A stretch of 64,000 nucleotides of DNA from Tribonema minus (lineage: Eukaryota > Sar > Xanthophyceae > Tribonematales > Tribonemataceae), in assembly GCA_017506865.1 (NCBI GenBank), contig JAFCMP010000556.1:1-64000 (forward strand), read 5' to 3'. Positions 1 to 64,000 of the stretch are shown here, piece by piece. Made by a program: the position numbers and the translations under genes. The stretch's first letter is position 1, and each line of letters begins with the position of its first letter. Below the pieces are notes generated by a model. That model was not told the origin of the DNA, ran no database searches, and saw nothing but the letters and a program-made list of their open reading frames with translations.

Positions 1-3000
1 GCCACACGCGCGCGCGCGCTGCCACATGCTCGACGCCAGACCGGTATCCTACGCCAAACTGCGACATGGAGGCCAGCAGCCCCGATATTTTGCCCTTGAC
101 ACCCCGTGCCGCTGTGGACCCGAGGAGTCTGCGCCAGACACTGGAGCAGGCGATCGGACGCCGCTTCTGTCCTATGCCTGAGAGGGCCGCGGCGCGGAGA
201 AGCCGTTGCGATTGCTCCGGCAGCAGTTCGGGCTCAACAAGCAGCGTCGTGAACACCTTGGCCAGGTGATGGGCGAATGCCGGTTCCATCACATCCGATT
301 CTGAATCACCAGCTAGTCCTGGCGAGGCACTGCCCACGGGGCGGGTGGCTGCTTTCACTGGTGCACCAGGCCCAGCGGCCATCAAGAGGTGTTCATAGCG
401 TAGGCCGTCCAGCCCTCCTGCCTTCCCCGCCCCTGCTGCGGACAAGGTCGACAGTATGTCTGTCGCCTCCACCTCGAGGCGCCGTCCGGCTGCGCTGGCA
501 GCATCCTCAGGCCTATCGCTGCGATCATGCGCCTGACCCGATTCGAAGACGGGACTGCCGCTGCCAGCGGGCCCGGCGGTCGTTGCCACCCCTGCGCCGT
601 GCAAGCAGTGCCGCCGGGCGTCGCGTACCAGGCCGCGCACTTGCTCCATTGGCGTATCGACTACCCCGGGCCGGGTGCCAGTTTCAGGGTGCTTTGCTGC
701 CAGCACCTGTGCCGTGACCTCGTCTGCTGGGGCGCATGCTTCACGCGCCTCTAGTCGTGCGGCAGCCAGGCCTACCCCCCGTCGCTTGCCTGAGAGGGCA
801 GCGCATGCTGTTTGCTGCCTGGAGTCAGCCTCCGTCCAGTCGGCATCGAAGTTCGTTTGTGCCGACGCCGTAGCTGCGTTGTTTGGTTTGGGGGCCCGCA
901 GCGCCGCTGCTGCTGACAGCGTCTTTCTCAGTAGCTCCGCAAAGTCGCCAGACAGCAACGCTGCCAGCCGGGCCGCAGGCGGCATACCGGTTCCCTCCGG
1001 TTGCCTACCAAAGGCCATTGCTGCTAGCAGGTGCAGCAGCCTGTAGCCGCGCTGCACTAGAGTCTGAGAAACCTGATGAGCAAACGCCCCGGCACCATGG
1101 TGGAGGCGCACCCGTGCCGCCTCACGTGCACTGTCTGTGGCGTCCGCCAGTAGTCGTGTGGCGTGCTCCACTAGCCGTGCCCACTGGGTGCACTGCAGCT
1201 GAGTGCGGAAGGGGTTGGCAGTCGTGGTGAACCGTAGCAGCAGTAGATCCGCCTCATTGGTCTGGTCAAGTGCGTGGACGACCGAGGGCGTCGAGAGGTC
1301 CCAAGCCAGGGATGCTCGTGACTGGGGCTTTGAGGGCCTGCCACTGGTGGTGGTGGTCGGGGGGGGCGGTGACGCGGCATCGTCCGGCGGGTCCAAGTCC
1401 ATGTCCGCCCATCCCACGGCCGTCCCGTGGGGGGGGCTGCTGTCCTGCAGCCTTAGGCTGTTAGACTGAGTGCGGCTGCCGGCGCTGCCAGGCGGTGCCG
1501 CAGCAGCTGCCGTTCGGCGCCGGCGTTGCGCGCCGGTTGCCGTGGCCGCCGGGCGTTTCTTGCTGGACTTTGAGTTGGCAGCGCCACTAGCCGGCACCGC
1601 CGGTGGCTTTGGAGGTGTCGCTGCGGCAGCCCCCGCCGCCGCGGCCGCGCCGTCGCTACCCGCACCCCCGCCCTCGGACTGGCCCGGGGGTACTGCCGGG
1701 CGTGCGCGCGTGGGGGCGCTTCCATTCCGTCGACACGTGTGGCATGGCGAGGTCAGCGCGCATTGCCTCTGCCCCGCGCTGGCTGACATATGGACCAGAC
1801 CGCAGGCACCTGTGCATGCACTCAGCTTCCTTACCGCCCGTAGGAAGTCTTCTGCCGTGCAACCATACATGGTGCTCATCTCCTGCACACGCTTGGCATG
1901 GTGTGCCCCAGTGTTGCAGGTACTGCTGCCTGAAGGGGCACGGTCACCGGATGGGTCGTGATCAACCTGCTGCCGGATGCCCTTGGCGTATGCTGCCGCC
2001 AGATTTTGCTGACAGTGTGATGTGCTCGCCTCAGGGTTCAGCATCGACCTCGTGCAGCTACCACCGTTGAAGTGGGCCACTACCGGTGCCATGCGGCTCG
2101 CAGCTGACAGTTTGCCTCGCTGTTTGCTGTCCTCTTTCTGACCAAGCTGCCAAAATGCCAGTGTGCATAAAGGACACCTCAGTGGCTCAGGCTGCTGTGG
2201 CAACTGTAGCGCAGTACGGGGCTGTGTCCGACTCGGAGCCGTGATGTGGGTGCTGTTAGCTTGAGTGGTCGCCGACGCTGTCATAGTGGTTGGCAAGGGC
2301 GGAGCTGCCGCAGGGGCGACAAGCAGTTCAAAGTGTCCCACATTTGTATATAGCCCAGGCGGCGTCCACAGCACATCCAGATGGCAGTCAGGCTGAGCTG
2401 GAGTTACCGGTGCGAATACCGCTGGCAGCCCCATCAGTTGTGCCAGCACCAGCCCTGTTGATTTTTGCGTGCTGCCAGTGGCCTGAGGCTCGGCCTGCCA
2501 CACCGTCACCGAGACCGCGTAGACCGCTGCAACAATGGCCCACACAGACAAACCGAGGGGCCGTCCCCACACGCCCTCTTCCTGTAGGCGTTGCAGCAGG
2601 AGCGTGTGCCCGCTGTCCGCGCTGTCCGTTTCATTTGTGCCGTACTCGATTGCGAGGCAGCGAGCGCGTGTCCCGTACGTGTCGAATTGTTCACGTGTAC
2701 ACGCAGGTTGGGCTGCTGCATGCGCGGTCAGTTGACGCATCGATGACATGCTGGCCCCTTGTTTGCCCGCCCCCTGCGTGACGTATGCCACCATCCCGTC
2801 CAGCAGTGCCTCTCGCATGGCAATCACCAGTGCTGGGGCCGGCAGTCCGTGCTCAACTGCGACGCTGCCTATGCCGTGTAGAGCTGTATGAATCAGGCAG
2901 TTGCCGTTGCCCACGTTGCTCACGGGGCGAAGCTCCCCACCACGTGCTAGCGTCGCTGTGTTTTCCCCAAGCGCCTGTTTGTGGAGTGCCTGCAGGCCCG

Positions 3001-6000
3001 TGTGCCAAGTGGAAAAACCATAGTTGGTGGCTTTTGCCAGCGCGTCTTGCTGCTCCTCCACGGTGACTGTATGGCACACGGTTGAGGGTACCCGGGTCGC
3101 CACCGTCACGGTGGTGACCTTCGCCGGCCCGGATATTGGTGCTGAGGGGGCAGAGGCACCGCCCCTCGGCGGTGTGGTGGCTGGTGCCAGGGGTGCACGA
3201 GAATTGTCGCACTGGGCCTGTCGCTCCTGCGTCCGCCGTCTGTGTTTACCTCTGCGTCGACTGCGCTTTCCACTGGCAACCATAGCCGTGACAGGTGCTG
3301 TCTCGGTCATTGTTGCGTGGGTGCTGTTATCACCAGCCTGCGTTACGTCTGACTCACCACGTTTCCCGGCTGGCTGGCGAGGCGACCTGGCAACGACCGG
3401 TTCCCTAAGGGAGAGTTGGTCAAACACCGTTGCCAGGTCATTACCTTCTTCTCGGAGGGAGAGCAAGCTGAACGTGACCGTCAGGTCATGCATCTGACTC
3501 GCCAGCGGTGCGCAGGAAGTCCGGCCCAGCAGGGTCTGTGTTGCTGGCGCGTCGCTGGGCGCCGGCCGCATATGCAGTCGGCGTGACGTGCGGCAGGGTC
3601 CAAGCTTGGTACCCGTCGGCCAAGCGCAAAGCACCGTGACGCGTGCCCGATTGGGGGCAAGGGCCAGTGCACGTACCCTGCGCGCGAGTGCGCCAGCCGC
3701 CCCCAGCAGGCCTTGCCAGTGTGATCCCGTCGGGTCCCTGGGGCATTCGCTAGACTGAGCGCCCGCTGCGACAGCAGCTGCGGCACTGCCAGGTGTGCTG
3801 GGCACACGATCGTTGCTTGACATCGTTGCGCCGCTATCGCTAGCACGACTTTCGCCAGGCAGCACACCCATTGTGCTGCTCCGGGTCAGTCTCGGCAGCG
3901 GCGCATCTGCCACACCGTCCAACGTAGATGCATGGGCTTGCCTGGGGTCTACCCCCAGGTGCTCGCATCCGAGGATTTTGCGTATGGGACCACATTTGCT
4001 AGCGGCGGCGAGCAGCGCGGCTGTTGGCTTCAGGCTATTCCCCCCACCAACAGCTGCACCACCCGCTGCCGCCGCGCATGTCGTTGGTCGGGTGTGTATG
4101 TCAGCAATGTGATCATGGCCTGATGCACGGTCACAGCCTGACAGTGTGCATGCTGTCGCGGCGACCGGGCCTGCGAGGCAGTCGGCGCAGCGCCACACGT
4201 CGCACTGGTCCAGGGCCCCTAGATCACCAGATGGTGTCGTGGCGCTTGCTGCTGTGCGTCTGATGAAGAGGTTGCCGCACCCATCGCAGACCTGCTCCAG
4301 GCCGCCGCATATTGGTCGATGGTCTAGGAAAAGCTGAACATGCAGTTCTGCAAATTGCTTCCCTTTCCCTGTGTGGCGCGTGCGCTGGTGTGCACATGCG
4401 TGTGCCGCTGGGCAATTCTTTCCCGGGGCCCGAGGATTTGCTCGCACTATGAACTTGTCGCACATGCGGCAGTCCAGCCCCGGGATATTGACCTTCCGGT
4501 TGGCAGCGGGTGTCTTGGCGGGCGCCAAAACTGTCATAGCGGTGATGCCGGATATTGGGTGCCCGTTGCGACTGTTACCGTCAGAGGTGACGCTGCCGCC
4601 TGACAGAGAGGCGCCGCTGCCAGCTGGCTGCAAAGACCGGGACGTGATTCGTCTCTGGTGACCCGCCGGCCCAGGTTCGCCAACTTCCATCGGTACAGGC
4701 ATGGTCACGGTGACCGGCTTTGCCAGCGCACCGCCAGACTGTGGCTCTGGACGGGTGACGCTGCCAGTGCTTTGGGCGCTGGCGCGGCGCCGACCCCGCC
4801 GGGGTGCAGCCGCCCCACGTTCGCCGCCCGGTGCAGCAGCCGCTGCGGCCGCTGGTGCTGTTGTCACCATGTCTGCAGTACATGAGGTTTCCGCTGCGGT
4901 GACCTCCATCGGCTGAGGACCGGGATGCCACTGGGGAGAGGCGCCGCTGCTAGCTGGCTGCGAAGGCCGCGACGTGATCCGTCTCTGGTGACCCGCTGGC
5001 CCACTGGTAGGTTCGCCAACTTCCATCGGTACGGGCACGGTCGTGGTGACCGCCTTTGCCAGCGCACTCAGTTTGCCAGACGGCGACTCTGGGCGGTTGA
5101 TGCTGCCAATGCTTCCGAGGCGTCCCGGGGGCGGCCCGGCGCTGGCGCCGCGACGCCGACCCCGCCGGGATGCAGCTGCCCCGCGTTGGCCATCTGATGC
5201 GGCAGCGCCTGCCGGCGGTTTTGGCACCATGTCTGCCGCACGTGGCGTTGCCGCCGCCGTTAAGTCGGAGGTAACCTTGCGACCGCATGCAGCGGCGGCT
5301 GTGACAGTCGTCCGTGGCTGTGCAACCACCGGGTTGGCCGGTGCGGGCCCCGCCGCTGGTGCGGCAGTGGCAGCCGTCACTAAAGGCGTTTTCCGCCGCG
5401 AACGTCGTTTTGGCATTGGCGTTGTCGCTACTGGTGAATCCGGCGGCAGTGTCGCCCGACGGCGTTTATTTGCCGCTGGTGGCGGTAGTACCACCAAGCT
5501 CAGTACAATCATCGCTGCTGGCGGCAGTGCCTCCCGTAAACTCGCCGCTTGAGACTCCGAGTCACTGGCAGGCTGATGCCGCGGGCGCTTCGTCTGTGAG
5601 CATCCCCTGTCACAGTGATTAGCGGCACCTGGGCTAGACAGATGGCGGCGGCGCTTCTTGACGTGCGCGTGGCTGCCACTGCCCTGAGGCTCGTCCGAGT
5701 CGGCTGACGACAAGTGTAGTCTGCGCATGCTTCTGCACAGCTCTGCAACCTGACTGCACACTGGCACCTCTGGCATCGGCCGCGGTCTAGAGCTCTGGGC
5801 CATCAGCTGAGGTGGTGGCGGGCCGGGTATCGGTGGCGGGTCCGGTATCGGCGGCGGGCCCGGTATCGGCGGTGGGCCCGGTATCGGCGGCGGGCCCGGT
5901 ATCGGCGGGGGGCCCGGTATCGGCGGCGGGCCCGGGATCGGCGGCGGGCCCGGGATCGGCGGCGGGCCCGGGATTGGCGGCGGGCCCGGGATCGGTGGCG

Positions 6001-6193
6001 GCGGCGGTATCACTAGGCGTACCCAACGGCCAACACCATGGCGGCGTCTGCGGCGTGTGTTAGATTGGCGTGCAGCTTTGACCTGCCACCACCACAAGCC
6101 AGTATTCAGCCCGTGGTTGCGCTGTTCCCGTTTGCGTTTCAGAGGTGACCCCTCCCCACGTGAGGCAGGGCTGGTAAGCCAGTGGAGAGCCAT
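1..6193 (-). CDS. Non-LTR retrotransposon-like polyprotein with OTU protease and RT (partial, runs off left edge)
   Basis: The frame is open from ATG 6193-6191 to base 1, at least 2064 codons with no stop; the end lies outside the window. In order: Arg-rich N-terminus; PPPIPG repeats (~res 61-125); KKRRRH-like basic patches; C-x2-C motifs at ~575/578 (CRMCDKF, followed by several His) and ~636/639 (CDGCGNLF); an OTU-type cysteine protease with GNGNCLIHTAL (Cys1099, codon 2897-2899) and GHFELL (His1287, codon 2333-2335); another C-x2-C at ~1340/1343 (CPLC, then His); an Ala/Pro/Lys linker; then RT N-terminal motifs (GLDGLRYEHL, GQKRRPIAC, SQFGVGYRSG). The catalytic YxDD of RT would lie beyond base 1. 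No apurinic endonuclease domain is seen upstream of RT. Zinc fingers plus a cysteine protease recall NeSL- or Dualen-like elements (family knowledge); the clade is unassigned. A later Met at 5801-5803 is an alternative start. Confidence 0.85.
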   Translation of the reverse strand, partial: MALHWLTSPASRGEGSPLKRKREQRNHGLNTGLWWWQVKAARQSNTRRRRRHGVGRWVRLVIPPPPPIPGPPPIPGPPPIPGPPPIPGPPPIPGPPPIPGPPPIPGPPPIPGPPPIPDPPPIPGPPPPQLMAQSSRPRPMPEVPVCSQVAELCRSMRRLHLSSADSDEPQGSGSHAHVKKRRRHLSSPGAANHCDRGCSQTKRPRHQPASDSESQAASLREALPPAAMIVLSLVVLPPPAANKRRRATLPPDSPVATTPMPKRRSRRKTPLVTAATAAPAAGPAPANPVVAQPRTTVTAAAACGRKVTSDLTAAATPRAADMVPKPPAGAAASDGQRGAAASRRGRRRGASAGPPPGRLGSIGSINRPESPSGKLSALAKAVTTTVPVPMEVGEPTSGPAGHQRRITSRPSQPASSGASPQWHPGPQPMEVTAAETSCTADMVTTAPAAAAAAAPGGERGAAAPRRGRRRASAQSTGSVTRPEPQSGGALAKPVTVTMPVPMEVGEPGPAGHQRRITSRSLQPAGSGASLSGGSVTSDGNSRNGHPISGITAMTVLAPAKTPAANRKVNIPGLDCRMCDKFIVRANPRAPGKNCPAAHACAHQRTRHTGKGKQFAELHVQLFLDHRPICGGLEQVCDGCGNLFIRRTAASATTPSGDLGALDQCDVWRCADCLAGPVAATACTLSGCDRASGHDHIADIHTRPTTCAAAAGGAAVGGGNSLKPTAALLAAASKCGPIRKILGCEHLGVDPRQAHASTLDGVADAPLPRLTRSSTMGVLPGESRASDSGATMSSNDRVPSTPGSAAAAVAAGAQSSECPRDPTGSHWQGLLGAAGALARRVRALALAPNRARVTVLCAWPTGTKLGPCRTSRRLHMRPAPSDAPATQTLLGRTSCAPLASQMHDLTVTFSLLSLREEGNDLATVFDQLSLREPVVARSPRQPAGKRGESDVTQAGDNSTHATMTETAPVTAMVASGKRSRRRGKHRRRTQERQAQCDNSRAPLAPATTPPRGGASAPSAPISGPAKVTTVTVATRVPSTVCHTVTVEEQQDALAKATNYGFSTWHTGLQALHKQALGENTATLARGGELRPVSNVGNGNCLIHTALHGIGSVAVEHGLPAPALVIAMREALLDGMVAYVTQGAGKQGASMSSMRQLTAHAAAQPACTREQFDTYGTRARCLAIEYGTNETDSADSGHTLLLQRLQEEGVWGRPLGLSVWAIVAAVYAVSVTVWQAEPQATGSTQKSTGLVLAQLMGLPAVFAPVTPAQPDCHLDVLWTPPGLYTNVGHFELLVAPAAAPPLPTTMTASATTQANSTHITAPSRTQPRTALQLPQQPEPLRCPLCTLAFWQLGQKEDSKQRGKLSAASRMAPVVAHFNGGSCTRSMLNPEASTSHCQQNLAAAYAKGIRQQVDHDPSGDRAPSGSSTCNTGAHHAKRVQEMSTMYGCTAEDFLRAVRKLSACTGACGLVHMSASAGQRQCALTSPCHTCRRNGSAPTRARPAVPPGQSEGGGAGSDGAAAAAGAAAATPPKPPAVPASGAANSKSSKKRPAATATGAQRRRRTAAAAAPPGSAGSRTQSNSLRLQDSSPPHGTAVGWADMDLDPPDDAASPPPPTTTTSGRPSKPQSRASLAWDLSTPSVVHALDQTNEADLLLLRFTTTANPFRTQLQCTQWARLVEHATRLLADATDSAREAARVRLHHGAGAFAHQVSQTLVQRGYRLLHLLAAMAFGRQPEGTGMPPAARLAALLSGDFAELLRKTLSAAAALRAPKPNNAATASAQTNFDADWTEADSRQQTACAALSGKRRGVGLAAARLEAREACAPADEVTAQVLAAKHPETGTRPGVVDTPMEQVRGLVRDARRHCLHGAGVATTAGPAGSGSPVFESGQAHDRSDRPEDAASAAGRRLEVEATDILSTLSAAGAGKAGGLDGLRYEHLLMAAGPGAPVKAATRPVGSASPGLAGDSESDVMEPAFAHHLAKVFTTLLVEPELLPEQSQRLLRAAALSGIGQKRRPIACSSVWRRLLGSTAARGVKGKISGLLASMSQFGVGYRSGVEHVAARARVW
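4638..5067 (-). repeat. Imperfect internal duplication inside the OTU/RT polyprotein
   Basis: A segment of about 95 bp at roughly 4638-4735 recurs at roughly 4966-5067 with scattered substitutions and a small indel. Both encode a PVPMEVGEP...GPAGHQRRITSR block within a Pro/Ala/Gly/Arg-rich stretch upstream of the first zinc-finger-like motif. The copies stay in frame, so the duplication lengthened the polyprotein without breaking it. Confidence 0.7.
5818..6008 (-). repeat. GC-rich minisatellite coding for PPPIPG repeats
   Basis: Roughly ten units of an 18-bp motif (plus-strand unit CGGTATCGGCGGCGGGCC and variants with GGGATC). In the minus-strand polyprotein frame it encodes a proline-rich PPPIPG array near the N-terminus. 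The unit is a multiple of three, so length changes keep the frame. Confidence 0.85.
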
Positions 6194-6222
6194 AGCTTTG
6201 AAAGGCGACTTTGAGGCGCGAG

Positions 6223-6699
6223 AAAAAAAAAAAAAAAAAAAAAAGCCCAGGCTCGGTCTCGAATGCGCGGCTGCCTACCGCGAACACTCCCCTGCACAAC
6301 TATACCACTTCCAGTTCAAGATCCCGTCCTGCTCTGGTGTATCTGTTGAGGTGCTTCTCCCGCCGTCGTGAAACGAGCGGTGGTGGAACGAGTCGGTGTG
6401 CTCAAGCTCTCTGCCTCTGACCAACACAAGGCAGCTGGGCTGAATGCAATGCTGTGCACTTCGTGTCCTTGCCGCTGCAGTGTCGTGGTCCTGTCGTGTC
6501 TGTGCGTGTGCTGAATGCAGTCAGTCTCTGCCAGGCGGGGTCCCTTGTGCGGCTGCAAATCAAGCTGGTCAGCAAGCGTTCAAACCTTAATCTGGTGAAC
6601 TGCTATCTACTGCCCTGCGATCCAGTGTGCCCTAGGTTCCCCCTTCCCGATCCGTCGACGGCGATATCGTCTGATGTTTTGTTTTTTTTTTTTTTTTTT
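6223..6699. repeat. Homopolymer tracts (A22 and T18) just upstream of the RT ORF
   Basis: A run of 22 A lies at 6223-6244 and a run of 18 T at 6682-6699. They flank the region just 5' of the retroelement ORF (minus orientation). They may be microsatellites or remnants of poly-A insertions. No duplicated target site was recognised. Confidence 0.8.
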
Positions 6700-8988
6700 C
6701 TTTTGGTTTGCCCTTCTTGTGCTTCGGCCGATGTCGCTGTGTGCGTAGGTAGCTTTAGCAATATCAATGCGAGGCTTACTTGCTTACACCGGCGACCCAC
6801 GCTGCGTGTCTGGCCTTGTTCGCCTCAGGCCCGCGGTGGAGCGAAAATCCGCTCTCTAGTCCTCGGCTGTAGCCAGGCCGACAGGTTGAGCGTGCGGTGC
6901 TGCTGTGCCCTCAGTGTCCCCTGTGCATCCTCGCCTTCCGCGCCGCCGCTCCGCCAGCGGCTCCTCCTTCGCTGCCTCCTCCTGCCGCTCGCCCGTGCAG
7001 TATATATGTCACTGTACTATCCACCACCGACTACTCATTACCTGGCAGGTGGTACTTGATGATGGTCCTCATTTTGACTTGAAGCTTTTGTGCTAGTGCA
7101 CAAGAGGTCAGCCGCAACAAGCAGGTACATGCAATATCCGCTGGCAGGGCTTGCACCCCCACCTGGCACCCTTCGCGCTGGCCACACTTTCGATACAGTG
7201 TAACTGCCCCTAAGTGAGCACTTCTTGCCGGGAAAAGTATGCCTTGCTGCGCTCCAACATGTGTGCACACCATCTGCATCTCACCCCCATGGGCAGATGC
7301 ATCTGCTGATGCTAGACCATGTCTAAAAAAGTTAGAAAAAGGTAACCTGGAGCCTAGTCGCACCAGGCCGCTTGTTGCAACTCCAAGGGGCTGTAATCAT
7401 GATGACTATCATTAAAGCCTAGCCGGTATCACTGGAAACGTGCATGTGTTGGCATTCTTGATAGCGGCAGTGGTAATCACACTGACGCCATGCCATTTGA
7501 GCGCCTGAACCGACAGCTGTGCATGCCTGTCTGCCATGGCTGCCAGCACACATACTGCTCTTCAGCAATGAGCAAAACAGTACAAGAATTATTAATTAAG
7601 CTGTTGGAAAGCATGTGCTGCAATCAGAGAGCGTCACAGACACTTTGCAGGTGATCTTGATAAAATTGCAGAGTGCTATGATGCAAACTTTCTGCAGATA
7701 ACACAAAACCACGGGTCAGACTCCCACCCACATAAATGACCTACAATTCACTGTGTGGAGCATCACCCCACTTAAAGTTACCCCACGTGGAGTTTGTGCA
7801 TAATTTTGTCAATCATTGACAAGAGAAGCACCCACTCAGAAGCACATGTCATAAATCTCGTGGCTGTTTGACGGCAAAACAGAATGCACACTTCATGGTG
7901 CCCGACAGTGGCATACATGTGCATGTGCAACACATTCACAGGCGTTTAATAGCGCTACTTTGCATGAAAGCAGCGCGGGATATGTGTGTAGGTCCACTCG
8001 CAAATGCCGCGGGCGGTTCATTGTCATCCGACTCACCAGTGTGGTCCAGCGTGTTGTAGACTTTCTTCCTCTGCAGCGCAGGGGCATTGGGGGCATTGTC
8101 GCCGTGGCCCATGGCATGAGCGTGCAAGCGTGTTTGGCATGCAAAGCGCTGGCCTTCACACAACACTGCCTCCCACCATTAGCAGGTTATGTCACGTGGG
8201 CATGGCCCACCGGGCCGATCTGGCACGCGCAGATTGTAGAACACGCAGTATCCGAGTTAAAGGTTAAGCCAGTGTCCACCAACACGTATGTGTGCCACAT
8301 GATATCTGGAAGATGATGGGTATGGAATGGCCAAAGCCTGCTGCAGCGGATGTTCAGTTGGGTGCAGGCGCACCGAGTGACAACGCAGTAATCGTCTGCT
8401 GTGCATGTCGAACTTGAATGGCAGGCACAGGCTCCAACTGCAACTTGTTGAGCGCTCAGAGCCATTACGAGCTCAAGACCAAGACGCAAGTTAAGGAGCG
8501 ACAACATCAGGTCTCTCAGAGCATTGCTACCTCGATGTGGCAAGCCGCGGTTCATCATGTCAGGTCGCTACGCACTAGCAGGGATGTGCCCCAGCCCATT
8601 ATTGCAGCAGTAGTTTGTCATTGAGGCTCTTCACTGCATATGTTTTGGAAGCAAACCGTATAGAGCTGGAACCACTGGTGCTATATCTGAACAAGGCAAC
8701 CACACTACGTCGTCGGAGCTGGTCCTAGACCTGAGGCATTTGATGTACTGACTGTTACAGTATTGCAGCAGACACAACATCACATGCTTCAACTTGAGGT
8801 CTTTTGCACCAGGGGGTGCCAACAGCGATGTTGGCATGGAACTAAGGGCGTGAGCCATGGCAGTCACAAATTCAGGCATTGGTAAGCAACTTGAGCCACT
8901 CAGTAAAGGAGGATTTTTGTCATGCAACTGCACCCAGAACTGCTGGACAGACTTTGTCATAGTGTGCAAGCGTTGAGCAAACACTTGC
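6700..8988. other. No supported gene
   Basis: I see no convincing exon, RNA gene or element boundary here. It should hold the 5' flank of the retroelement and the remaining 3' part of the Cys-rich repeat gene. Two weak candidates (8335-8451 and 7936-8140, minus) are listed as rejected. Confidence 0.5.
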
Positions 8989-9120
8989 CTGTGCACTGTG
9001 TGTTGCCCGCATCCACATAGCCTTCAGAGCAGGGTACGCAGAGTGCTCCATCGCCCCCACCAGAATAGTTGTTGCCAGTGCATTGCTCACACAGACTTCC
9101 GCCATAACCAGCGAGACAAG
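8989..9120 (-). CDS. Exon: Cys-rich repeat 5 (GC-AG intron follows)
   Basis: 132 nt, phase 1-1, encoding a 44-residue repeat with CLAGYGG, CEQCTGNNYSGGG, CVPCSEGY and NTQCTG. The acceptor is ACACAG. The donor reads CACAG|GCAAGTG, the consensus of the rare GC-AG intron class instead of GT. This is the repeat most diverged from the other four and one residue shorter. The spacing resembles ephrin-receptor/TNFR-like GCC2_GCC3 modules of secreted proteins (family resemblance, not a search result). Confidence 0.8.
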
Positions 9121-9210
9121 CTGTGTGGACAAAAGATTAGAGCCATACAAAGATGCAGGGCAGAGCAGAGGCGGTTTAGAGAGGAGGGAAACCGACGTAA
9201 AAAGCACAAC

Positions 9211-9768
9211 TACCGTATATGCCCGAGTAAACACCCCCCCCCTTGCAAACGCCCATGGGCATGCTTGCCAAGGCAAAGTGGGCAACAACGCCCACCCCCC
9301 CCTTGCAAACGCCCCCCTAGCAACCATAATGGCTGCAGGCCGGCACGGGCCTCGAGAAACAGCCGAAAAACGTCGAAATTAGCCGAACTTCAGGCCGAAC
9401 TTGAACTCATATCGTTCTGAGTGCTTCTCTACTTGCCAACGGATGGTCACAAAGGCAACAATGCTCGATTGACAGAAGCTGTCTTAGCTGCAGCAGCTTC
9501 GCCAGCACCGCCATTGCCGTTATGAGAGGCGTCCGCCATCGCTCCCAAATTTTGTGTGCCGCACCTTGCAAAACGCCCCCTCCGGGCCCTAGTAAACGCC
9601 CCGTCCCCCTTGTAAACGCCCCCTCTGCTAGCTGGCAATGCAAAATGGAGCAGCTAAGCCCCCCCCTCCTTTGTACAGCCCCCCCCCCCATGTAAACGCC
9701 CATGGGCGTGCTGTGCAAAGGTCCAGATCCGCACGCCCGGGGGGGCGTTTACTCGGGCATATACAGTA
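9211..9768. mobile_element. TIR element, 558 bp, with C-rich interior (MITE-like)
   Basis: Ends are inverted repeats of 22 bp with one mismatch: 9211-9232 (TACCGTATATGCCCGAGTAA...) and the reverse complement at 9747-9768. The interior holds further inverted copies of AAACGCCCCCC-type motifs, so the element can fold on itself. The flank suggests a TA target, but this is uncertain. No transposase is encoded. It lies in the intron between Cys-rich repeats 4 and 5. Confidence 0.8.
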
Positions 9769-10555
9769 TATCAACCTTTTAAAAGTTATCTGACCTTATA
9801 CTGACACTAGTGAGGAGATTTTAATCTAATATGTTAATTCAATATATGCAACAGGTTTGTGCTGCTCCGGCTGCATATTCAGCATCATGTTGCATCTACA
9901 TGATCGCTTTACGCTGCGTGGATTTCACGCAGACCACGGTGAAAAGTGTCGAATAGGTTCATCATCCTGATGAACGGAATAATTGGTGCAGCGCACACCC
10001 TGGGGCATCAAGCTATAGTGATCCTGCTCATAAAAGCTGAGCTTCATTATCATCATTATAATATGATACAATCGCATGATTGTCAGTGCATGCAAACTTC
10101 AAGCTAGGCCCTACCATGACAGCCAGTCAGAGTCTGCCGATAGCAGCACAAGGGAGTGCATATTGCTATACAGATGGGCGGCTGATCGAAGCTGCAGGCG
10201 TTGTTGTCAATGACTTGGTATTACGTTATAGCTGCTGAAAGCATCAAAGCAAGAACAGCATAGGTATTTGAAAATGCGCATCAGCTTGCCTGTGTTCTCC
10301 CATGTGGGCTAAGCAAATGATAGGTGATAACGGTGCATCAAGCAAGTCTGCAAATAGCATCACCTGTAAAATTACCAGAGCAAGTTTCAGCACAAGGCCA
10401 AGTGCTTACGATGAACCCTGTACTGCCAGGCGCTTCTCTTGTTGAACACAAGAGAGTTGGAAAGTACTGGAAAGCGAACATCATAATGCTGACTAATTGT
10501 GAACTAAGTCTATCAACAAGAGGTTGTCCAGTGAAGCACACTGGATAGCACGCAC
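9769..10555. other. Intron sequence, no gene seen
   Basis: AT-richer sequence between the TIR element and the 10.6 kb exon. No open frame with protein-like composition on either strand. Confidence 0.5.
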
Positions 10556-10690
10556 CTGTCGTGCAGCTGGATCTCATATAGTTAACCTGAAAGCCCCCAC
10601 AGTCCTGACAACTGGCTCCATATCCTCCAGGCGAGCAAGTGTTGTCACCACATGCTGTGCAGCTGCCGCCACCATAGCCAGGTGCACACA
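10556..10690 (-). CDS. Exon: Cys-rich repeat 4
   Basis: 135 nt, phase 1-1, with acceptor CATCAG| and donor ACAG|GTGCGT. It encodes one 45-residue repeat: CAPGYGGGSC, ACGDNTCSPGGYGASCQ, CGGFQVNY, SSCTTG. It has six Cys in the shared positions plus one extra (DNTCSPGG). Confidence 0.88.
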
Positions 10691-12362
10691 CTGATGAGGG
10701 GACGAGGAGAGACAGTTCGGCGTCAGATGATTTATCATGTAGCTTATTTGTTTGTGCTTGACGGGCGAGAAATCATGTTTTCAAGAAGAATACTGATATA
10801 ATTGGGTGCTGGAGTACATCCTCCTTTCAAAAACGATGTGGCTCGCGCAAACTGTGCACTGCAACATATGCACGCATTTCTCTGACGTACTTTATAAATT
10901 CAGACACATACTGATGTCCAGAAATAGCTCCTAGGATGCCAAAGCATGCCTTGAAGGTCAGACACAGGCAGCAGTCGATGCAGCACATGGCACTACACTG
11001 TGGCACAGAAGCTGATTGCGTCGTGCTGAGGTTTGAACAAATCATGCCTCTGCTGAATCAGCTTCTTGTTGCTGAGAATTGAAAATAAGCACCATGTGGT
11101 GTTTGCACCCCCGGTCCTCTTGGAACTATGTAGAAAACACAACAGTGCTTCAAGGTGCATTTATAAGTTAAAATTGCATGTGGTGTAGCAGCCTGCCCAA
11201 ACAGTGATGTTGTGTAAAAGTGCTACACTTCCGGAAGCACACTGCTTATGGACCATGCCACGGACTGGATTTTTGGTCGGCATGCGTCTGATTCAAGCTT
11301 TGGCGCTTGTTGTGGCGCTTCACGCCGGTCACTATCCCTGATCTGCAGATGTTGCGGACGGTGTTCCCCTGGTGCCATGCGAACTTGTACACAAGAATCG
11401 CACAGCTCCCTCTACCTGCTTACGCGCGTGTTGTGCTGTTTCACGTGGCTTGCGCAGTGCCATTGTTTATTGATGGTATTTTGAGCTCAGACGCCACACT
11501 TCGAAAGGGATGGCTTCATCAATTGTTGACAGGTACTATGTGAGGGAAGCTGCAACACCACTCTACAATGGCTAAACTCCTTGAATGCTCTGCATGCACG
11601 ATTGTGATTACAAGCGACCAAAGCTGAGCCTTGTGTACTTCCATTTTCTGCTGTTACCAAAAGAGGCTGCTTACTTTGTTTGAAACACAACTCGCAAGTG
11701 TTAAAGAGGTGAATGCAGACTACGGTGATTCACAGCATCTGCCTCCTCGAAAAATCAGCGGAATGTTCCTTTCAGCACACAATGTCATGTCGATGATTAG
11801 ATGCAGTAGGATTTAATAATGGCTTACTTGTGTCTGCTAGTGTGCGAGTGCAGCATTGGGCCAGCTGCCTGTTGCCGGTGTTGGTGGTGAAATCGATGCA
11901 CCATGTATGTATGCATTCAAACAACCCGGTGCTACATCAGCATCTGGCCAAGTCATGCGAGTGGCTGCAGTGGCAGCAGGCAAAGTGCATTCACATGCAC
12001 CTGGAATGCTTCGCTGCACTGGATGACCATACGTGTGCACTGTGACGATTGATGTAACTTCCGAGAGCAAGCAAAAGCCCTATTCGCTGACTGAGTCAGC
12101 ACTTATGATATTGAAATAGCAACATCAAGTGCTGTTTTCCCTGGCTAATAGCATCTGTATTGCTGCTTTAATCATACATGCATTCTTGTCCTTTTCGTCA
12201 TTTGGTTGCAACAATCATAGCTTGGTCACCTAACTTGTCCATCCTCTAAGCCCTGTGAATTCTTGAGCAGAAAATGCATATCATGTGCAGTCACGGTGCA
12301 ATGATTTCCTGCAGAGTCGTTTGTGAGATCAGGCCTTCTGTGGCTCCAACTGTTACACTTAC
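10691..12362. other. Intron between Cys-rich repeats 3 and 4, no gene seen
   Basis: About 1.7 kb without supported coding sequence or recognisable element on either strand. Confidence 0.5.
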
Positions 12363-12497
12363 TGCTGGTGCAGCTGGTTTTGGCATCATTAACTGCAAAC
12401 CCTCTACATGATTGGCAGGATGCTCCATGGTCGCCGGCTGAGTAGGAATTGTTTGTGCAGGCCGCACAGCCGGAGTCGCCATAGCCAGGCCAGCATG
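12363..12497 (-). CDS. Exon: Cys-rich repeat 3
   Basis: 135 nt, phase 1-1, acceptor GCACCAG|, donor AGCA|GTAAGTG. It encodes CWPGYGDSGCAACTNNSYS, AGDHGASCQSC and FAVNDAKTSCTS. It is most similar to the next exon upstream (13.6 kb): both share CWP and VNDAKTSCTS, so the two look like a recent exon duplication. Confidence 0.9.
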
Positions 12498-13578
12498 CTG
12501 GTGCATTAGCAAGAGAGCCGTTTTGGGTACGTTAGTGGACGCAATATGGCCACAACAGAATGATGTGTTCACATTCTGTACAGTGCGACAACACCCCTAG
12601 CAGCTGGTGCACGCAAATTCCACGTTCAGACTATGTAGAGCATGCACTCGAGAAAGTCATGCACAATGCAGCCTGTGAGAGCATGTCCGATGCCAGCTGA
12701 ATACCTGACATCTACAAGGGACTCTCGGAATAATCATATGCCAGGTTTTTGCCACCGGCAGCAAACATGGATAATGCACGCAAAATACACTGCTGCAGCT
12801 TGACTACCACATGCTGCAGCAGCCGATGCCTAGCATGCTTGGCGTCGAAACAGCGGAAAACTGCGCATTGTACCCTGCTGTCTGACAGTGTAAACCAATC
12901 ATGTCAATGAAATTATGCTCATGCTGTTGTTGAACCTAATTTGACAAGCCAGTGGCTGCTAAAGAGCACAGTGAAAGCACAGCCTTGCGCTTTACTAAGT
13001 AGTTCTGCTGGAGGTACCGTAACCCTAACCCTTGTGATAAAATGAAGACACATGCTGCTACGTCCGGTACTGGCAGACGTGCTCTAAGACTATGCGGGCC
13101 TTAATATTTGTCAGAGACCATCATGATGCACGCGAGTGAGACTTTTGATGTCCATGTAAGTAGCACACCATATCTTGTGCAATGTTACGTACGCCTTGGC
13201 CTCAGGCTCACGAGCATGATTGTATTGCTTCAAGTTTAGCGCCGGCAGTCCACCGCACGCCGCCTCTCGTAGAACACCATGTCCCCAATAACGCAGAGAG
13301 TCAATATGCTGCTGCTGACTAGATTGATACCAAGATTCTCTGACAATGAATGCATCATGATGGTGCATTGACGCTGCGCATAGTAATAACTTGCACTAGC
13401 TGCCGCTACAACTACATCATCAGTAGACCATAAGACCATAATTAAACACAAGTCCTTGAGTACATCACGGCCTGCTTTACTGCAGGGGACTTCACGTGTA
13501 CAAGTCCGTTCGTACATGACAGTATAGCAACACAGCAACTCCACCATATATTTATTGTCCGTCAACAGGAACACTCAC
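12498..13578. other. Intron between repeats 2 and 3; short telomere-like string
   Basis: No gene seen. At about 13018-13032 there is a short ACCCTAACCC-like string; it is too short to be called an interstitial telomere repeat. Confidence 0.5.
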
Positions 13579-13713
13579 CACTGGTGCAGCTAGTCTTGGC
13601 ATCATTCACCATAAATGGTCCGCACGGCTGGCAGGCCGCTCCGTAACCCCCAGTTGAGAAGTAGTTGCCAGTGCAGGGTGCACAGCCTGTGTCTCCAAAG
13701 CTGGGCCAGCACG
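13579..13713 (-). CDS. Exon: Cys-rich repeat 2
   Basis: 135 nt, phase 1-1, acceptor CGCCAG|, donor AGTG|GTGAGTG. It encodes CWPSFGDTGCAPCTGNYFS, GGYGAACQPCGPF and NDAKTSCTSG. The split codon at the upstream junction (G+CG) gives Ala before the first Cys, as in most of the repeats. Confidence 0.9.
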
Positions 13714-14211
13714 CTGGCGCGCAAGCACAGTGTCACTTCTTTTCATCACCTGGCCTCCCTGGCCGTCTTGATGAATTCATATGCATGAGCAAAACTCAGA
13801 TTTCTGCAAAGGCGGCTGCGCGCTGCTCAGCATCACTCGGTGCTGACGCTAAGCACGGTGAGCAATGGGAAGAAGTTGGAAATGATTTACATATTTCAAA
13901 GTATTTGAAATGCCCATGAAGTAAGTGGGCTGCGATTCGCAACTGACACAGTCTGGTTTTTGCCCGTGATGTCATAATGCATCCTCTTGGCGAGAGCTAT
14001 CCAATTCACCAATTCACTTAGCATTGGTGTCATGACTCTGAGAATGCCAGAGTGGCACCTCATGAACTTGAAATGGAGGGGCATTGCATGTACGCTTGTT
14101 TTCACGGCAGCAGTATGGGGGCAGGAGCGCTTGATGTGCCGTTGAGTGATGACAATGCCGGCGTTGCCAACCACAAGCATACGGTAATGTGAGATGCAAC
14201 AAACCACTCAC

Positions 14212-14346
14212 CCAAGGAGCAGCCTGTATGTGTGCCATTGACCTGGTAGCCACCACATGTCTGGCACTGAGCGTTCAATCCTCCCGCCGAATACTCATTC
14301 CCAGTGCATGGTGCACAATTCGTGCCGCCATAGCCAGCCTGGCAGG
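14212..14346 (-). CDS. Exon: Cys-rich repeat 1
   Basis: 135 nt, phase 1-1, acceptor CCGACAG|, donor TTGG|GTGAGTG. It encodes CQAGYGGTNCAPCTGNEYS, GGLNAQCQTCGGYQ and THTGCSLG. It is the first of the five repeats and joins in phase to the Pro-Thr exon at 15.8 kb (A+CC = Thr). The Cys pattern C-x8-C-x2-C-x15-C-x2-C-x13-C suggests three disulfides in a secreted module. Confidence 0.9.
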
Positions 14347-15733
14347 CTGTCGGTAACATGCAGCAGCAATTTATTGTCAGCAAGTGCTGGCAGAAGGCCT
14401 ACCCCTAGTAGCGGTAATTTGAATGCATGAGGCCTTCGGGCACATACAGCAGACGATGTCGGACTTGTGTGCAACTCCGCGCGCAAGTGCGCCACATCAT
14501 TGCAACAGCAAAATGCACTGTCCAAAGTGCAAGCTGATCCTGTTGAGCTTGGACTTCTTCTGTAATGTGCACTCAATGATACGAAATCAGTTTCTGAGAA
14601 CGACATCAGGTCATGGTGATGATAATCAGGGTCTTGTAACCAAAGGGCCTCAAGGGAGGCTGCGTGACACTGTGTTGTGTGTGCCTACAGCATGTCATAC
14701 ACAGTTGGTTCATCTGCGCAGCACCCTGAGAGCTTGCACACTGGATGTCCACTGGTCCTGGAGATGCACAGTGTGATGTCGCGTGCACCTAGAGTGCCAG
14801 ATAGTGCACCCAGACCACCCTTCTCCTTCCAACCATGTCATTGAGCCGCCCGACCTCAGTGCTGTTCCAATAGTACATGTTGAATTCCATTTCAGGACTT
14901 TATCCAGCATTTCCTCCAATAAATGTGACAAACGTTCTGAGGCTGTACACATTCATGGCAACATACACGGCAACATAGATTAGTATACTTCGTCTATAAC
15001 ATGTCTGCAAAACGCACAGATCTGCAACGCGCTACGAAGTGCGTGTTGTGCAAACACATGATGCATGCCAAGCACCGAGACCGCACACTGTTGAAAGCTC
15101 ACACTTGTCAGCCAGTGCGGCCGGTGCGCAGAACTTCCAGCGTGCAACTGAAAAGATTGCCAGGCAAAGAACGAGTTATAGTGTTTAAAGTTCACAATCT
15201 TTAGCCAGCAACTGAAAGGCTGGTGCACAGTGCTTTCATTGTGCAACTGAAAAAGACTGCAGTGCTAGACAAAGGAAGCGTCATAGAAACGCTGTGCTTG
15301 TCATAGGGGTGCCTTTCTCCTTGTAGGCTTTCTCTGTATAGGCATCGTCGTATTTCTACCACGGACGTGTTTCCACCGCCTATGTCGAGAAACCAGATGG
15401 GCACTATGAAATGACCTGAGGGGCAGCCACTGTGATGAAGCGGAGCTGTAACCTCAATTTACCTTGTCGCAATTGAGCTTCACGACGCATGAAACTGGCC
15501 CAGTGGCTGTAAACAATTCTCGTTGTGGCCCGCAGTGCTGTGGAAGCAGACATTGCTTGCATGCTGCATACCACCAATTGCCCTGAGCTTCTCGAGCTCA
15601 GCAATCACAATGCCAGCCAGTTCTGCAACCATGGACATGAGCAACATACGCTCTGAAAGCTCAGCAGGGTAGTTGTTCCTGACCGCATCTACACATACAG
15701 ACGATCCCTAACTTTAAGGATTAGGTCACTTAC
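14347..15733. other. Intron, no confirmed gene
   Basis: No supported coding sequence. A Cys-rich stretch around 15460-15570 (minus) was considered and rejected because its phase does not fit. Confidence 0.5.
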
Positions 15734-15839
15734 TAACGACCGGCTTCGCAGTGGGCCCTATGGTGGGTTGCGTGGTGGGGTGAGCAGTTGGTTTTGATGT
15801 TGGTGGCTCCGTCGGTAACGATGTGGGCTCCATCGTTGG
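15734..15839 (-). CDS. Exon: Pro-Thr linker (phase 0>1) before the Cys-rich repeats
   Basis: 106 nt, acceptor TTGCAG|, donor GTTA|GTAAGTG. It encodes PTMEPTSLPTEPPTSKPT-like residues: threonine/proline tetrads typical of extended, probably O-glycosylated spacers. It begins in phase 0, as the upstream Pro-Thr exons end, and finishes in phase 1, as the Cys-rich exons begin, so it converts between the two phase classes. Confidence 0.85.
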
Positions 15840-16843
15840 CTGCAATATCAACAACACACAACAGGAATACAACAGGAATGATCTGGTGGTGATGGACAAG
15901 AGACGGCAAACATTGCGATATATGGCATGTAAAGCGCTATGCATGCAGCCTAATGCCCGCCACAGCACGTTGTACTGGCACGTCTTCAGCAAAGTGTACT
16001 TCACATTCGCTGGAGAGAGGAAATCCTGCACCACAGCATATACGCGCGATGCTCCTATTGAGCTTGTGCACGCTTTCTTTCCCCAGTGGGATGCCTCGAA
16101 CATACACAAACACTCACAAAGCTACCTTCTGATGGTACAGATGGCACTCCGACGAGGCCTCCTCTGCCCGCTGCCCCAGTACGGAATGCTCACGAACTCG
16201 CTTCTTGACGACAGCATATGTGGCGATCGTTGGTGGATGTTGAGCTTTATTGAATGGATTGATTGCTCCCGCCACACCAATGAATGGCCTCATTGCACCA
16301 GCATAGGTGACCGTCATGACAATTCCTGAAGAGCGATCATATAGCCACATTGCTGGGGCAGCATGAATTTCTGCAAGCACCTACATGACTTTTTGCTTTG
16401 CGGAAGGTTTGACTAGCTAAGAGTTGCCCATGCCGCTTATGCTGTTGTGCGTCAGCAGCTGCTAGTCACATCACTCGCAGCAGTAGACAAAACAACTATA
16501 CGCAGGAGAATAACCTGCATGAGCAGCACAAACAGAGCTTTCACTTGAGGGCAGAATACACACCGAGTGACCTGAGACAGCGTTCAAGTGCGCTAAAATT
16601 GTGCCATGATTGGTCACCATGTCCAAACTGAAGAGTTTTCAGCATTTTTGATACAAAATCGGGGCCAAAAACCAGGAATCATCAAGCGGCACACAAGAGG
16701 CGAAGGCGAGCGTGTGGTAGCCATTCACATTCTGCTAGATCACACAAGGCGAAGCTCTCGCGGACACAGCGGCAACACCAGTCAGGTAGCCAGCACTGTC
16801 GCCTGTCTGCCAGCAGTACTCAACTTATTGAAAGTCTTACAAA

Positions 16844-16917
16844 ATGCAGCGAGGAATGCGAGCGGCGAGAGCTGCGGCCAGGGGATCGGGTGCTAGCAGG
16901 GGTCGTGGGGCTGGCAG
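16844..16917 (+). pseudogene. Arg/Gly-rich reading frame interrupted by the copia insertion (5' part)
   Basis: ATG at 16844 opens MQRGMRAARAAARGSGASRG and is cut at 16917 by the LTR. After removal of one GGCAG target copy the frame continues from about 21613 (Ala/Arg/Gly/Ser/Lys-rich) to a stop near 21780, with another frame carrying acidic residues (AQTEAEAEP, VGAFRMMLERHD) up to 21880. It may be the N-terminus of an older element or gene. The function is not recognised. Confidence 0.45.
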
Positions 16918-17331
16918 TGTCGGAAGCGTTGCAGAATCAAGTGAATTGGTGAGAGTGAGGCAACCTTGCTTGGTGCCGAACTCCAGAGAAGCCGAACTCC
17001 ATAGAACCGGCCTGATACAATGGGCCGATGTCCCGAAGGGCCGAGACCTAGCCCAAATGGGCCGAACCCCAATCAACATGTGGCCGATGCCCAACTTCAA
17101 GTTCAACTGTGAAGTTGAAGTAGGAGTGTCAACTTCAACTATGGCAGTATAGTACTGCAGAACAATGCTGTTCTACTGAACGCATAGGAAAGCGCACCCA
17201 GTCATGACTCTCCTGGGAATGGGGGCATTTCACCACTCCTGCGCATACACTACGGATGTCTGCTTCAGGCTGCAAGTCTCGATAGGTGACAAGACCTCTG
17301 AAGGACTGCATCTGAGCACAATATCTCGACA
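16918..17331 (-). repeat. 3' LTR of the copia element (414 bp)
   Basis: It begins TGTCG and ends CGACA (minus orientation). It is preceded on the minus strand by the polypurine tract CTGAGAGGGGG and followed by the target duplicate GGCAG. Nearly identical to 20618-21031. Confidence 0.88.
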
Positions 17332-17382
17332 CCCCCTCTCAGGCCAAACGAGGTCTGATGCTGTTATGTACACCCGATTACC

Positions 17383-20300
17383 TCATGCCTCGACGAAGAT
17401 GACAGAGGTAAGCTCCCGCAGCGTGCTGCTGCCTACGCCCTTGGTCAGGCTGTCCGCCAGCTGCTTCTTGGTGTTGACGTCCTCCAGCTGGATGGTCCGG
17501 GCGGCGATGTGGTCACGAATGTGGTGATACTTGAGGTCGATGTGCTTGGTGCGGCGGTGGTGCATGGGATTGGACGCCAGCTTGATGGCTCCTTGATTGT
17601 CCTCGAAGATGGTGGTCGCCTTGGTCTGAGGTATGCCGAGGTTGCTGAGTAGTTGATGGCTTCATTGCATGCTTCTGTGAGCGCCATGTATTCCGCCTCG
17701 GTTGATGAAAGCGCCACTGTGTCTTGCAGCCTTGAGCACCAAGAAATGGCCGCGCCGCCAAGAGTGAACAGGTAACCTGTGGTGGACCTGCGTGGGTCGA
17801 TGTCTCCAGCGTGGTCAGCGTCGCAGTAGCCGCTGAGGTGGAAGCTGTCGGCTATGGAGAAGTCGTACCGAAGCCGGAACTCTCGTGTGCCGTTGAGGTA
17901 CCTGAAAACGCGCAGGCATGCCTGCCAATGCGCACGCCCAGGGTTGTGCATGAAGCGAGATACCTCGCGCACGGCGTTGCTGATGTCCGGTCTGGTAACC
18001 ACTGCTAAGTAGAGCAGTGATCCGACGGCGCTCCGGCATGGTATTGATGCCATGAATGATGCATCTGTCCATGTAGACGCAGCCATTGTTTTGGAGAGTG
18101 GTCCATCGGCAGAGGGCGTGATGACGGGCTTGCTGCTCCCAAGGCTGAACTTCTCGAGGATGGTCTTGATGTAGGTAGTCTGGTCCATGGTGAGTAGTCG
18201 CTTGGTGCGATCTCGCCAAATGTGGATGCCGAGGAAGTGCTCCAGCTGCCCGAGTTCCTTGACGTTGAAGGTCTGGCTGATGCTGTCCTTGAACGCTTGT
18301 AGTAGACCGCTGCTGTTGGACGCGAGGATGATGTTGTCGACGTATACGACCACAAAGAGGTTGTGGTTCTCCTGAAAGCAGGTGTACAGGCACATGTCCA
18401 CTGATGACCGCTTGAAGCCGAAGTCATGCTCCAGCCACTGGTTGAGGACTGAGTTCCAGTTCTTGGGAGCTTGCTTGAGACCGTATAGGCTGCGCCGAAG
18501 CCGGTAGACAAGTGATGCGCCTGAGGAGAAGGTCTCATGGTAGCCGGGAGGTATAGCGGCGTAGATCTCGTCTTCGACAGGTGCGTTGAGAAAGGCTGTG
18601 TCGACGTCCATTTGCTCCAGCTCCCAGTCGTAGTATGACGCTGTCGCAAGGAGGGTCCTGACCGTAGTGATGGCTGCTACTGGAGCGTAGGTCTCGAAGA
18701 AGTCAATGCCTTCGACCTGCGCGTGGGAGAAGAACCGGAGAAGCCCGCCGCGGTCGCCGGTCCCGCTCTGGGGTGCCGGTGGTGCTCCAGGTTGCGGCAT
18801 AAGTCGCTTATCGCCTTGCGCCTCCTTGCTCCCTCCGATATTGGCACTAGCGTCGCTCGCTTGCGTCTGATGGCTTGTTGCGTCCGAGACGTGTTGTGAA
18901 GACTGCACTGAGAGCGCCCTGAGTGGTTGCCGTGCTAGTTTGAGTTGAGCCCCCTCTGGCTCTAGTGTGCTCGCGCTTCGCTGCCTAGCCGACTTGGTAG
19001 CGGAAATAGTGCGCGGCTCCTTGTATAGCTGGCTTTTTGTTGTGGCTGCCTGGCTGTACGGCTCCGGGATGTGCTGCATAGCCGACTCTGCAGCCTTGAT
19101 AAAGTGCGGCTCCAGCAGTTGCTGCTTACCCGATTCAGCAGCAAGACTGCGTTCCGGCTCTGGACTCCAGAGGTGCACCTCTAGCTTGATGTGATGCCCT
19201 CCTCCTGGCTCCGCCATGCTAGCGAAAGAGCATACCTCCCGCTGCACTCCGATGGACTGGCCGGGTTTGGCGTTTGCCGCCGGCTTGTTGATGGTCGACG
19301 TGCTGTTGGCACGCCGAATAGGCAAGGTCCACAGGCCTCGAGCGTCTCTGTCGAGAGCGAAGCAAGAATTGGCATAAAGTGCCTTTGATCCAGTTTCCTT
19401 GCCGTCGAAGACGAACTTGATGTCGCGGCTGACCGCCTTGGTGACTGAGAGCAGGTTGGCGGTGCCCATAGAGGGAATGATGGCGACGTCGAAGAGCGTG
19501 ACTGCTTGGTCGCCGATGAAGCCGGGAAGATCGCCAATGTGTGTAGCTTGCGCCAGGTTGCCGTCTGCCAATGTTACGGCAGTCTTGAATGGGCGAACGT
19601 TTACCATGCCCTGGGTCGAGCTGGTCATGTGACTGGTGCAGCCAGAGTCGATGATCCACTCCTCGGCTGCTGTAGGGGCTGATGATGAGGCGTTGACCGC
19701 CATGAAGCCCACGTTAGCTGGCGTGTCATCGCCATTGTTGCTCTGGTCGTCGCTCCCGCCTCCGCCGTTGTTGCCCTTTAAGGTGCTACGGCCGCCGTGC
19801 TTCCTCGGGGTCCACCCCGGGGGCTTGCCGTGCAATGCGAAGCACTTGTCGATGGTATGTCCCAGCTTGTTGCAGTGCCCGCATCTTGTCTTACTACCAG
19901 CTGCCGCGGGCCCTCCGCGACCAGCGGGGGCCACTCCGCTAGCGCCACCTGGGCGTTGCGCATGATGAGCGGCAAGAGCGGACTCCGACGGGTCCGCGCT
20001 GGGAGACGTGATGATCTTGCGCCGATAAAACGCCCGCAGTTTGATCCGCGGGTCGCTGAGGCTGAGGTTGTCCAAATCTTGCTCGACGAGGGTGACGAGC
20101 TCAGAGTAGATCATGGGGAGCTTGACGACGATGTCGGTGACGAAGTCAGAGTCGCTGATGTTGACGCCGTTGTCCTTGAGTTGCCGACGGATGTAGTCGA
20201 GCTGCATGATGAAGTCGTCCGGATCTTGGTCCGCTGACATGACGGTAGTTGAAAATAATCTGCGCAGCTCCGTCTTGCGCGCAGATGACTTCACCTCATA

Positions 20301-20618
20301 TTTGTCGTTGAGCGCTGCCCACGCTCGCGCCGGTCGGTCGTTGCCTGACGCGGTGCCCTCGACAATGAAGAAGGCCAGGTCCGAGCAGCACAGTAGTAAT
20401 TCCGCGTACGCCTGCGTCTCCAGCCTGTCGTGCTTGGCCTTGGCGCCTGCTGCCAGGTTCTCCCGCTGCGACGGCTCCATGGGACTGGTGAGGGCCTCAT
20501 AGGTCCCTACTAACGCAGCCCTCGACGCAAATTTCGCGGACCACTGTCTCCAGTGCTCTTGCTTGCCGCTGAAGGGCGGCAGCTTGAGTGCATCCTTGCT
20601 CTCTATCGGTGTGACCAT
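17383..20618 (-). pseudogene. Copia Gag-Pro-RT-RNase H polyprotein lacking integrase, frameshifted in RNase H
   Basis: The long frame runs from ATG at 20618 to a stop at 17445. Gag starts with LPPFSGKQEHWRQWSAKF. The CCHC knuckle CGHCNKLGHTIDKC is at ~res 245-258 and the aspartic protease WIIDSGCTSH at ~320. RT begins at FFETYAPV (~637) with LYGLKQAP and a YVDN box (~760). RNase H has YCDADHAGD and [10 protein letters not shown]. Between protease and RT only ~300 low-complexity residues remain: the HHCC and DDE integrase core is absent although the frame is kept. Near 17650 a frameshift diverts the C-terminus; the conserved [13 protein letters not shown] end lies in another frame ending at 17383. 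The second Asp of the usual YVDD is Asn, expected to impair polymerisation. The start codon overlaps the last base of the LTR, leaving no leader. Confidence 0.88.
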
Positions 20619-21031
20619 GTCGGAAGCGTTGCAGAATCAAGTGAATTGGTGAGAGTGAGGCAACCTTGCTTGGTGCCGAACTCCAGAGAAGCCGAACTCC
20701 ATAGAACCGGCCTGATACAATGGGCCGATGTCCCGAAGGGCCGAGACCTAGCCCAAATGGGCCGAACCCCAATCAACATGTGGCCGATGCCCAACTTCAA
20801 GTTCAACTGTGAAGTTGAAGTAGGAGTGTCAACTTCAACTATGGCAGTATAGTACTGCAGAACAATGCTGTTCTACTGAACGCATAGGAAAGCGCACCCA
20901 GTCATGACTCTCCTGGGAATGGGGGCATTTCACCACTCTTGCGCATACACTACGGATGTCTGCTTCAGGCTGCAAGTCTCGATAGGTGACAAGACCTCTG
21001 AAGGACTGCATCTGAGCACAATATCTCGACA
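20618..21031 (-). repeat. Central full-length LTR of the copia element (414 bp)
   Basis: Acts as 5' LTR for the main internal region and as 3' LTR for the deleted upstream unit. The sequence immediately downstream (TGGTCACACC) begins with TGG like a plant-type initiator-Met primer site but does not otherwise match it. Confidence 0.85.
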
Positions 21032-21527
21032 CCCCCTCTCAGGCCAAACGAGGTCTGATGCTGTTATGTACACCCGATTACCTCATGCCTCGACGAAGAT
21101 GACAGAGGTAAGCTCCCGCAGCGTGCTGCTGCCTACGCCCTTGGTCAGGCTGTCCGCCAGCTGCTTCTTGGTGTTGACGTCCTCCAGCTGGATGGTCCGG
21201 GCGGCGATGTGGTCACGAATGTGGTGATACTTGAGGTCGATGTGCTTGGTGCGGCGGTGGTGCATGGGATTGGACGCCAGCTTGATGGCTCCTTGATTGT
21301 CCTCGAAGATGGTGGTCGCCTTGGTCTGAGGTATGCCGAGGTTGCTGAGTAGTTGATGGCTTCATTGCATGCTTCTGTGAGCGCCATGTATTCCGCCTCG
21401 GTTGATGAAAGCGCCACTGTGTCTTGCAGCCTTGAGCACCAAGAAATGGCCGCGCCGCCAAGAGTGAACAGGTAACCTGTGGTGGACCTGCGTGGGTCGA
21501 TGTCTCCAGCGTGGTCAGCGTCGCAGT
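21032..21527 (-). pseudogene. Duplicated 3' end of copia internal region (RNase H fragment)
   Basis: About 496 bp essentially identical to 17332-17827, including the same frameshift and the [13 protein letters not shown] segment. It is joined at 21527/21528 directly to an LTR end, so most of the first internal unit (gag to RT) has been deleted. Confidence 0.88.
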
Positions 21528-21607
21528 ACGGATGTCTGCTTCAGGCTGCAAGTCTCGATAGGTGACAAGACCTCTGAAGGACTGCATCTGAGCACAATAT
21601 CTCGACA
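21528..21607 (-). repeat. Truncated outer 5' LTR (80 bp)
   Basis: Only the first 80 bases of the LTR (TGTCGAGATATT end) are present. It abuts the GGCAG target duplication at 21608, which shows it is the true outer edge of the insertion. Confidence 0.85.
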
Positions 21608-21890
21608 GGCAGAGCTCGAGGAGCTGTCAGGGCTGGCAGCTCTAAAGGTCGAGGTGCTGCTCTGGCAAAGGTCCAGGCGCAGCTACTGCAAAAGTCAATG
21701 TCGTGCACCCCTAGGTTGCCAATGCCACGGCGGCCGCGGATGCACAAACCGAAGCGGAGGCTGAACCTACTATGCCAGCTGCGGAGGCAGTAGCAGCTGC
21801 CAACTTTGAACGGAACGTGGAGCACGAGTCTGGTGTATCAGTCGGTGCGTTCCGCATGATGCTAGAGCGCCACGACTAGCTGGAGAGGCA

Positions 21891-23643
21891 GCCAGTGCAG
21901 CCTACGCACAAAGCGTTGTCACCCCTCCTCGTCTTCAACAAGACGCCGTCCGCATGCCCCCAGCCACGGCGCTGACGCTATTTTTCAGCCAGCTGCTGCA
22001 AGGCATGATGTTGCCGCCCATTGCAGCAACGCGTCTATCCGAAAGATCATCTTTCACAGCTCCCTGATCTATAGGGGGGGCTTCAAAAAATTTCTTGTAT
22101 GGGTGCATGACACTTGTGGCTCCGGCACAGCAACGAGCTCTCCACAACTGGCAGTATGAGAGCAGGTGCTTCGGCGCGGACGGACGGCCTGCGCCTCGAC
22201 CATCTTCAGCTTACAGCATCACAGGGCGACGTCGCCGTGCCTGACTACCACTTCGGCAGCGCAACACGGCCATCCACCAACGGCGCAGTGGAGCGTGACG
22301 GATCCAGTGAATCTGAGCAGCGGCTTTGTATTGCACCACGCTAACCTCAAACCTATCGGCAATCAGCAGCTACTAGTAGTACTTCCCGCGCCACTGGCAT
22401 GCACCGCTCACATCTACTTTCATTTGCTGACCGGACACGACTCCGAGTTACTTGGTCACATGGTGTCAGTTGCACTATGCCTCAACATGCAGGCAGGTAC
22501 TGGATCTGCAACACCTGCACACGAGATCGGAGCAGCGGCTTTGTACTGCACCATGCTGACCCTGGGCCCAGCTGGACGCAACTTCAAGTTCAACTTGGTC
22601 AAACATTTGAGTTCCCCAGCTGCACCATGCCCTTCTACTTGTGGCGGTGCCTGATGAAGCCTGCGTACCAATGCCCCGGGGCCCCTTTCTTCATGCCTGT
22701 TGCGGCCATTGTGATTCGTACGTGCTGTATGGTGACTACATGGCTTCATTGTGCCCTTGTGCGGTCACAGAGCAAAATGTGCGACACAGGCCCTTGACTA
22801 TCGGGATGGCCGTACTACATCTCGCCGGCAACCACTGCCCCGTTTTCGTTCGGCTCAGTGGCTCCGGCTGCTTTTATGTGGCTTTGTCTTCCTCACCCCT
22901 CTGGGCTTGTCCTTTTCCAGTGGGGGGGGGTTGTGCGGCAACCCAGTGCGCGGTTGCGCCATGCGTTTCCCATGGGAATGTTTTTTTTCCCCACAACACG
23001 CACACACACTCTTGCGTGACCTTGCTCGGTCTGCATCACATCCTGCGGACCAGTCTGGACCCTTGCTAGTTCTACGCAGAAGATACCTCTCATGTTGTTG
23101 ATAAAATCTGGCAGGGCAGAACGTTATCTGGCTGCAGCTAGACTCTGAGAGGCTGCTAACTTCATTGGCACACAACATGGCTGCCGACCACGCGTCGTTT
23201 TTACTCGCCACAGCCAACCTTATCTGCTGCAAATATCTTGAAGTCAAATCTTGCACACTGAGACGGAGTGCACATGACCTTTGCCTTGGTGTTGCTGACA
23301 GCTGCTCAGCTTGAAGTCACTGGCTGCCCAACAGCATACTGATTGCACACATTCCAGCATGGCATAGTGTTTATCTGGGCGACTTGGTCCTACTAGCAGT
23401 ACGCGATACTGTTGACATAAGCCGAACTATGTAACCACGTTTGCTGATTGACGTGCAGACTTGGCGCATCAATGCAACTTGCTTATGGTAGTTTGTCCTG
23501 ACGTCAACTTGCACAACAACATACATCTGATTCAGCGAATACCTTGCAGAGATGTCTGCCAGCAAAACCAAATATTGCACCTATGAGCAGTACTACCCAC
23601 ACAAAGGTGTGAGCTAGCACCTTACTAGCTTGTCAGATCTCAC
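21891..23643. other. Intron / repeat-derived sequence, no gene seen
   Basis: Several short open frames exist on both strands, but none has recognisable motifs or splice context. The stretch around 22270-22560 repeats the short string GAGCAGCGGCTTTGTA twice. Confidence 0.4.
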
Positions 23644-23670
23644 CTCTGATGTGGGCTTAAGCGTTGTTGG
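23644..23670 (-). CDS. Micro-exon: Pro-Thr linker (27 nt, 0>0)
   Basis: Encodes PTTLKPTSE between a strong pyrimidine-rich acceptor (TTTCTTTCTTCCTCAG|) and donor GAG|GTGAGA. It is in phase with the Pro-Thr exons on both sides (25.2 and 15.8 kb). Confidence 0.72.
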
Positions 23671-23929
23671 CTGAGGAAGAAAGAAAAACAGGCAGCCAGT
23701 GAGCAAACCAGCATGAGCAGTGACAAGATTGGAGATCAATCTGCCCATGGGTGAACATGCACTGGCAGCGTACGGTCAAAGAGCAAGACGCGACGCGATT
23801 GTTTCAAGACTGGGCTGCTCCAGCCACCATGGCAATATGACATCTGACCGCAGTGAACTGTAAAGATGGAATCTGAACAAGTGAGCCTTGCTTTAGCGGT
23901 AGTAGTAGTAGGCAGAAAAGGGGCGAGGG

Positions 23930-24150
23930 CCAGAGTTACCATGACCCTAACGTAACCTTGCCCTAATCCTGACCTACCAAGTCCTACTTTGGGCCCCAAA
24001 CTAATCCTACCTCAGAGGCTCCTCCTAACCCTGAATCAAGCTTTACCACAACCATAACCTTAACTTCTGAGTTGAAAACCTAGCCCTACCCCTGACTCTG
24101 ACCTAGCCCTCTCTCCTCCCAACCCCAACCCTTGCGCTGACCTTACTATA
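23930..24150 (+). repeat. Degenerate CCCTAA-like tract
   Basis: About 200 bp rich in loosely repeated CCCTAA/CCTAACC-like words (ACCCTAACG, GCCCTAATCC, CCTAACCC, CCAACCCCAACCC). The units vary too much in length and sequence to be a true telomere array. It may be a decayed interstitial telomere-like repeat. Confidence 0.45.
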
Positions 24151-25132
24151 AGGTTGCTTTACGCAAGCAGATAGGTGGCCGTGGGGGCTCCTTCTAGCAC
24201 GTGCAGTCGCAGCAGGTCTGCGCAGCACTACCACTGCTGCTTTCGTGTCTCCAAATAGCAGCCATCATTCTCACAGCAATACCTATGGCGCTACTGCTTG
24301 CAAGGCAAATACAGGAGCTGCACTTTGATGTGCCAGGTGCCCTACAATTCAGCTCAAGCTAGAGCAGATTTGTTGGCACCAGCGTTGCAGCATTTTGAAA
24401 CTTTTGGCACAGATTGCAGACAACCGCAACGCATAATGCAGACGCAGTTGCGCCTGTGCCGTTGAGACACTACAACGCTTAAGAGTCTTTGTGAAGCAGT
24501 AGTGTGGTGGCCCGATAGCTTGTGGCTTGATAGCTCGTGGCAAAGGTTTGTGCCGTGTAAGCCGGCTGAGCCAGCGCTAGTACGCTGAAGAAAGTGGTAG
24601 GGCACACTTGAAGCAAATTTGACCAAATGAATTTCAACATCAAGTGATGGGAACCTGAATGCAACTACCTTTGCGACAACCTGCAGTAGGGACCTACAAT
24701 CTCTGCCACTGTACTCCGCTTGCGCAGCTGAAGAAGTGCCTCTCGGCATTGAGGCAGGCAGTACAGTATTTATTGTGAATTAGCGAGTGTGCAAGTTCGG
24801 CGAAGCCTTCACGGGTGTACCAGTGCACGAGGCCATGGAGCATGCTGCCACTTGCTGCAAATAGAAGTGTGCTGGTGACACAAAAATGTGAACATTCGGT
24901 TGCACCATACCTGAGGGGTCATAAAGAAGTTTAGGCGCACGGGTTGGCATGGAGCATCCGTACAACTTGAACGGGTAGCCACTGTTCCCACTGGGCAGTT
25001 CTCAAGTTGTATGCGCACTTGTTGATGTATCTTTGCGCTATGCGCAGCAGCTGCAGCGATGACACAATGTAAGCACTCTTGCCACAGCGTATTTGTGACT
25101 GATGAAAAGAGAATGTACACATGTAAAAGTAC

Positions 25133-25210
25133 CTGAGCTGTAGTTGGTTTCGCAGATGGCTCTGCAGTAGGCTCAGCAGTGGTCGGCCTGGCAGTGGGCG
25201 GCACCGTTGG
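25133..25210 (-). CDS. Exon: Pro-Thr linker (78 nt, 0>0)
   Basis: 26 residues, PTVPPTARPTTAEPTAEPSA and similar, between CTGCTGCAG| and CAG|GTACTT. It is a close paralogue of the 78-nt exon at 54137-54214: same length, phase and PTTAEPT.EPSA.PTTA core. Confidence 0.85.
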
Positions 25211-25414
25211 CTGCAGCAGAAGACCGAATGAGTCGCTAGTCACACATCATGATGAGCAAACACCCTTGGTCAAATACGCGCAGCGCAGGGACGAAGAGAG
25301 GCAATAATGCGCAAGAACTATTTCACGCCTGTGCAAAGATTGTTCAAGAAAAACATTTGGCATACTTCTATATAAATAGCCTTGGCCGAAAGACACGGAA
25401 CATGAGCACATCAC

Positions 25415-25572
25415 CTCAGCTGTAGTGGGCTTTGCAGATGGCTCTGCGGTAGGCTCAGTAGTAGTCGGCCTGTTGGTGGGCTCCGCCGTTGGCGTTGCCG
25501 TCGGAGTTGCAGTTGGTGTTGCTGTTGGGTCTCGAGTTGGCATGGCAGTCGGAGTTTGTGTAGGATCTGGTG
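25415..25572 (-). CDS. Exon: Pro-Thr linker (158 nt, 1>0)
   Basis: Acceptor TTATAACAG|, donor GAG|GTGATG. It encodes PDPTQTPTAMPTRDPTATPT followed by PTATPTAEPTNRPT and PTTAE. The phase 1 start accepts the Cys module exon at 36.1 kb. The ~10.5 kb intron between them holds the plus-strand Pro-Thr blocks. Confidence 0.85.
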
Positions 25573-25822
25573 CTGTTATAAGGTCAACAAGGGCCAGGAT
25601 AGTGTCAGCTCTGTCAAGGCGCATTAAAAAAAGTTTGCTGCACACAGTGTAGTCGGCTTATGCGCCGCAGAATAACTTAAAGTTAGACTAAGGGCAGGGC
25701 TGGTAGCAGGTGGCTGTGTTGACACGGCTGGCATGGACAAGAGGATTTAAGACGTCCACAGTAGAGCGCTACCCGTGCTCATTGCTGCTGTACGCATTGC
25801 CCTCACTGGGACTGCTAGCGGC

Positions 25823-25965
25823 AGGATAGTATTTGATGATAAAATATGTGCGGCTGGCATCGCACCAAAACTTAATAGACAACAGACAATAGACAATAGA
25901 TAGGCTAGTATTTGATGGTAAAATATGTGTGACTGGCATTGCAGCAAAACTCAATAGACAATACC
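25823..25965. repeat. Short tandem duplication (~90 bp unit)
   Basis: TAGTATTTGATGATAAAATATGTGCGGCTGGCAT... recurs about 85-90 bp later with a few changes, separated by an AATAGACAA-rich stretch. Simple intronic repeat. Confidence 0.65.
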
Positions 25966-28179
25966 TTGATCTGTTTGCAAATGAAACCGGGCTCGTAAAA
26001 GAAGCAGGGAATTGAGATGACCGGGATTGCTGGGCGTTATTTTTCACACACCAATTGCGGACAGCAGTGTTTAGTCAACATATTTGCCATTCAGCGGAGC
26101 AATACAGTAGCTCGAGAGGTTACCAGCCTGAAGGCTGTCACAGTGCTCGATGAAGCTGGTGCAGTAGGCACTGTAAATCTTTTATTTGGTTAGCGACCCC
26201 GCAGCTGCAGGTCTTGGAAGCTTTATGTAACAGCCATGCTCGAGATTATGTAGCAGTGATGCAGGCATGAGTGCCACCAAAGTGCTCATTATGGTCACGA
26301 ATGACACGGCTCCCGTAGGCTTACTTTTTGGTCCATCCTGCACATGCACATTGTTAAATTTGCATACTCACTGCAAGTCACCCAGCAATCAGCAATTAAT
26401 ATGCCTGCCACGACGCTCAACCATAACTAAGCTTGACTACATGCAGTTGGAACTGTGACTCGTATTGTAGATGTGCTAGCCCAATCAGCACTGCACACAA
26501 CGTTCTGAGAGCACAATTCAGATGCATGCAACAAGTTGGCACCGAAAACCAATGAGCCGCCCATGACATGGTCACAAGATTTGGCTCCACAGTGGAACAG
26601 TGTTTGAAGTACATGACTGTGCTCAGGCTGTTCTCACAGCCTAGCTTTTTGGCGTCGTAGGTCTGTCTGCTCAGCAGCACCTTTGAGTGAGTCTGATTCA
26701 AGAGTCTGACTAGGCGCTGATGTGGCAGCAACCACTGTGTCAGCTCACACTGCACCACGGAGACCTTGCTTTCTGGAGCTAAAAGCAGATGACCAAAATG
26801 ATTACTGATGCCTGGCTCAGCGGCTGCCGTGCAAGGACGACACAAGTATGCTTAAATCTCAGCTCCTACATAAAGCAAATCGTCGCACTCGTAGCGTTAC
26901 ACGCTACCAGAGCAACACTGTCCAGCCTTCTGACGTGCAAATGTGGTGTAATCAGCTGTAATTCTACCTTCCACATGCGTCTGGCCCCATTTTGGCCTTT
27001 GAGGTACACACCATCTATTGCACATGATGAGGACCTGGTGCAGTGCGTCGTCAAAATGTGACCGGGCAGCTGTGGACCCGTCCATGCTGTGTTCAGCGCG
27101 TCAGTCACCCATAAGGATTCACTGTTTGCGCCGTTTGTGAAATCAATCAAGTGCACAAGTCCATGCATCCGCTCTCATGAGTTGCCAAAACGACTGAGCC
27201 GTTCCGTGTCTACAGCCCCCTGCAGAATTTGGACATGCTTCAGAGGATGGTCAAAATGCTTGCAATCTATCAAATCCATCAGTAGGCCAGCTAGCTACTT
27301 GTAGTGCTGCATGTGCATTTGGCCAAGCGCCATATCACACCGCTGGCAGCCTTGCGCAGAAAAAGTGTAGTGAGGCAACCCTAAGTGGAGCAGTAGTTGA
27401 AGTAGGGCTTGCATTGCGAATGCCTTTTGTGCAGTACTCAGACACGACATTGACCTTCCACATGGCACAGCTTCTTCTGCTTCTACCTGTTTAGCCACGC
27501 TTGCATATCACGGCGATATTGCACTTGGGGAGGGCGCTCCGGTCCACCTCCCACGGCACCAGGCAGTGGGCATTTCCGGCTGTTTCAAGTCAAGATTGAG
27601 ACTGAGTCTCAACACTTCACCCTCTGTCGTACAGGTCGAAATGCGATGCATTGACCACCTGGGCGCACACTCTGAAGAAACATGCACCAGAATTCCTAAC
27701 GCAGGCTGCTTCTGCTGCTTGGTGGCGCCACAAAGCTGCCAGTAAGCGATGGTGGGGTGTAGCAAACATAATACGTTGCTCCTGAGCAGCAATGGTCTGC
27801 ATTTGATGCATTCACGCATCCATGTAGCCAATTAAGTTCACAAAGAGGTCAACAAACTCAAATTTATTCTCACCTGAATGATGCCCATTGACTGACCGAT
27901 GCGAGCTCATTGTGGGAAAAATTTCTAGTCGTATTGTTTTGTCAATTTTACATTGACGGTGTCCACATCTTCCGCTGCACTCATGCCATACTGCCAACAG
28001 CTGCACCTACTGTCAAAGCAACCATGCCACACCCGCCGCAGCTGAGGTGGCTTGATATTTTTCTGTATGTCGCTGGTGTCAGTCAGACTTGATGCTGCCA
28101 ATATCTTATCCACTCCCAGAGCAGCCCTGATGCACTTTGTTGTGCGCAGCATGTTTGAGCATGAATTGACAGCGTTCCC
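25966..28179. other. Large intron, no supported gene
   Basis: No convincing exon, element end or RNA gene on either strand across about 2.2 kb. Confidence 0.4.
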
Positions 28180-28545
28180 CAGACAGAGTCCTAGAACAGA
28201 CTCGGACTCAGCCGAATACAGCTCAAAAACTGCAGACAGTGCCATCAAGAACATCATGTCCCGATGCAGATGTTCATATTGCAGCTGTTCTGCACTGTGC
28301 TCCGAGTCGTTCATTGCTGACGGTCTTGCATCAGGCAAGTGGGCACAATTCAGACACATACTGAAATCCTTGCATGAGTGCACCATGGTTAAGCATTTGA
28401 GGTGCTTTGGTCCTTTCCCCACAATCATGCCTGTGCTTTCCTGTTGCAGCCTACGGCGAAGCCCACTGCTACGCCGACCGCTGAGCCAACAGCCAAGCCC
28501 ACTGCCGAGCCCACTGCTGAGCCAACTGCTCAGCCCACTGCTAAG
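28180..28545 (+). repeat. Segmental duplication copy A carrying a plus-strand Pro-Thr exon
   Basis: About 365 bp at 28180-28545 is repeated at 30360-30718 with roughly 90% identity (shared CCTAGAACAGACTCGGACTC, GGCAAGTGGGCACAATTCAG, CCTGTTGCAG). The duplicated unit includes upstream intron sequence, splice acceptor and exon. Confidence 0.85.
28450..28545 (+). CDS. Exon: plus-strand Pro-Thr linker (96 nt, 0>0)
   Basis: Acceptor CCTGTTGCAG|, donor AAG|GTATCA. 32 residues of PTAKPTATPTAEPTAKPT type. It is antisense to the main gene, inside its 36.1-25.6 kb intron. It could be part of a separate plus-strand gene or an inverted duplicate that is no longer spliced. Confidence 0.6.
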
Positions 28546-30359
28546 GTATCATTGTGTGCTCACTTGTGCTGAAGCACAAACCATCGGTCGTTTTTTGACA
28601 GTGAATGCACAGCAACTGTCTGTGGAAACGAGTCAGCACTGATCTGGTTTCAAATATGGTGCTGCTGATGGTCGTTACCAAAATTCATCAGCAAATCCTT
28701 GTGTAAACATACTCATTGCAGCAGTTTGAGCACGGCCCCTACGTCTATACGATGGGGAAATGCATTTGGAGGCAAATGGCGAAGAACATCTGTAACACAT
28801 GTCGACTCGAAGTCAGCCAAAATGCATTTTCCACCATTTGAGAAACCTTACATCTAATATGTGGCAGAAGTGCATCAGAAATGTGTCAGAGAACATGAGA
28901 AATACAGCAAATGGATCACAGAGGCATCATAAATACACTTGCCTCCTGCCCGAATGCGTTGCAAAGAAATACCTGCACTCAATTTCTCCGCTTCATTTGC
29001 TCTACAGCAACTACCTAGAGGTTGTACCAGGGAAAATTGTATTGTGGCGTTTTCTAAATCCAGGATGCAGCGGCTTAGTGTTGTGGTGGGGCATGCTGTG
29101 CATCTGCGTGAGTCCTGAGATGCTGGAGGCGCTGTTCCAAGCAAGACATATAATGCGTGAATTGAACTCGCATGTTTGAAGTTGAAGCACATTTATGATT
29201 TTCAGGTACCTTGGTGACATCCACACTGGAAGCTTGCAAAAGCCTGTCTGACGCCCCCTTCATCCCTGGAGGTTGACAGGCGTTTGTAATAGCACATGAC
29301 GTTGTGTCAAGCTCTTCGTGCAAGCTCTTTTCGCCGCTCACTGTTGACACAATTCAAACACAATTCACTTCGTATTGGGTGCATCATGCTCGTCAGATGT
29401 CCAGCTTGTCAGATGTCCAGCTTGGCAGACAATGCTCGCTGAATTTCGACATTGAAGCGTCACACTCATTGGTTGGTACCTTCAAGTTCACTTGCCCCTC
29501 CTACAACTGCTGAAGCGCATAAACCCGCCTGTGTCGTCTGCTGAACGCAGCGAGAAGGACTCTGCGGACGCATGCTAACCACTAAATCATATCTAGTAGC
29601 AGCTGCATCTTGCAGGGCCGCATGTGCTGATAACGTGCGCAAGTGTAGGCTGACAAGTTGAACCCCCTCAACTTCTTCAGTATGCTATTGTGGGCCAGCA
29701 TCTTTGCCCCATGCCAATCTGCATGAATTGCTGCAGCCAACTGCCACGCCAACTGGACAGCCCACGCGCCGCCCCCCCTTCATTCAATTGCTGCTGCAAT
29801 GATTGCATAATGTACACGAGATGGCCGAGTCATGACAAAGTTGACGCGAAACATGTGCCACCAGGTCTCATTAGGAATGCCAGCTGAACAACTGAGCGTA
29901 AAAAGTGAGCGTAAGAACTTGCAGGAGAGGTGCCCGGTACACACCTGATCGTTCATGTCGGCCTAGTCTCAAAGCACAGGATGGTAAATGCTTCTGATGA
30001 AATGCTACCTACCGCATTCGCCAGCAGCGAACAGCCACAGCGGCAAAGAAGGAGACCCTGATGGCAATCCTACAGGGATCGGTGCCCTCGTAAAACTGCC
30101 AATAGTCGCTTGAGCAGTTTCAGGACATTGTTCATGGCAGCAGAGCAGTCATTCGCGCTATGAGTGCTTGCAGCCTGCGCAAACCATCTTGGGATGTCGC
30201 ACAGTCCCATGACATGAGTACATTGTAAAGATATTGCTGCTTACAAAGTGAGGTCTGTGTGTACGGTTGAGGTTCACGTTCAACTTAACACTTCCGTGGC
30301 CAACAATAGGCAAGAGATCCCGACAATCTGTGTGGTGCAGTTGAGATCGATGCAATTGT
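28546..30359. other. No supported gene
   Basis: Sequence between the two segmental copies. Short frames only, with no motifs or element ends recognised. Confidence 0.4.
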
Positions 30360-30718
30360 CAGGCAGAGTCCTAGAACAGACTCGGACTCAGCCGAAAACA
30401 GCTCAGAAACTGCAGCCATTACCATCAAGAACACATCCTGACGCAGATATTCACATTGCAGCTGTTGTGCACTGTGCTCCGAGTCGTTCGTTGCTGTCTT
30501 GGATCAGGCAAGTGGGCACAATTCAGACACATACTGAGATCCTTGCATGAGCGCACCATGGTTAAACATTTGAGGTGCTTTGGTCCTTCCCCCACAATCA
30601 TGCATGTGCTTTCCTGTTGCAGCCTACGGCGAAGCCCACTGCTACGCCGACCGCTGAGCCAACAGCCAAGCCCACCGCCGAGCCCACTGCTGAGCCAACT
30701 GCTCAGCCCACTGCTAAG
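30360..30718 (+). repeat. Segmental duplication copy B carrying a plus-strand Pro-Thr exon
   Basis: Second copy of the 28180-28545 segment. Small indels in the intronic part show some age, while the exon differs by a single silent-looking change. Confidence 0.85.
30623..30718 (+). CDS. Exon: plus-strand Pro-Thr linker (96 nt, 0>0)
   Basis: Same 32-residue PTAK/PTAE array and splice sites as 28450-28545 (acceptor TGTTGCAG|, donor AAG|GTATCA). The exon is more conserved than its surrounding intron, which suggests either constraint or repeat homogenisation. Confidence 0.6.
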
Positions 30719-31359
30719 GTATCATTGTGTGCTCACATTTTATATAACACGAGCCCCTGGGCTGGAGCTGTGCATTTTATAGTTATTTATAACACAAACG
30801 ATCGGGCCCAGCTGTGCTGTGCTCCTTGGAATGAAAGGCCACCTTACTCGACTTTCGCTTTGCATTTGGCGTGCAAGCTTGCCCCTTGTGGAGCAGCAAA
30901 CAAGTTTTTCACATGTATTCTCCAGGTTTTCATGATCGCATCGCCCGCTCAAGCTTGAGCCTTTCGTCGGCTGCGACAGCGCATCAGAAGGTGCAGAAAC
31001 CATCCTATTCCGGAGCCGCTTTCATAAAGAATGAATGCATCACGTCCCACGTCGGTTGTTGAATGGATGTGCTTTAGGATCAACCTGCTACCTCAGACTT
31101 CAAAAGCGGCCTGTGTATTCAGCGATATCACAGGGTCGCGCATCTATAAGCGGAGACTGTACAATTGCGTGGATGGACCGCTCGCATGCCATTGCTATCC
31201 AAAAGCATATGTCAATCAACAGCAGCATCAGTAGGTCGACTCACAATTGTCAACCATGTATATATCTCGACCAACAACGCCTGTCATGCATCTTTCTTCA
31301 ATGTTCATGAACTTCAAGCACGAAAAAAATTAACTCGCTGAACGGTCTGCTGGCATTTA

Positions 31360-31522
31360 ACTGGTGGGGCCGGTCATCAGCTACGGTATCGGTAGGTGTT
31401 TGACGGGTTGCCTTGCATCTCCAGTGACGCGTACGGGTTAACGAGCGGCGGCCAGTCACCGGTTCAAACTGGCACGAAAATTGATACGGGTACCGGTGCA
31501 ACCAGTCAACGGGGCATCTCTG
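31360..31522. mobile_element. Right end of a hAT-like element (truncated or diverged relative)
   Basis: An ACCGGT/GGTACC/CCAGT-rich stretch ends at 31522 with CAACGGGGCATCTCTG, resembling the CGCGCCATCTCTG end of the 872-bp elements. It is followed by GTCACAAT, which sits uninterrupted at about 33833-33840 in the second tandem unit, so this end marks an insertion or duplication boundary. The left end was not found. Confidence 0.55.
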
Positions 31523-31723
31523 GTCACAATGCTTTGGCTGGTCAGGAAACGCTTAGTGAGTCTTGCTGTGCGGCCTGACATTCATGTATCACGCGGCAGT
31601 GCAGCCGTGTGCGCCCCCGGGCTGACGGTTTTGAACATCCTGCTCTGATGCCAGGCCCCATCAGCAGGTACTGAATGACTGCTGTCATTGATTTAAACTG
31701 CTGCCACTGTGGTGCCGCCACAG

Positions 31724-31945
31724 CCGACTGCTCAGCCCACGGCCAAGCCGACAGCTGAGCCCACTGCTGAGCCCACCGCCAAGCCAACTGCGGAGCCCAC
31801 CGCTCAGCCAACTGCTGAGCCTACTGCCAAGCCCACTGCGGAACCGACTGCAGAGCCCACAGCTAAGCCCATGGGCACTGCCAAGCCCACCACTGAACCC
31901 ACCGCCGAGCCCACTGCCAAGCCGACCGCAGAGCCGACAGCGGAG
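31724..31945 (+). CDS. Exon: plus-strand Pro-Thr linker (222 nt, 0>0)
   Basis: Acceptor GCCGCCACAG|, donor GCGGAG|GTAAGC. 74 residues of PTAQPTAKPTAEPTAEPTAK type with one PMGTAKPTTEPT interruption. The 12-bp coding unit makes it a coding minisatellite. Confidence 0.68.
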
Positions 31946-32093
31946 GTAAGCAGTGCGTCTGGTAACTGTAACATGTAGTGACCGTTCCCGCATGAGCTTT
32001 GACAGGATGAAGTGATGAGTTTGTCTCATCAGCCGGAGTGCTTGTTCAGCGCTTGCAGTGGCGTCAGCAGTGGCGTCAGCAATGCCTGGCTGC

Positions 32094-32965
32094 CAGACAT
32101 GGCGCGTAGTGCCATATCTGCACCGGTCGCGCGTAGAGCGCGAAATTTTTTGACAAGTACGCGTACGAGTGTTCCAAAACTTGTAGCTGTGGCTACCCGT
32201 ACAAGTTTAACTGGTGAGCTGTGCCAACCGGTACCCGTATACTTGTTGCACCGGTTATTACTGGTTCAACAAGTTTTCACCAGCTGCACCAGTTATTTGG
32301 AAGGCCCACCAGTATTCATGTCATGCAAACGTCATAGTATGCTCATGTACTCACTCATAACTGTCATGAATGTGAAGGCTGCAAGAGGTGCGCACGCACT
32401 TGCACGCAAATGTCACAAAAGTGTAATTTGCATGATATGCATGGCGTGCGGCACACACGTCACAGCAGCAGCATGCCAGCACAGCTTGTCCTCTACAAAT
32501 GACTCATGAAGTGAGCGCATCAAGCTGAAAGCCGCGTGCTGTGCAGCACTGCGTGCTGTCGGCGTCGGCACCTGTGTTCTGCAGGCAGCCGAGCTTGCGT
32601 GCGTTGCTACGCATAGTTTCACGAACTCTAACCTTGCCCTGCTCAATGCTAGAAGGCCTTTTCGAGCTGCTCAATCGTAAGGAAGTGGCAAACATCGCTC
32701 GCCATCTGTCGCGACTCGCTACCAACCATACAACCATGTTCCCCTCGGCAAAACTACCGAGCACCGACAGAATAAAGCGGAACGGGCATTTAACTTGTAC
32801 CGCAAGTTATCAGCTGCGGGACCGATGGGTGTTTACGCGTTGCCACCCACGACAAGTTACACGTACCGGTTAACGCGTGCGGCGCAGCGGGCCACCGGTT
32901 ACGGGTTAAAACCGGTACAAAAACTTGTACTCGTACCGGTGCAACAAGTTAACGCGCCATCTCTG
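32094..32965 (+). mobile_element. Non-autonomous hAT-like element, 872 bp, 8-bp TSD
   Basis: Flanked by a perfect 8-bp duplication CTGGCTGC (32086-32093 and 32966-32973). Termini CAGACATGGCGCGT and (reverse complement) CAGAGATGGCGCGT form imperfect TIRs starting CAG, as in the hAT superfamily. The related intron at 33447-33454 has a single CTGGCTGC and no insert: an empty site that proves the boundaries. The interior is rich in ACCGGT, GTACAAGT and GGTACCCGTA words, as subterminal binding sites often are. No transposase frame. Confidence 0.9.
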
Positions 32966-33126
32966 CTGGCTGCTATTCAGGAAATTCTCTCGTCGCTTTG
33001 CAAGTTCTATGACACCAAAGCTTTCGAGGAGGAGAGAACATCCTGCTCTGATGCCAGGCCCCATCAGCAGGTACTGAATGACTGCTGTCATTGATTTAAA
33101 CTGCTGCCACTGTGGTGCCGCCACAG

Positions 33127-33318
33127 CCGACTGCTCAGCCCACGGCCAGGCCGACAGCTGAGCCCACTGCTGAGCCCACCGCCAAGCCAACTGCGGAGCC
33201 CACCGCTCAGCCAACTGCTGAGCCTACTGTCAAGCCCACTGCGGAACCGACTGCAGAGCCCACAGCTGAGCCCACTGCCAAGCCCACTGCCAAGCCCACT
33301 GCAGAGCCAACAGCGGAG
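33127..33318 (+). CDS. Exon: plus-strand Pro-Thr linker (192 nt, 0>0)
   Basis: Acceptor CCACAG|, donor GCGGAG|GTAGGC. 64 residues of PTAE/PTAK/PTAQ/PTVK tetrads. Its inverted twin is 63150-63341, also 192 nt. Confidence 0.68.
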
Positions 33319-34030
33319 GTAGGCAGTGCGTCTGGTAACTGTACATGTAGTGACCGTTCCCACATGAGCTTTGACAGGATGAAGTGATGTGTTTGTCTCC
33401 ATCAATCGGAGTGCTTGGTCAGCGCTTGCAGTGGCGTCAGCAAGGCCTGGCTGCTATTCAGCAAGTTCTCTTGTCAGCTTGCAAGTTCTCTGACACCAAG
33501 GCTCTCGAGGAGAGAAGTAGCTGAGCTGTGGCTGTGTCAGGTCATGGTGACTTGCACGATGCAGGCGCAGGCACCCCGGGGCTGCAGAGAGCTGCCGCTG
33601 GACCACGTAGTACAGTACAGTACCTGGGGCACTGTCATCACTAGTGCACTGTTGGCGGTGGTGCAGCCAGGCACCTATGCACGCTACCAAATTCTCAAAG
33701 GCTTACGCCAAAGTCACAGACTAGTGGTACACTGACATTATGCACCTTGAAGTTTGTAGAGGGCAAGTACTTCTATATAGCTGCTGGCTGCCCGTGGGCT
33801 TGCGTCGTGTGAATCAGACTGAACCGAGTGTCACAATGCTTTGGCTGGTCAGGAAACGCTTAGTGAGTCTTGCTGTGAGGCCTGACATTCATGTATCACG
33901 CGGCAGTGCAGCCGTGTGCGCCCCCGGGCCGACGGTTTTGAACATCCTGCTCTGATGCCAGGCCCCATCAGCAGGTACTGAATGACTGCTGTCATTGATT
34001 TAAACTGCTGCCACTGTGGTGCCGCCAAAG

Positions 34031-34252
34031 CCGACTGCTCAGCCCACGGCCAGGCCGACAGCTGAGCCCACTGCTGAGCCCACCGCCAAGCCAACTGCGG
34101 AGCCCACCGCTCAGCCAACTGCTGAGCCTACTGCCAAGCCCACTGCGGAACCGACTGCAGAGGCCACAGCTAAGCCCATGGGCACTGCCAAGCCCACCAC
34201 TGAACCCACCGCCGAGCCCACTGCCAAGCCGACCGCAGAGCCGACAGCGGAG
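34031..34252 (+). CDS. Exon: plus-strand Pro-Thr linker (222 nt), acceptor changed to AAG
   Basis: The same 74-residue array as 31724-31945 with donor GAG|GTAAGC, but the acceptor reads GCCAAAG| instead of GCCACAG|. It is still an AG. Inverted twin at 62216-62437. Confidence 0.62.
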
Positions 34253-34387
34253 GTAAGCAGTGCGTCCGGTAACTGTACATGTAGTGACCGTTCCCGCATG
34301 AGCTTTGACAGGGTGAAGTGATGAGTTTGTCTCATCAACCGGAGTGCTTGTTCAGCGCTTGCAGTGGCGTCAGCAATGCCTGGCTGC

Positions 34388-35259
34388 CAGACATGGCGCG
34401 TAGTGCCATCTCTGCACCGGTCGCGCGTAGAGCGCGAAATTTTTTGACAAGTACGCGTACGAGTATTCCAAAACTTGTAGCTGTGGCTACCCGTACAAGT
34501 TTAACTGGTGAGCTGTGCCAACCGGTACCCGTATACTTGTTGCACCGGTTATTACTGGTTCAACAAGTTTTCACCAGCTGCACCAGTTATTTGGAAGGCC
34601 CACCAGTATTCATGTCATGCAAACGTCATAGTATGCTCATGTACTCACTCATAACTGTCATGAATGTGAAGGCTGCAAGAGGTGCGCACGCATTTGCACG
34701 CAAATGTCACAAAAGTGTAATTTGCATGATATGCATGGCGTGCGGCACACACGTCACAGCAGCAGCATGCCAGCACAGCTTGTCCTCTACAAATGACTCA
34801 TGAAGTGAACGCATCAAGCCGAAAGCCGCGTGCTGTGCAGCACTGCGTGCTGTCGACGTCGGCACCTGTGTTCTGCAGGCAGCCGAGCTTGCGTGCGTTG
34901 CTACGCATAGTTTCACGAACTCTAACCTTGCCCTGCTCAATGCTAGAAGGCCTTTTCGAGCTGCTCAATCGTAAGGAAGTGGCAAAGATCGCTCGCCATC
35001 TGTCGCGACTCGCTACCAACCATACAACCATGTTCCCCTCGGCAAAACTACCGAGCACCGACAGAATAAAGCGGAACGGGCATTTAACTTGTACCGCAAG
35101 TTATCAGCTGCGGGACCGATGGGTGTTTACGCGTTGCCACCCACGACAAGTTACACGTACCGGTTAACGCGTGCGGCGCAGCGGGCCACCGGTTACGGGT
35201 TAAAACCGGTACAAAAACTTGTACTCGTACCGGTGCAACAAGTTAACGCGCCATCTCTG
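34388..35259 (+). mobile_element. Non-autonomous hAT-like element, second copy, 872 bp
   Basis: Identical length and ends to 32094-32965, with CTGGCTGC duplicates at 34380-34387 and 35260-35267. It was copied as part of the block duplication rather than by an independent jump, because it sits at the homologous position. Confidence 0.9.
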
Positions 35260-35420
35260 CTGGCTGCTATTCAGGAAATTCTCTCGTCGCTTTGCAAGTT
35301 CTATGACACCAAAGCTTTCGAGGAGGAGAGAACATCCTGCTCTGATGCCAGGCCCCATCAGCAGGTACTGAATGACTGCTGTCATTGATTTAAACTGCTG
35401 CCACTGTGGTGCCGCCACAG

Positions 35421-35563
35421 CCGACTGCTCAGCCCACGGCCAGGCCGACAGCTGAGCCCACTGCTGAGCCCACCGCCAAGCCAACTGCGGAGCCCACCGC
35501 TCAGCCAACTGCTGAGCCTACTGTCAAGCCCACTGCGGAACCGACTGCAGAGCCCACAGCTGA
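35421..35563 (+). pseudogene. Truncated plus-strand Pro-Thr exon at duplication edge
   Basis: Acceptor and the first ~48 residues match 33127-33318. Homology stops after ...CCCACAGCTGAG at 35563, where unrelated sequence (CAAGCTGCAGAACAATG) begins and no donor follows. This is the breakpoint of the duplicated block. Confidence 0.75.
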
Positions 35564-36072
35564 GCAAGCTGCAGAACAATGCGGCACACTTTGCTGAGAT
35601 GCTGAGGTATCCACTTTGCTCAATAGGGTTGCTTATTAGCGTCATACGCCGAAGTCCGCCCTCAAAAATGCCTTGAGCTTGTGTGCAATTCCTATGGGAA
35701 GCATACTGTGAGCAGCAAAAACAGCTACAGCTTCAGCCCTATAGTATATTTGCTTTATTCAATTGAATGCGGCTTACGCAGCAGGAAGGATGATAATTAC
35801 GCATGCATTCAAGAAGTCCCAGATTTTTACGGACTGTGACGGTGGTTATCATACCAATGCGTATACTAGAACGCACATTTAGCATGCACTCACGGCAGGC
35901 GAGATAACGGAAGCAGTGCTTGCTGACTGTCGCAGTTTTGCCTTCGAATTTAAGCTGGGCAGGGCTTCTTCCAGATCGCACGCTCACTGACGCAGGAAGT
36001 TGTGAGGCGGTCTCATAAAGTGGTGGGTTGTCCTCTTGTATGCAATCAATCAAAGCAGACAATAACACTCAC
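35564..36072. other. Intron sequence beyond the duplication breakpoint
   Basis: No gene recognised in this stretch. Confidence 0.4.
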
Positions 36073-36135
36073 CACATGTACCAAAGGCGGTGCACCCTGA
36101 CCCTTGGCCAGCACAGTCCGCATCCACAAAGCACT
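36073..36135 (-). CDS. Exon: small disulfide module 2 (63 nt, 1>1)
   Basis: Acceptor CTGCAG|, donor TGTG|GTGAGTG. It encodes (E)CFVDADCAGQGSGCTAF with a final GTCG. The pattern C-x5-C-x6-C-x5-C resembles the C..D.DC.G..C...G.C mini-repeats common in secreted microbial-eukaryote proteins. Confidence 0.8.
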
Positions 36136-37241
36136 CTGCAGCATGTCAGAAGCGTGCAAACAGACAGTTATTGACGGCACTCCGTGCTGTTGCGCTGGGA
36201 TCAATGCTTGCAGACAAAATTGCTGGGCATGATCACCTTGATAACATGGCAAGCCGCCTGTTGGAAGGCTGTCAATGCAGCGCAGCGACCATCGAACGTC
36301 GCCTTGACTTAGCCATCCAGACAGTTAATCAGTACCTGACAAGCAAGCAACAGCAACGTGGTACAAAGGTCCACGGTTTGAATGTCGTAACAATGTTACA
36401 AAGGAGCACACTGACTCAGCTTCTCAGTGGTCAGGAGCAATGCAAACCCATTGAAGCACCCAAGCATGTGCGTTGGTGAGACTTGGTGTCAACCTGAGCA
36501 ATGAACAGCAAAGAACATGTTGTTCTGTCAGCGGTGCAATCTGTTGGGCACAAGCTACTATGTCACCAGCAAATGAGGACACCTGCAGATGAAACTATGT
36601 TTGATGATGTGTTTGATGTATGCCGACGAGCATACGCAACCCCACTCAATTCCACATACCTACTGTAATCGCTTGGTCGCACATCTGCGGTAGCTTTTAA
36701 GGCAGTAGCTCCCAGTGTACCGCTAAACTTGCACCTGTCACTGTGGCTGTCCATGAAACTTCATTGGGCACTCCACAAGCTTCAGATGTCATGGTCAACT
36801 GTTACATTAAGCAACGGATGTGGCCTGTCTATGGCGTGATGCCAGCTAGCACTTGAATGAGACGTGCTAGGTACAGTAAGCTGCAGGAAGCTCACATCAA
36901 AAGCTACCTACTTCAAGTTCCCTCCAGCAGCGTTGCATGTTAAGTGTGCAGTGTGCTGAAGGTTGCTGCAGAGACTGGTCAGCATGATTGGGTATAGTAC
37001 CGCAGTGCACCCAAAGCGCAACATCTGTCCTCGGACAAAAGCACAGGTATACAAATGTTGTATAGAAGTATACAGATTGGCGTATCGTCTCTTGCTGCAA
37101 TCGATGCATGCTGCAAAACCTCTGCACCGCTTGTGTACGGCCACACTCTCGCCAAATTGTGTGCACGTACCAACATGCTGACGCCTTGCTGTAATTAAGT
37201 CCAGGGCAATCAGCACTGGTGCATGGGTTGACAATACGTAC
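36136..37241. other. Intron, no gene seen
   Basis: About 1.1 kb between the two disulfide-module exons with no supported feature. Confidence 0.4.
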
Positions 37242-37310
37242 CTGAACAAATGCGGTACTCCAGGCTGCACTGATCGGCAGCACCAGAGCAGGAAGCCCCA
37301 TCTCCGCACT
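37242..37310 (-). CDS. Exon: small disulfide module 1 (69 nt, 1>1)
   Basis: Acceptor TTGCAG|, donor TCAG|GTACGT. It encodes (E)CGDGASCSGAADQCSL and EYRICS: four Cys like the next exon. The Glu preceding the first Cys is created by the split codon G+AG at both modules, which supports the model and suggests the two exons arose by duplication. Confidence 0.8.
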
Positions 37311-38203
37311 CTGCAAGCAAGACAAAGCAATGTGGGGTTATGGTATAGCACTGCGGTCCACCAAGTGGAGCAATGTCATGCAGCAATTAGTTCGTTCCCG
37401 GCACTTGGTCTATTCATGAAGCTACGCTTGTGAGAGCCCTATCAGTCACAGTGCAGGCAATGGTATGTGCACCGATGAAGATGCTCAACCTTGAGTCACA
37501 CAAAATCAAAGGACAGCATGCAGCTGTGTGGCGCGCCATGAGTGAGGTTGGTGCGAAAAACTTTGTGGACAGCTAGAAATGGGCAGTGTCAGTGACACTT
37601 GGGGTGGTGGTCAGGCCGTGTCACGCTGTGAAATGCAAGTAGAGGGTAGGCGTGGCGCAACTGCCGCATGCATGCTTGCCGCTATGCACCTTGTGAGGTT
37701 CCTCACAGCACTTTGAAGAAACCAGCATCACACAGCAGGCAGGGACCTACCTGCTGAGCACGCAGGCGTCACCATTTGTAGTTGTCGGCCGCCAAGACCT
37801 GTTTTGAGCGAGCGTAAAGCAGCAATGTCAATCTATTAGGTGGCAACGGCTGCAGGATTTACTGCTGGTCTGCCTCAGGCTAAATTCATGTCGCTCAACA
37901 AATTTCAAAGGGGCATTGCACGGTTTAAGCACTGGCAACGTTGTGAGACTTGTGGTCACACTGCATGGTGGGGCAGCAGCTTGTCAAGCGTTGAGGTCTA
38001 TGCAGCTGCCGTGTGCGAACAAGGCTACAGGTAAACTTGCTATGACACCATGACATTGTGCAGCTCATGACCAACTAATTGAGCCCCCTCTGGTAGCAGG
38101 CGCTGCTTTACGCAGAGAGCACAATCACAACACCAAGAAGCAAGCACGTGGCATCAGCCTGAATCACACATATTGCAAGTGACCGTGCTGCATACCCACA
38201 TAC
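37311..38203. other. Intron, no gene seen
   Basis: No exon or mobile element recognised. Confidence 0.4.
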
Positions 38204-38594
38204 CTGTGCGAGGCGGTAGCTGACCCAGGAGGTTCAGCATAGACTTAAGGTAGAACAAGGCCCAAGGGCAATCCTGGGCGCGCGGCAACAGGTTCTTGAT
38301 GTCGCTGACGATTTCTTGTCGAGGAGTGTCCTTCTCCACCTCGACGCGCGTCGCTTGTCTCCACAGATCAAATTTGGCCCCCTCCTGCCGCTGAAAGCCA
38401 CTTTCTCGAAAGTTGATGCAGATGTGAGTGTTGACGCCCTCGCTGGGATAGAAGTTGATGTGTAGTTGGATCTCACTGTCGTAGTCTATCCGGTAGCGTG
38501 GCGCAGCATCACAGTTCCTCCAGGTTGAAGTGTCTGATGTCTTGCATGTCCCCCTCCCAATGACATAGCCTAAGTTGGTGAGAGGACCCGGCCG
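38204..38594 (-). CDS. Exon: orphan domain C (391 nt, 0>1)
   Basis: Donor CACAG|GTATGTG. The chosen acceptor is CATACAG| at 38595-38597, which gives the required phase 0; CTTAG| at 38575 (phase 1) is the alternative. About 130 residues, including NLGYVIGRGTCKTSDTS, RYRIDYDSEIQLHINFYP, THICINFRESGF and DCPWALFYLKSMLNLLG. Four Cys and a beta-rich, mixed-charge composition suggest a folded extracellular domain. I do not recognise the family. Confidence 0.75.
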
Positions 38595-38889
38595 CTGTAT
38601 GATCGTACCGCAGCATCATGATCAAGCACACAGAACAGCAGCACGCATTCAGGCTAATGAGTATGTCCGAGTCAATGAGTGATACTATGCCTTCAGCAAA
38701 AGCAAACTTGATGCTGTCAGCTGGCAACAGCACTGCATCAGCGACGATGCCTCAGGTACCGGAAGAAAGAAAGCTTGTCAAGCATCAAAACAGGCACCGT
38801 TGCCGACTGCAACAGCTTATGATGTAGCTTACTGTGAGTACCACGGTGAGCGTGGAGGCCCTCCATGCGAGTTGGTCAGGCTGGTGTCC

Positions 38890-38970
38890 AGCGAACTGTG
38901 CTCGTACAATCCTGTAACATCAATACGTTGCTGTGCTGGTACAATCCTGTAACATCAATACATTGCTGAT
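38890..38970. repeat. ~40-bp tandem duplication
   Basis: GTACAATCCTGTAACATCAA appears twice with a period of about 40 bp. A similar ~38-bp duplication (AACAGCATGCATGTTCATT) lies at about 40104-40172. Confidence 0.7.
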
Positions 38971-39378
38971 AGTCATGCTGCCACTGCGTCTACCGCTGCC
39001 GCTGCCGTTGCCGCTGCCACTTCTGGACTTTTGCTCAACAGGCCGAGAACGCTGTGACAACTGGGGGAGCATAGAGTTATGACTCGGGCTTGTAAGGATT
39101 GCGTTGGATGTAATTCCTGCTTCATGTAAACGCAGACGTGACAACTGTGACCTGTCAGCAGCCGCAGCTGCTGATAGCGGCTGTTGCCTGCATCCAACAT
39201 CGACCGCGAGTGCCTTGATTGTCACCTACAAACGGTGCTTGATTTGGGCCTGTCAGCAAACACCCCATTCGCAGCATGTTGAACATGCAACATTCCTTGT
39301 GCTGAGTCGCTTTGCAATTCAGCGGGCATGACATGAACTACTGTGCCCTTTGTCCCACTCCTCCTAGTAGTGACTCAC

Positions 39379-39675
39379 GCGTGCGTAGGGGTCCACTCTT
39401 TTGTTGGGGTCCCGGGGATCAGGAACCCATAAGTCAGCCCTGGAACCTATGCTGAATTGTAGTCCCCACCAAGGCCCGTATCCTCCGGCATCTGAACTGA
39501 AGTTTGCTTTGCCCATTGTCCTCAGCTGGTTCGCCATGTAGTTGTGGGCCTCCACCAACGTGCTGAAACACTGGTGGCACTTGTCAGGATATCCTGCGCT
39601 GACGCAAGCTGCTGAACTGGCTTGCAGACGGCGCCTAGCGGGGAGTTCCTCGCCGGTTTCGTAGGGTGCGCAGCA
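39379..39675 (-). CDS. Exon: orphan domain B (297 nt, 0>0)
   Basis: Acceptor GCCTTGCAG|, donor CGC|GTGAGTC. 99 residues starting CCAPYETGEELPARRRLQAS, then DKCHQCFSTLVEAHNYMAN, GGYGPWWGLQFSIGSRADLW and DPRDPNKRVDPYAR. Five Cys. The RRRLQ string resembles the basic-Leu motifs often seen in secreted algal proteins. No family recognised. It joins in phase to the Pro-Thr micro-exon before it and to domain C after it. Confidence 0.82.
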
Positions 39676-40748
39676 CTGCAAGGCAGCAGTGAGAGAGGGC
39701 ACTCAGAAAGAGCAACTGCTCAGTAGTTGTACGTGAATATCAGAAACAGCAGTCATTCTGTTTGAGCCAGCACAGGCCAGTTGAAGTCAGATGCAAGGCC
39801 CGTACTTGTACGCGGCCGCCGTCGTTCAAAGAGTAAAATGATTCAACAGGTCATCTCAGTGGTGACACGGCTCTACTTCTGAACATCCAAGGCCTGCCGC
39901 TGTACAGGGGCGTTTATCTCAGCGAAAGCGGGTAAAGGAAATGCCATTGGACCTCACCCATGGGTTCACCCTCTCAAGGAGTTTTGACACATCCTCCCAA
40001 ACCTGACACTCAACCCACACACCGCGATATAATTGACACAACTTCTGAATGATGCTGTCTTTGGAAGCTCAACATGTTTTGTAATAATTCTAGCCAAAGT
40101 AAACAGCATGCATGTTCATTTTAGCTGATGTAAGCAAACAGCATGCATGTTCATTGTAGCTGATGTAAGCAGCGGGCGCGGCAACAGTAGTGTACCGCGG
40201 TAGGGTTGCCGTGCTGCTCTGTCGACCATGCATAGCTTACATGGCACTGCGAGCAGGGCATGCAAGCTACTGCGCGACATGGGGCACAGCAAGGTGATGC
40301 AGGCTGCTCGTGAGGCCCGTCCTGAACGGCAGTGCTGCCTCAATTTCACTGAAGGCGAGGCATCAGTGTGGAAAACATTTCGGCTACCTAGCAAGTTGAC
40401 TTTTTCACTGTGCATGATTTTCCTATGTGCATGCTTAGGCGGTAATGTGGCTTCAACAACGGCTTCTACACGTTTCAGCTTAATGTTGAATTGCGAGTGC
40501 TTACGGATGCTTCGCTGGTCTTCAACTATGTCAAAGCTGCGCAATTGAGGGCCCATTGCAGTGTAAATGGTGGCACATCAACTGCTGGCATGCTTCATTG
40601 CCATGGCGTGATGAAACAGAGTCGAGTTAACTCCGGCAGGCATTTATCAGGGGCGCCAGCACCTGCAGCTCATCCTGGTGTTGGTGTGAACGATACCATG
40701 GTGCATGCATAATTATTGTGGAGGTCTATAATTGTAACAGCAACTCAC
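39676..40748. other. Intron, no gene seen
   Basis: Contains the ~38-bp tandem duplication near 40104-40172. No exon with splice support. Confidence 0.4.
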
Positions 40749-40774
40749 CTGCGCTGTTGGAGCGGCAGTGGGGT
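40749..40774 (-). CDS. Micro-exon: Pro-Thr linker (26 nt, 1>0)
   Basis: Acceptor CTGCGCAG|, donor CGCAG|GTGAGTT. Encodes (D)PTAAPTAQ. The split codon G+AC with the preceding exon gives Asp. Same length and phases as 45678-45703. Confidence 0.7.
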
Positions 40775-41090
40775 CTGCGCATCATAGGGGAGCAGGAAAC
40801 ACAGTGCCTAGGCTTAGTCTTTCAAGCATGTACTACATAGTATAAGCCGTGAAAGTGCATTGGAGTGTTTGACAGCTCTCGCTGATGCATTGGCAACGGT
40901 GCTGCCTGAGCTGATGCAAGATGACGTGAACCTGATGCCAACTATGCATGTACTGTAGTATGCCCAGGCATGCACAGACGGCGCCCTCTGACTGAACACC
41001 AACGAAGCGAACAGAGAATCCTCTTGGTCTAGCTTTTAGGCAACACTTTTGTGCTGGCGGGGGCAAGAACTCATGCTCAATGATAGATAG

Positions 41091-41222
41091 GTGAGAAGCA
41101 GCATCTGTTATGATGCATGTCCAACTAGTCGAAGGCATACTACATGGTGTGCTCACAGAGATGCTGCTATGATGCATGTCCCAACTATTAGTAGGCAAAC
41201 TACATGGTGTACTCACAGCGGT
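41091..41222. repeat. ~63-bp imperfect tandem duplication
   Basis: ATGATGCATGTCC-AACTA...GGCA-ACTACATGGTGTGCTCACAG occurs twice in a row, in an intron next to the 41.2 kb micro-exon. Confidence 0.7.
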
Positions 41223-41232
41223 GAATGCGTAC

Positions 41233-41271
41233 CTGAAGTGGGAGACGAAGTAGGCTGGCTGGTGGGAGGAC
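41233..41271 (-). CDS. Micro-exon: Pro-Thr linker (39 nt, 1>1)
   Basis: Acceptor AAATGCAG|, donor TTCAG|GTACGC. Encodes (G)PPTSQPTSSPTS. It connects the orphan domain A exon (ends phase 1) to the 40.7 kb micro-exon (starts phase 1). Confidence 0.75.
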
Positions 41272-42389
41272 CTGCATTTCACGACAGGCAAATCAAGAGC
41301 ACCGTGAAACATGCCACTCTTGACTGTCAAAGCAGCAATTGTTCCCAACAAGCATGCGTTGACACAATACCGTAAGCAATCATGCACTGTGTGCAGCGGC
41401 CATCCAATGCCTGAGATGCCATGCAAGTGCTACATGACATATAACTACCTTGGTGCGTTGACGGCTGCCGATGCCCCTGATGCAGACAGTGCAGGATTAC
41501 TCTTGCAAACTCACTTAGTCACCCTAGCCACAGCGGATTCGCTTGTTTTGGTGCTGCTGACAGCAGCGAAGCCAGCGCACTCGTCAGCGGCATGGTTGTA
41601 GATTCTAAGAGCTCAAATGCTTCATGGGTGTTAGGATGATGGGGCTTCTCTTCAACGCTCCAGACTGGCAACGCTATGTCATCGTGGCTGCACTCCAGCC
41701 TTGTGGAAGGGCTGGCAAATTTATGGCGAGCTTGGGGACAGCAGCCCAGAAGGCCCCGGCTTGGTCCCACATGTAGGTGTACACATGTATGTGTACACAT
41801 CTCTATAAATGACAGCAGGTGCTCGTGTATGCTCATAGCGAACAACTGCGTGCACGAGCTGAACGGGGAGCATAGTCTCATATGTCTTATATTTGAATGT
41901 GGCTTTGAAGTGGGAGTTTCGCACCTAGGCAGAAGCTGAAAGATTGCATCACCTCAGGCACATGGCATAATGACTAGGAAAGTGCAGAAGTTATGCCCAA
42001 CACGGAATCCAACCGCACTGTTCTCAAAGCTTGTCCCCACATTGAATGCCAAATTGGCTCGCAGTGTCTGCTTGGTAGACCTTCAAGTTGGTTTGTTCAC
42101 GACGTGTTACTAGTCCAATGAGCCAAAGACAGGCGTTGACCCTGTGCAAAGAGGGGTGCACTCGGCAAGTACCGTTCGCGCAGGCCCCAAGCCCCAGACA
42201 GCTTGGCTTTCTGACATCACTACAACGGCTAAGTACTGTTTATCATCAGCAGCTTCAAGTCTTCAGCAAAGCGCCAAGGCAACTTTTGTTTGTGTGTGAC
42301 GACTTGTTGTGTAATACTCAACGCAGTACTGTAGGGTCTTACAATTGCTTGATCTAGCGGATCACCTGCTTCAAGAAGATGCCTCTTAC
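41272..42389. other. Intron, no gene seen
   Basis: No supported exon. Its first 24 bases (42389-42366, minus) stay open, so a later in-phase donor at the exon A edge is possible. Confidence 0.4.
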
Positions 42390-43080
42390 CTGAGGGACAT
42401 GCTCCAAGCTGCGGTATTGGCTGGTCCTGATTGCCGCACTGTTTCTGAGCTTTTGCCTCTGACATACCAGGATAGCATAACGTAAGTATCAGCGGCCCGT
42501 CGTCCGGATTGTTGGCGGCCGTCTTCACAAAGATGGTCCAAACGTCCTTAGCGCCGTATATACCAGTTTTTTCGGTGGCGTCTCTCTTGAAGTAGAGCGT
42601 GTACGAGTCCGGATACTTTGAGTTGGAATTGTACTTGCTCTTCCACACTTTAGGATTAGCGCGCAGCTCCGCGAGCGATGCCGCGCAGCACTCCAGGAGC
42701 TGATTTGCGGTCGTAATGGTTGGAAAATACACCCAGAAGAGTTCATCCGGCGTCATTGGTTGGCCATTTGGCTTTTTTATCTCACTCCAAAACTTTGGGT
42801 CCCGTTTATACCAGTGGCGCACAAGTATGTGTCCCACGTGAAGGGTAATGGAGGTAGACTGCTGCTTCACGGCCGCGCACTGCGAGGCCTTGACCGCAAT
42901 CTCAGCACCCGTTGTGATAGCTTCGATGGTGTCGAGAACGTTTTGGTCAAGCGGAAGATTCAGCATGTCGCCCTTGCAGTCGTTTTCTAGGCGTCGACCT
43001 CCCAGAGGCGCATCCACTGCGCCAACCTCCTCCAGGAATGCCCACTCGGAGTCCTCCAGTGGGTCGGTGGCATCGCAGGC
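42390..43080 (-). CDS. Exon: orphan domain A (691 nt, 0>1)
   Basis: Acceptor TGCTCCTCAG|, donor CCCTCAG|GTAAGA. 230 residues starting ACDATDPLEDSEWAFLEE, then LGGRRLENDC, a helical stretch (LDTIEAITTGAEIAVKASQ), LHVGHILVRHWYKRDPKFW, PDELFWVYFPTITTANQLL, YTLYFKRD, KDVWTIFVKTAANN and GPLILTLCYPGMSEAKAQK. Eight Cys, alternating helix- and strand-like segments and no transmembrane segment. I do not recognise the family. An alternative donor 24 nt later (GCAG|GTGATC) is in the same phase and would add GKRHLLEA. Confidence 0.85.
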
Positions 43081-43408
43081 CTGAGGAGCAATGTCCGGCA
43101 TGCAATGCATGCGCAGAACTTATCATGATAGCTGCAAAACGCTCATGCCAGTGGGGGCAGGGGAGTTTGTGTGTCGCGCAGTCTTTGTCGGGCTCGTTGG
43201 GTATTATTTACCTTAAAGTAGCTTTATCAGCACAATTGCAAAACACTGTGGCTAGGGCTATAAAGGCATGCAACACTGCGCAACACGATGTCGTGATTTT
43301 GTAGCCTGTACAACTTGTAATCAGCAATATACAGTACGCCAACTTGTAGTGCAGCAGCTGCTATAGGAATATAGCATATGTGCACTACTGATAGTGCATA
43401 TACTATAG

Positions 43409-44243
43409 TACGTATGGACTTGTATTTATAAAGGCCCAAGGGAGGCCGGGTTGCCTATGCAATCGAAAAGCTTGCGTCAACGCAGCAGCCTAGTCTGCGC
43501 TGTGCCCTAGGAGCTTGGATACCGGCGCCGCAACACAGCCCAGCATTCGCGCTCCACGTGTGTACGCCATGACGCGCTCCGCCAACTCCCGCGCCAGCGA
43601 TATGCTCAGCTCAATGAGGATCTGACGCTTAGCTAACCCGGCCTTGCGTAACACATCTGCCTTCCCCCCCCCTGAGCACAGTGCTGAGTGCATTGCCAAC
43701 TCCTTAACAAAAAGGCTTGTCTGCTTGCCCAGCCGTCCGTACGACTCCTGCACGAATGGCACAAAAGCCCAAGATGACGTCAAGGTGCCGGTGTGGTGGT
43801 TGACCTTCGCGTCCTCCCCCACCCCAGCAGCATAGCCGTCCGTGTTCGAGGCATTTGTTTTGCCTGTCAGGTACGAGCTCGCTGTGGGCGCGCGCACACT
43901 TGTGTCTAGCACTATTCCCTTGTTACGGTATGCACTGCTAAAGTGCAGACACCCTGGGTCAATGACTGTGTCCGCCCGATACCCCGGTACCTTGAAGACG
44001 CTAGCGTCCTCATTGCGGACAATAGAGACATGGTGCTGTCTCAAGATGCGCTGCAGGCACCGCTTTTGGGCAGTGTGTGTCGCGTTGTGCCCCCGTATGT
44101 GCTGGCTGGGGCAGCTGATCGCATGCGTGGAGGTGGGGCTCACATCACTGCACCGCCATGGGCACACCTCGCCCTGTATGCCCCACCCGTCTATGAAGAT
44201 CGCAATCAAAATCATCGTGGCTGCTGCCATACTGGACATGGGC
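43409..44243 (-). mobile_element. 5'-truncated non-LTR element copy A
   Basis: About 835 bp matching 49533-50370 with roughly 10 differences. Homology starts at GTACGTATGGACTTGTATTT (3' end, no poly-A) and stops at CTGGACATGGGCGC (5' truncation). It lies in the intron upstream of orphan domain A. No target duplication was recognised. Confidence 0.85.
43490..44243 (-). pseudogene. Endonuclease-like C-terminal fragment of the non-LTR ORF
   Basis: An intact 3' reading frame (stop at 43490) carrying RGHNATHTAQKRCLQRILRQ, FKVPGYRADTVI, NKGIVLDTSVRAPTASSYL and SWAFVPFVQESYGRLGKQ. The D-T-V...D-T-S-V...K arrangement and the FVPFVxExxG block resemble the restriction-like endonuclease tail of RT proteins (resemblance only). 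The start is lost. Confidence 0.65.
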
Positions 44244-44641
44244 GCGATGTCGAAATAGCAGGCTATCACACTGGCAGGTCTGCTGTGCGCTGTTTGTGCA
44301 GAGTCCTGACTGACTGCCAGTGGCTACAATGCAATACTATGCCCAAGTGCAAAGTGTCCAGCGTGTTTTTGGAAGCTGCTTCTCAACGGCCGTTCTTCAC
44401 CATGAAACGCATATTTTGCTTGGCTCAATGCAATGCTCTCTTAAATGGTTACAAAGCCAGAGTCTCCCTTCCACCTCGAAGTCTTACTGCCTTGGCTTGG
44501 CATCTTAGCATGAGGCTCCAGATGCTGTCATGTCATTGGCTTATGTTGTCTTACTACTACAAGGTACATTTCCAGTGACGTAGGCGTGGCCCAGCTCATG
44601 CTGTCATCTCAACACGTATATGTTCGCACAATAGTATGACA

Positions 44642-44871
44642 TTTCAGTGGCGTGGGCCAAACCCAAACCAAACCCCTACGTGGATGATACATCAAGTATC
44701 AACTGTAAGTGGCTGCAGGGTGCAGCTGAGGATCCTGCCCGCGGAGGCGAGTTGGGTTTCAGTGGCGTGGGCCAAACCCAAACCAAACCCCTACGTGGAT
44801 GATACATCAAGTATCAACTGTAAGTGGCTGCAGGGTGCAGCTGAGGATCCTGCCCGCGGAGGCGAGTTGGG
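44642..44871. repeat. Perfect tandem duplication, 115-bp unit
   Basis: Unit at 44642-44756 is repeated exactly at 44757-44871 (TTTCAGTGGCGTGGGCCAAA...GAGTTGGG). The plus-strand frame NPYVDDTSSINCKWLQGAAE...GGELGF is open in both copies, but the period is not a multiple of three, so the frame changes between them. A very recent duplication. Confidence 0.9.
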
Positions 44872-45255
44872 TTTTGTGGACATCGTCATGTGAAATTTCA
44901 TGGGCACGGGGCCTTCTGCAGGCCGCTGTGGAGTTGTGATCTAGTTTGCGTCATGGCAGGGTCACTACACGCAGCATGACCAATAGAAGACCCGGCCCTT
45001 GCTCTCACTTGTGGATGATGCTCCTAGGCGAAGACAGGCCCAGCGGAGCGCTGCTACTTCTTTCAAAAAATCTGGGAGCACGCTGTTGGGTCCCCATACT
45101 ACAAAGCCTGCTGTGCTTAGGTGGCTGCCGGAGCTCTTATGGGCGCTCTATGACCGCATTTATTACCTCCACAGCTTCTGCGCTCGCTGAAGCCACTAGT
45201 AACAGCAGTGGGCATCATGGCACAACGATTGGTGGCGAGGTTGTTTATTGCCACA

Positions 45256-45382
45256 GGCGCGCTGGCAGGCCAACAGCCTACAAAAAGCCTGATGAGACTC
45301 AGAGGTACCATTGTTTGCGCGCGCTGGCAGGCCGACAGCCTACAAAAGCCTGATGAGACTCAGAGATACCATTATTGTTTGC
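45256..45382. repeat. ~62-bp tandem duplication
   Basis: GCGCTGGCAGGCCAACAGCC...CTGATGAGACTCAGAGGTACC is followed by a copy with a few changes (GGCCGACAGCC, AGATACC). Confidence 0.85.
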
Positions 45383-45677
45383 ACTGCTGCATGGATACAT
45401 CAAGGAGTATGAGGCTCTCAGTTGAAGTTCAGGCGTGCAAGCTTCTCCTTACCATCGTTTGCCATAGGTCATTGCCAGGAGAACCCTAGCATATAGAGCA
45501 AATGATCACACCAAGTACCCTGTATCAAGCACATCGCTGTGCCTTGCAAGCCCTAAGGTAGTGTGCAACGCAAGGTACTTTCTTGTGTGAAGGAAACAAT
45601 GCTACATGGTTGGTGCTCAAGCAGCAAAAGTCACTCAGTCTGTGTTTGTGCAAAACCAATTCACAGCGGTAACGCAC

Positions 45678-45703
45678 CTCTGGCGTCGGGGAGGCAGTTG
45701 GCG
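45678..45703 (-). CDS. Micro-exon: Pro-Thr linker (26 nt, 1>0), upstream phase unresolved
   Basis: Acceptor TTGCACTGCACAG|, donor CCAGAG|GTGCGT. Encodes (A)PTASPTPE. It ends in phase 0 and so joins domain A (43080) correctly, but needs a phase 1 exon before it, whereas the Ala-rich exon at 47.5 kb ends in phase 0. Either an exon is missing from the model or this micro-exon belongs to an alternative transcript. Confidence 0.55.
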
Positions 45704-47532
45704 CTGTGCAGTGCAAAGCAGGAGCACACGGCGAGTTATGTTCACGTCGTGGAAAGCATTGACAAGGTGGCACTGTTTGACTCAGGCAAACAGTTGTCAG
45801 TAATGTCGACAACTGGTGTTAGTGCCCGCGTTGTCTGCCCAAAGATTAATCTTACTACTAATGCGTTTACATTGAGGCGTTTGCAGACCCTCGCAGATGC
45901 GGCTGTGAGCAAGATGAAGTGAGCGCGGCATCAACCAGTGCAACACTACCACCTCAGGCTGGAGAAGCATGGACCATGATGCTGCACCCTGCTGTGTATT
46001 GTAGCTTTGGCGCAGTTAGCAAATTATTAGGTATCCTACACAAAAACATGCCAGGAATGCATTGCAGCAGCAGGCAGGTGCTAGTGGCACTCAACAGCTG
46101 ACAGCGAAGGGAAGTGCATCTATGGTAGCTTCACACGACCTTCAAGTTGGCTGTCAGAGTATCAACAGGCATTGCCAACTAGCTCAATGACATGAAGGCT
46201 ACATAATACAATAAAGGGACTCAGTGGTCATCATTGAAACAGCCTGAGGTAAACAAATGCTGCTGCAGTCACTGTGGTGGTCAAATGCTTTGCTGGCTAT
46301 GCTCCACAGCGCAAGTAACCGTACACAAAACGCGCCGCGAGGTGCATTTGCAAGTCAATGCTCTAGATGCTAAGGCATACATTAGCAGTCACATACAGCA
46401 GCAGCATGCGTTGGTACGCTATATCACGGAAACGCATCTAAGATCCGTTGAGCACATTGCAACATTGCTGCAGTGTATGCTGATCACTGAATCATCCACT
46501 GAGCTGCCGCAAGGAGTACGCGTGGCATGCCCATGGCTGCACACTTGTGCTACAGGGACCGCGCCATCCAGCTGAGCTCCAACAAAGCATCCATAAGCAC
46601 GTGACCGGCAGTTACAGCTGCGAGTGCATCGTATTACCTGATATTGGTGAGCTCGTGTCGTCACCTGTGTCTCACAATAAGCAACACAAAATAGCACTGT
46701 CAATGTCATGCTTCTATACTACAAGTGTGCCACTCTCGGCCGTACAATTAGCACGTGTGGCCATCAAAATGAGTGTCAAGCTCTCCGCCAGTCTATTGGT
46801 ACATGGCGACCAGTACTGTCCGTCCAAAATCTGCGGCAGCCATCGAATGCCTGAGATGGCACTCATTTGCTATGCGCAGCATGCGAATTTGGCGCCTTGA
46901 ACGCCGCTGTGTGAGTGTTTGAATTAGGCGCTCGAAAAGAGAGGGCAGTGGTAAGTGCATTCAGGTGCATCAGGTAGCCTACACGTGCATGATATCCGGT
47001 GATGCATGCTGAGTCATGATGGTGCTCAGTCATACCATGCACCGTGGCGTAATAGATCATCTAAGCCTTTCTGAAAGCATTGGTGGCGTGTGGAGGATTC
47101 CTGCCATTGCGGTGATATGCCTTTTTTGCCCGTTGGGGTCCTGCCCCATGCGCTAGTCCACTAGCTGAGCGCTTGGCCACATGTGTTGGATGGCTGACAC
47201 ATGAGACAAGTATAGAGTATGCATGTACTGCAGTATGCTCTCGACAGACACCTGCTTAGTGGCACAAACAGGTGCACCTTCAGACAACAATTCGGAAGAG
47301 TACATGAATTTTGTGCACACTTTCATCCCGGGTAAAGAAATGCATGGGTGACATAAATGTTGAGGCAACAGTGTGCAGCTGCAAGAAACTACGCGTTGCC
47401 CCAACATACTATAACAAAGCTCGCCATACCGACCATGCCGCAGATGTAGTCATAGCATTGCAATGACAGATGCAGTGGTATGTGGTGGTGGCTAGGATTC
47501 GCCTGAGCTCTTGAAAAACACAAAGGCCTCAC
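45704..47532. other. Intron, probably with an unseen exon
   Basis: A phase 0>1 exon is expected somewhere here if 45678-45703 is used, but I could not identify one with confidence. No mobile element recognised. Confidence 0.4.
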
Positions 47533-47888
47533 CTCGCTCTGCCCGCTCCGTAGCTTCCTTGGCTTTGTCAGCTCGCTTCGAGCGAGCCTGACTGCCTCTG
47601 CAGCTGCGTCCGCAGATGCCACGCCACCGGCGACCCTTGAGAGAGCATCCAAGATGCCTAGGAGTACGTCAAAGATCCCCTTGACTGCCGATGCTGCAGC
47701 CATGCCTGTGACTGACGCCACAGCGGCAGTGGCGGCAGCAAGTGCGGGCGCCGCCGCTCCAGCAGCCGTGCTGATGATGACGGCGGGGGTGGCAGTGCCG
47801 CCTGCTAGGAGTGCTGCTGTGCTGGACGCGGCTGAGTCAGCGAGGGTTGTCGCCGCAGCAGCGGCTGCGAGCTCTGTTCCGCGGTCAC
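47533..47888 (-). CDS. Exon: Ala-rich hydrophobic region (356 nt, 1>0)
   Basis: Acceptor ACCATGTAG|, donor GCGAG|GTGAGG. 118 residues: GDRGTELAAAAAATTLADSA, LLAGGTATPAVIISTAAGAA, ATAAVASVTGMAAASAVKG, then the amphipathic GIFDVLLGILDALSRVAGG and a basic end (TKPRKLRSGQSE). The long Ala/Val/Ile stretches could be a glycine-zipper-like or membrane-associated helical region. No family recognised. In phase with the Pro-Thr exon at 53.7-53.8 kb upstream and, if 45.7 kb is skipped, with domain A downstream. Confidence 0.68.
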
Positions 47889-49532
47889 CTACATGGTTGT
47901 GAGAGCGTTGACGGACGTGTTTGGTAGAAGTGAAAGAATTCGTAGAGCTTTGGGTGAATGCAGTGAGGTAGCACTGCAACTGAGAAAGGGTCGTCGCCGG
48001 GCTGGCAAATCGGCCACAGTTGTCAAGTTGCTTCAACGTACAACACATTTCGGTGTTGCGGGCTGGATCGTGTCAACATACGATGAGCATCGATGATCAA
48101 AAATCAAATGTGAGCGGTGGCGTGTGTGAGCCAGCTATAGAGCATGACTGCAGTTGAGGCCCGCGTGCACATGCTGCTGCGCGCACAGGCAGCCTGGAGT
48201 TGATGATATGCACATAGGATTAACACACAGCTCCTTCAAGTTCAGCAGTCTTGGGCAGACCTGAAGGTCGTTGAAGAGCCCGATCAAGAGATGGCAATAT
48301 GTCTTGGCGATCACACTGTTTGGTCTGTAGCTGGCAAGTGTAGTTGGCGCATACAGGTTGGCCCAACACATTGTGCAACACTTGAGCTCTCTGTTGGCCA
48401 TGCCCTTGCAATGGCAGCAGCATCAACGTTTCCAGCTTTCAGCACAGGTGCAAGACGACAACTGCTGCAAGCAGATGCGATGGGCGGTGCTGCGCACCAC
48501 CTGCAAGATGCTATGGTGAAGGTAACCTGTCCATCTGAGTCAGCGGTGAGCGTCATGAGTTATTGTTTTTGCCAAACCAGAAATTGCAAGAGAGGCAGTG
48601 AGCAGGCAAGGCAGCTGCTTTAGGATGGACCATAGCGCGCTGGAACTCGCTGAGGAGATGTCTTCATGCAGATAAAGTGTAAAGATACAGTGTAAAATTG
48701 CACAGAGTGAGATATTCAAAAAGGACGATTAGGATTATCAGGATGCAATGCACAATAGATTCCAGCTTCCAGATGCAGAGGACACAGCCTTGCTTGCAGC
48801 TGCAGTGGCTACTCTGATGCAATTCAAGCAATCTCTGCTGCGCCATTGTACGTCAATCAACACTATCGTGCAGCATACGCTCTCGCTTCGCTTCTCGTTG
48901 CTGCTGCTTGCTGCTGCCACAATAGTGTCACACCTAGCATCAGGGTTACCCCCCAAGAGTTGGGTCATTTCTCTGGGCGGCAAAACAGCAACGCCGTCAC
49001 AAATGTCCAAGATGATCATTTCCCTATTGACCTTGACAAAATGGCCTAATGGCTTTCAGTCACCAGCTTTTTCATCTTTCTCCGCTAAATACAGGTAGGG
49101 GAGACACTGCCAGTTTTGAGCTACAAAAAGTCTATGCGGTTCAAGGCTCCCAATGACATATTTCAAACACTCATATCTTGAACACTTATATGTTGCAAAC
49201 CTTTTGACCAACCTGAATCTGAATCTCTGCCAGAATTGAGGGGTGATCGAGGCTCGTGGACCCGTCGCATGGTATGCCGCATTGTATATGACCTGGTAAT
49301 GGTACTAGCTGGGCGATGCTTGCACTTTGACTAAGCTATGAGGTATACAGTGCGTTTTTCTGCATTTTAGCAAAAGGTTTCCGGGACACATTCGGGCACA
49401 TCATGTTGAGCTGCAGCAGCCGCCGTAGGCCAAGTTGAGTGCAGCCGTCTTGAGAACACCCTAGATGTGCTTATGATCAACCAGCCTACCATATGTCTGC
49501 GCTGCTTGTGCTCCCATCTATTTTGACTTAAG
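47889..49532. other. Intron, no gene seen
   Basis: No exon with splice support and no recognised element between the Ala-rich exon and the non-LTR copy. Confidence 0.4.
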
Positions 49533-51560
49533 GTACGTATGGACTTGTATTTATGAAGGCCCAAGGGAGGCCGGGTTGCCTATGCAATCGAAAAGCTTGC
49601 GTCAACGCAGCAGCCTAGTCTGCGCTGTGCCCTAGGAGTTTGGATACCGGCGCCGCAACACAGCCCAGCATTCGCGCTCCACGTGTGTATGCCATGACGC
49701 GCTCCGCCAACTCCCGCGCCAGCGATATGCTCAGCTCAATGTGGATCTGACGCTTAGCTAACCCGGCCTTGCGTAACACATCTGCCTTCCCCCCCCCTGA
49801 GCACAGTGCTGAGTGCATTGCCAACTCCTTAACAAAAAGGCTTGTCTGCTTGCCCAGCCGTCCGTACGACTCCTGCACGAATGGCACAAAAGCCCAAGAT
49901 GACGTCAAGGTGCCGGTGTGGTGCTTGACCTTCGCGTCCTCCCCCACCCCAGCAGCATAGCCGTCCGTGTTCGAGGCATTTGTTTTGCCTGTCAGGTACG
50001 AGCTCGCTGTGGGCGCGCGCACACTTGTATCTAGCACTATTCCCTTGTTACGGTATGCACTGCTAAAGTGCAGACACCCTGGGTCAATGACTGTGTCCGC
50101 CCGATACCCCGGTACCTTGAAGACGCTAGCGTCCTCATTGCGGACAATAGAGACATGGTGCTGTCTCAAGATGCGCTGTAGGCACCGCTTTTGGGCAGTG
50201 TGTGTCGCGTTGTGCCCCCGTATGTGCTGGCTGGGGCAGCTGATCGCATGCGTGGAGGTGGGGCTCACGTCACTGCACCGCCATGGGCACACCTCGCCCT
50301 GTATGCCCCACCCGTCTATAAAGATCGCAACCATAATCATCGTGGCTGCTGCCATACTGGACATGGGCGCCGCACCCGGGCGGTCATTGGCAGCGGGTGG
50401 CACGCTCATCCACGCCATTGCCCCGGACGCACGCTGGCTGCGCAGCTGCGCCAGGACCCGCGCGCTAGCCTGTTGGCGGCGGCGGCTGGTGTCACGCAAG
50501 TCACCAATAAGTGTAGCCTGCGTCGGCTTGCCCACGGCACCAGCCGAGGCAGCCTCTAGGTCCTCCACCAGGCAGTCCTCGTATTGACGTCGAAGAACAT
50601 TTGAAAGGCGGGCTTGTAGTCCGTGCGTGAAGTGACCGCGCCGGCGGCGGGGCACTACCTTTCTGCAGATCTCGTCAGCATAGGCCTCCCAGTCGTCGTC
50701 GTCGTCCTCCTGCCCGCCGCTGCAGCTGCTTTCTTCCGCGCTAGTTTGTGTTTTAGCGGGCGTGGAAGAGGCAGCCGCGGCAGCGGCTTGAGGGCCAGGT
50801 ACGGTCGCCGCCGCAGCGGCCGCCTCGGCGCCAGGCACAATGCCGTGGGTGTGTGGGGCTGGCTCAGTGGTCCCCGTCTCCGTGACGGCAGTTGCGGCGT
50901 AGATCGCTTGCACCGCAGTGGGGAGCGTCGACGCTGCGGCCGTTGTATCCGCTGCCCACCGTAGCAACGATGCTGGGAGCTGCTCGGCCACAGCTGTGCG
51001 TGATTTTTCGCCGCCATCAGCTGTCAGCGCTCGCGTAGAGCGTCGCACGGCCTCGATGATTGGCGGCAGTCCCTGGTCCTCGCGTATTGCGCATGAGTGC
51101 TGCGCGAACCAGGTGACTGCGCCGTGTTCGTCAGTGCCGAGCCTCAGGGCCCCTGCTGCCACAGTGGCATGAATTATTGCAGGCCGCAGTGTTGTGCATG
51201 CCTGGGCCGTGTATGCGGCTGGTGCCAGTAGCCCCAAAAGCGGCATGCCCAGACCGCCTCGTCGCTCCGGCAACCGTGACGCCCGCAGTGGCACTGCGAT
51301 GTCCGTGAGTTCTGGCGGGCCCAAGCGCGGCAATACCAGCACGCTGCCACTGCTGGCTACCTCATTGTCACCAGCAGTGCAGGCGGCCAGCAGGTGTGAC
51401 TTCATGACTGCCGCGGTAGCGCAGCCGTGCAGGTGCAGCATGCGTTCAAGCGTCCATGCACAGAATCCGTCAAATGCGTGCAGCCATGTCTCACTCAAAG
51501 CCGTGTCAACGACCCGAGCTAAGGTACTCAGGCCGTCTTTCATGACATTCCGGAGTCAGA
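49533..51560 (-). mobile_element. 5'-truncated non-LTR element copy B (~2 kb)
   Basis: Shares its 3' end (GTACGTATGGACTTGTATTT on the plus strand, ~80-nt 3' UTR without poly-A) with copy A. The 5' edge is near 51560, where an in-frame stop precedes the ORF. GC-rich, unlike the flanking intron. It resembles the missing C-terminal half of the protein encoded at 1-6193, but the two do not overlap, so family identity is inferred. Confidence 0.8.
49615..51543 (-). CDS. Non-LTR retroelement ORF, C-terminal part (RT thumb to endonuclease-like tail)
   Basis: 642 codons from an internal Met. It opens with an RT thumb/connection-like region (WLHAFDGFCAWTLERMLHLH, PLRASRLPERRGGLGMPLLG, LLAPAAYTAQACTTLRP), typical of the sequence after the RT palm in non-LTR elements. 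An Ala/Pro/Thr and acidic linker (QEDDDDDWEAYADEIC) follows, then a domain with GHNATHTAQKRCLQRIL, VPGYRADTVI, GIVLDTSVRAPTASSYL, K-x-HHTGT and WAFVPFVQESYGRLG: a plausible PD-(D/E)xK restriction-like endonuclease. The palm with its catalytic Asp residues is missing (5' truncation). No frameshift inside, so the insertion is young. Confidence 0.72.
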   Translation of the reverse strand: MKDGLSTLARVVDTALSETWLHAFDGFCAWTLERMLHLHGCATAAVMKSHLLAACTAGDNEVASSGSVLVLPRLGPPELTDIAVPLRASRLPERRGGLGMPLLGLLAPAAYTAQACTTLRPAIIHATVAAGALRLGTDEHGAVTWFAQHSCAIREDQGLPPIIEAVRRSTRALTADGGEKSRTAVAEQLPASLLRWAADTTAAASTLPTAVQAIYAATAVTETGTTEPAPHTHGIVPGAEAAAAAATVPGPQAAAAAASSTPAKTQTSAEESSCSGGQEDDDDDWEAYADEICRKVVPRRRRGHFTHGLQARLSNVLRRQYEDCLVEDLEAASAGAVGKPTQATLIGDLRDTSRRRQQASARVLAQLRSQRASGAMAWMSVPPAANDRPGAAPMSSMAAATMIMVAIFIDGWGIQGEVCPWRCSDVSPTSTHAISCPSQHIRGHNATHTAQKRCLQRILRQHHVSIVRNEDASVFKVPGYRADTVIDPGCLHFSSAYRNKGIVLDTSVRAPTASSYLTGKTNASNTDGYAAGVGEDAKVKHHTGTLTSSWAFVPFVQESYGRLGKQTSLFVKELAMHSALCSGGGKADVLRKAGLAKRQIHIELSISLARELAERVMAYTRGARMLGCVAAPVSKLLGHSAD

Positions 51561-53675
51561 TCAGGTGATCAGAGTCGGGCCCCCCTTTTTTTCCCCTCGC
51601 CAGCATCGAAGAAAAGTGCACTGGGCCCAGTCTTTTGCCTCAAAATGAGGATAAATATGGGGCGCAATTGGCCAAGGACCTTGTAAGATGACAAGGCACT
51701 GCTGACGTTTGAATGGCACAAACTCAACGCGGTGATGCCCGATCCGTTTTGACTGGCACTTTCAAAGTGTGTTTCCTCAAAAAGATGGCCTCACTCTGAC
51801 ACAAGCAGATGAGTGTCTCCCTGCACCTAGCACGCGACAGGGCATTTCAAGCACCAGTGGCCGACTGCATGGTTGCACACCTAAGCGCAATGCAGCATTG
51901 AACTGCGAAAAGCTGCACAGCTGGTGGTCAAGAAGGTACGGGTGTGTACCGTGGTTGACGAAGTATTACGCCTTCTTGGGCCCAACAATCAACAGTGCAA
52001 GCATCGGGGCGGATCAGCGAGAATCTAGGACATGCACAGCGCTGATATGCAGTGCATGGACCTCAGCGTAAGCATTGAATGTCGACAATCCCGTTCCGAC
52101 CTGACATGGGTATGCAAGATAAACCGATTAGGCGTCATTGTGGTGCAGACTCTGCAGAGCAGCCGCCCAGGTGCCGCCAATACATTGCACTCCAGTGCAC
52201 TGCTACAGTGCGCTGCAGTGCTGCGCCCTCACTGACAGGATGGCTGCAGCTATTAGTTGTGTACAAATAGGTGTTTTGCACGCTGAGCATGAAGGTGCAC
52301 ACTTCCCGGGGGCACCGATTCGGGCTACCTCTTCACCCAGATCAACGATATCTTGAATCAACTATCCAAGCGGGAGTCTCTGCGCACTATTGACGAAGAC
52401 AGGCTGGTCGGCATCACGATCAGCTCATTGCCTCAGCATACGCAGGCCTGATGTAGTAGCCACTTTCACATGCATGCTGTCATCATGCCATCAATACTGC
52501 ACGCGCCAGTACCGTTACGGTTGTCATGCTCCTACGGTAGTCATGCTCCTGGACCAGCAGAAAGCACTTTCATTGCAATTTCTTGTGCGCAACTCTGGCA
52601 CAGCGGTACAGAGTAGCATACACATGTAGCATACACATGGAAGTTATGCCCCAGCAGAGGCACTTGCATTTGCAGCTTCTGCAGCCCTCATTTTGGTTGA
52701 AAGGGGTTGTCGGAATTGTAGGCCCTCATGTGTCTGCACAGCATTGATGAGATCAAGGTTGCATCCTCTGCTTACATCAGGTGTAGTCGCACTGAGTCAT
52801 TGACTGCTTCCTCTTGCACCTGATTTTGCCCTTTCGGTTGACCTCTCCGTGAGCAGTCTATACGAGCTGCTAGCTCGACTGCCCTCAATTTACCTTTACA
52901 CGGTCCTTCAGCCGGAGTGTTTATGCTCCCTGATGCCTTCAAGTTGCTGCCCTGGCTTGCCAAGTGGCATCGTGCTCATGGACCTCTAGCTGAGCCGTCC
53001 TAGACACAGCAGTCGTCAGATACGTTGTTGAAACATGAACTGAACCACCAGTGGCATCAGCATTTAAACATGTGCGGAGAGTAGACTTCATGTAGACTTC
53101 ATGTGAAACTTAACCTAAAAGTCATGTCTACGTTTTAAGTTGAAGTAGGTGGACTTGATAGCATTGTGTGATGACGGTTATAGAAGTTGACCAACTTGAA
53201 GTTATATAATATGCAACTGCTGACCCTGACCTTCTGCCCTGTTGAGGATTATGGGTGGTGGGCCCGACACAGTATGAGGTGCCTGCCTCTTAATGAATTG
53301 GGTCGCATGACAAGGAAGCATTCCCTGCTCGGCAGGAGGGTTACATGCCGCATGAGGTTTCCTATTATTGCACATGCCCGTGCAATTGGAATTTACTGCA
53401 ATATCCCTCAGAAATCAATGCAAGGCCAAGTGTTTCACACAAACATACAATCCATTGACTTACAACCATTGCAATGAATAAGCATATGGTTGAATGCAGC
53501 TGCGTTGGCAATGGCGGCTGCGCAGGTCTGACGTGTACTACAACGGCACGTGCAGCACGGACTGCAAAAACGAGTGACACCGAAGGTCCCCTAGCCGGTG
53601 GGCAGACACTCCATCTCGCAACACAAAGCTATGACACCTGTTGAATGTGTTGGCTACAAGCACGGAACTGCGCAC
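51561..53675. other. Intron, no gene seen
   Basis: About 2.1 kb without supported coding sequence. Minor direct repeats (for example TGTAGACTTCA at about 53090). Confidence 0.4.
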
Positions 53676-53832
53676 CTGTAGGGCTTGATGTTGGATTTGA
53701 AGTTGGATTCGCAGTAGGTGTATGGGAGGGCATGGATGTGGGACCAGCAGTAGGCTCAGCAGTAGTCGGCCATGCAGATGGCTCTGCAGTAGGCTCAGCA
53801 GTAGTCGGCTTGGTGGTGGGTTCCGTTGTTGG
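53676..53832 (-). CDS. Exon: Pro-Thr linker (157 nt, 0>1)
   Basis: Acceptor GTTTTACAG|, donor CTACAG|GTGCGC. 52 residues: PTTEPTTKPTTAEPTAEPSA, then TAGPTSMPSHTPTANPTSNP. Like 15734-15839 it ends in phase 1, and it could feed the Ala-rich exon at 47888. Confidence 0.85.
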
Positions 53833-54136
53833 CTGTAAAACAAGAGCGAATGAAAAGCTAGTTGGTACAACACGATGAGCGAACACCAACCTGAGTGTGC
53901 CCAATGGTAACTGGCACCATAGGGGTGAAGGGCACCCGGAATGCACCATAACCATTCCACGACTGTGCCTATACTATCCAGTTGGCAAAACCCACGAGAT
54001 ATGGCGCATGGACCAACTGCACCAGCACACGCATACTACACGCAATGGTCGTGTGTGCTAAGGTGCCATGCTGTGCGGTGCTGCGCTAGAGTGAAGTATG
54101 ACTGACACAAGCAGAATGTACACACGTGTGAAGTAC

Positions 54137-54214
54137 CTCAGCTGTAGTTGGCATTGCGGATGGCTCTACAGTAGGCTCAGCAGTAGTCGGAGCGGCAGTG
54201 GGCTCTGTCGTTGG
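54137..54214 (-). CDS. Exon: Pro-Thr linker (78 nt, 0>0)
   Basis: Acceptor CTGCTGCAG|, donor GAG|GTACTT. 26 residues, PTTEPTAAPTTAEPTVEPSA and similar. Paralogue of 25133-25210 including the flanking intron bases (AGCTGTAGTTGGC). The pairs 54.2/53.8 and 25.2/15.8 kb therefore look like copies of one exon pair. Confidence 0.85.
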
Positions 54215-54559
54215 CTGCAGCAGCAGAACCAATGAGCACATAGTCAGCACTCCATATGGAGCGAACACCAGTTTGCCATGAACGTCAAATATGCACTTGA
54301 AGCACAGGTGTGTTGAGATGAGCGCTGATTGCTAGCAGTCATGTTGCACTTGAAGTTGTGCACTTGACAATGCAGGTTGGTCAAGATCTGTTGAAACTTT
54401 TCGCATAACTGACTCAGCAATTCTGAGCTGGAATGCCCAGGCTTGCTATGCTTTTGTAATATCACTTACTACAAATATATTCTACACCAAGCGCGTGCGT
54501 GTGACTTGTTGCGGTCACAGTACAAGCTCAGGTTCCTCTGCACGGTGATCTGCGCGATG

Positions 54560-55100
54560 TTGATATTGCAACGATGATGAGCTTGAAGCTCAAGCAGATG
54601 CTAGTAGTACCTTTTGACGGCAAGGAGGGGGATTGGCCTATGTGCAAGAGAGCTCTCAGCACTATTTCAATCCTATGATTCGACAGCAACAAGCCACACG
54701 GAAAGCAGCCGTGTAAGGCATTGCAGCGGATGTTCGAGCCACAGAGCGTCAATACAGCCATGGCAATTCGGACCAGCTGCACTAGGTAGGTACTTGGAGA
54801 TGAGGGAGCGCTCGGTGGTGAATGATTTTGATCACGCGCACTACCTGCGGTCCAAACATTCCACGGTGGGTAAAGATATGGCTGATGGCGAGCTGCTGCT
54901 GCTTCTGATGCGGGGTGTTTGCAAGCGGAAGGTTACGGTATGGTGGCTACTAATCTCTGGTGCATGCCTCGCATGGACTTGAACGAGCAACATGGGCAGC
55001 TCAAGGCGCACCACAATGCTGAGGTCGCACACGCAAGAACCGGCAAGGGCGTGGCAGCATTTGCAGCACAGGTCTCAGGCAAGAGCTTGAGCAGGAGCAT
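54560..55100 (+). pseudogene. Decayed retroelement gag-like fragment (tentative)
   Basis: The plus strand reads TMMSLKLKQMLVVPFDGKEG then DWPMCKRALSTI, with stops and frameshifts, and further on a Glu/His/Lys-rich piece. PFDGKEGDWPxxKRAL resembles the start of copia Gag (F.G...+W..W). Too degraded to assign. Confidence 0.35.
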
Positions 55101-55535
55101 GCCTCACTTCACAGTTCACAGGCGTGTGTCATTGGTGCGGACATGTAGGTCCAAAGATGCCCCATACTGTACTGTAACACTGGTTGCACCGGTGCCCGCA
55201 CCAGTCTCGAACAAGTTGCAACCGGTAACTGCTTGTTGAAGTGTTGACAGCATACAATGGCAACGTGCCAACTACCAAGCGATAGTCGAAATAGGTGACA
55301 GCAGAAAGAATATTGTGTGAGCACGCTGACCATCAGCTGGCTGCACGCTGCACACGTCGCTGGCTGCCTTTGCAGCGTGATGGGTGACTTCGCATGTTAC
55401 TTGACACAGGCAACTACTGCGCTGGTATGCTGCGGGTGAGGCCCTGGAGCTGTACGGACCATGCACTTGGGTTGCTGCGGGTGAGGCCTTGGACCTGTAC
55501 GCACCATGCACTTGGGTACAATCGGCTGCATCACC

Positions 55536-56321
55536 TACCGTATATGATGGCGATTAAGCCCCCCACATGGTTTAGGGTAGGGGATGGTGATGAAGGGAGG
55601 AGTTGGAGGCCATATCATAGGCACTGGGCAGAAAACAAACAGTAACACGGGGGGTACATGGAATAAGACCCCCCCCCATGGTTAAACATGCACACAGTGC
55701 CCATCATGCCTCACTCAAACCGAGTGAGACGCCCGTAGACCATGGTTCATGCTATCACAAGCTGAGTCGCATTGTGTACCTAACGTCCAGGCACCTTGAT
55801 ACACATCTGGTCTGGTGTTCAAGTCGAGGTTCTACTTCAAGTAACCCTTGAAGTTCAACGTCGAAAGCTTGTGGGTGTGCGGTCTGTCAGAGAGAGGCAT
55901 GGCGAGAGGCATCATGGCGGTGGCACTGCTAGTGTTCACGATATGCGTGGGCTTTTTGCACTGCATGTGTCACTGCTGTCCATCTGCTGCACGCACAATG
56001 CAGGATGGTACCGGAGGAAGAATGAAGAGCAAACCGTAGGAGAACATTCACGCACTCCATGGGCGACAGCGTGCACAGACCGATCAGCTCTATCGTATTT
56101 CTGCCACAACTTAAATCTAGCCATCGTCTGGTGTAAATCTTGGCATTGCGTGTTAGGACCCCGGCTTTATGCCCATGACCCAGCGCATGAGACATCTCGT
56201 CGTGCTGGAGACGCTAAGCCGGGGGGTACATGGCATGAGACGGGCTCCCCTAGCATTATGCGACGCATGCAGCCCCAAAAGTGCTAGACGGGGAAGGTCT
56301 TCATCGCCATCATATACGGTA
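55536..56321. mobile_element. TIR element, 786 bp
   Basis: Ends are inverted repeats: 55536 TACCGTATATGATGGCGAT and its reverse complement finishing at 56321. The first 11 bases (TACCGTATATG) equal the terminus of the 9211-9768 element. Possible 3-bp duplication CAC outside a CT...AG. The interior holds CCCCCC(A/C)CATGG and GGGGGTACATGG words in opposite orientations. No transposase. Confidence 0.78.
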
Positions 56322-56519
56322 GCACCTCTCAAGAAGCATATCCTTTCTTGAGGCCTTCGTGGTTGTATGCACCATTCGCACGAGAATATTGCGCATGCTA
56401 TACTATGCAGGAGAAATGCACTGATAGTATTGGTAAGAAGAAACTGGGGCCGCAGGTGGAAACTGGTTAGACAATCAGCGGTTTCTAGCATTGCAAAACT
56501 CCGTATGCATAGTTGAGTA

Positions 56520-58545
56520 CGGGGGCGTATATGCGTATTTAGGTATGTATCTATGTGACAAAATACGCCGCAAATACGGTGTTGTCGTAGACCTGTCAAC
56601 TGCGCTCCTTTGCTGGCGTTGACAGCAGCGACGGCAGCTCTAGGCAGCGGCACTCTTTCGGAAGCTTTTGAACGTTACATTTCTGTTGGGGGTTTCTTTT
56701 TGAGGGGTCAAACTTCATTTCATTCACACGCCACCATGGCTGCTGAGGAGAATGACCTGGTAGTGCTGCTGGACGGCCAAGGCTCTGTTGGCAACACCTA
56801 AACCGTCGGCAAGGACATCTACACCATGCGCAGCTACGCAGCTCACCTGCGTGATCTAAAGCGCAGCGGTAGGGCCAAATGGTGGCCCTCGTTCGAAGTC
56901 GTGGTCGCAATGGTGGATGGGCAGGAGGACGTGCGGCTCAAGTGCTGCCACTGCAAAGAGAACTTTACCGCCTGCAACCCGCCACAGACAGCTAAGAGCC
57001 ACCTCACTACTCGTGGCTGTTCGGGGCTGAAGCGTGTGGCAGCTGCAGCTGCAGCAGTGGGGACTGCCTGAAGCGGCACGCTCACAGCAGCCGCTGGCGG
57101 TGGCGGCAGCGCGACAGCTGCAACTGATTCAACGACTGCTGCCGTCGACGCTGCTATTGCCGGCGAGCGTGGGCGCAGCGTCATATCAGTGGCAATTAGC
57201 TCATTGTTCCACAAGGTGATCTCGTGCCTGGCGTCGTCAAAACGCCGAATGGATCAAGCAGCTGCACCTTGACCTGGCAGCAGAGCTAACCAACATCCAG
57301 CCAGAACGAGTGCTGGGCATAACCATGGACAACACGAAGGCCAATAGGTGCGTTGCTCGTGGGGCGGTGTGCCCTGTTGACCAAGCATCTTATGTGCACA
57401 CTTGTGCATATGTAGTTTACACAAATTTGGAGTTCATGTAGCATGTATTGCCCAGGTGACCATGCGCGGATGCTGCTTATGCAGTGCTGCTGTTAATATG
57501 CATCTGTTACTGCTATGCATAATTGTGTACAGCTTGGTACTGCGCCACGAGCGACAGGCCGAGCAGCATGCGCATCGCAATTCAGCTTTGCAGGCATCAA
57601 GCTGGGCATACAGCTCGTGCAGCCCATCAGCGATGGCATTCACGAGTGGAATGCAACAAGCCCCGCCCCAGCTTCATGTTGCCTCTCTTTATGGCGCTGT
57701 TCGACCATGCACGCGCTTTCGACGCGGAGCACAGCAACGCCATTGACAGCAAGGTGTAGCCCATCTTCAAGGCGCGCTTCGACAAGCACTACGACAAGGC
57801 ATGGGCTGCCGCTTTCCTGGTTGACCCCATATTTGCCCACAGAGGTATTCAGGGGTGGTATCTGTCTTTCAAGGAGCTTAGTGACAGAAAGGTAGAGGAT
57901 GCTCTAGAATGCCTGCAGCAGCTGGCGGGGGGATTGAACAAGGACGCGGTGAGCAAGGAGTTCAGTAACCTGCGCTTGCGCGAGCTGCCACAGAGTATGG
58001 CGCGAGACCTGCCCGTTCTGACCAGGCGTACACCACTTGATGATGGTAGGGAGACTGTTGCTGGCGTAGACATGCGCCGCACTGGTGGGACATCAACAGC
58101 CACCACTTTCCACACATTGCGCAGGCAGCCATCATACTATTGTCATTTCAGGTGACTAGCTGTGAGTGCAACTGGTCAAGGTGGGGAGAGCTGTGCACAA
58201 ACGCGCAATAATGATGCGCTAGACTAGAGTGCGCAGAGAAGTTGGTAACGGTCATGGCCAGTAAGCGCAGTGATGACGGCCACGGCGTGTGCAACGATGC
58301 TTGCGACATGATGTTGCGCCTCTTGGAGGAGGCATAGTAATCAAATACCGTGTTTGTAAATCCAACATCAACTTCAGGTCTTGTGTTGCCTGCTGCTGCT
58401 AATGTTGCACCAATTGTGCGTGATCTGCTTGTGCTACATTGCATGTGCCAGAATACGCCCAAATACGTCAAATACACCCGATACGTACTGGAAATACGGC
58501 GTGTTTAAAGACGGCGTATTTGTGTGGGGAAATACGCGTTTTTGC
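56520..58545 (+). mobile_element. Probable hAT element around the dead transposase
   Basis: Clusters of AAATACG(CC) on the right (58450-58545) and GCGTATTT/AAATACGG on the left (56520-56585) flank the BED/hAT pseudogene. Such repeated subterminal motifs are typical of hAT ends. Exact TIRs and target duplication were not resolved. Confidence 0.45.
56730..58155 (+). pseudogene. Dead hAT transposase with BED-type zinc finger
   Basis: From ATG ~56735 (MAAEENDLVVLLDGQG), stops and frameshifts break the frame. BED-like finger at ~56940-57030: LKCCHCKENFTACNPP...KSHLTTRGC. After a long degraded stretch, transposase pieces follow: ITMDNTKAN-like text near 57320, then QLVQPISDGIHE, SFMLPLFMALFDHARAFD, an in-frame TAG at 57757-57759, RFDKHYDKAWAAAFLVDP and YLSFKELSDRKVEDALECL. 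This is typical of the C-terminal half of hAT transposases (family knowledge). Subterminal AAATACG/CGTATTT words cluster at ~56520-56585 and ~58450-58545, probably marking the element ends. Confidence 0.65.
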
Positions 58546-58975
58546 AACCCCACCGGTTTCACCAGTTTACGGGTGCGGGTGGTCACAGAGTGCTGCTTCA
58601 ACTCGTACGGGTGGCCGCTGCTACTAGTTCTTGAGTACTTGTATTGGTACTGGAAAAAAAAAATCTTACGCTTGATTGTGGAACAATGGCATCATGGTCC
58701 AATTCTGCGTACTAATATAACACTTCGAAGTACGTCACAGGGCTTAAGAGTGCAAGCAGAAAGCCGGCAAGAAGACGGTGCTAGCCGCATCCCCCTCTCG
58801 CCTCGCGGCCAAGTACGGCTATGACACTCAGACACGGCCGGGCCAAACGAAGCAGTGGGCCGCAACAGGAGCCTGTACGCTCGGGTGGTTGTGGAGAAGG
58901 TGTCTCCAAGTACCAGCCAAACTTGTACAGACTGGCACCGTTACCAGTTCTTGTGTACATGTGTGCGAGCTGCTA
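58546..58975. repeat. ACCGGT/ACTTGTA-rich island
   Basis: Dense words such as CACCGGTTTCACCAG, ACTCGTACGGG, GTACTTGTATTGGTACTGG and CAAACTTGTACAGACTGG. The same vocabulary fills the 872-bp hAT-like elements and a short island at about 55180-55235, so these may be decayed ends of that family. Confidence 0.5.
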
Positions 58976-59072
58976 AAATCGTTTGTGCTGTGCTCGACCA
59001 GTTTATAGGTGTGCTAGGTACACGTCAAGTACCTATGAAACAAACGGAATGAACACAAACTATTCAGTATAC

Positions 59073-59131
59073 CTCAGCTGTAGTGAGCTGTGCAGATGGC
59101 TCTGCTGTAGGCTCAACCGCAGTCGCCATGG
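59073..59131 (-). pseudogene. Degenerate Pro-Thr exon (59 nt, frame lost)
   Basis: Acceptor TCCACAG|, donor GAG|GTATAC. The exon aligns with the 78-nt type (VEPTAEPSAQLTTAE) but its length is not a multiple of three, and in phase 0 it would shift the frame. It is either skipped or decayed. Confidence 0.6.
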
Positions 59132-60734
59132 CTGTGGAGTAAGCAGCGCGCGAGCAGAGCAACTTCGGCCCAGCAGGGGCGGCGCTTAAGGGGATGGCCA
59201 TTGCTAGCATTAGGGCTGCGCTTTCCACTGCGGGAGTTGTGAGGCGGACGAAGTCCTGCTAGAAGCACATCTGTATGTGACCGTTTAATGTGTGGATACC
59301 GCTTGTGTTCCATTGCGGTCACAAATGCGTATGAGCACACGCTTGACGATGTGAGAGCAACAATTGCATATCTTGCAATTCTCATAGGGTTACCGCCCCT
59401 CAAGCGGAAGTGAATGAAAGTACTCTAGAGTATACTCTAGGTGCTAGAAATAGTTTGCAGCCTTTAATTAGATCAAACACAACAGTGCAGCCGCTGCTTG
59501 GACCACACTAGTAATACTCCGCTGGCAACTCCGACCTGCTGGCTAAATAAATCCTGCCGAGATGCCGTCATTCCCAGAGAACGCGAAATACAACGAGTTT
59601 TGGCGCTCAGGTCAACTTTCACCAGCGTCTTCCTCCTGCACAAGTACGATTAGCCAGTCTTTTTCTTAGGCTTGGCAAATTTGCATTGAGTATGAGCATT
59701 TCCTTGAATGTGGGTCATCCACTCTAACACTCTTAGACTACTCTAGTTGCTCGAGTGCACTTGTACTCGTCCCACCTGCGGACTGTTTCCGCCTGTGGGC
59801 TGTTTCCGCCTGTGGCCTGCTTCTATTTTGTTCCAGGCACTGCCAGCTTGGCAACATCTAAAATTTTCCAAACCCAGAGATAGTGCATAACCGGGCTGCA
59901 CCAGCATAATTACAGGTTTGTGTGCGTTATTCGCTGAAGCTTGAGGGGCGCAAACCCTATTTCCGCACCAAGTATTGGTCCTATTGAGCTCGTGTGCAGG
60001 CTTGAGTACCAGGTGTACTCGTCACCCGTGGCCGCTGCATTCATTGCGTTAAATGGTCCGCACACCTTGTTGTGTTAGGCATCTGTACACACGTAGTACC
60101 GGTCCTCCGACAGTTTTCAGCTACAAGAACAAGTACAAATGCACATTGAATCGCACAATTTGTTAAAGCAACGGATCATTGTACAACACTGCTCGGTTTC
60201 AACAAGGCTCGCTGCTTTCTAGCCTTCCCGTACTGCTGCGGGAACCACTGGCACAGTAACTTTGCCTAAGACGAAAGAGATGATGGCTCAGCCCCTGTTG
60301 CAGAGGACAATGCTGTTGACCCGGATTCTGAAAACATCGAGCCAAGGGCCCCTCTGATAGCACATATATGTCGCCAGCAAAACATTCACTGTGCCAGCAG
60401 AGCGGCTGTTCCCTTGAACTGCGCCGCCGATCAGACACACCTGGAAGAACTGGGTTATCAGTGATTGCTGAACGCAACAGTAACATTTGCAAGTGCGTCA
60501 CATTGTGCAGTGCCTTGCTAGCAATATGTGCTGGTATGATAAAGTACTACTATGATACGCTGGTTCAGATGATGAAGGGCCTCTCAAGTTTAAGCTAGGC
60601 GTGCGAGCCGAAACAGGTGGCGGCAGGAAGCGATGTGGGAGCATGCTACATATCATGTTTGTGGCTACTGTTCCGTTAAAGTAAAGTTTGACGGTCAGCA
60701 CATCACAATGGCCGGGATGATTCATGTGAGCCGA
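59132..60734. other. No supported gene
   Basis: About 1.6 kb between the degenerate Pro-Thr exon and the inverted duplication block. A few CTCTAGAGTATACTCTAG-like palindromic words at about 59420-59440. Nothing else recognised. Confidence 0.4.
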
Positions 60735-60832
60735 ACAAGCACTCCGATTGATGAGACAAACACATAACTTCATCCTGTCAAAGCTCATGTGGGAACGGTC
60801 ACTACATGTACATTACCAGACACATCATTTAC

Positions 60833-61048
60833 CTTTGCTGTCGGCTCTGCGGACGGCTTGGCAGTGGGCTCTGCGGTGGGTTCAGTGGTGGGCTTGGCAG
60901 TGGGCTCAGCTGTGGGCTCTGCAGTCGGTTCCGTAGTGGGCTTGGCAGTAGGCTCAGCAGTTGGCTGAGCGGTGGGCTCCGCAGTTGGCTTGGCGGTGGG
61001 CTCAGCAGTGGGCTCAGCTGTCGGCTTGGCCGTGGGCTGAGCAGTCGG
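60833..61048 (-). CDS. Exon: Pro-Thr linker (216 nt, 0>0)
   Basis: Acceptor GCCACAG|, donor AAAG|GTAAAT. 72 residues of PTAQ/PTAK/PTAE/PTTE tetrads ending PSAEPTAK. Its 5' part matches the truncated plus-strand exon at 35421; the 3' part shows what was lost there. Confidence 0.72.
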
Positions 61049-61209
61049 CTGTGGCGGCACCACAGTGGCAGCAGTTTAAATCAATGACAGCAGTCATTCA
61101 GTACCTGCTTATGGGGCCTGGCATCAGAGCAGGATGTTCTCTCCTCCTCGAAAGCTTTGGTGTCATAGAACTTGCAAAGCGACGAGAGAATTTCCTGAAT
61201 AGCAGCCAG

Positions 61210-62080
61210 CAGAGATGGCGCGTTAACTTGTTGCACCGGTACGAGTACAAGTTTTTGTACGGGTTTTAACCCGTAACCGGTGGCCCGCTGCGCCGCACGC
61301 GTTAACCGGTACGTGTAACTTGCCGTGGGTGGCAACGCGTAAACACGCATCGGTCCCGCAGCTGATAACTTGCGGTACAAGTTAAATGCCCGTTCCGCTT
61401 TATTCTGTCGGTGCTCGGTAGTTTTGCCGAGGGGAACATGGTTGTATGGTTGGTAGCGAGTCGCGACAGATGGCGAGCGATGTTTGCCACTTCCTTACGG
61501 TTGAGCAGCTCGGAAAGGCCTTCTAGCATTGAGCAGGGCAAGGCTAAAGTTCGTGAAACTATGCGTAGCAACGCACGCAAGCTCGGCTGCCTGCAGAACA
61601 CAGGTGCCGACGCCGACAGCACGCAGTGCTGCACAGCACGCGGCTTTCAGCTTGATGCGTTCACTTCATGAGTCATTGTAGAGGACAAGCTGTGCTGGCA
61701 TGCTGCTGCTGTGACGTGTGTGCCGCACGCCATGCATATCATGCAAATTACACTTTTGTGACATTTGCGTGCAAATGCGTGCGCACCTCTTGCAGCCTTC
61801 ACATTCATGACAGTTATGAGTGGGTACATGAGCATACTATGACGTTTGCATGACATGAATACTGGTGGGCCTTCCAAATAACTGGTGCAGCTGGTGAAAA
61901 CTTGTTGAACCAGTAAAAACCGGTGCAACAAGTATACGGGTACCGGTTGGCACAGCTCACCAGTTAGACTTGTACGGGTAGCCACAGCTACAAGTTTTGG
62001 AATACTCATACGCGTACTTGTCAAAAAATTTCGCGCTCTACGCGCGACCGGTGCAGAGATGGCACTACGCGCCATGTCTG
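61210..62080 (-). mobile_element. Non-autonomous hAT-like element, inverted-block copy, 871 bp
   Basis: Ends CAGAGATGGCGCGT (61210) and CAGACATGGCGCGT (62080, minus). Target duplicates GCAGCCAG at 61202-61209 and 62081-62088. A matching empty site is at 63014-63021. Confidence 0.9.
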
Positions 62081-62215
62081 GCAGCCAGGCATTGCTGACG
62101 CCACTGCAAGCGCTGAACAAGCACTCCGGTTGATGAGACAAACTCATCACTTCATCCTGTCAAAGCTCATGCGGGAACGGTCACTACATGTACAGTTACC
62201 AGACGCACTGCTTAC

Positions 62216-62437
62216 CTCCGCTGTCGGCTCTGCGGTCGGCTTGGCAGTGGGCTCGGCGGTGGGTTCAGTGGTGGGCTTGGCAGTGCCCATGGGCTTAGCT
62301 GTGGCCTCTGCAGTCGGTTCCGCAGTGGGCTTGGCAGTAGGCTCAGCAGTTGGCTGAGCGGTGGGCTCCGCAGTTGGCTTGGCGGTGGGCTCAGCAGTGG
62401 GCTCAGCTGTCGGCTTGGCCGTGGGCTGAGCAGTCGG
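62216..62437 (-). CDS. Exon: Pro-Thr linker (222 nt, 0>0)
   Basis: Acceptor GCCACAG|, donor GAG|GTAAGC. 74 residues with the PMGTAKPTTEPT interruption. Keeps the consensus CAG acceptor that its plus-strand twin at 34031 has lost. Confidence 0.74.
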
Positions 62438-63149
62438 CTGTGGCGGCACCACAGTGGCAGCAGTTTAAATTAATGACAGCAGTCATTCAGTACCTGCTGA
62501 TGGGGCCTGGCATCAGAGCAGGATGTTCAAAACCGTCGGCCCGGGGGCGCACACGGCTGCACTGCCGCGTGATACATGAATGTCAGGCCTTACAGCAAGA
62601 CTCACTAAGCGTTTCCTGACCAGCCAAAGCGTTGTGACACTCGGTTCAGTCTGATTCACACGACGCAAGCCCACGGGCAGCCAGCAGCTATATAGAAGTA
62701 CTTGCCCTCTACAAACTTCAAGGTGCATCATGTCAGTGTACCACTAGTCTGTGACTCTGGCGTAAGCCTTTGAGAATTTGGTAGCGTGCATAGGTGCCTG
62801 GCTGCACCATCGCCAACAGTGCACTAGTGATGACAGTGCCCCAGGTACTGTACTGTACTACGTGGTCCAGCGGCAGCTCTCTGCAGCCCCGGGGTGCCTG
62901 CGCCTGCATCGTGCAAGTCACCATGACCTGACACAGCCACAGCTCAGCTACTTCTCTCCTCGAGAGCCTTGGTGTCAGAGAACTTGCAAGCTGACAAGAG
63001 AACTTGCTGAATAGCAGCCAGGCCTTGCTGACGCCACTGCAAGCGCTGACCAAGCACTCCGATTGATGGAGACAAACACATCACTTCATCCTGTCAAAGC
63101 TCATGTGGGAACGGTCACTACATGTACAGTCACCAGACGCACTGCCTAC

Positions 63150-63341
63150 CTCCGCTGTTGGCTCTGCAGTGGGCTCGGCAGTGGGCTTGGCAGTGGGCTC
63201 AGCTGTGGGCTCTGCAGTCGGTTCCGCAGTGGGCTTGACAGTAGGCTCAGCAGTTGGCTGAGCGGTGGGCTCCGCAGTTGGCTTGGCGGTGGGCTCAGCA
63301 GTGGGCTCAGCTGTCGGCCTGGCCGTGGGCTGAGCAGTCGG
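63150..63341 (-). CDS. Exon: Pro-Thr linker (192 nt, 0>0)
   Basis: Acceptor GCCACAG|, donor GAG|GTAGGC. 64 residues of PTAE-type tetrads. The most upstream exon seen in the window; further exons probably lie beyond 64000. Confidence 0.74.
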
Positions 63342-63502
63342 CTGTGGCGGCACCACAGTGGCAGCAGTTTAAATCAACGACAGCAGTCATTCAGTACCTG
63401 CTTATGGGGCCTTGCATCAGAGCAGGATGTTCTCTCCTCCTCGAAAGCTTTGGTGTCATAGAACTTGCAAAGCGACGAGAGAATTTCCTGAATAGCAGCC
63501 AG

Positions 63503-64000
63503 CAGAGATGGCGCGTTAACTTGTTGCACCGGTACGAGTACAAGTTTTTGTACCGGTTTTAACCCGTAACCGGTGGCCCGCTGCGCCGCACGCGTTAACC
63601 GGTACGTGTAACTTGTCGTGGGTGGCAACGCGTAAACACGCATCGGTCCCGCAGCTGATAACTTGCGGTACAAGTTAAATGCCCGTTCCGCTTTATTCTG
63701 TCGGTGCTCGGTAGTTTTGCCGAGGGGAACATGGTTGTATGGTTGGTAGCGAGTCGCGACAGATGGCGAGCGATGTTTGCCACCTCCTTATGGTTGAGCA
63801 GCTCGAAAAGGCCTTCTAGCATTGAGCAGGGCAAGGTTAGAGTTTGTGAAACTATGCGTAGCAACGCACGCAAGCTCGGCTGCCTGCAGAACACAGGTGC
63901 CGACGCCGACAGCACGCAGTGCTGCACAGCACGCGGCTTTCAGCTTGATGCGTTCACTTCATGAGTCAATTGTAGAGGACAAGCTGTGCTGGCATGCTGC
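63503..64000 (-). mobile_element. Non-autonomous hAT-like element cut by right window edge
   Basis: Starts CAGAGATGGCGCGT at 63503 after GCAGCCAG (63495-63502) and matches 61210-61707 almost base for base. The other end lies outside the window. Confidence 0.85.

Follow-up and report, generated by a model that had tools for sequence, protein, structure and literature searches.

A large modular gene model for a putative secreted or cell-surface mosaic protein in Tribonema minus

MST1 and MST2 are mastigoneme proteins of Chlamydomonas (PDB 8tx1; PMC11015965). MST1 is an exported algal protein that unites globular N-terminal domains with a Cys-rich region of the growth-factor-receptor type and a stretch rich in Pro, and a C-terminal poly(hydroxy)proline helix is a feature of the MST type. 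A second point of reference is the class 1-1 module of animals. According to Patthy (PMC8001218), the domain types of animal exon shuffling all belong to class 1-1, and the question is posed why exon shuffling should be restricted to Metazoa. The literature consulted treats the 1-1 Cys module hallmark as restricted to animals. A search of the open-access literature (PMC) did not turn up any description of such modules from algae.

We analysed a stretch of 64,000 nucleotides from the photosynthetic eukaryote Tribonema minus (the window; contig JAFCMP010000556.1, from its first position). On the minus strand, where all features described below lie unless stated otherwise, 17 exons can be joined from 43080 to 8989 into 2665 nt, forming an 888-codon frame with no stop codon. 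Every exon is flanked by AG and GT, the sole GC donor being that of the last one, and all 16 junctions are phase-compatible. An earlier note on this DNA had counted at least 15 exons free of phase conflict; that count holds, but the junction between exons B and C requires a weak acceptor. With a probability of roughly 0.58, we read the chain as a section, with open ends, of a single large nuclear gene for a secreted or cell-surface mosaic protein. The assignment to a secreted or surface protein, which the earlier note had also made, is reasonable. The predicted protein would consist of orphan Cys-containing domains A, B and C, disulfide modules, Pro-Thr stalks and Cys-rich repeats. By analogy, we read it as a mosaic surface glycoprotein with orphan N-terminal domains that may work like the MST-type hydroxyproline-rich glycoproteins of Chlamydomonas. 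It differs from MST1 in that its Pro stretches consist of Pro-Thr repeats, which are divided over several exons and precede the Cys repeats; as far as the chain is known, no Pro-Thr segment lies C-terminal to those repeats, where the MST type has its helix.

Exon A (42390..43080; 691 nt, phase 0 in and 1 out) is an open reading frame bounded by cag| and |gtaag sites. It encodes an orphan domain with eight Cys and has a homologue, A', at a second locus (see below). Two Pro-Thr exons follow, one of 39 nt (41233..41271, class 1-1, PPTSQPTSSPTS) and one of 26 nt (40749..40774, 1 in and 0 out) that is very short and weak alone. The orphan domains B and C are encoded by exons of 297 nt (39379..39675, 0-0) and 391 nt (38204..38594, 0 in and 1 out). 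B joins C in phase only via the weak acceptor at 38594; the pyrimidine-rich alternative at 38569, 25 nt further on, would enter in phase 1 and conflict. Three class 1-1 exons complete this part: a small exon of 48 nt (37751..37798, LGGRQLQMVTPACSA) and the disulfide modules M1 (37242..37310, 69 nt) and M2 (36073..36135, 63 nt), with four Cys each. The motif of the 48-nt exon is similar to the sequence with which A, A', B and one candidate exon at the A' locus begin.

The rest of the genome contains no convincing copy of exon B and no copy of exon C; Pfam gave no match for B and none above cut-off for C. A hit on contig C99 (E 0.25) was rejected as encoding a B relative, there being no resemblance on reading. 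No Ig family of Pfam matched the N-terminal domains, and a PDB search with B and C gave a best E of 0.06, all matches being antibody or nanobody chains at chance level. The pherophorin profile (PF12499, DUF3707) matched neither A, B or C nor anything else in the genome, but the control likewise gave no signal anywhere. The regions from A to M2 (35.6-43.4 kb) and from the last Pro-Thr exon, PT15.8, to repeat R1 lie on one strand and each occur in full only once in the genome, which speaks for the single-gene reading. Two dispersed-repeat copies lie upstream of A. The label 'LINE' for the repeats at 43.4-44.3, 49.5-51.5 and 1-6.3 kb is unsupported, as Pfam matched none of the three frames scanned, of which two lie at 1-6.3 kb and the third at 49.6-51.6 kb.

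Four Pro-Thr exons connect M2 to the Cys-rich repeats: the bridging adaptor PT25.6 (25415..25572; 158 nt, 1 in and 0 out), PT25.2 (25133..25210; 78 nt, 0-0), the very short PT23.7 (23644..23670; 27 nt, 0-0) and PT15.8 (15734..15839; 106 nt, 0 in and 1 out). The first three sit inside one arm of a large inverted duplication; for the region around PT15.8 (14400-16623), no second copy was found. Matches to PF04886 (PT disordered repeat) reached 2.5e-21 for one exon of the inverted block and 4.8e-13 for the joined chain, and PT25.6 alone scored 24.4 bits, below the cut-off of 26.2. This likeness is shared by the Pro-Thr exons but concerns a compositional class that is uninformative on function.

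The Cys-rich repeats R1 (14212..14346), R2 (13579..13713), R3 (12363..12497) and R4 (10556..10690) each occupy a single exon of 135 nt and class 1-1. R5 (8989..9120, 132 nt), which also occurs on contig C480, enters in phase 1 and leaves in phase 1 at a GC-type donor, beyond which the gene continues or is cut. By splice signals, the acceptor is in phase 1 in 5/5 of these repeats and the donor in 4/5 by the GT rule, the fifth following by the GC donor. Over five loci of the genome, the same signals place 44 of 47 acceptors and 41 of 47 donors of Cys repeats in phase 1. Arrays of single-repeat exons, recognized by motif and splice signals, occur on contigs C35 (n=20) and C42 (n=17), which suggests that this genome harbours modular genes of great length. 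The window repeats match those of C35 (47% for R1), and three joined C35 repeats score above the cut-offs for laminin-EGF and Ephrin_rec_like (PF07699; 26.2 bits, cut-off 23.1), with the ELAPOR1 TNFR-like model just below; all families matched are extracellular types. The window repeats themselves behave differently: R1-R5 together matched no Pfam family at E up to 5, PF07699 included. Nor did they match MST1, and an MST1-related growth-factor-receptor-type Cys-rich domain was not recognized in them; their sole PDB match up to E 10 was a CotH protein (E 0.28). For the three joined C35 repeats, a PDB search up to E 0.1 returned nothing but 8tx1_A, a weak match (E 0.05). Genome-wide, PF07699-like repeats gave 22 matches in 10 contigs.

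The Cys-rich repeats of this genome resemble metazoan class 1-1 modules, as characterized in PMC8001218, in being symmetric, of extracellular Cys-rich type, confined to one module per exon and present at several loci. They differ in their setting: the genome contains 92 matches to chlorophyll a/b-binding exons, and the repeats are mixed, through adaptors, with Pro-Thr modules of other phases.

The phase agreement along the chain had been taken as unlikely to arise by chance. Random orders of the 17 exons are indeed compatible in only 40 of 1,000,000 trials, but this value becomes 0.0023 after sister modules are collapsed into 10 classes, and both apply to exons whose choice was not blind. At the phase frequencies observed, the probability that a junction agrees at random is 0.57. 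Agreement at the junctions among the Cys-rich repeats was forced, because in this genome such repeats form an exon module of class 1-1. The phase argument for one gene is therefore weaker than the earlier note held. When PT25.6, PT25.2 and PT23.7 are omitted, 12 of 13 junctions agree and the step from M2 to PT15.8 conflicts. A scan of the window for phase-1 exons with at least four Cys, which used no model coordinates but had thresholds chosen after the modules were known, returned eight hits on the minus strand and one on the plus strand; shuffled controls gave a mean of 0.75 and a maximum of 3 (40 shuffles). Six of the eight minus-strand hits are M1, M2 and R1-R4. The remaining two, at 29095-28973 and 10540-10376, were left out of the chain.

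The strongest new support for a single gene is a paralogous locus on contig C106. Seven exons on one strand, encoding Pro-Thr, A', Pro-Thr, three Cys-rich repeats and a Pro-Thr/EGF-like segment, form a single open frame over 12 kb, with introns of 747-2952 nt; this order is fully phase-compatible by chance in 0.024 of shuffles. A' (C106:148890-149478) has the same exon ends and phases as A, starting in phase 0, ending in phase 1 and carrying a Cys in the second codon, and the Pro-Thr exon after it is class 1-1, as in the window. A and A' are 34% identical, with a local score of 80, whereas 2000 shuffles reached no more than 56 (z 10.7), and both contain eight Cys at similar spacing, seven of which align. 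In a genome-wide search, the A-A' match is not significant alone (E 1.16) and ranks below a hit on contig C112 (E 0.96), which was rejected as encoding an A relative because it showed no resemblance on reading. The shared Cys pattern and exon limits define a domain-A family with two members in the genome, on C553 (the contig of the window) and C106; no relatives were found in viral or prokaryotic collections. A weak hit to A was also seen on contig C2.

As a test, the earlier note had proposed an in-phase relative linking domains A-C to the Cys-rich repeats. C106 provides the link for A, but no recognisable B or C is present there, and the locus is a paralogue in the same genome, neither an orthologue nor a transcript. 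A 17-residue B-like match at C106:151234 was dropped because it contains a stop, and a candidate exon near 150.68 kb (1 in and 0 out) was excluded as a misfit to the C106 chain. Two of the five hits in the Cys-exon scan of this locus (153323-153418 and 159912-160031) were likewise left out.

The single-gene reading is kept from proof by a large duplicated and flipped block in the middle of the model. Its near arm (21524..35565, without strand) is 99.0-99.5% identical to contig positions 80826-63197 and carries Pro-Thr exons in both orientations. An inverted 7-kb repeat block had been described as lying within introns; the block exists, but it spans about 14 kb and holds PT25.6, PT25.2 and PT23.7, and since it carries these bridging exons it is not mere intron filler. 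Its right edge, at 35565, cuts a plus-strand Pro-Thr exon where the far copy runs on, so the near arm looks like an insertion, which suggests that its exons need not belong to the gene modelled here. The copia-type element reported in an intron is confirmed: it occupies 16918..21528 (minus strand), before PT15.8, with LTRs that differ at 1 of 911 positions and matches to gag, Pol_BBD and RVT_2.

The alternative that survives best, although we regard it as unlikely, is that two adjoining genes of the same kind are present, one comprising A to M2 with the Pro-Thr exons upstream of 43 kb, and the other running from in or near the inverted block through PT15.8 to R1-R5. Phases would then agree because the modules have fixed phases, as the nearly uniform acceptor phase of the repeats and the high chance agreement per junction would allow. 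The conflict between the flanks once the duplicated exons are dropped points the same way, as do the inserted appearance of the near arm, an in-frame ATG upstream of PT25.6 (ORF 25247-25657) and an intron of 10.5 kb that far exceeds all others in the chain save the 7.8-kb copia intron. C106, however, has A', Pro-Thr exons and Cys repeats joined within a single frame, and no clear signal-peptide start exon for a second gene was seen by reading the minus strand at 25.6-28.4 kb.

Distinctly less probable is a decaying gene or pseudogene, with exons that look intact in a transcription unit broken by the copia element, the inverted duplication and other repeats. All 17 exons are open and retain splice-site dinucleotides, which argues against decay, whereas the youth of the copia element, the inverted block, the dispersed repeats upstream of A and the unusual GC donor at R5 would fit it. 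It is quite improbable that the contig order is not the true or only one, 35.6-60.9 kb being flipped between the arms by misassembly or real inversion. A to M2 would in that case join the far-arm Pro-Thr exons and sequence past 80.8 kb, with R1-R5 forming part of a different transcript. Near-identical arms would permit such a flip, and the far arm holds a copy of PT25.2 on the plus strand (contig 73551-73628) and, by alignment, copies of PT25.6 and PT23.7; because PT25.6 is duplicated, M2 would join it in phase under either orientation. Yet no copies of R1-R5 were found on the contig beyond the window at E 0.01, and arms that are less than 100% identical could have been placed by sufficiently long reads. 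A pure-chance origin of the chain is rejected on the strength of the module scan and the C106 paralogue.

Positions 43080 and 8989 had been given as the limits of the gene, a claim that fails: the first is a splice acceptor, the second is a donor of GC type where no stop occurs, and the model therefore has two open ends. Neither a stop nor a certain start was found. The open frame of exon A (ORF 42229-43119) extends past 43080 and includes in-frame ATGs 20-30 nt further upstream, which makes an unspliced start there possible; by reading, A' has no comparable upstream ATG. No signal peptide was seen by reading, exon A opening at a splice acceptor. Further phase-compatible Pro-Thr exons lie upstream of A, with candidates at 45678..45703 (26 nt, 1 in and 0 out, possibly a chance match), 53676..53832 (157 nt, 0 in and 1 out) and 54137..54214 (78 nt, 0-0).

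If these modules belong to one large gene, as we prefer, they would be spliced into one mRNA in which 0-1 and 1-0 adaptor exons link the 1-1 Cys modules to Pro-Thr modules that are in many cases 0-0. Such a phase scheme would let the gene grow through exon duplication and module exchange. The protein would be exported; its Pro-Thr segments may serve as extended spacers, probably O-glycosylated, and its Cys-rich repeats as rigid, contact-mediating rods, in the manner of the Chlamydomonas filament protein MST1. The inverted block and the copia element would be later insertions into the middle of the gene.

The gene itself would add to the large surface or matrix proteins of algae one whose N-terminal domains are absent from Pfam. 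Of broader interest is that a photosynthetic eukaryote has modules of class 1-1 and extracellular type. We tentatively propose that such an organism independently built giant extracellular mosaics from 1-1 Cys-rich modules and 0-0 Pro-Thr stalks via 0-1 and 1-0 adaptors, and that domain A represents a new two-member capping family. Arrays of 1-1 single-module exons at several loci of a photosynthetic genome would make the claim that exon shuffling is restricted to Metazoa directly testable outside animals.

On the - strand of the window, 17 exons with exact splice sites were fixed from 43080 to 8989; joined, they form 2665 nt (888 codons) without a stop. The chain comprises the orphan domain exons A, B and C, a small exon at 37.8 kb, the disulfide modules M1 and M2, several Pro-Thr (PT) exons and the Cys-rich repeats R1–R5. 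The earlier note had taken it as one gene, arguing that its junctions show no phase conflict and that chance agreement is unlikely. The first half of this argument stands, as 16 of 16 junctions are in phase. The second half is weakened: the agreement of sister modules says little, and the B–C junction agrees only via a poor acceptor, a better one 25 nt on having a conflicting phase. A scan for exons of phase 1 containing four or more Cys, which made no use of the chain coordinates but whose thresholds were chosen after the modules were known, returned eight exons on the - strand (six being M1, M2 and R1–R4) and one on the + strand, against a mean of 0.75 and a maximum of 3 in 40 shuffles. The modules are therefore not chance.

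In this genome, Cys-rich repeats keep to one phase. Among 47 repeats at five loci, collected with a single motif that missed one repeat on contig C106, 44 have their nearest upstream AG two bases ahead of the first Cys codon, in phase 1 (window 5/5; contigs C106 2/2, C522 3/3, C35 18/20 and C42 16/17). On the donor side, 41 of the 47 have their best GT in phase 1, by a rule blind to the GC donor of R5. Pro-Thr exon phases are more mixed. Both arms of an inverted segmental duplication carry such exons, and the 13 complete ones readable on the strand that carries the long Pro-Thr runs have phases 0-0 (in, out); they are largely copies of each other, and interrupted runs were counted as one exon. 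The 12 with fixed sites, from the chain, upstream of it and C106, divide into four 0-0, three 1-0, two 0-1 and three 1-1, the last including the Pro-Thr/EGF-like exon of C106. Since the repeat phase is fixed and the arm Pro-Thr exons are 0-0, phase agreement of sister modules tells little; the informative part of the pattern is that adaptor exons (0-1, 1-0) stand at the phase changes. If the 17 exons are put in random order, full compatibility arises in 40 of 1,000,000 trials, and at a frequency of 0.0023 once sister modules are merged into ten classes; both figures overstate the evidence because the exons were not chosen blind.

The single-gene model has its principal weakness, not visible from the data of the earlier note, in the middle: its bridging exons all lie inside the near arm of the duplication (21524–35565). 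M2 ends in phase 1 and PT15.8 begins in phase 0; the bridge consists of PT25.6, PT25.2 and PT23.7, all within that arm. Without them, 12 of 13 junctions agree, the exception being M2 to PT15.8. The open frame of PT25.6 has an in-frame ATG upstream. The near arm is an inverted copy, 99.0–99.5% identical, of positions 80826–63197 of the same contig (C553), the far arm, which has 3.6 kb of additional sequence, part of it a dispersed repeat. The arms lie about 28 kb apart, each with Pro-Thr exons in both orientations. The near arm appears to be the inserted copy, because at its right edge a + strand Pro-Thr exon breaks off within a repeat, while the far copy continues to a donor. Its left edge touches a young copia-type element (16918–21528) with a single mismatch over the 911 positions of its LTRs; it matches gag, Pol_BBD and RVT_2, with no integrase family listed at E 0.01. 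An 84-nt LTR fragment is repeated at the edge of its right LTR. No second full copy was found in the genome for 35.6–43.4 kb, nor for 14.4–16.6 kb among 40 of 105 candidates scored.

A genome search with the Cys repeats as queries returned relatives on C106, C35, C42 and C522. On C106, a relative of A, termed A', lies upstream of the repeats. A and A' share 34% identity over the alignment (pairwise BLAST E 8e-7), with a local score of 80, where 2000 shuffles reached 56 at most. In the genome-wide search the match by itself was not significant (E 1.16) and ranked under an unrelated hit on C112. What carries the relationship is where the exons begin and end and how their Cys are arranged: each exon opens in phase 0, encodes Cys at its second codon, closes in phase 1 and holds eight similarly spaced Cys, seven of which align. 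The C106 chain reads Pro-Thr 0-0, A' 0-1, Pro-Thr 1-1, three Cys repeats 1-1 and Pro-Thr/EGF-like 1-1, seven exons that share an open frame spanning 12 kb (introns 747–2952 nt); shuffled orders are compatible at a frequency of 0.024. Further EGF-like exons follow by reading, one of them found by the module scan. No relatives of B or C were found on C106. There, A' and the Cys-rich repeats are very likely parts of one gene, which supports, without proving, the same for A and the repeats in the window. A motif of approximately R-x-L-(Q/E), with Cys a few residues on, was spotted by eye, without statistics, near the start of A, A', B and the 37.8-kb exon (window about 43000, 39640 and 37780; C106 about 149 kb and, in a candidate exon, 153.4 kb); it is possibly a shared domain start or processing site.

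The limits proposed for the gene did not hold as such: an AG precedes 43080 and a GC-type donor follows 8989, neither being an evident gene end. An unspliced start is possible, because the open frame of A continues upstream of its acceptor with two in-frame ATGs; A' uses the same acceptor, with no in-frame ATG before it by reading. Candidate upstream Pro-Thr exons at 45703–45678 (1 to 0), 53832–53676 (0 to 1) and 54214–54137 (0-0), all on the - strand, would fit in phase, and the shortest could be chance matches. Further - strand Pro-Thr runs lie at 60.8–63.4 kb.

The window takes in the opening 64 kb of C553, which measures 569,972 nt in an assembly of 158.18 Mb and 554 contigs. The genome is that of a photosynthetic eukaryote, given 92 matches to the chlorophyll a/b-binding family, and probably of an alga. 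C480 (12,511 nt) repeats the window's left end (1–10443) at 99.9% identity, as either a redundant contig or a second haplotype. Dispersed repeats with long open frames occupy 1–6274, 43408–44245 and 49533–51555, with copies or parts on C106 and in the far arm; their scanned open frames gave no Pfam matches. One - strand frame stays open for about 2090 codons and extends past the start of the contig; GC in this region is 62–67%. A short dispersed repeat (16624–16913) has at least 40 further diverged matches in the genome, an 18-nt minisatellite lies at 5814–6011 and a perfect 115-nt tandem duplication at 44642–44871.

Larger arrays occur on C35 (876–906 kb, 20 Cys-rich repeats) and C42 (66–98 kb, 17), nearly all flanked by phase-1 splice signals; they look like collinear paralogues and are perhaps very long modular genes. 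Three joined C35 repeats matched laminin-EGF (9.9e-9) and Ephrin_rec_like (PF07699; 6.9e-6) in Pfam and, slightly below its cut-off, an ELAPOR1 TNFR-like model (1.7e-7). Across the genome, 22 PF07699-like matches are spread over 10 contigs. The window repeats, A, B and C matched no Pfam family above its cut-off. In the PDB, the C35 repeats hit nothing up to E 0.1 but MST1, a mastigoneme protein of Chlamydomonas, and that weakly (E 0.05). MST1 has been described as containing Ig-like domains and a glycosylated poly(hydroxyproline) helix, together with a growth-factor-receptor-family Cys-rich domain that carries 26 disulfides and through which the protein dimerises (PMC11015965). B and C joined hit only antibody or nanobody chains in the PDB, at chance level (best E 0.06), which speaks neither for nor against an Ig-like fold. 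We think that the window protein resembles MST1 in plan, with globular heads, Cys-rich rods and Pro-rich spacers; it differs in that sequence tests do not place it in that family. From its Cys-rich and Pro-Thr content only, it is predicted to be exported.

Extracellular-type arrays with one phase 1-1 exon per module are the pattern described for animals (PMC8001218), and we found no algal report of them in the open-access literature. The window gene is a variant of an already known kind of gene; the census of class 1-1 modules is the part worth pursuing.
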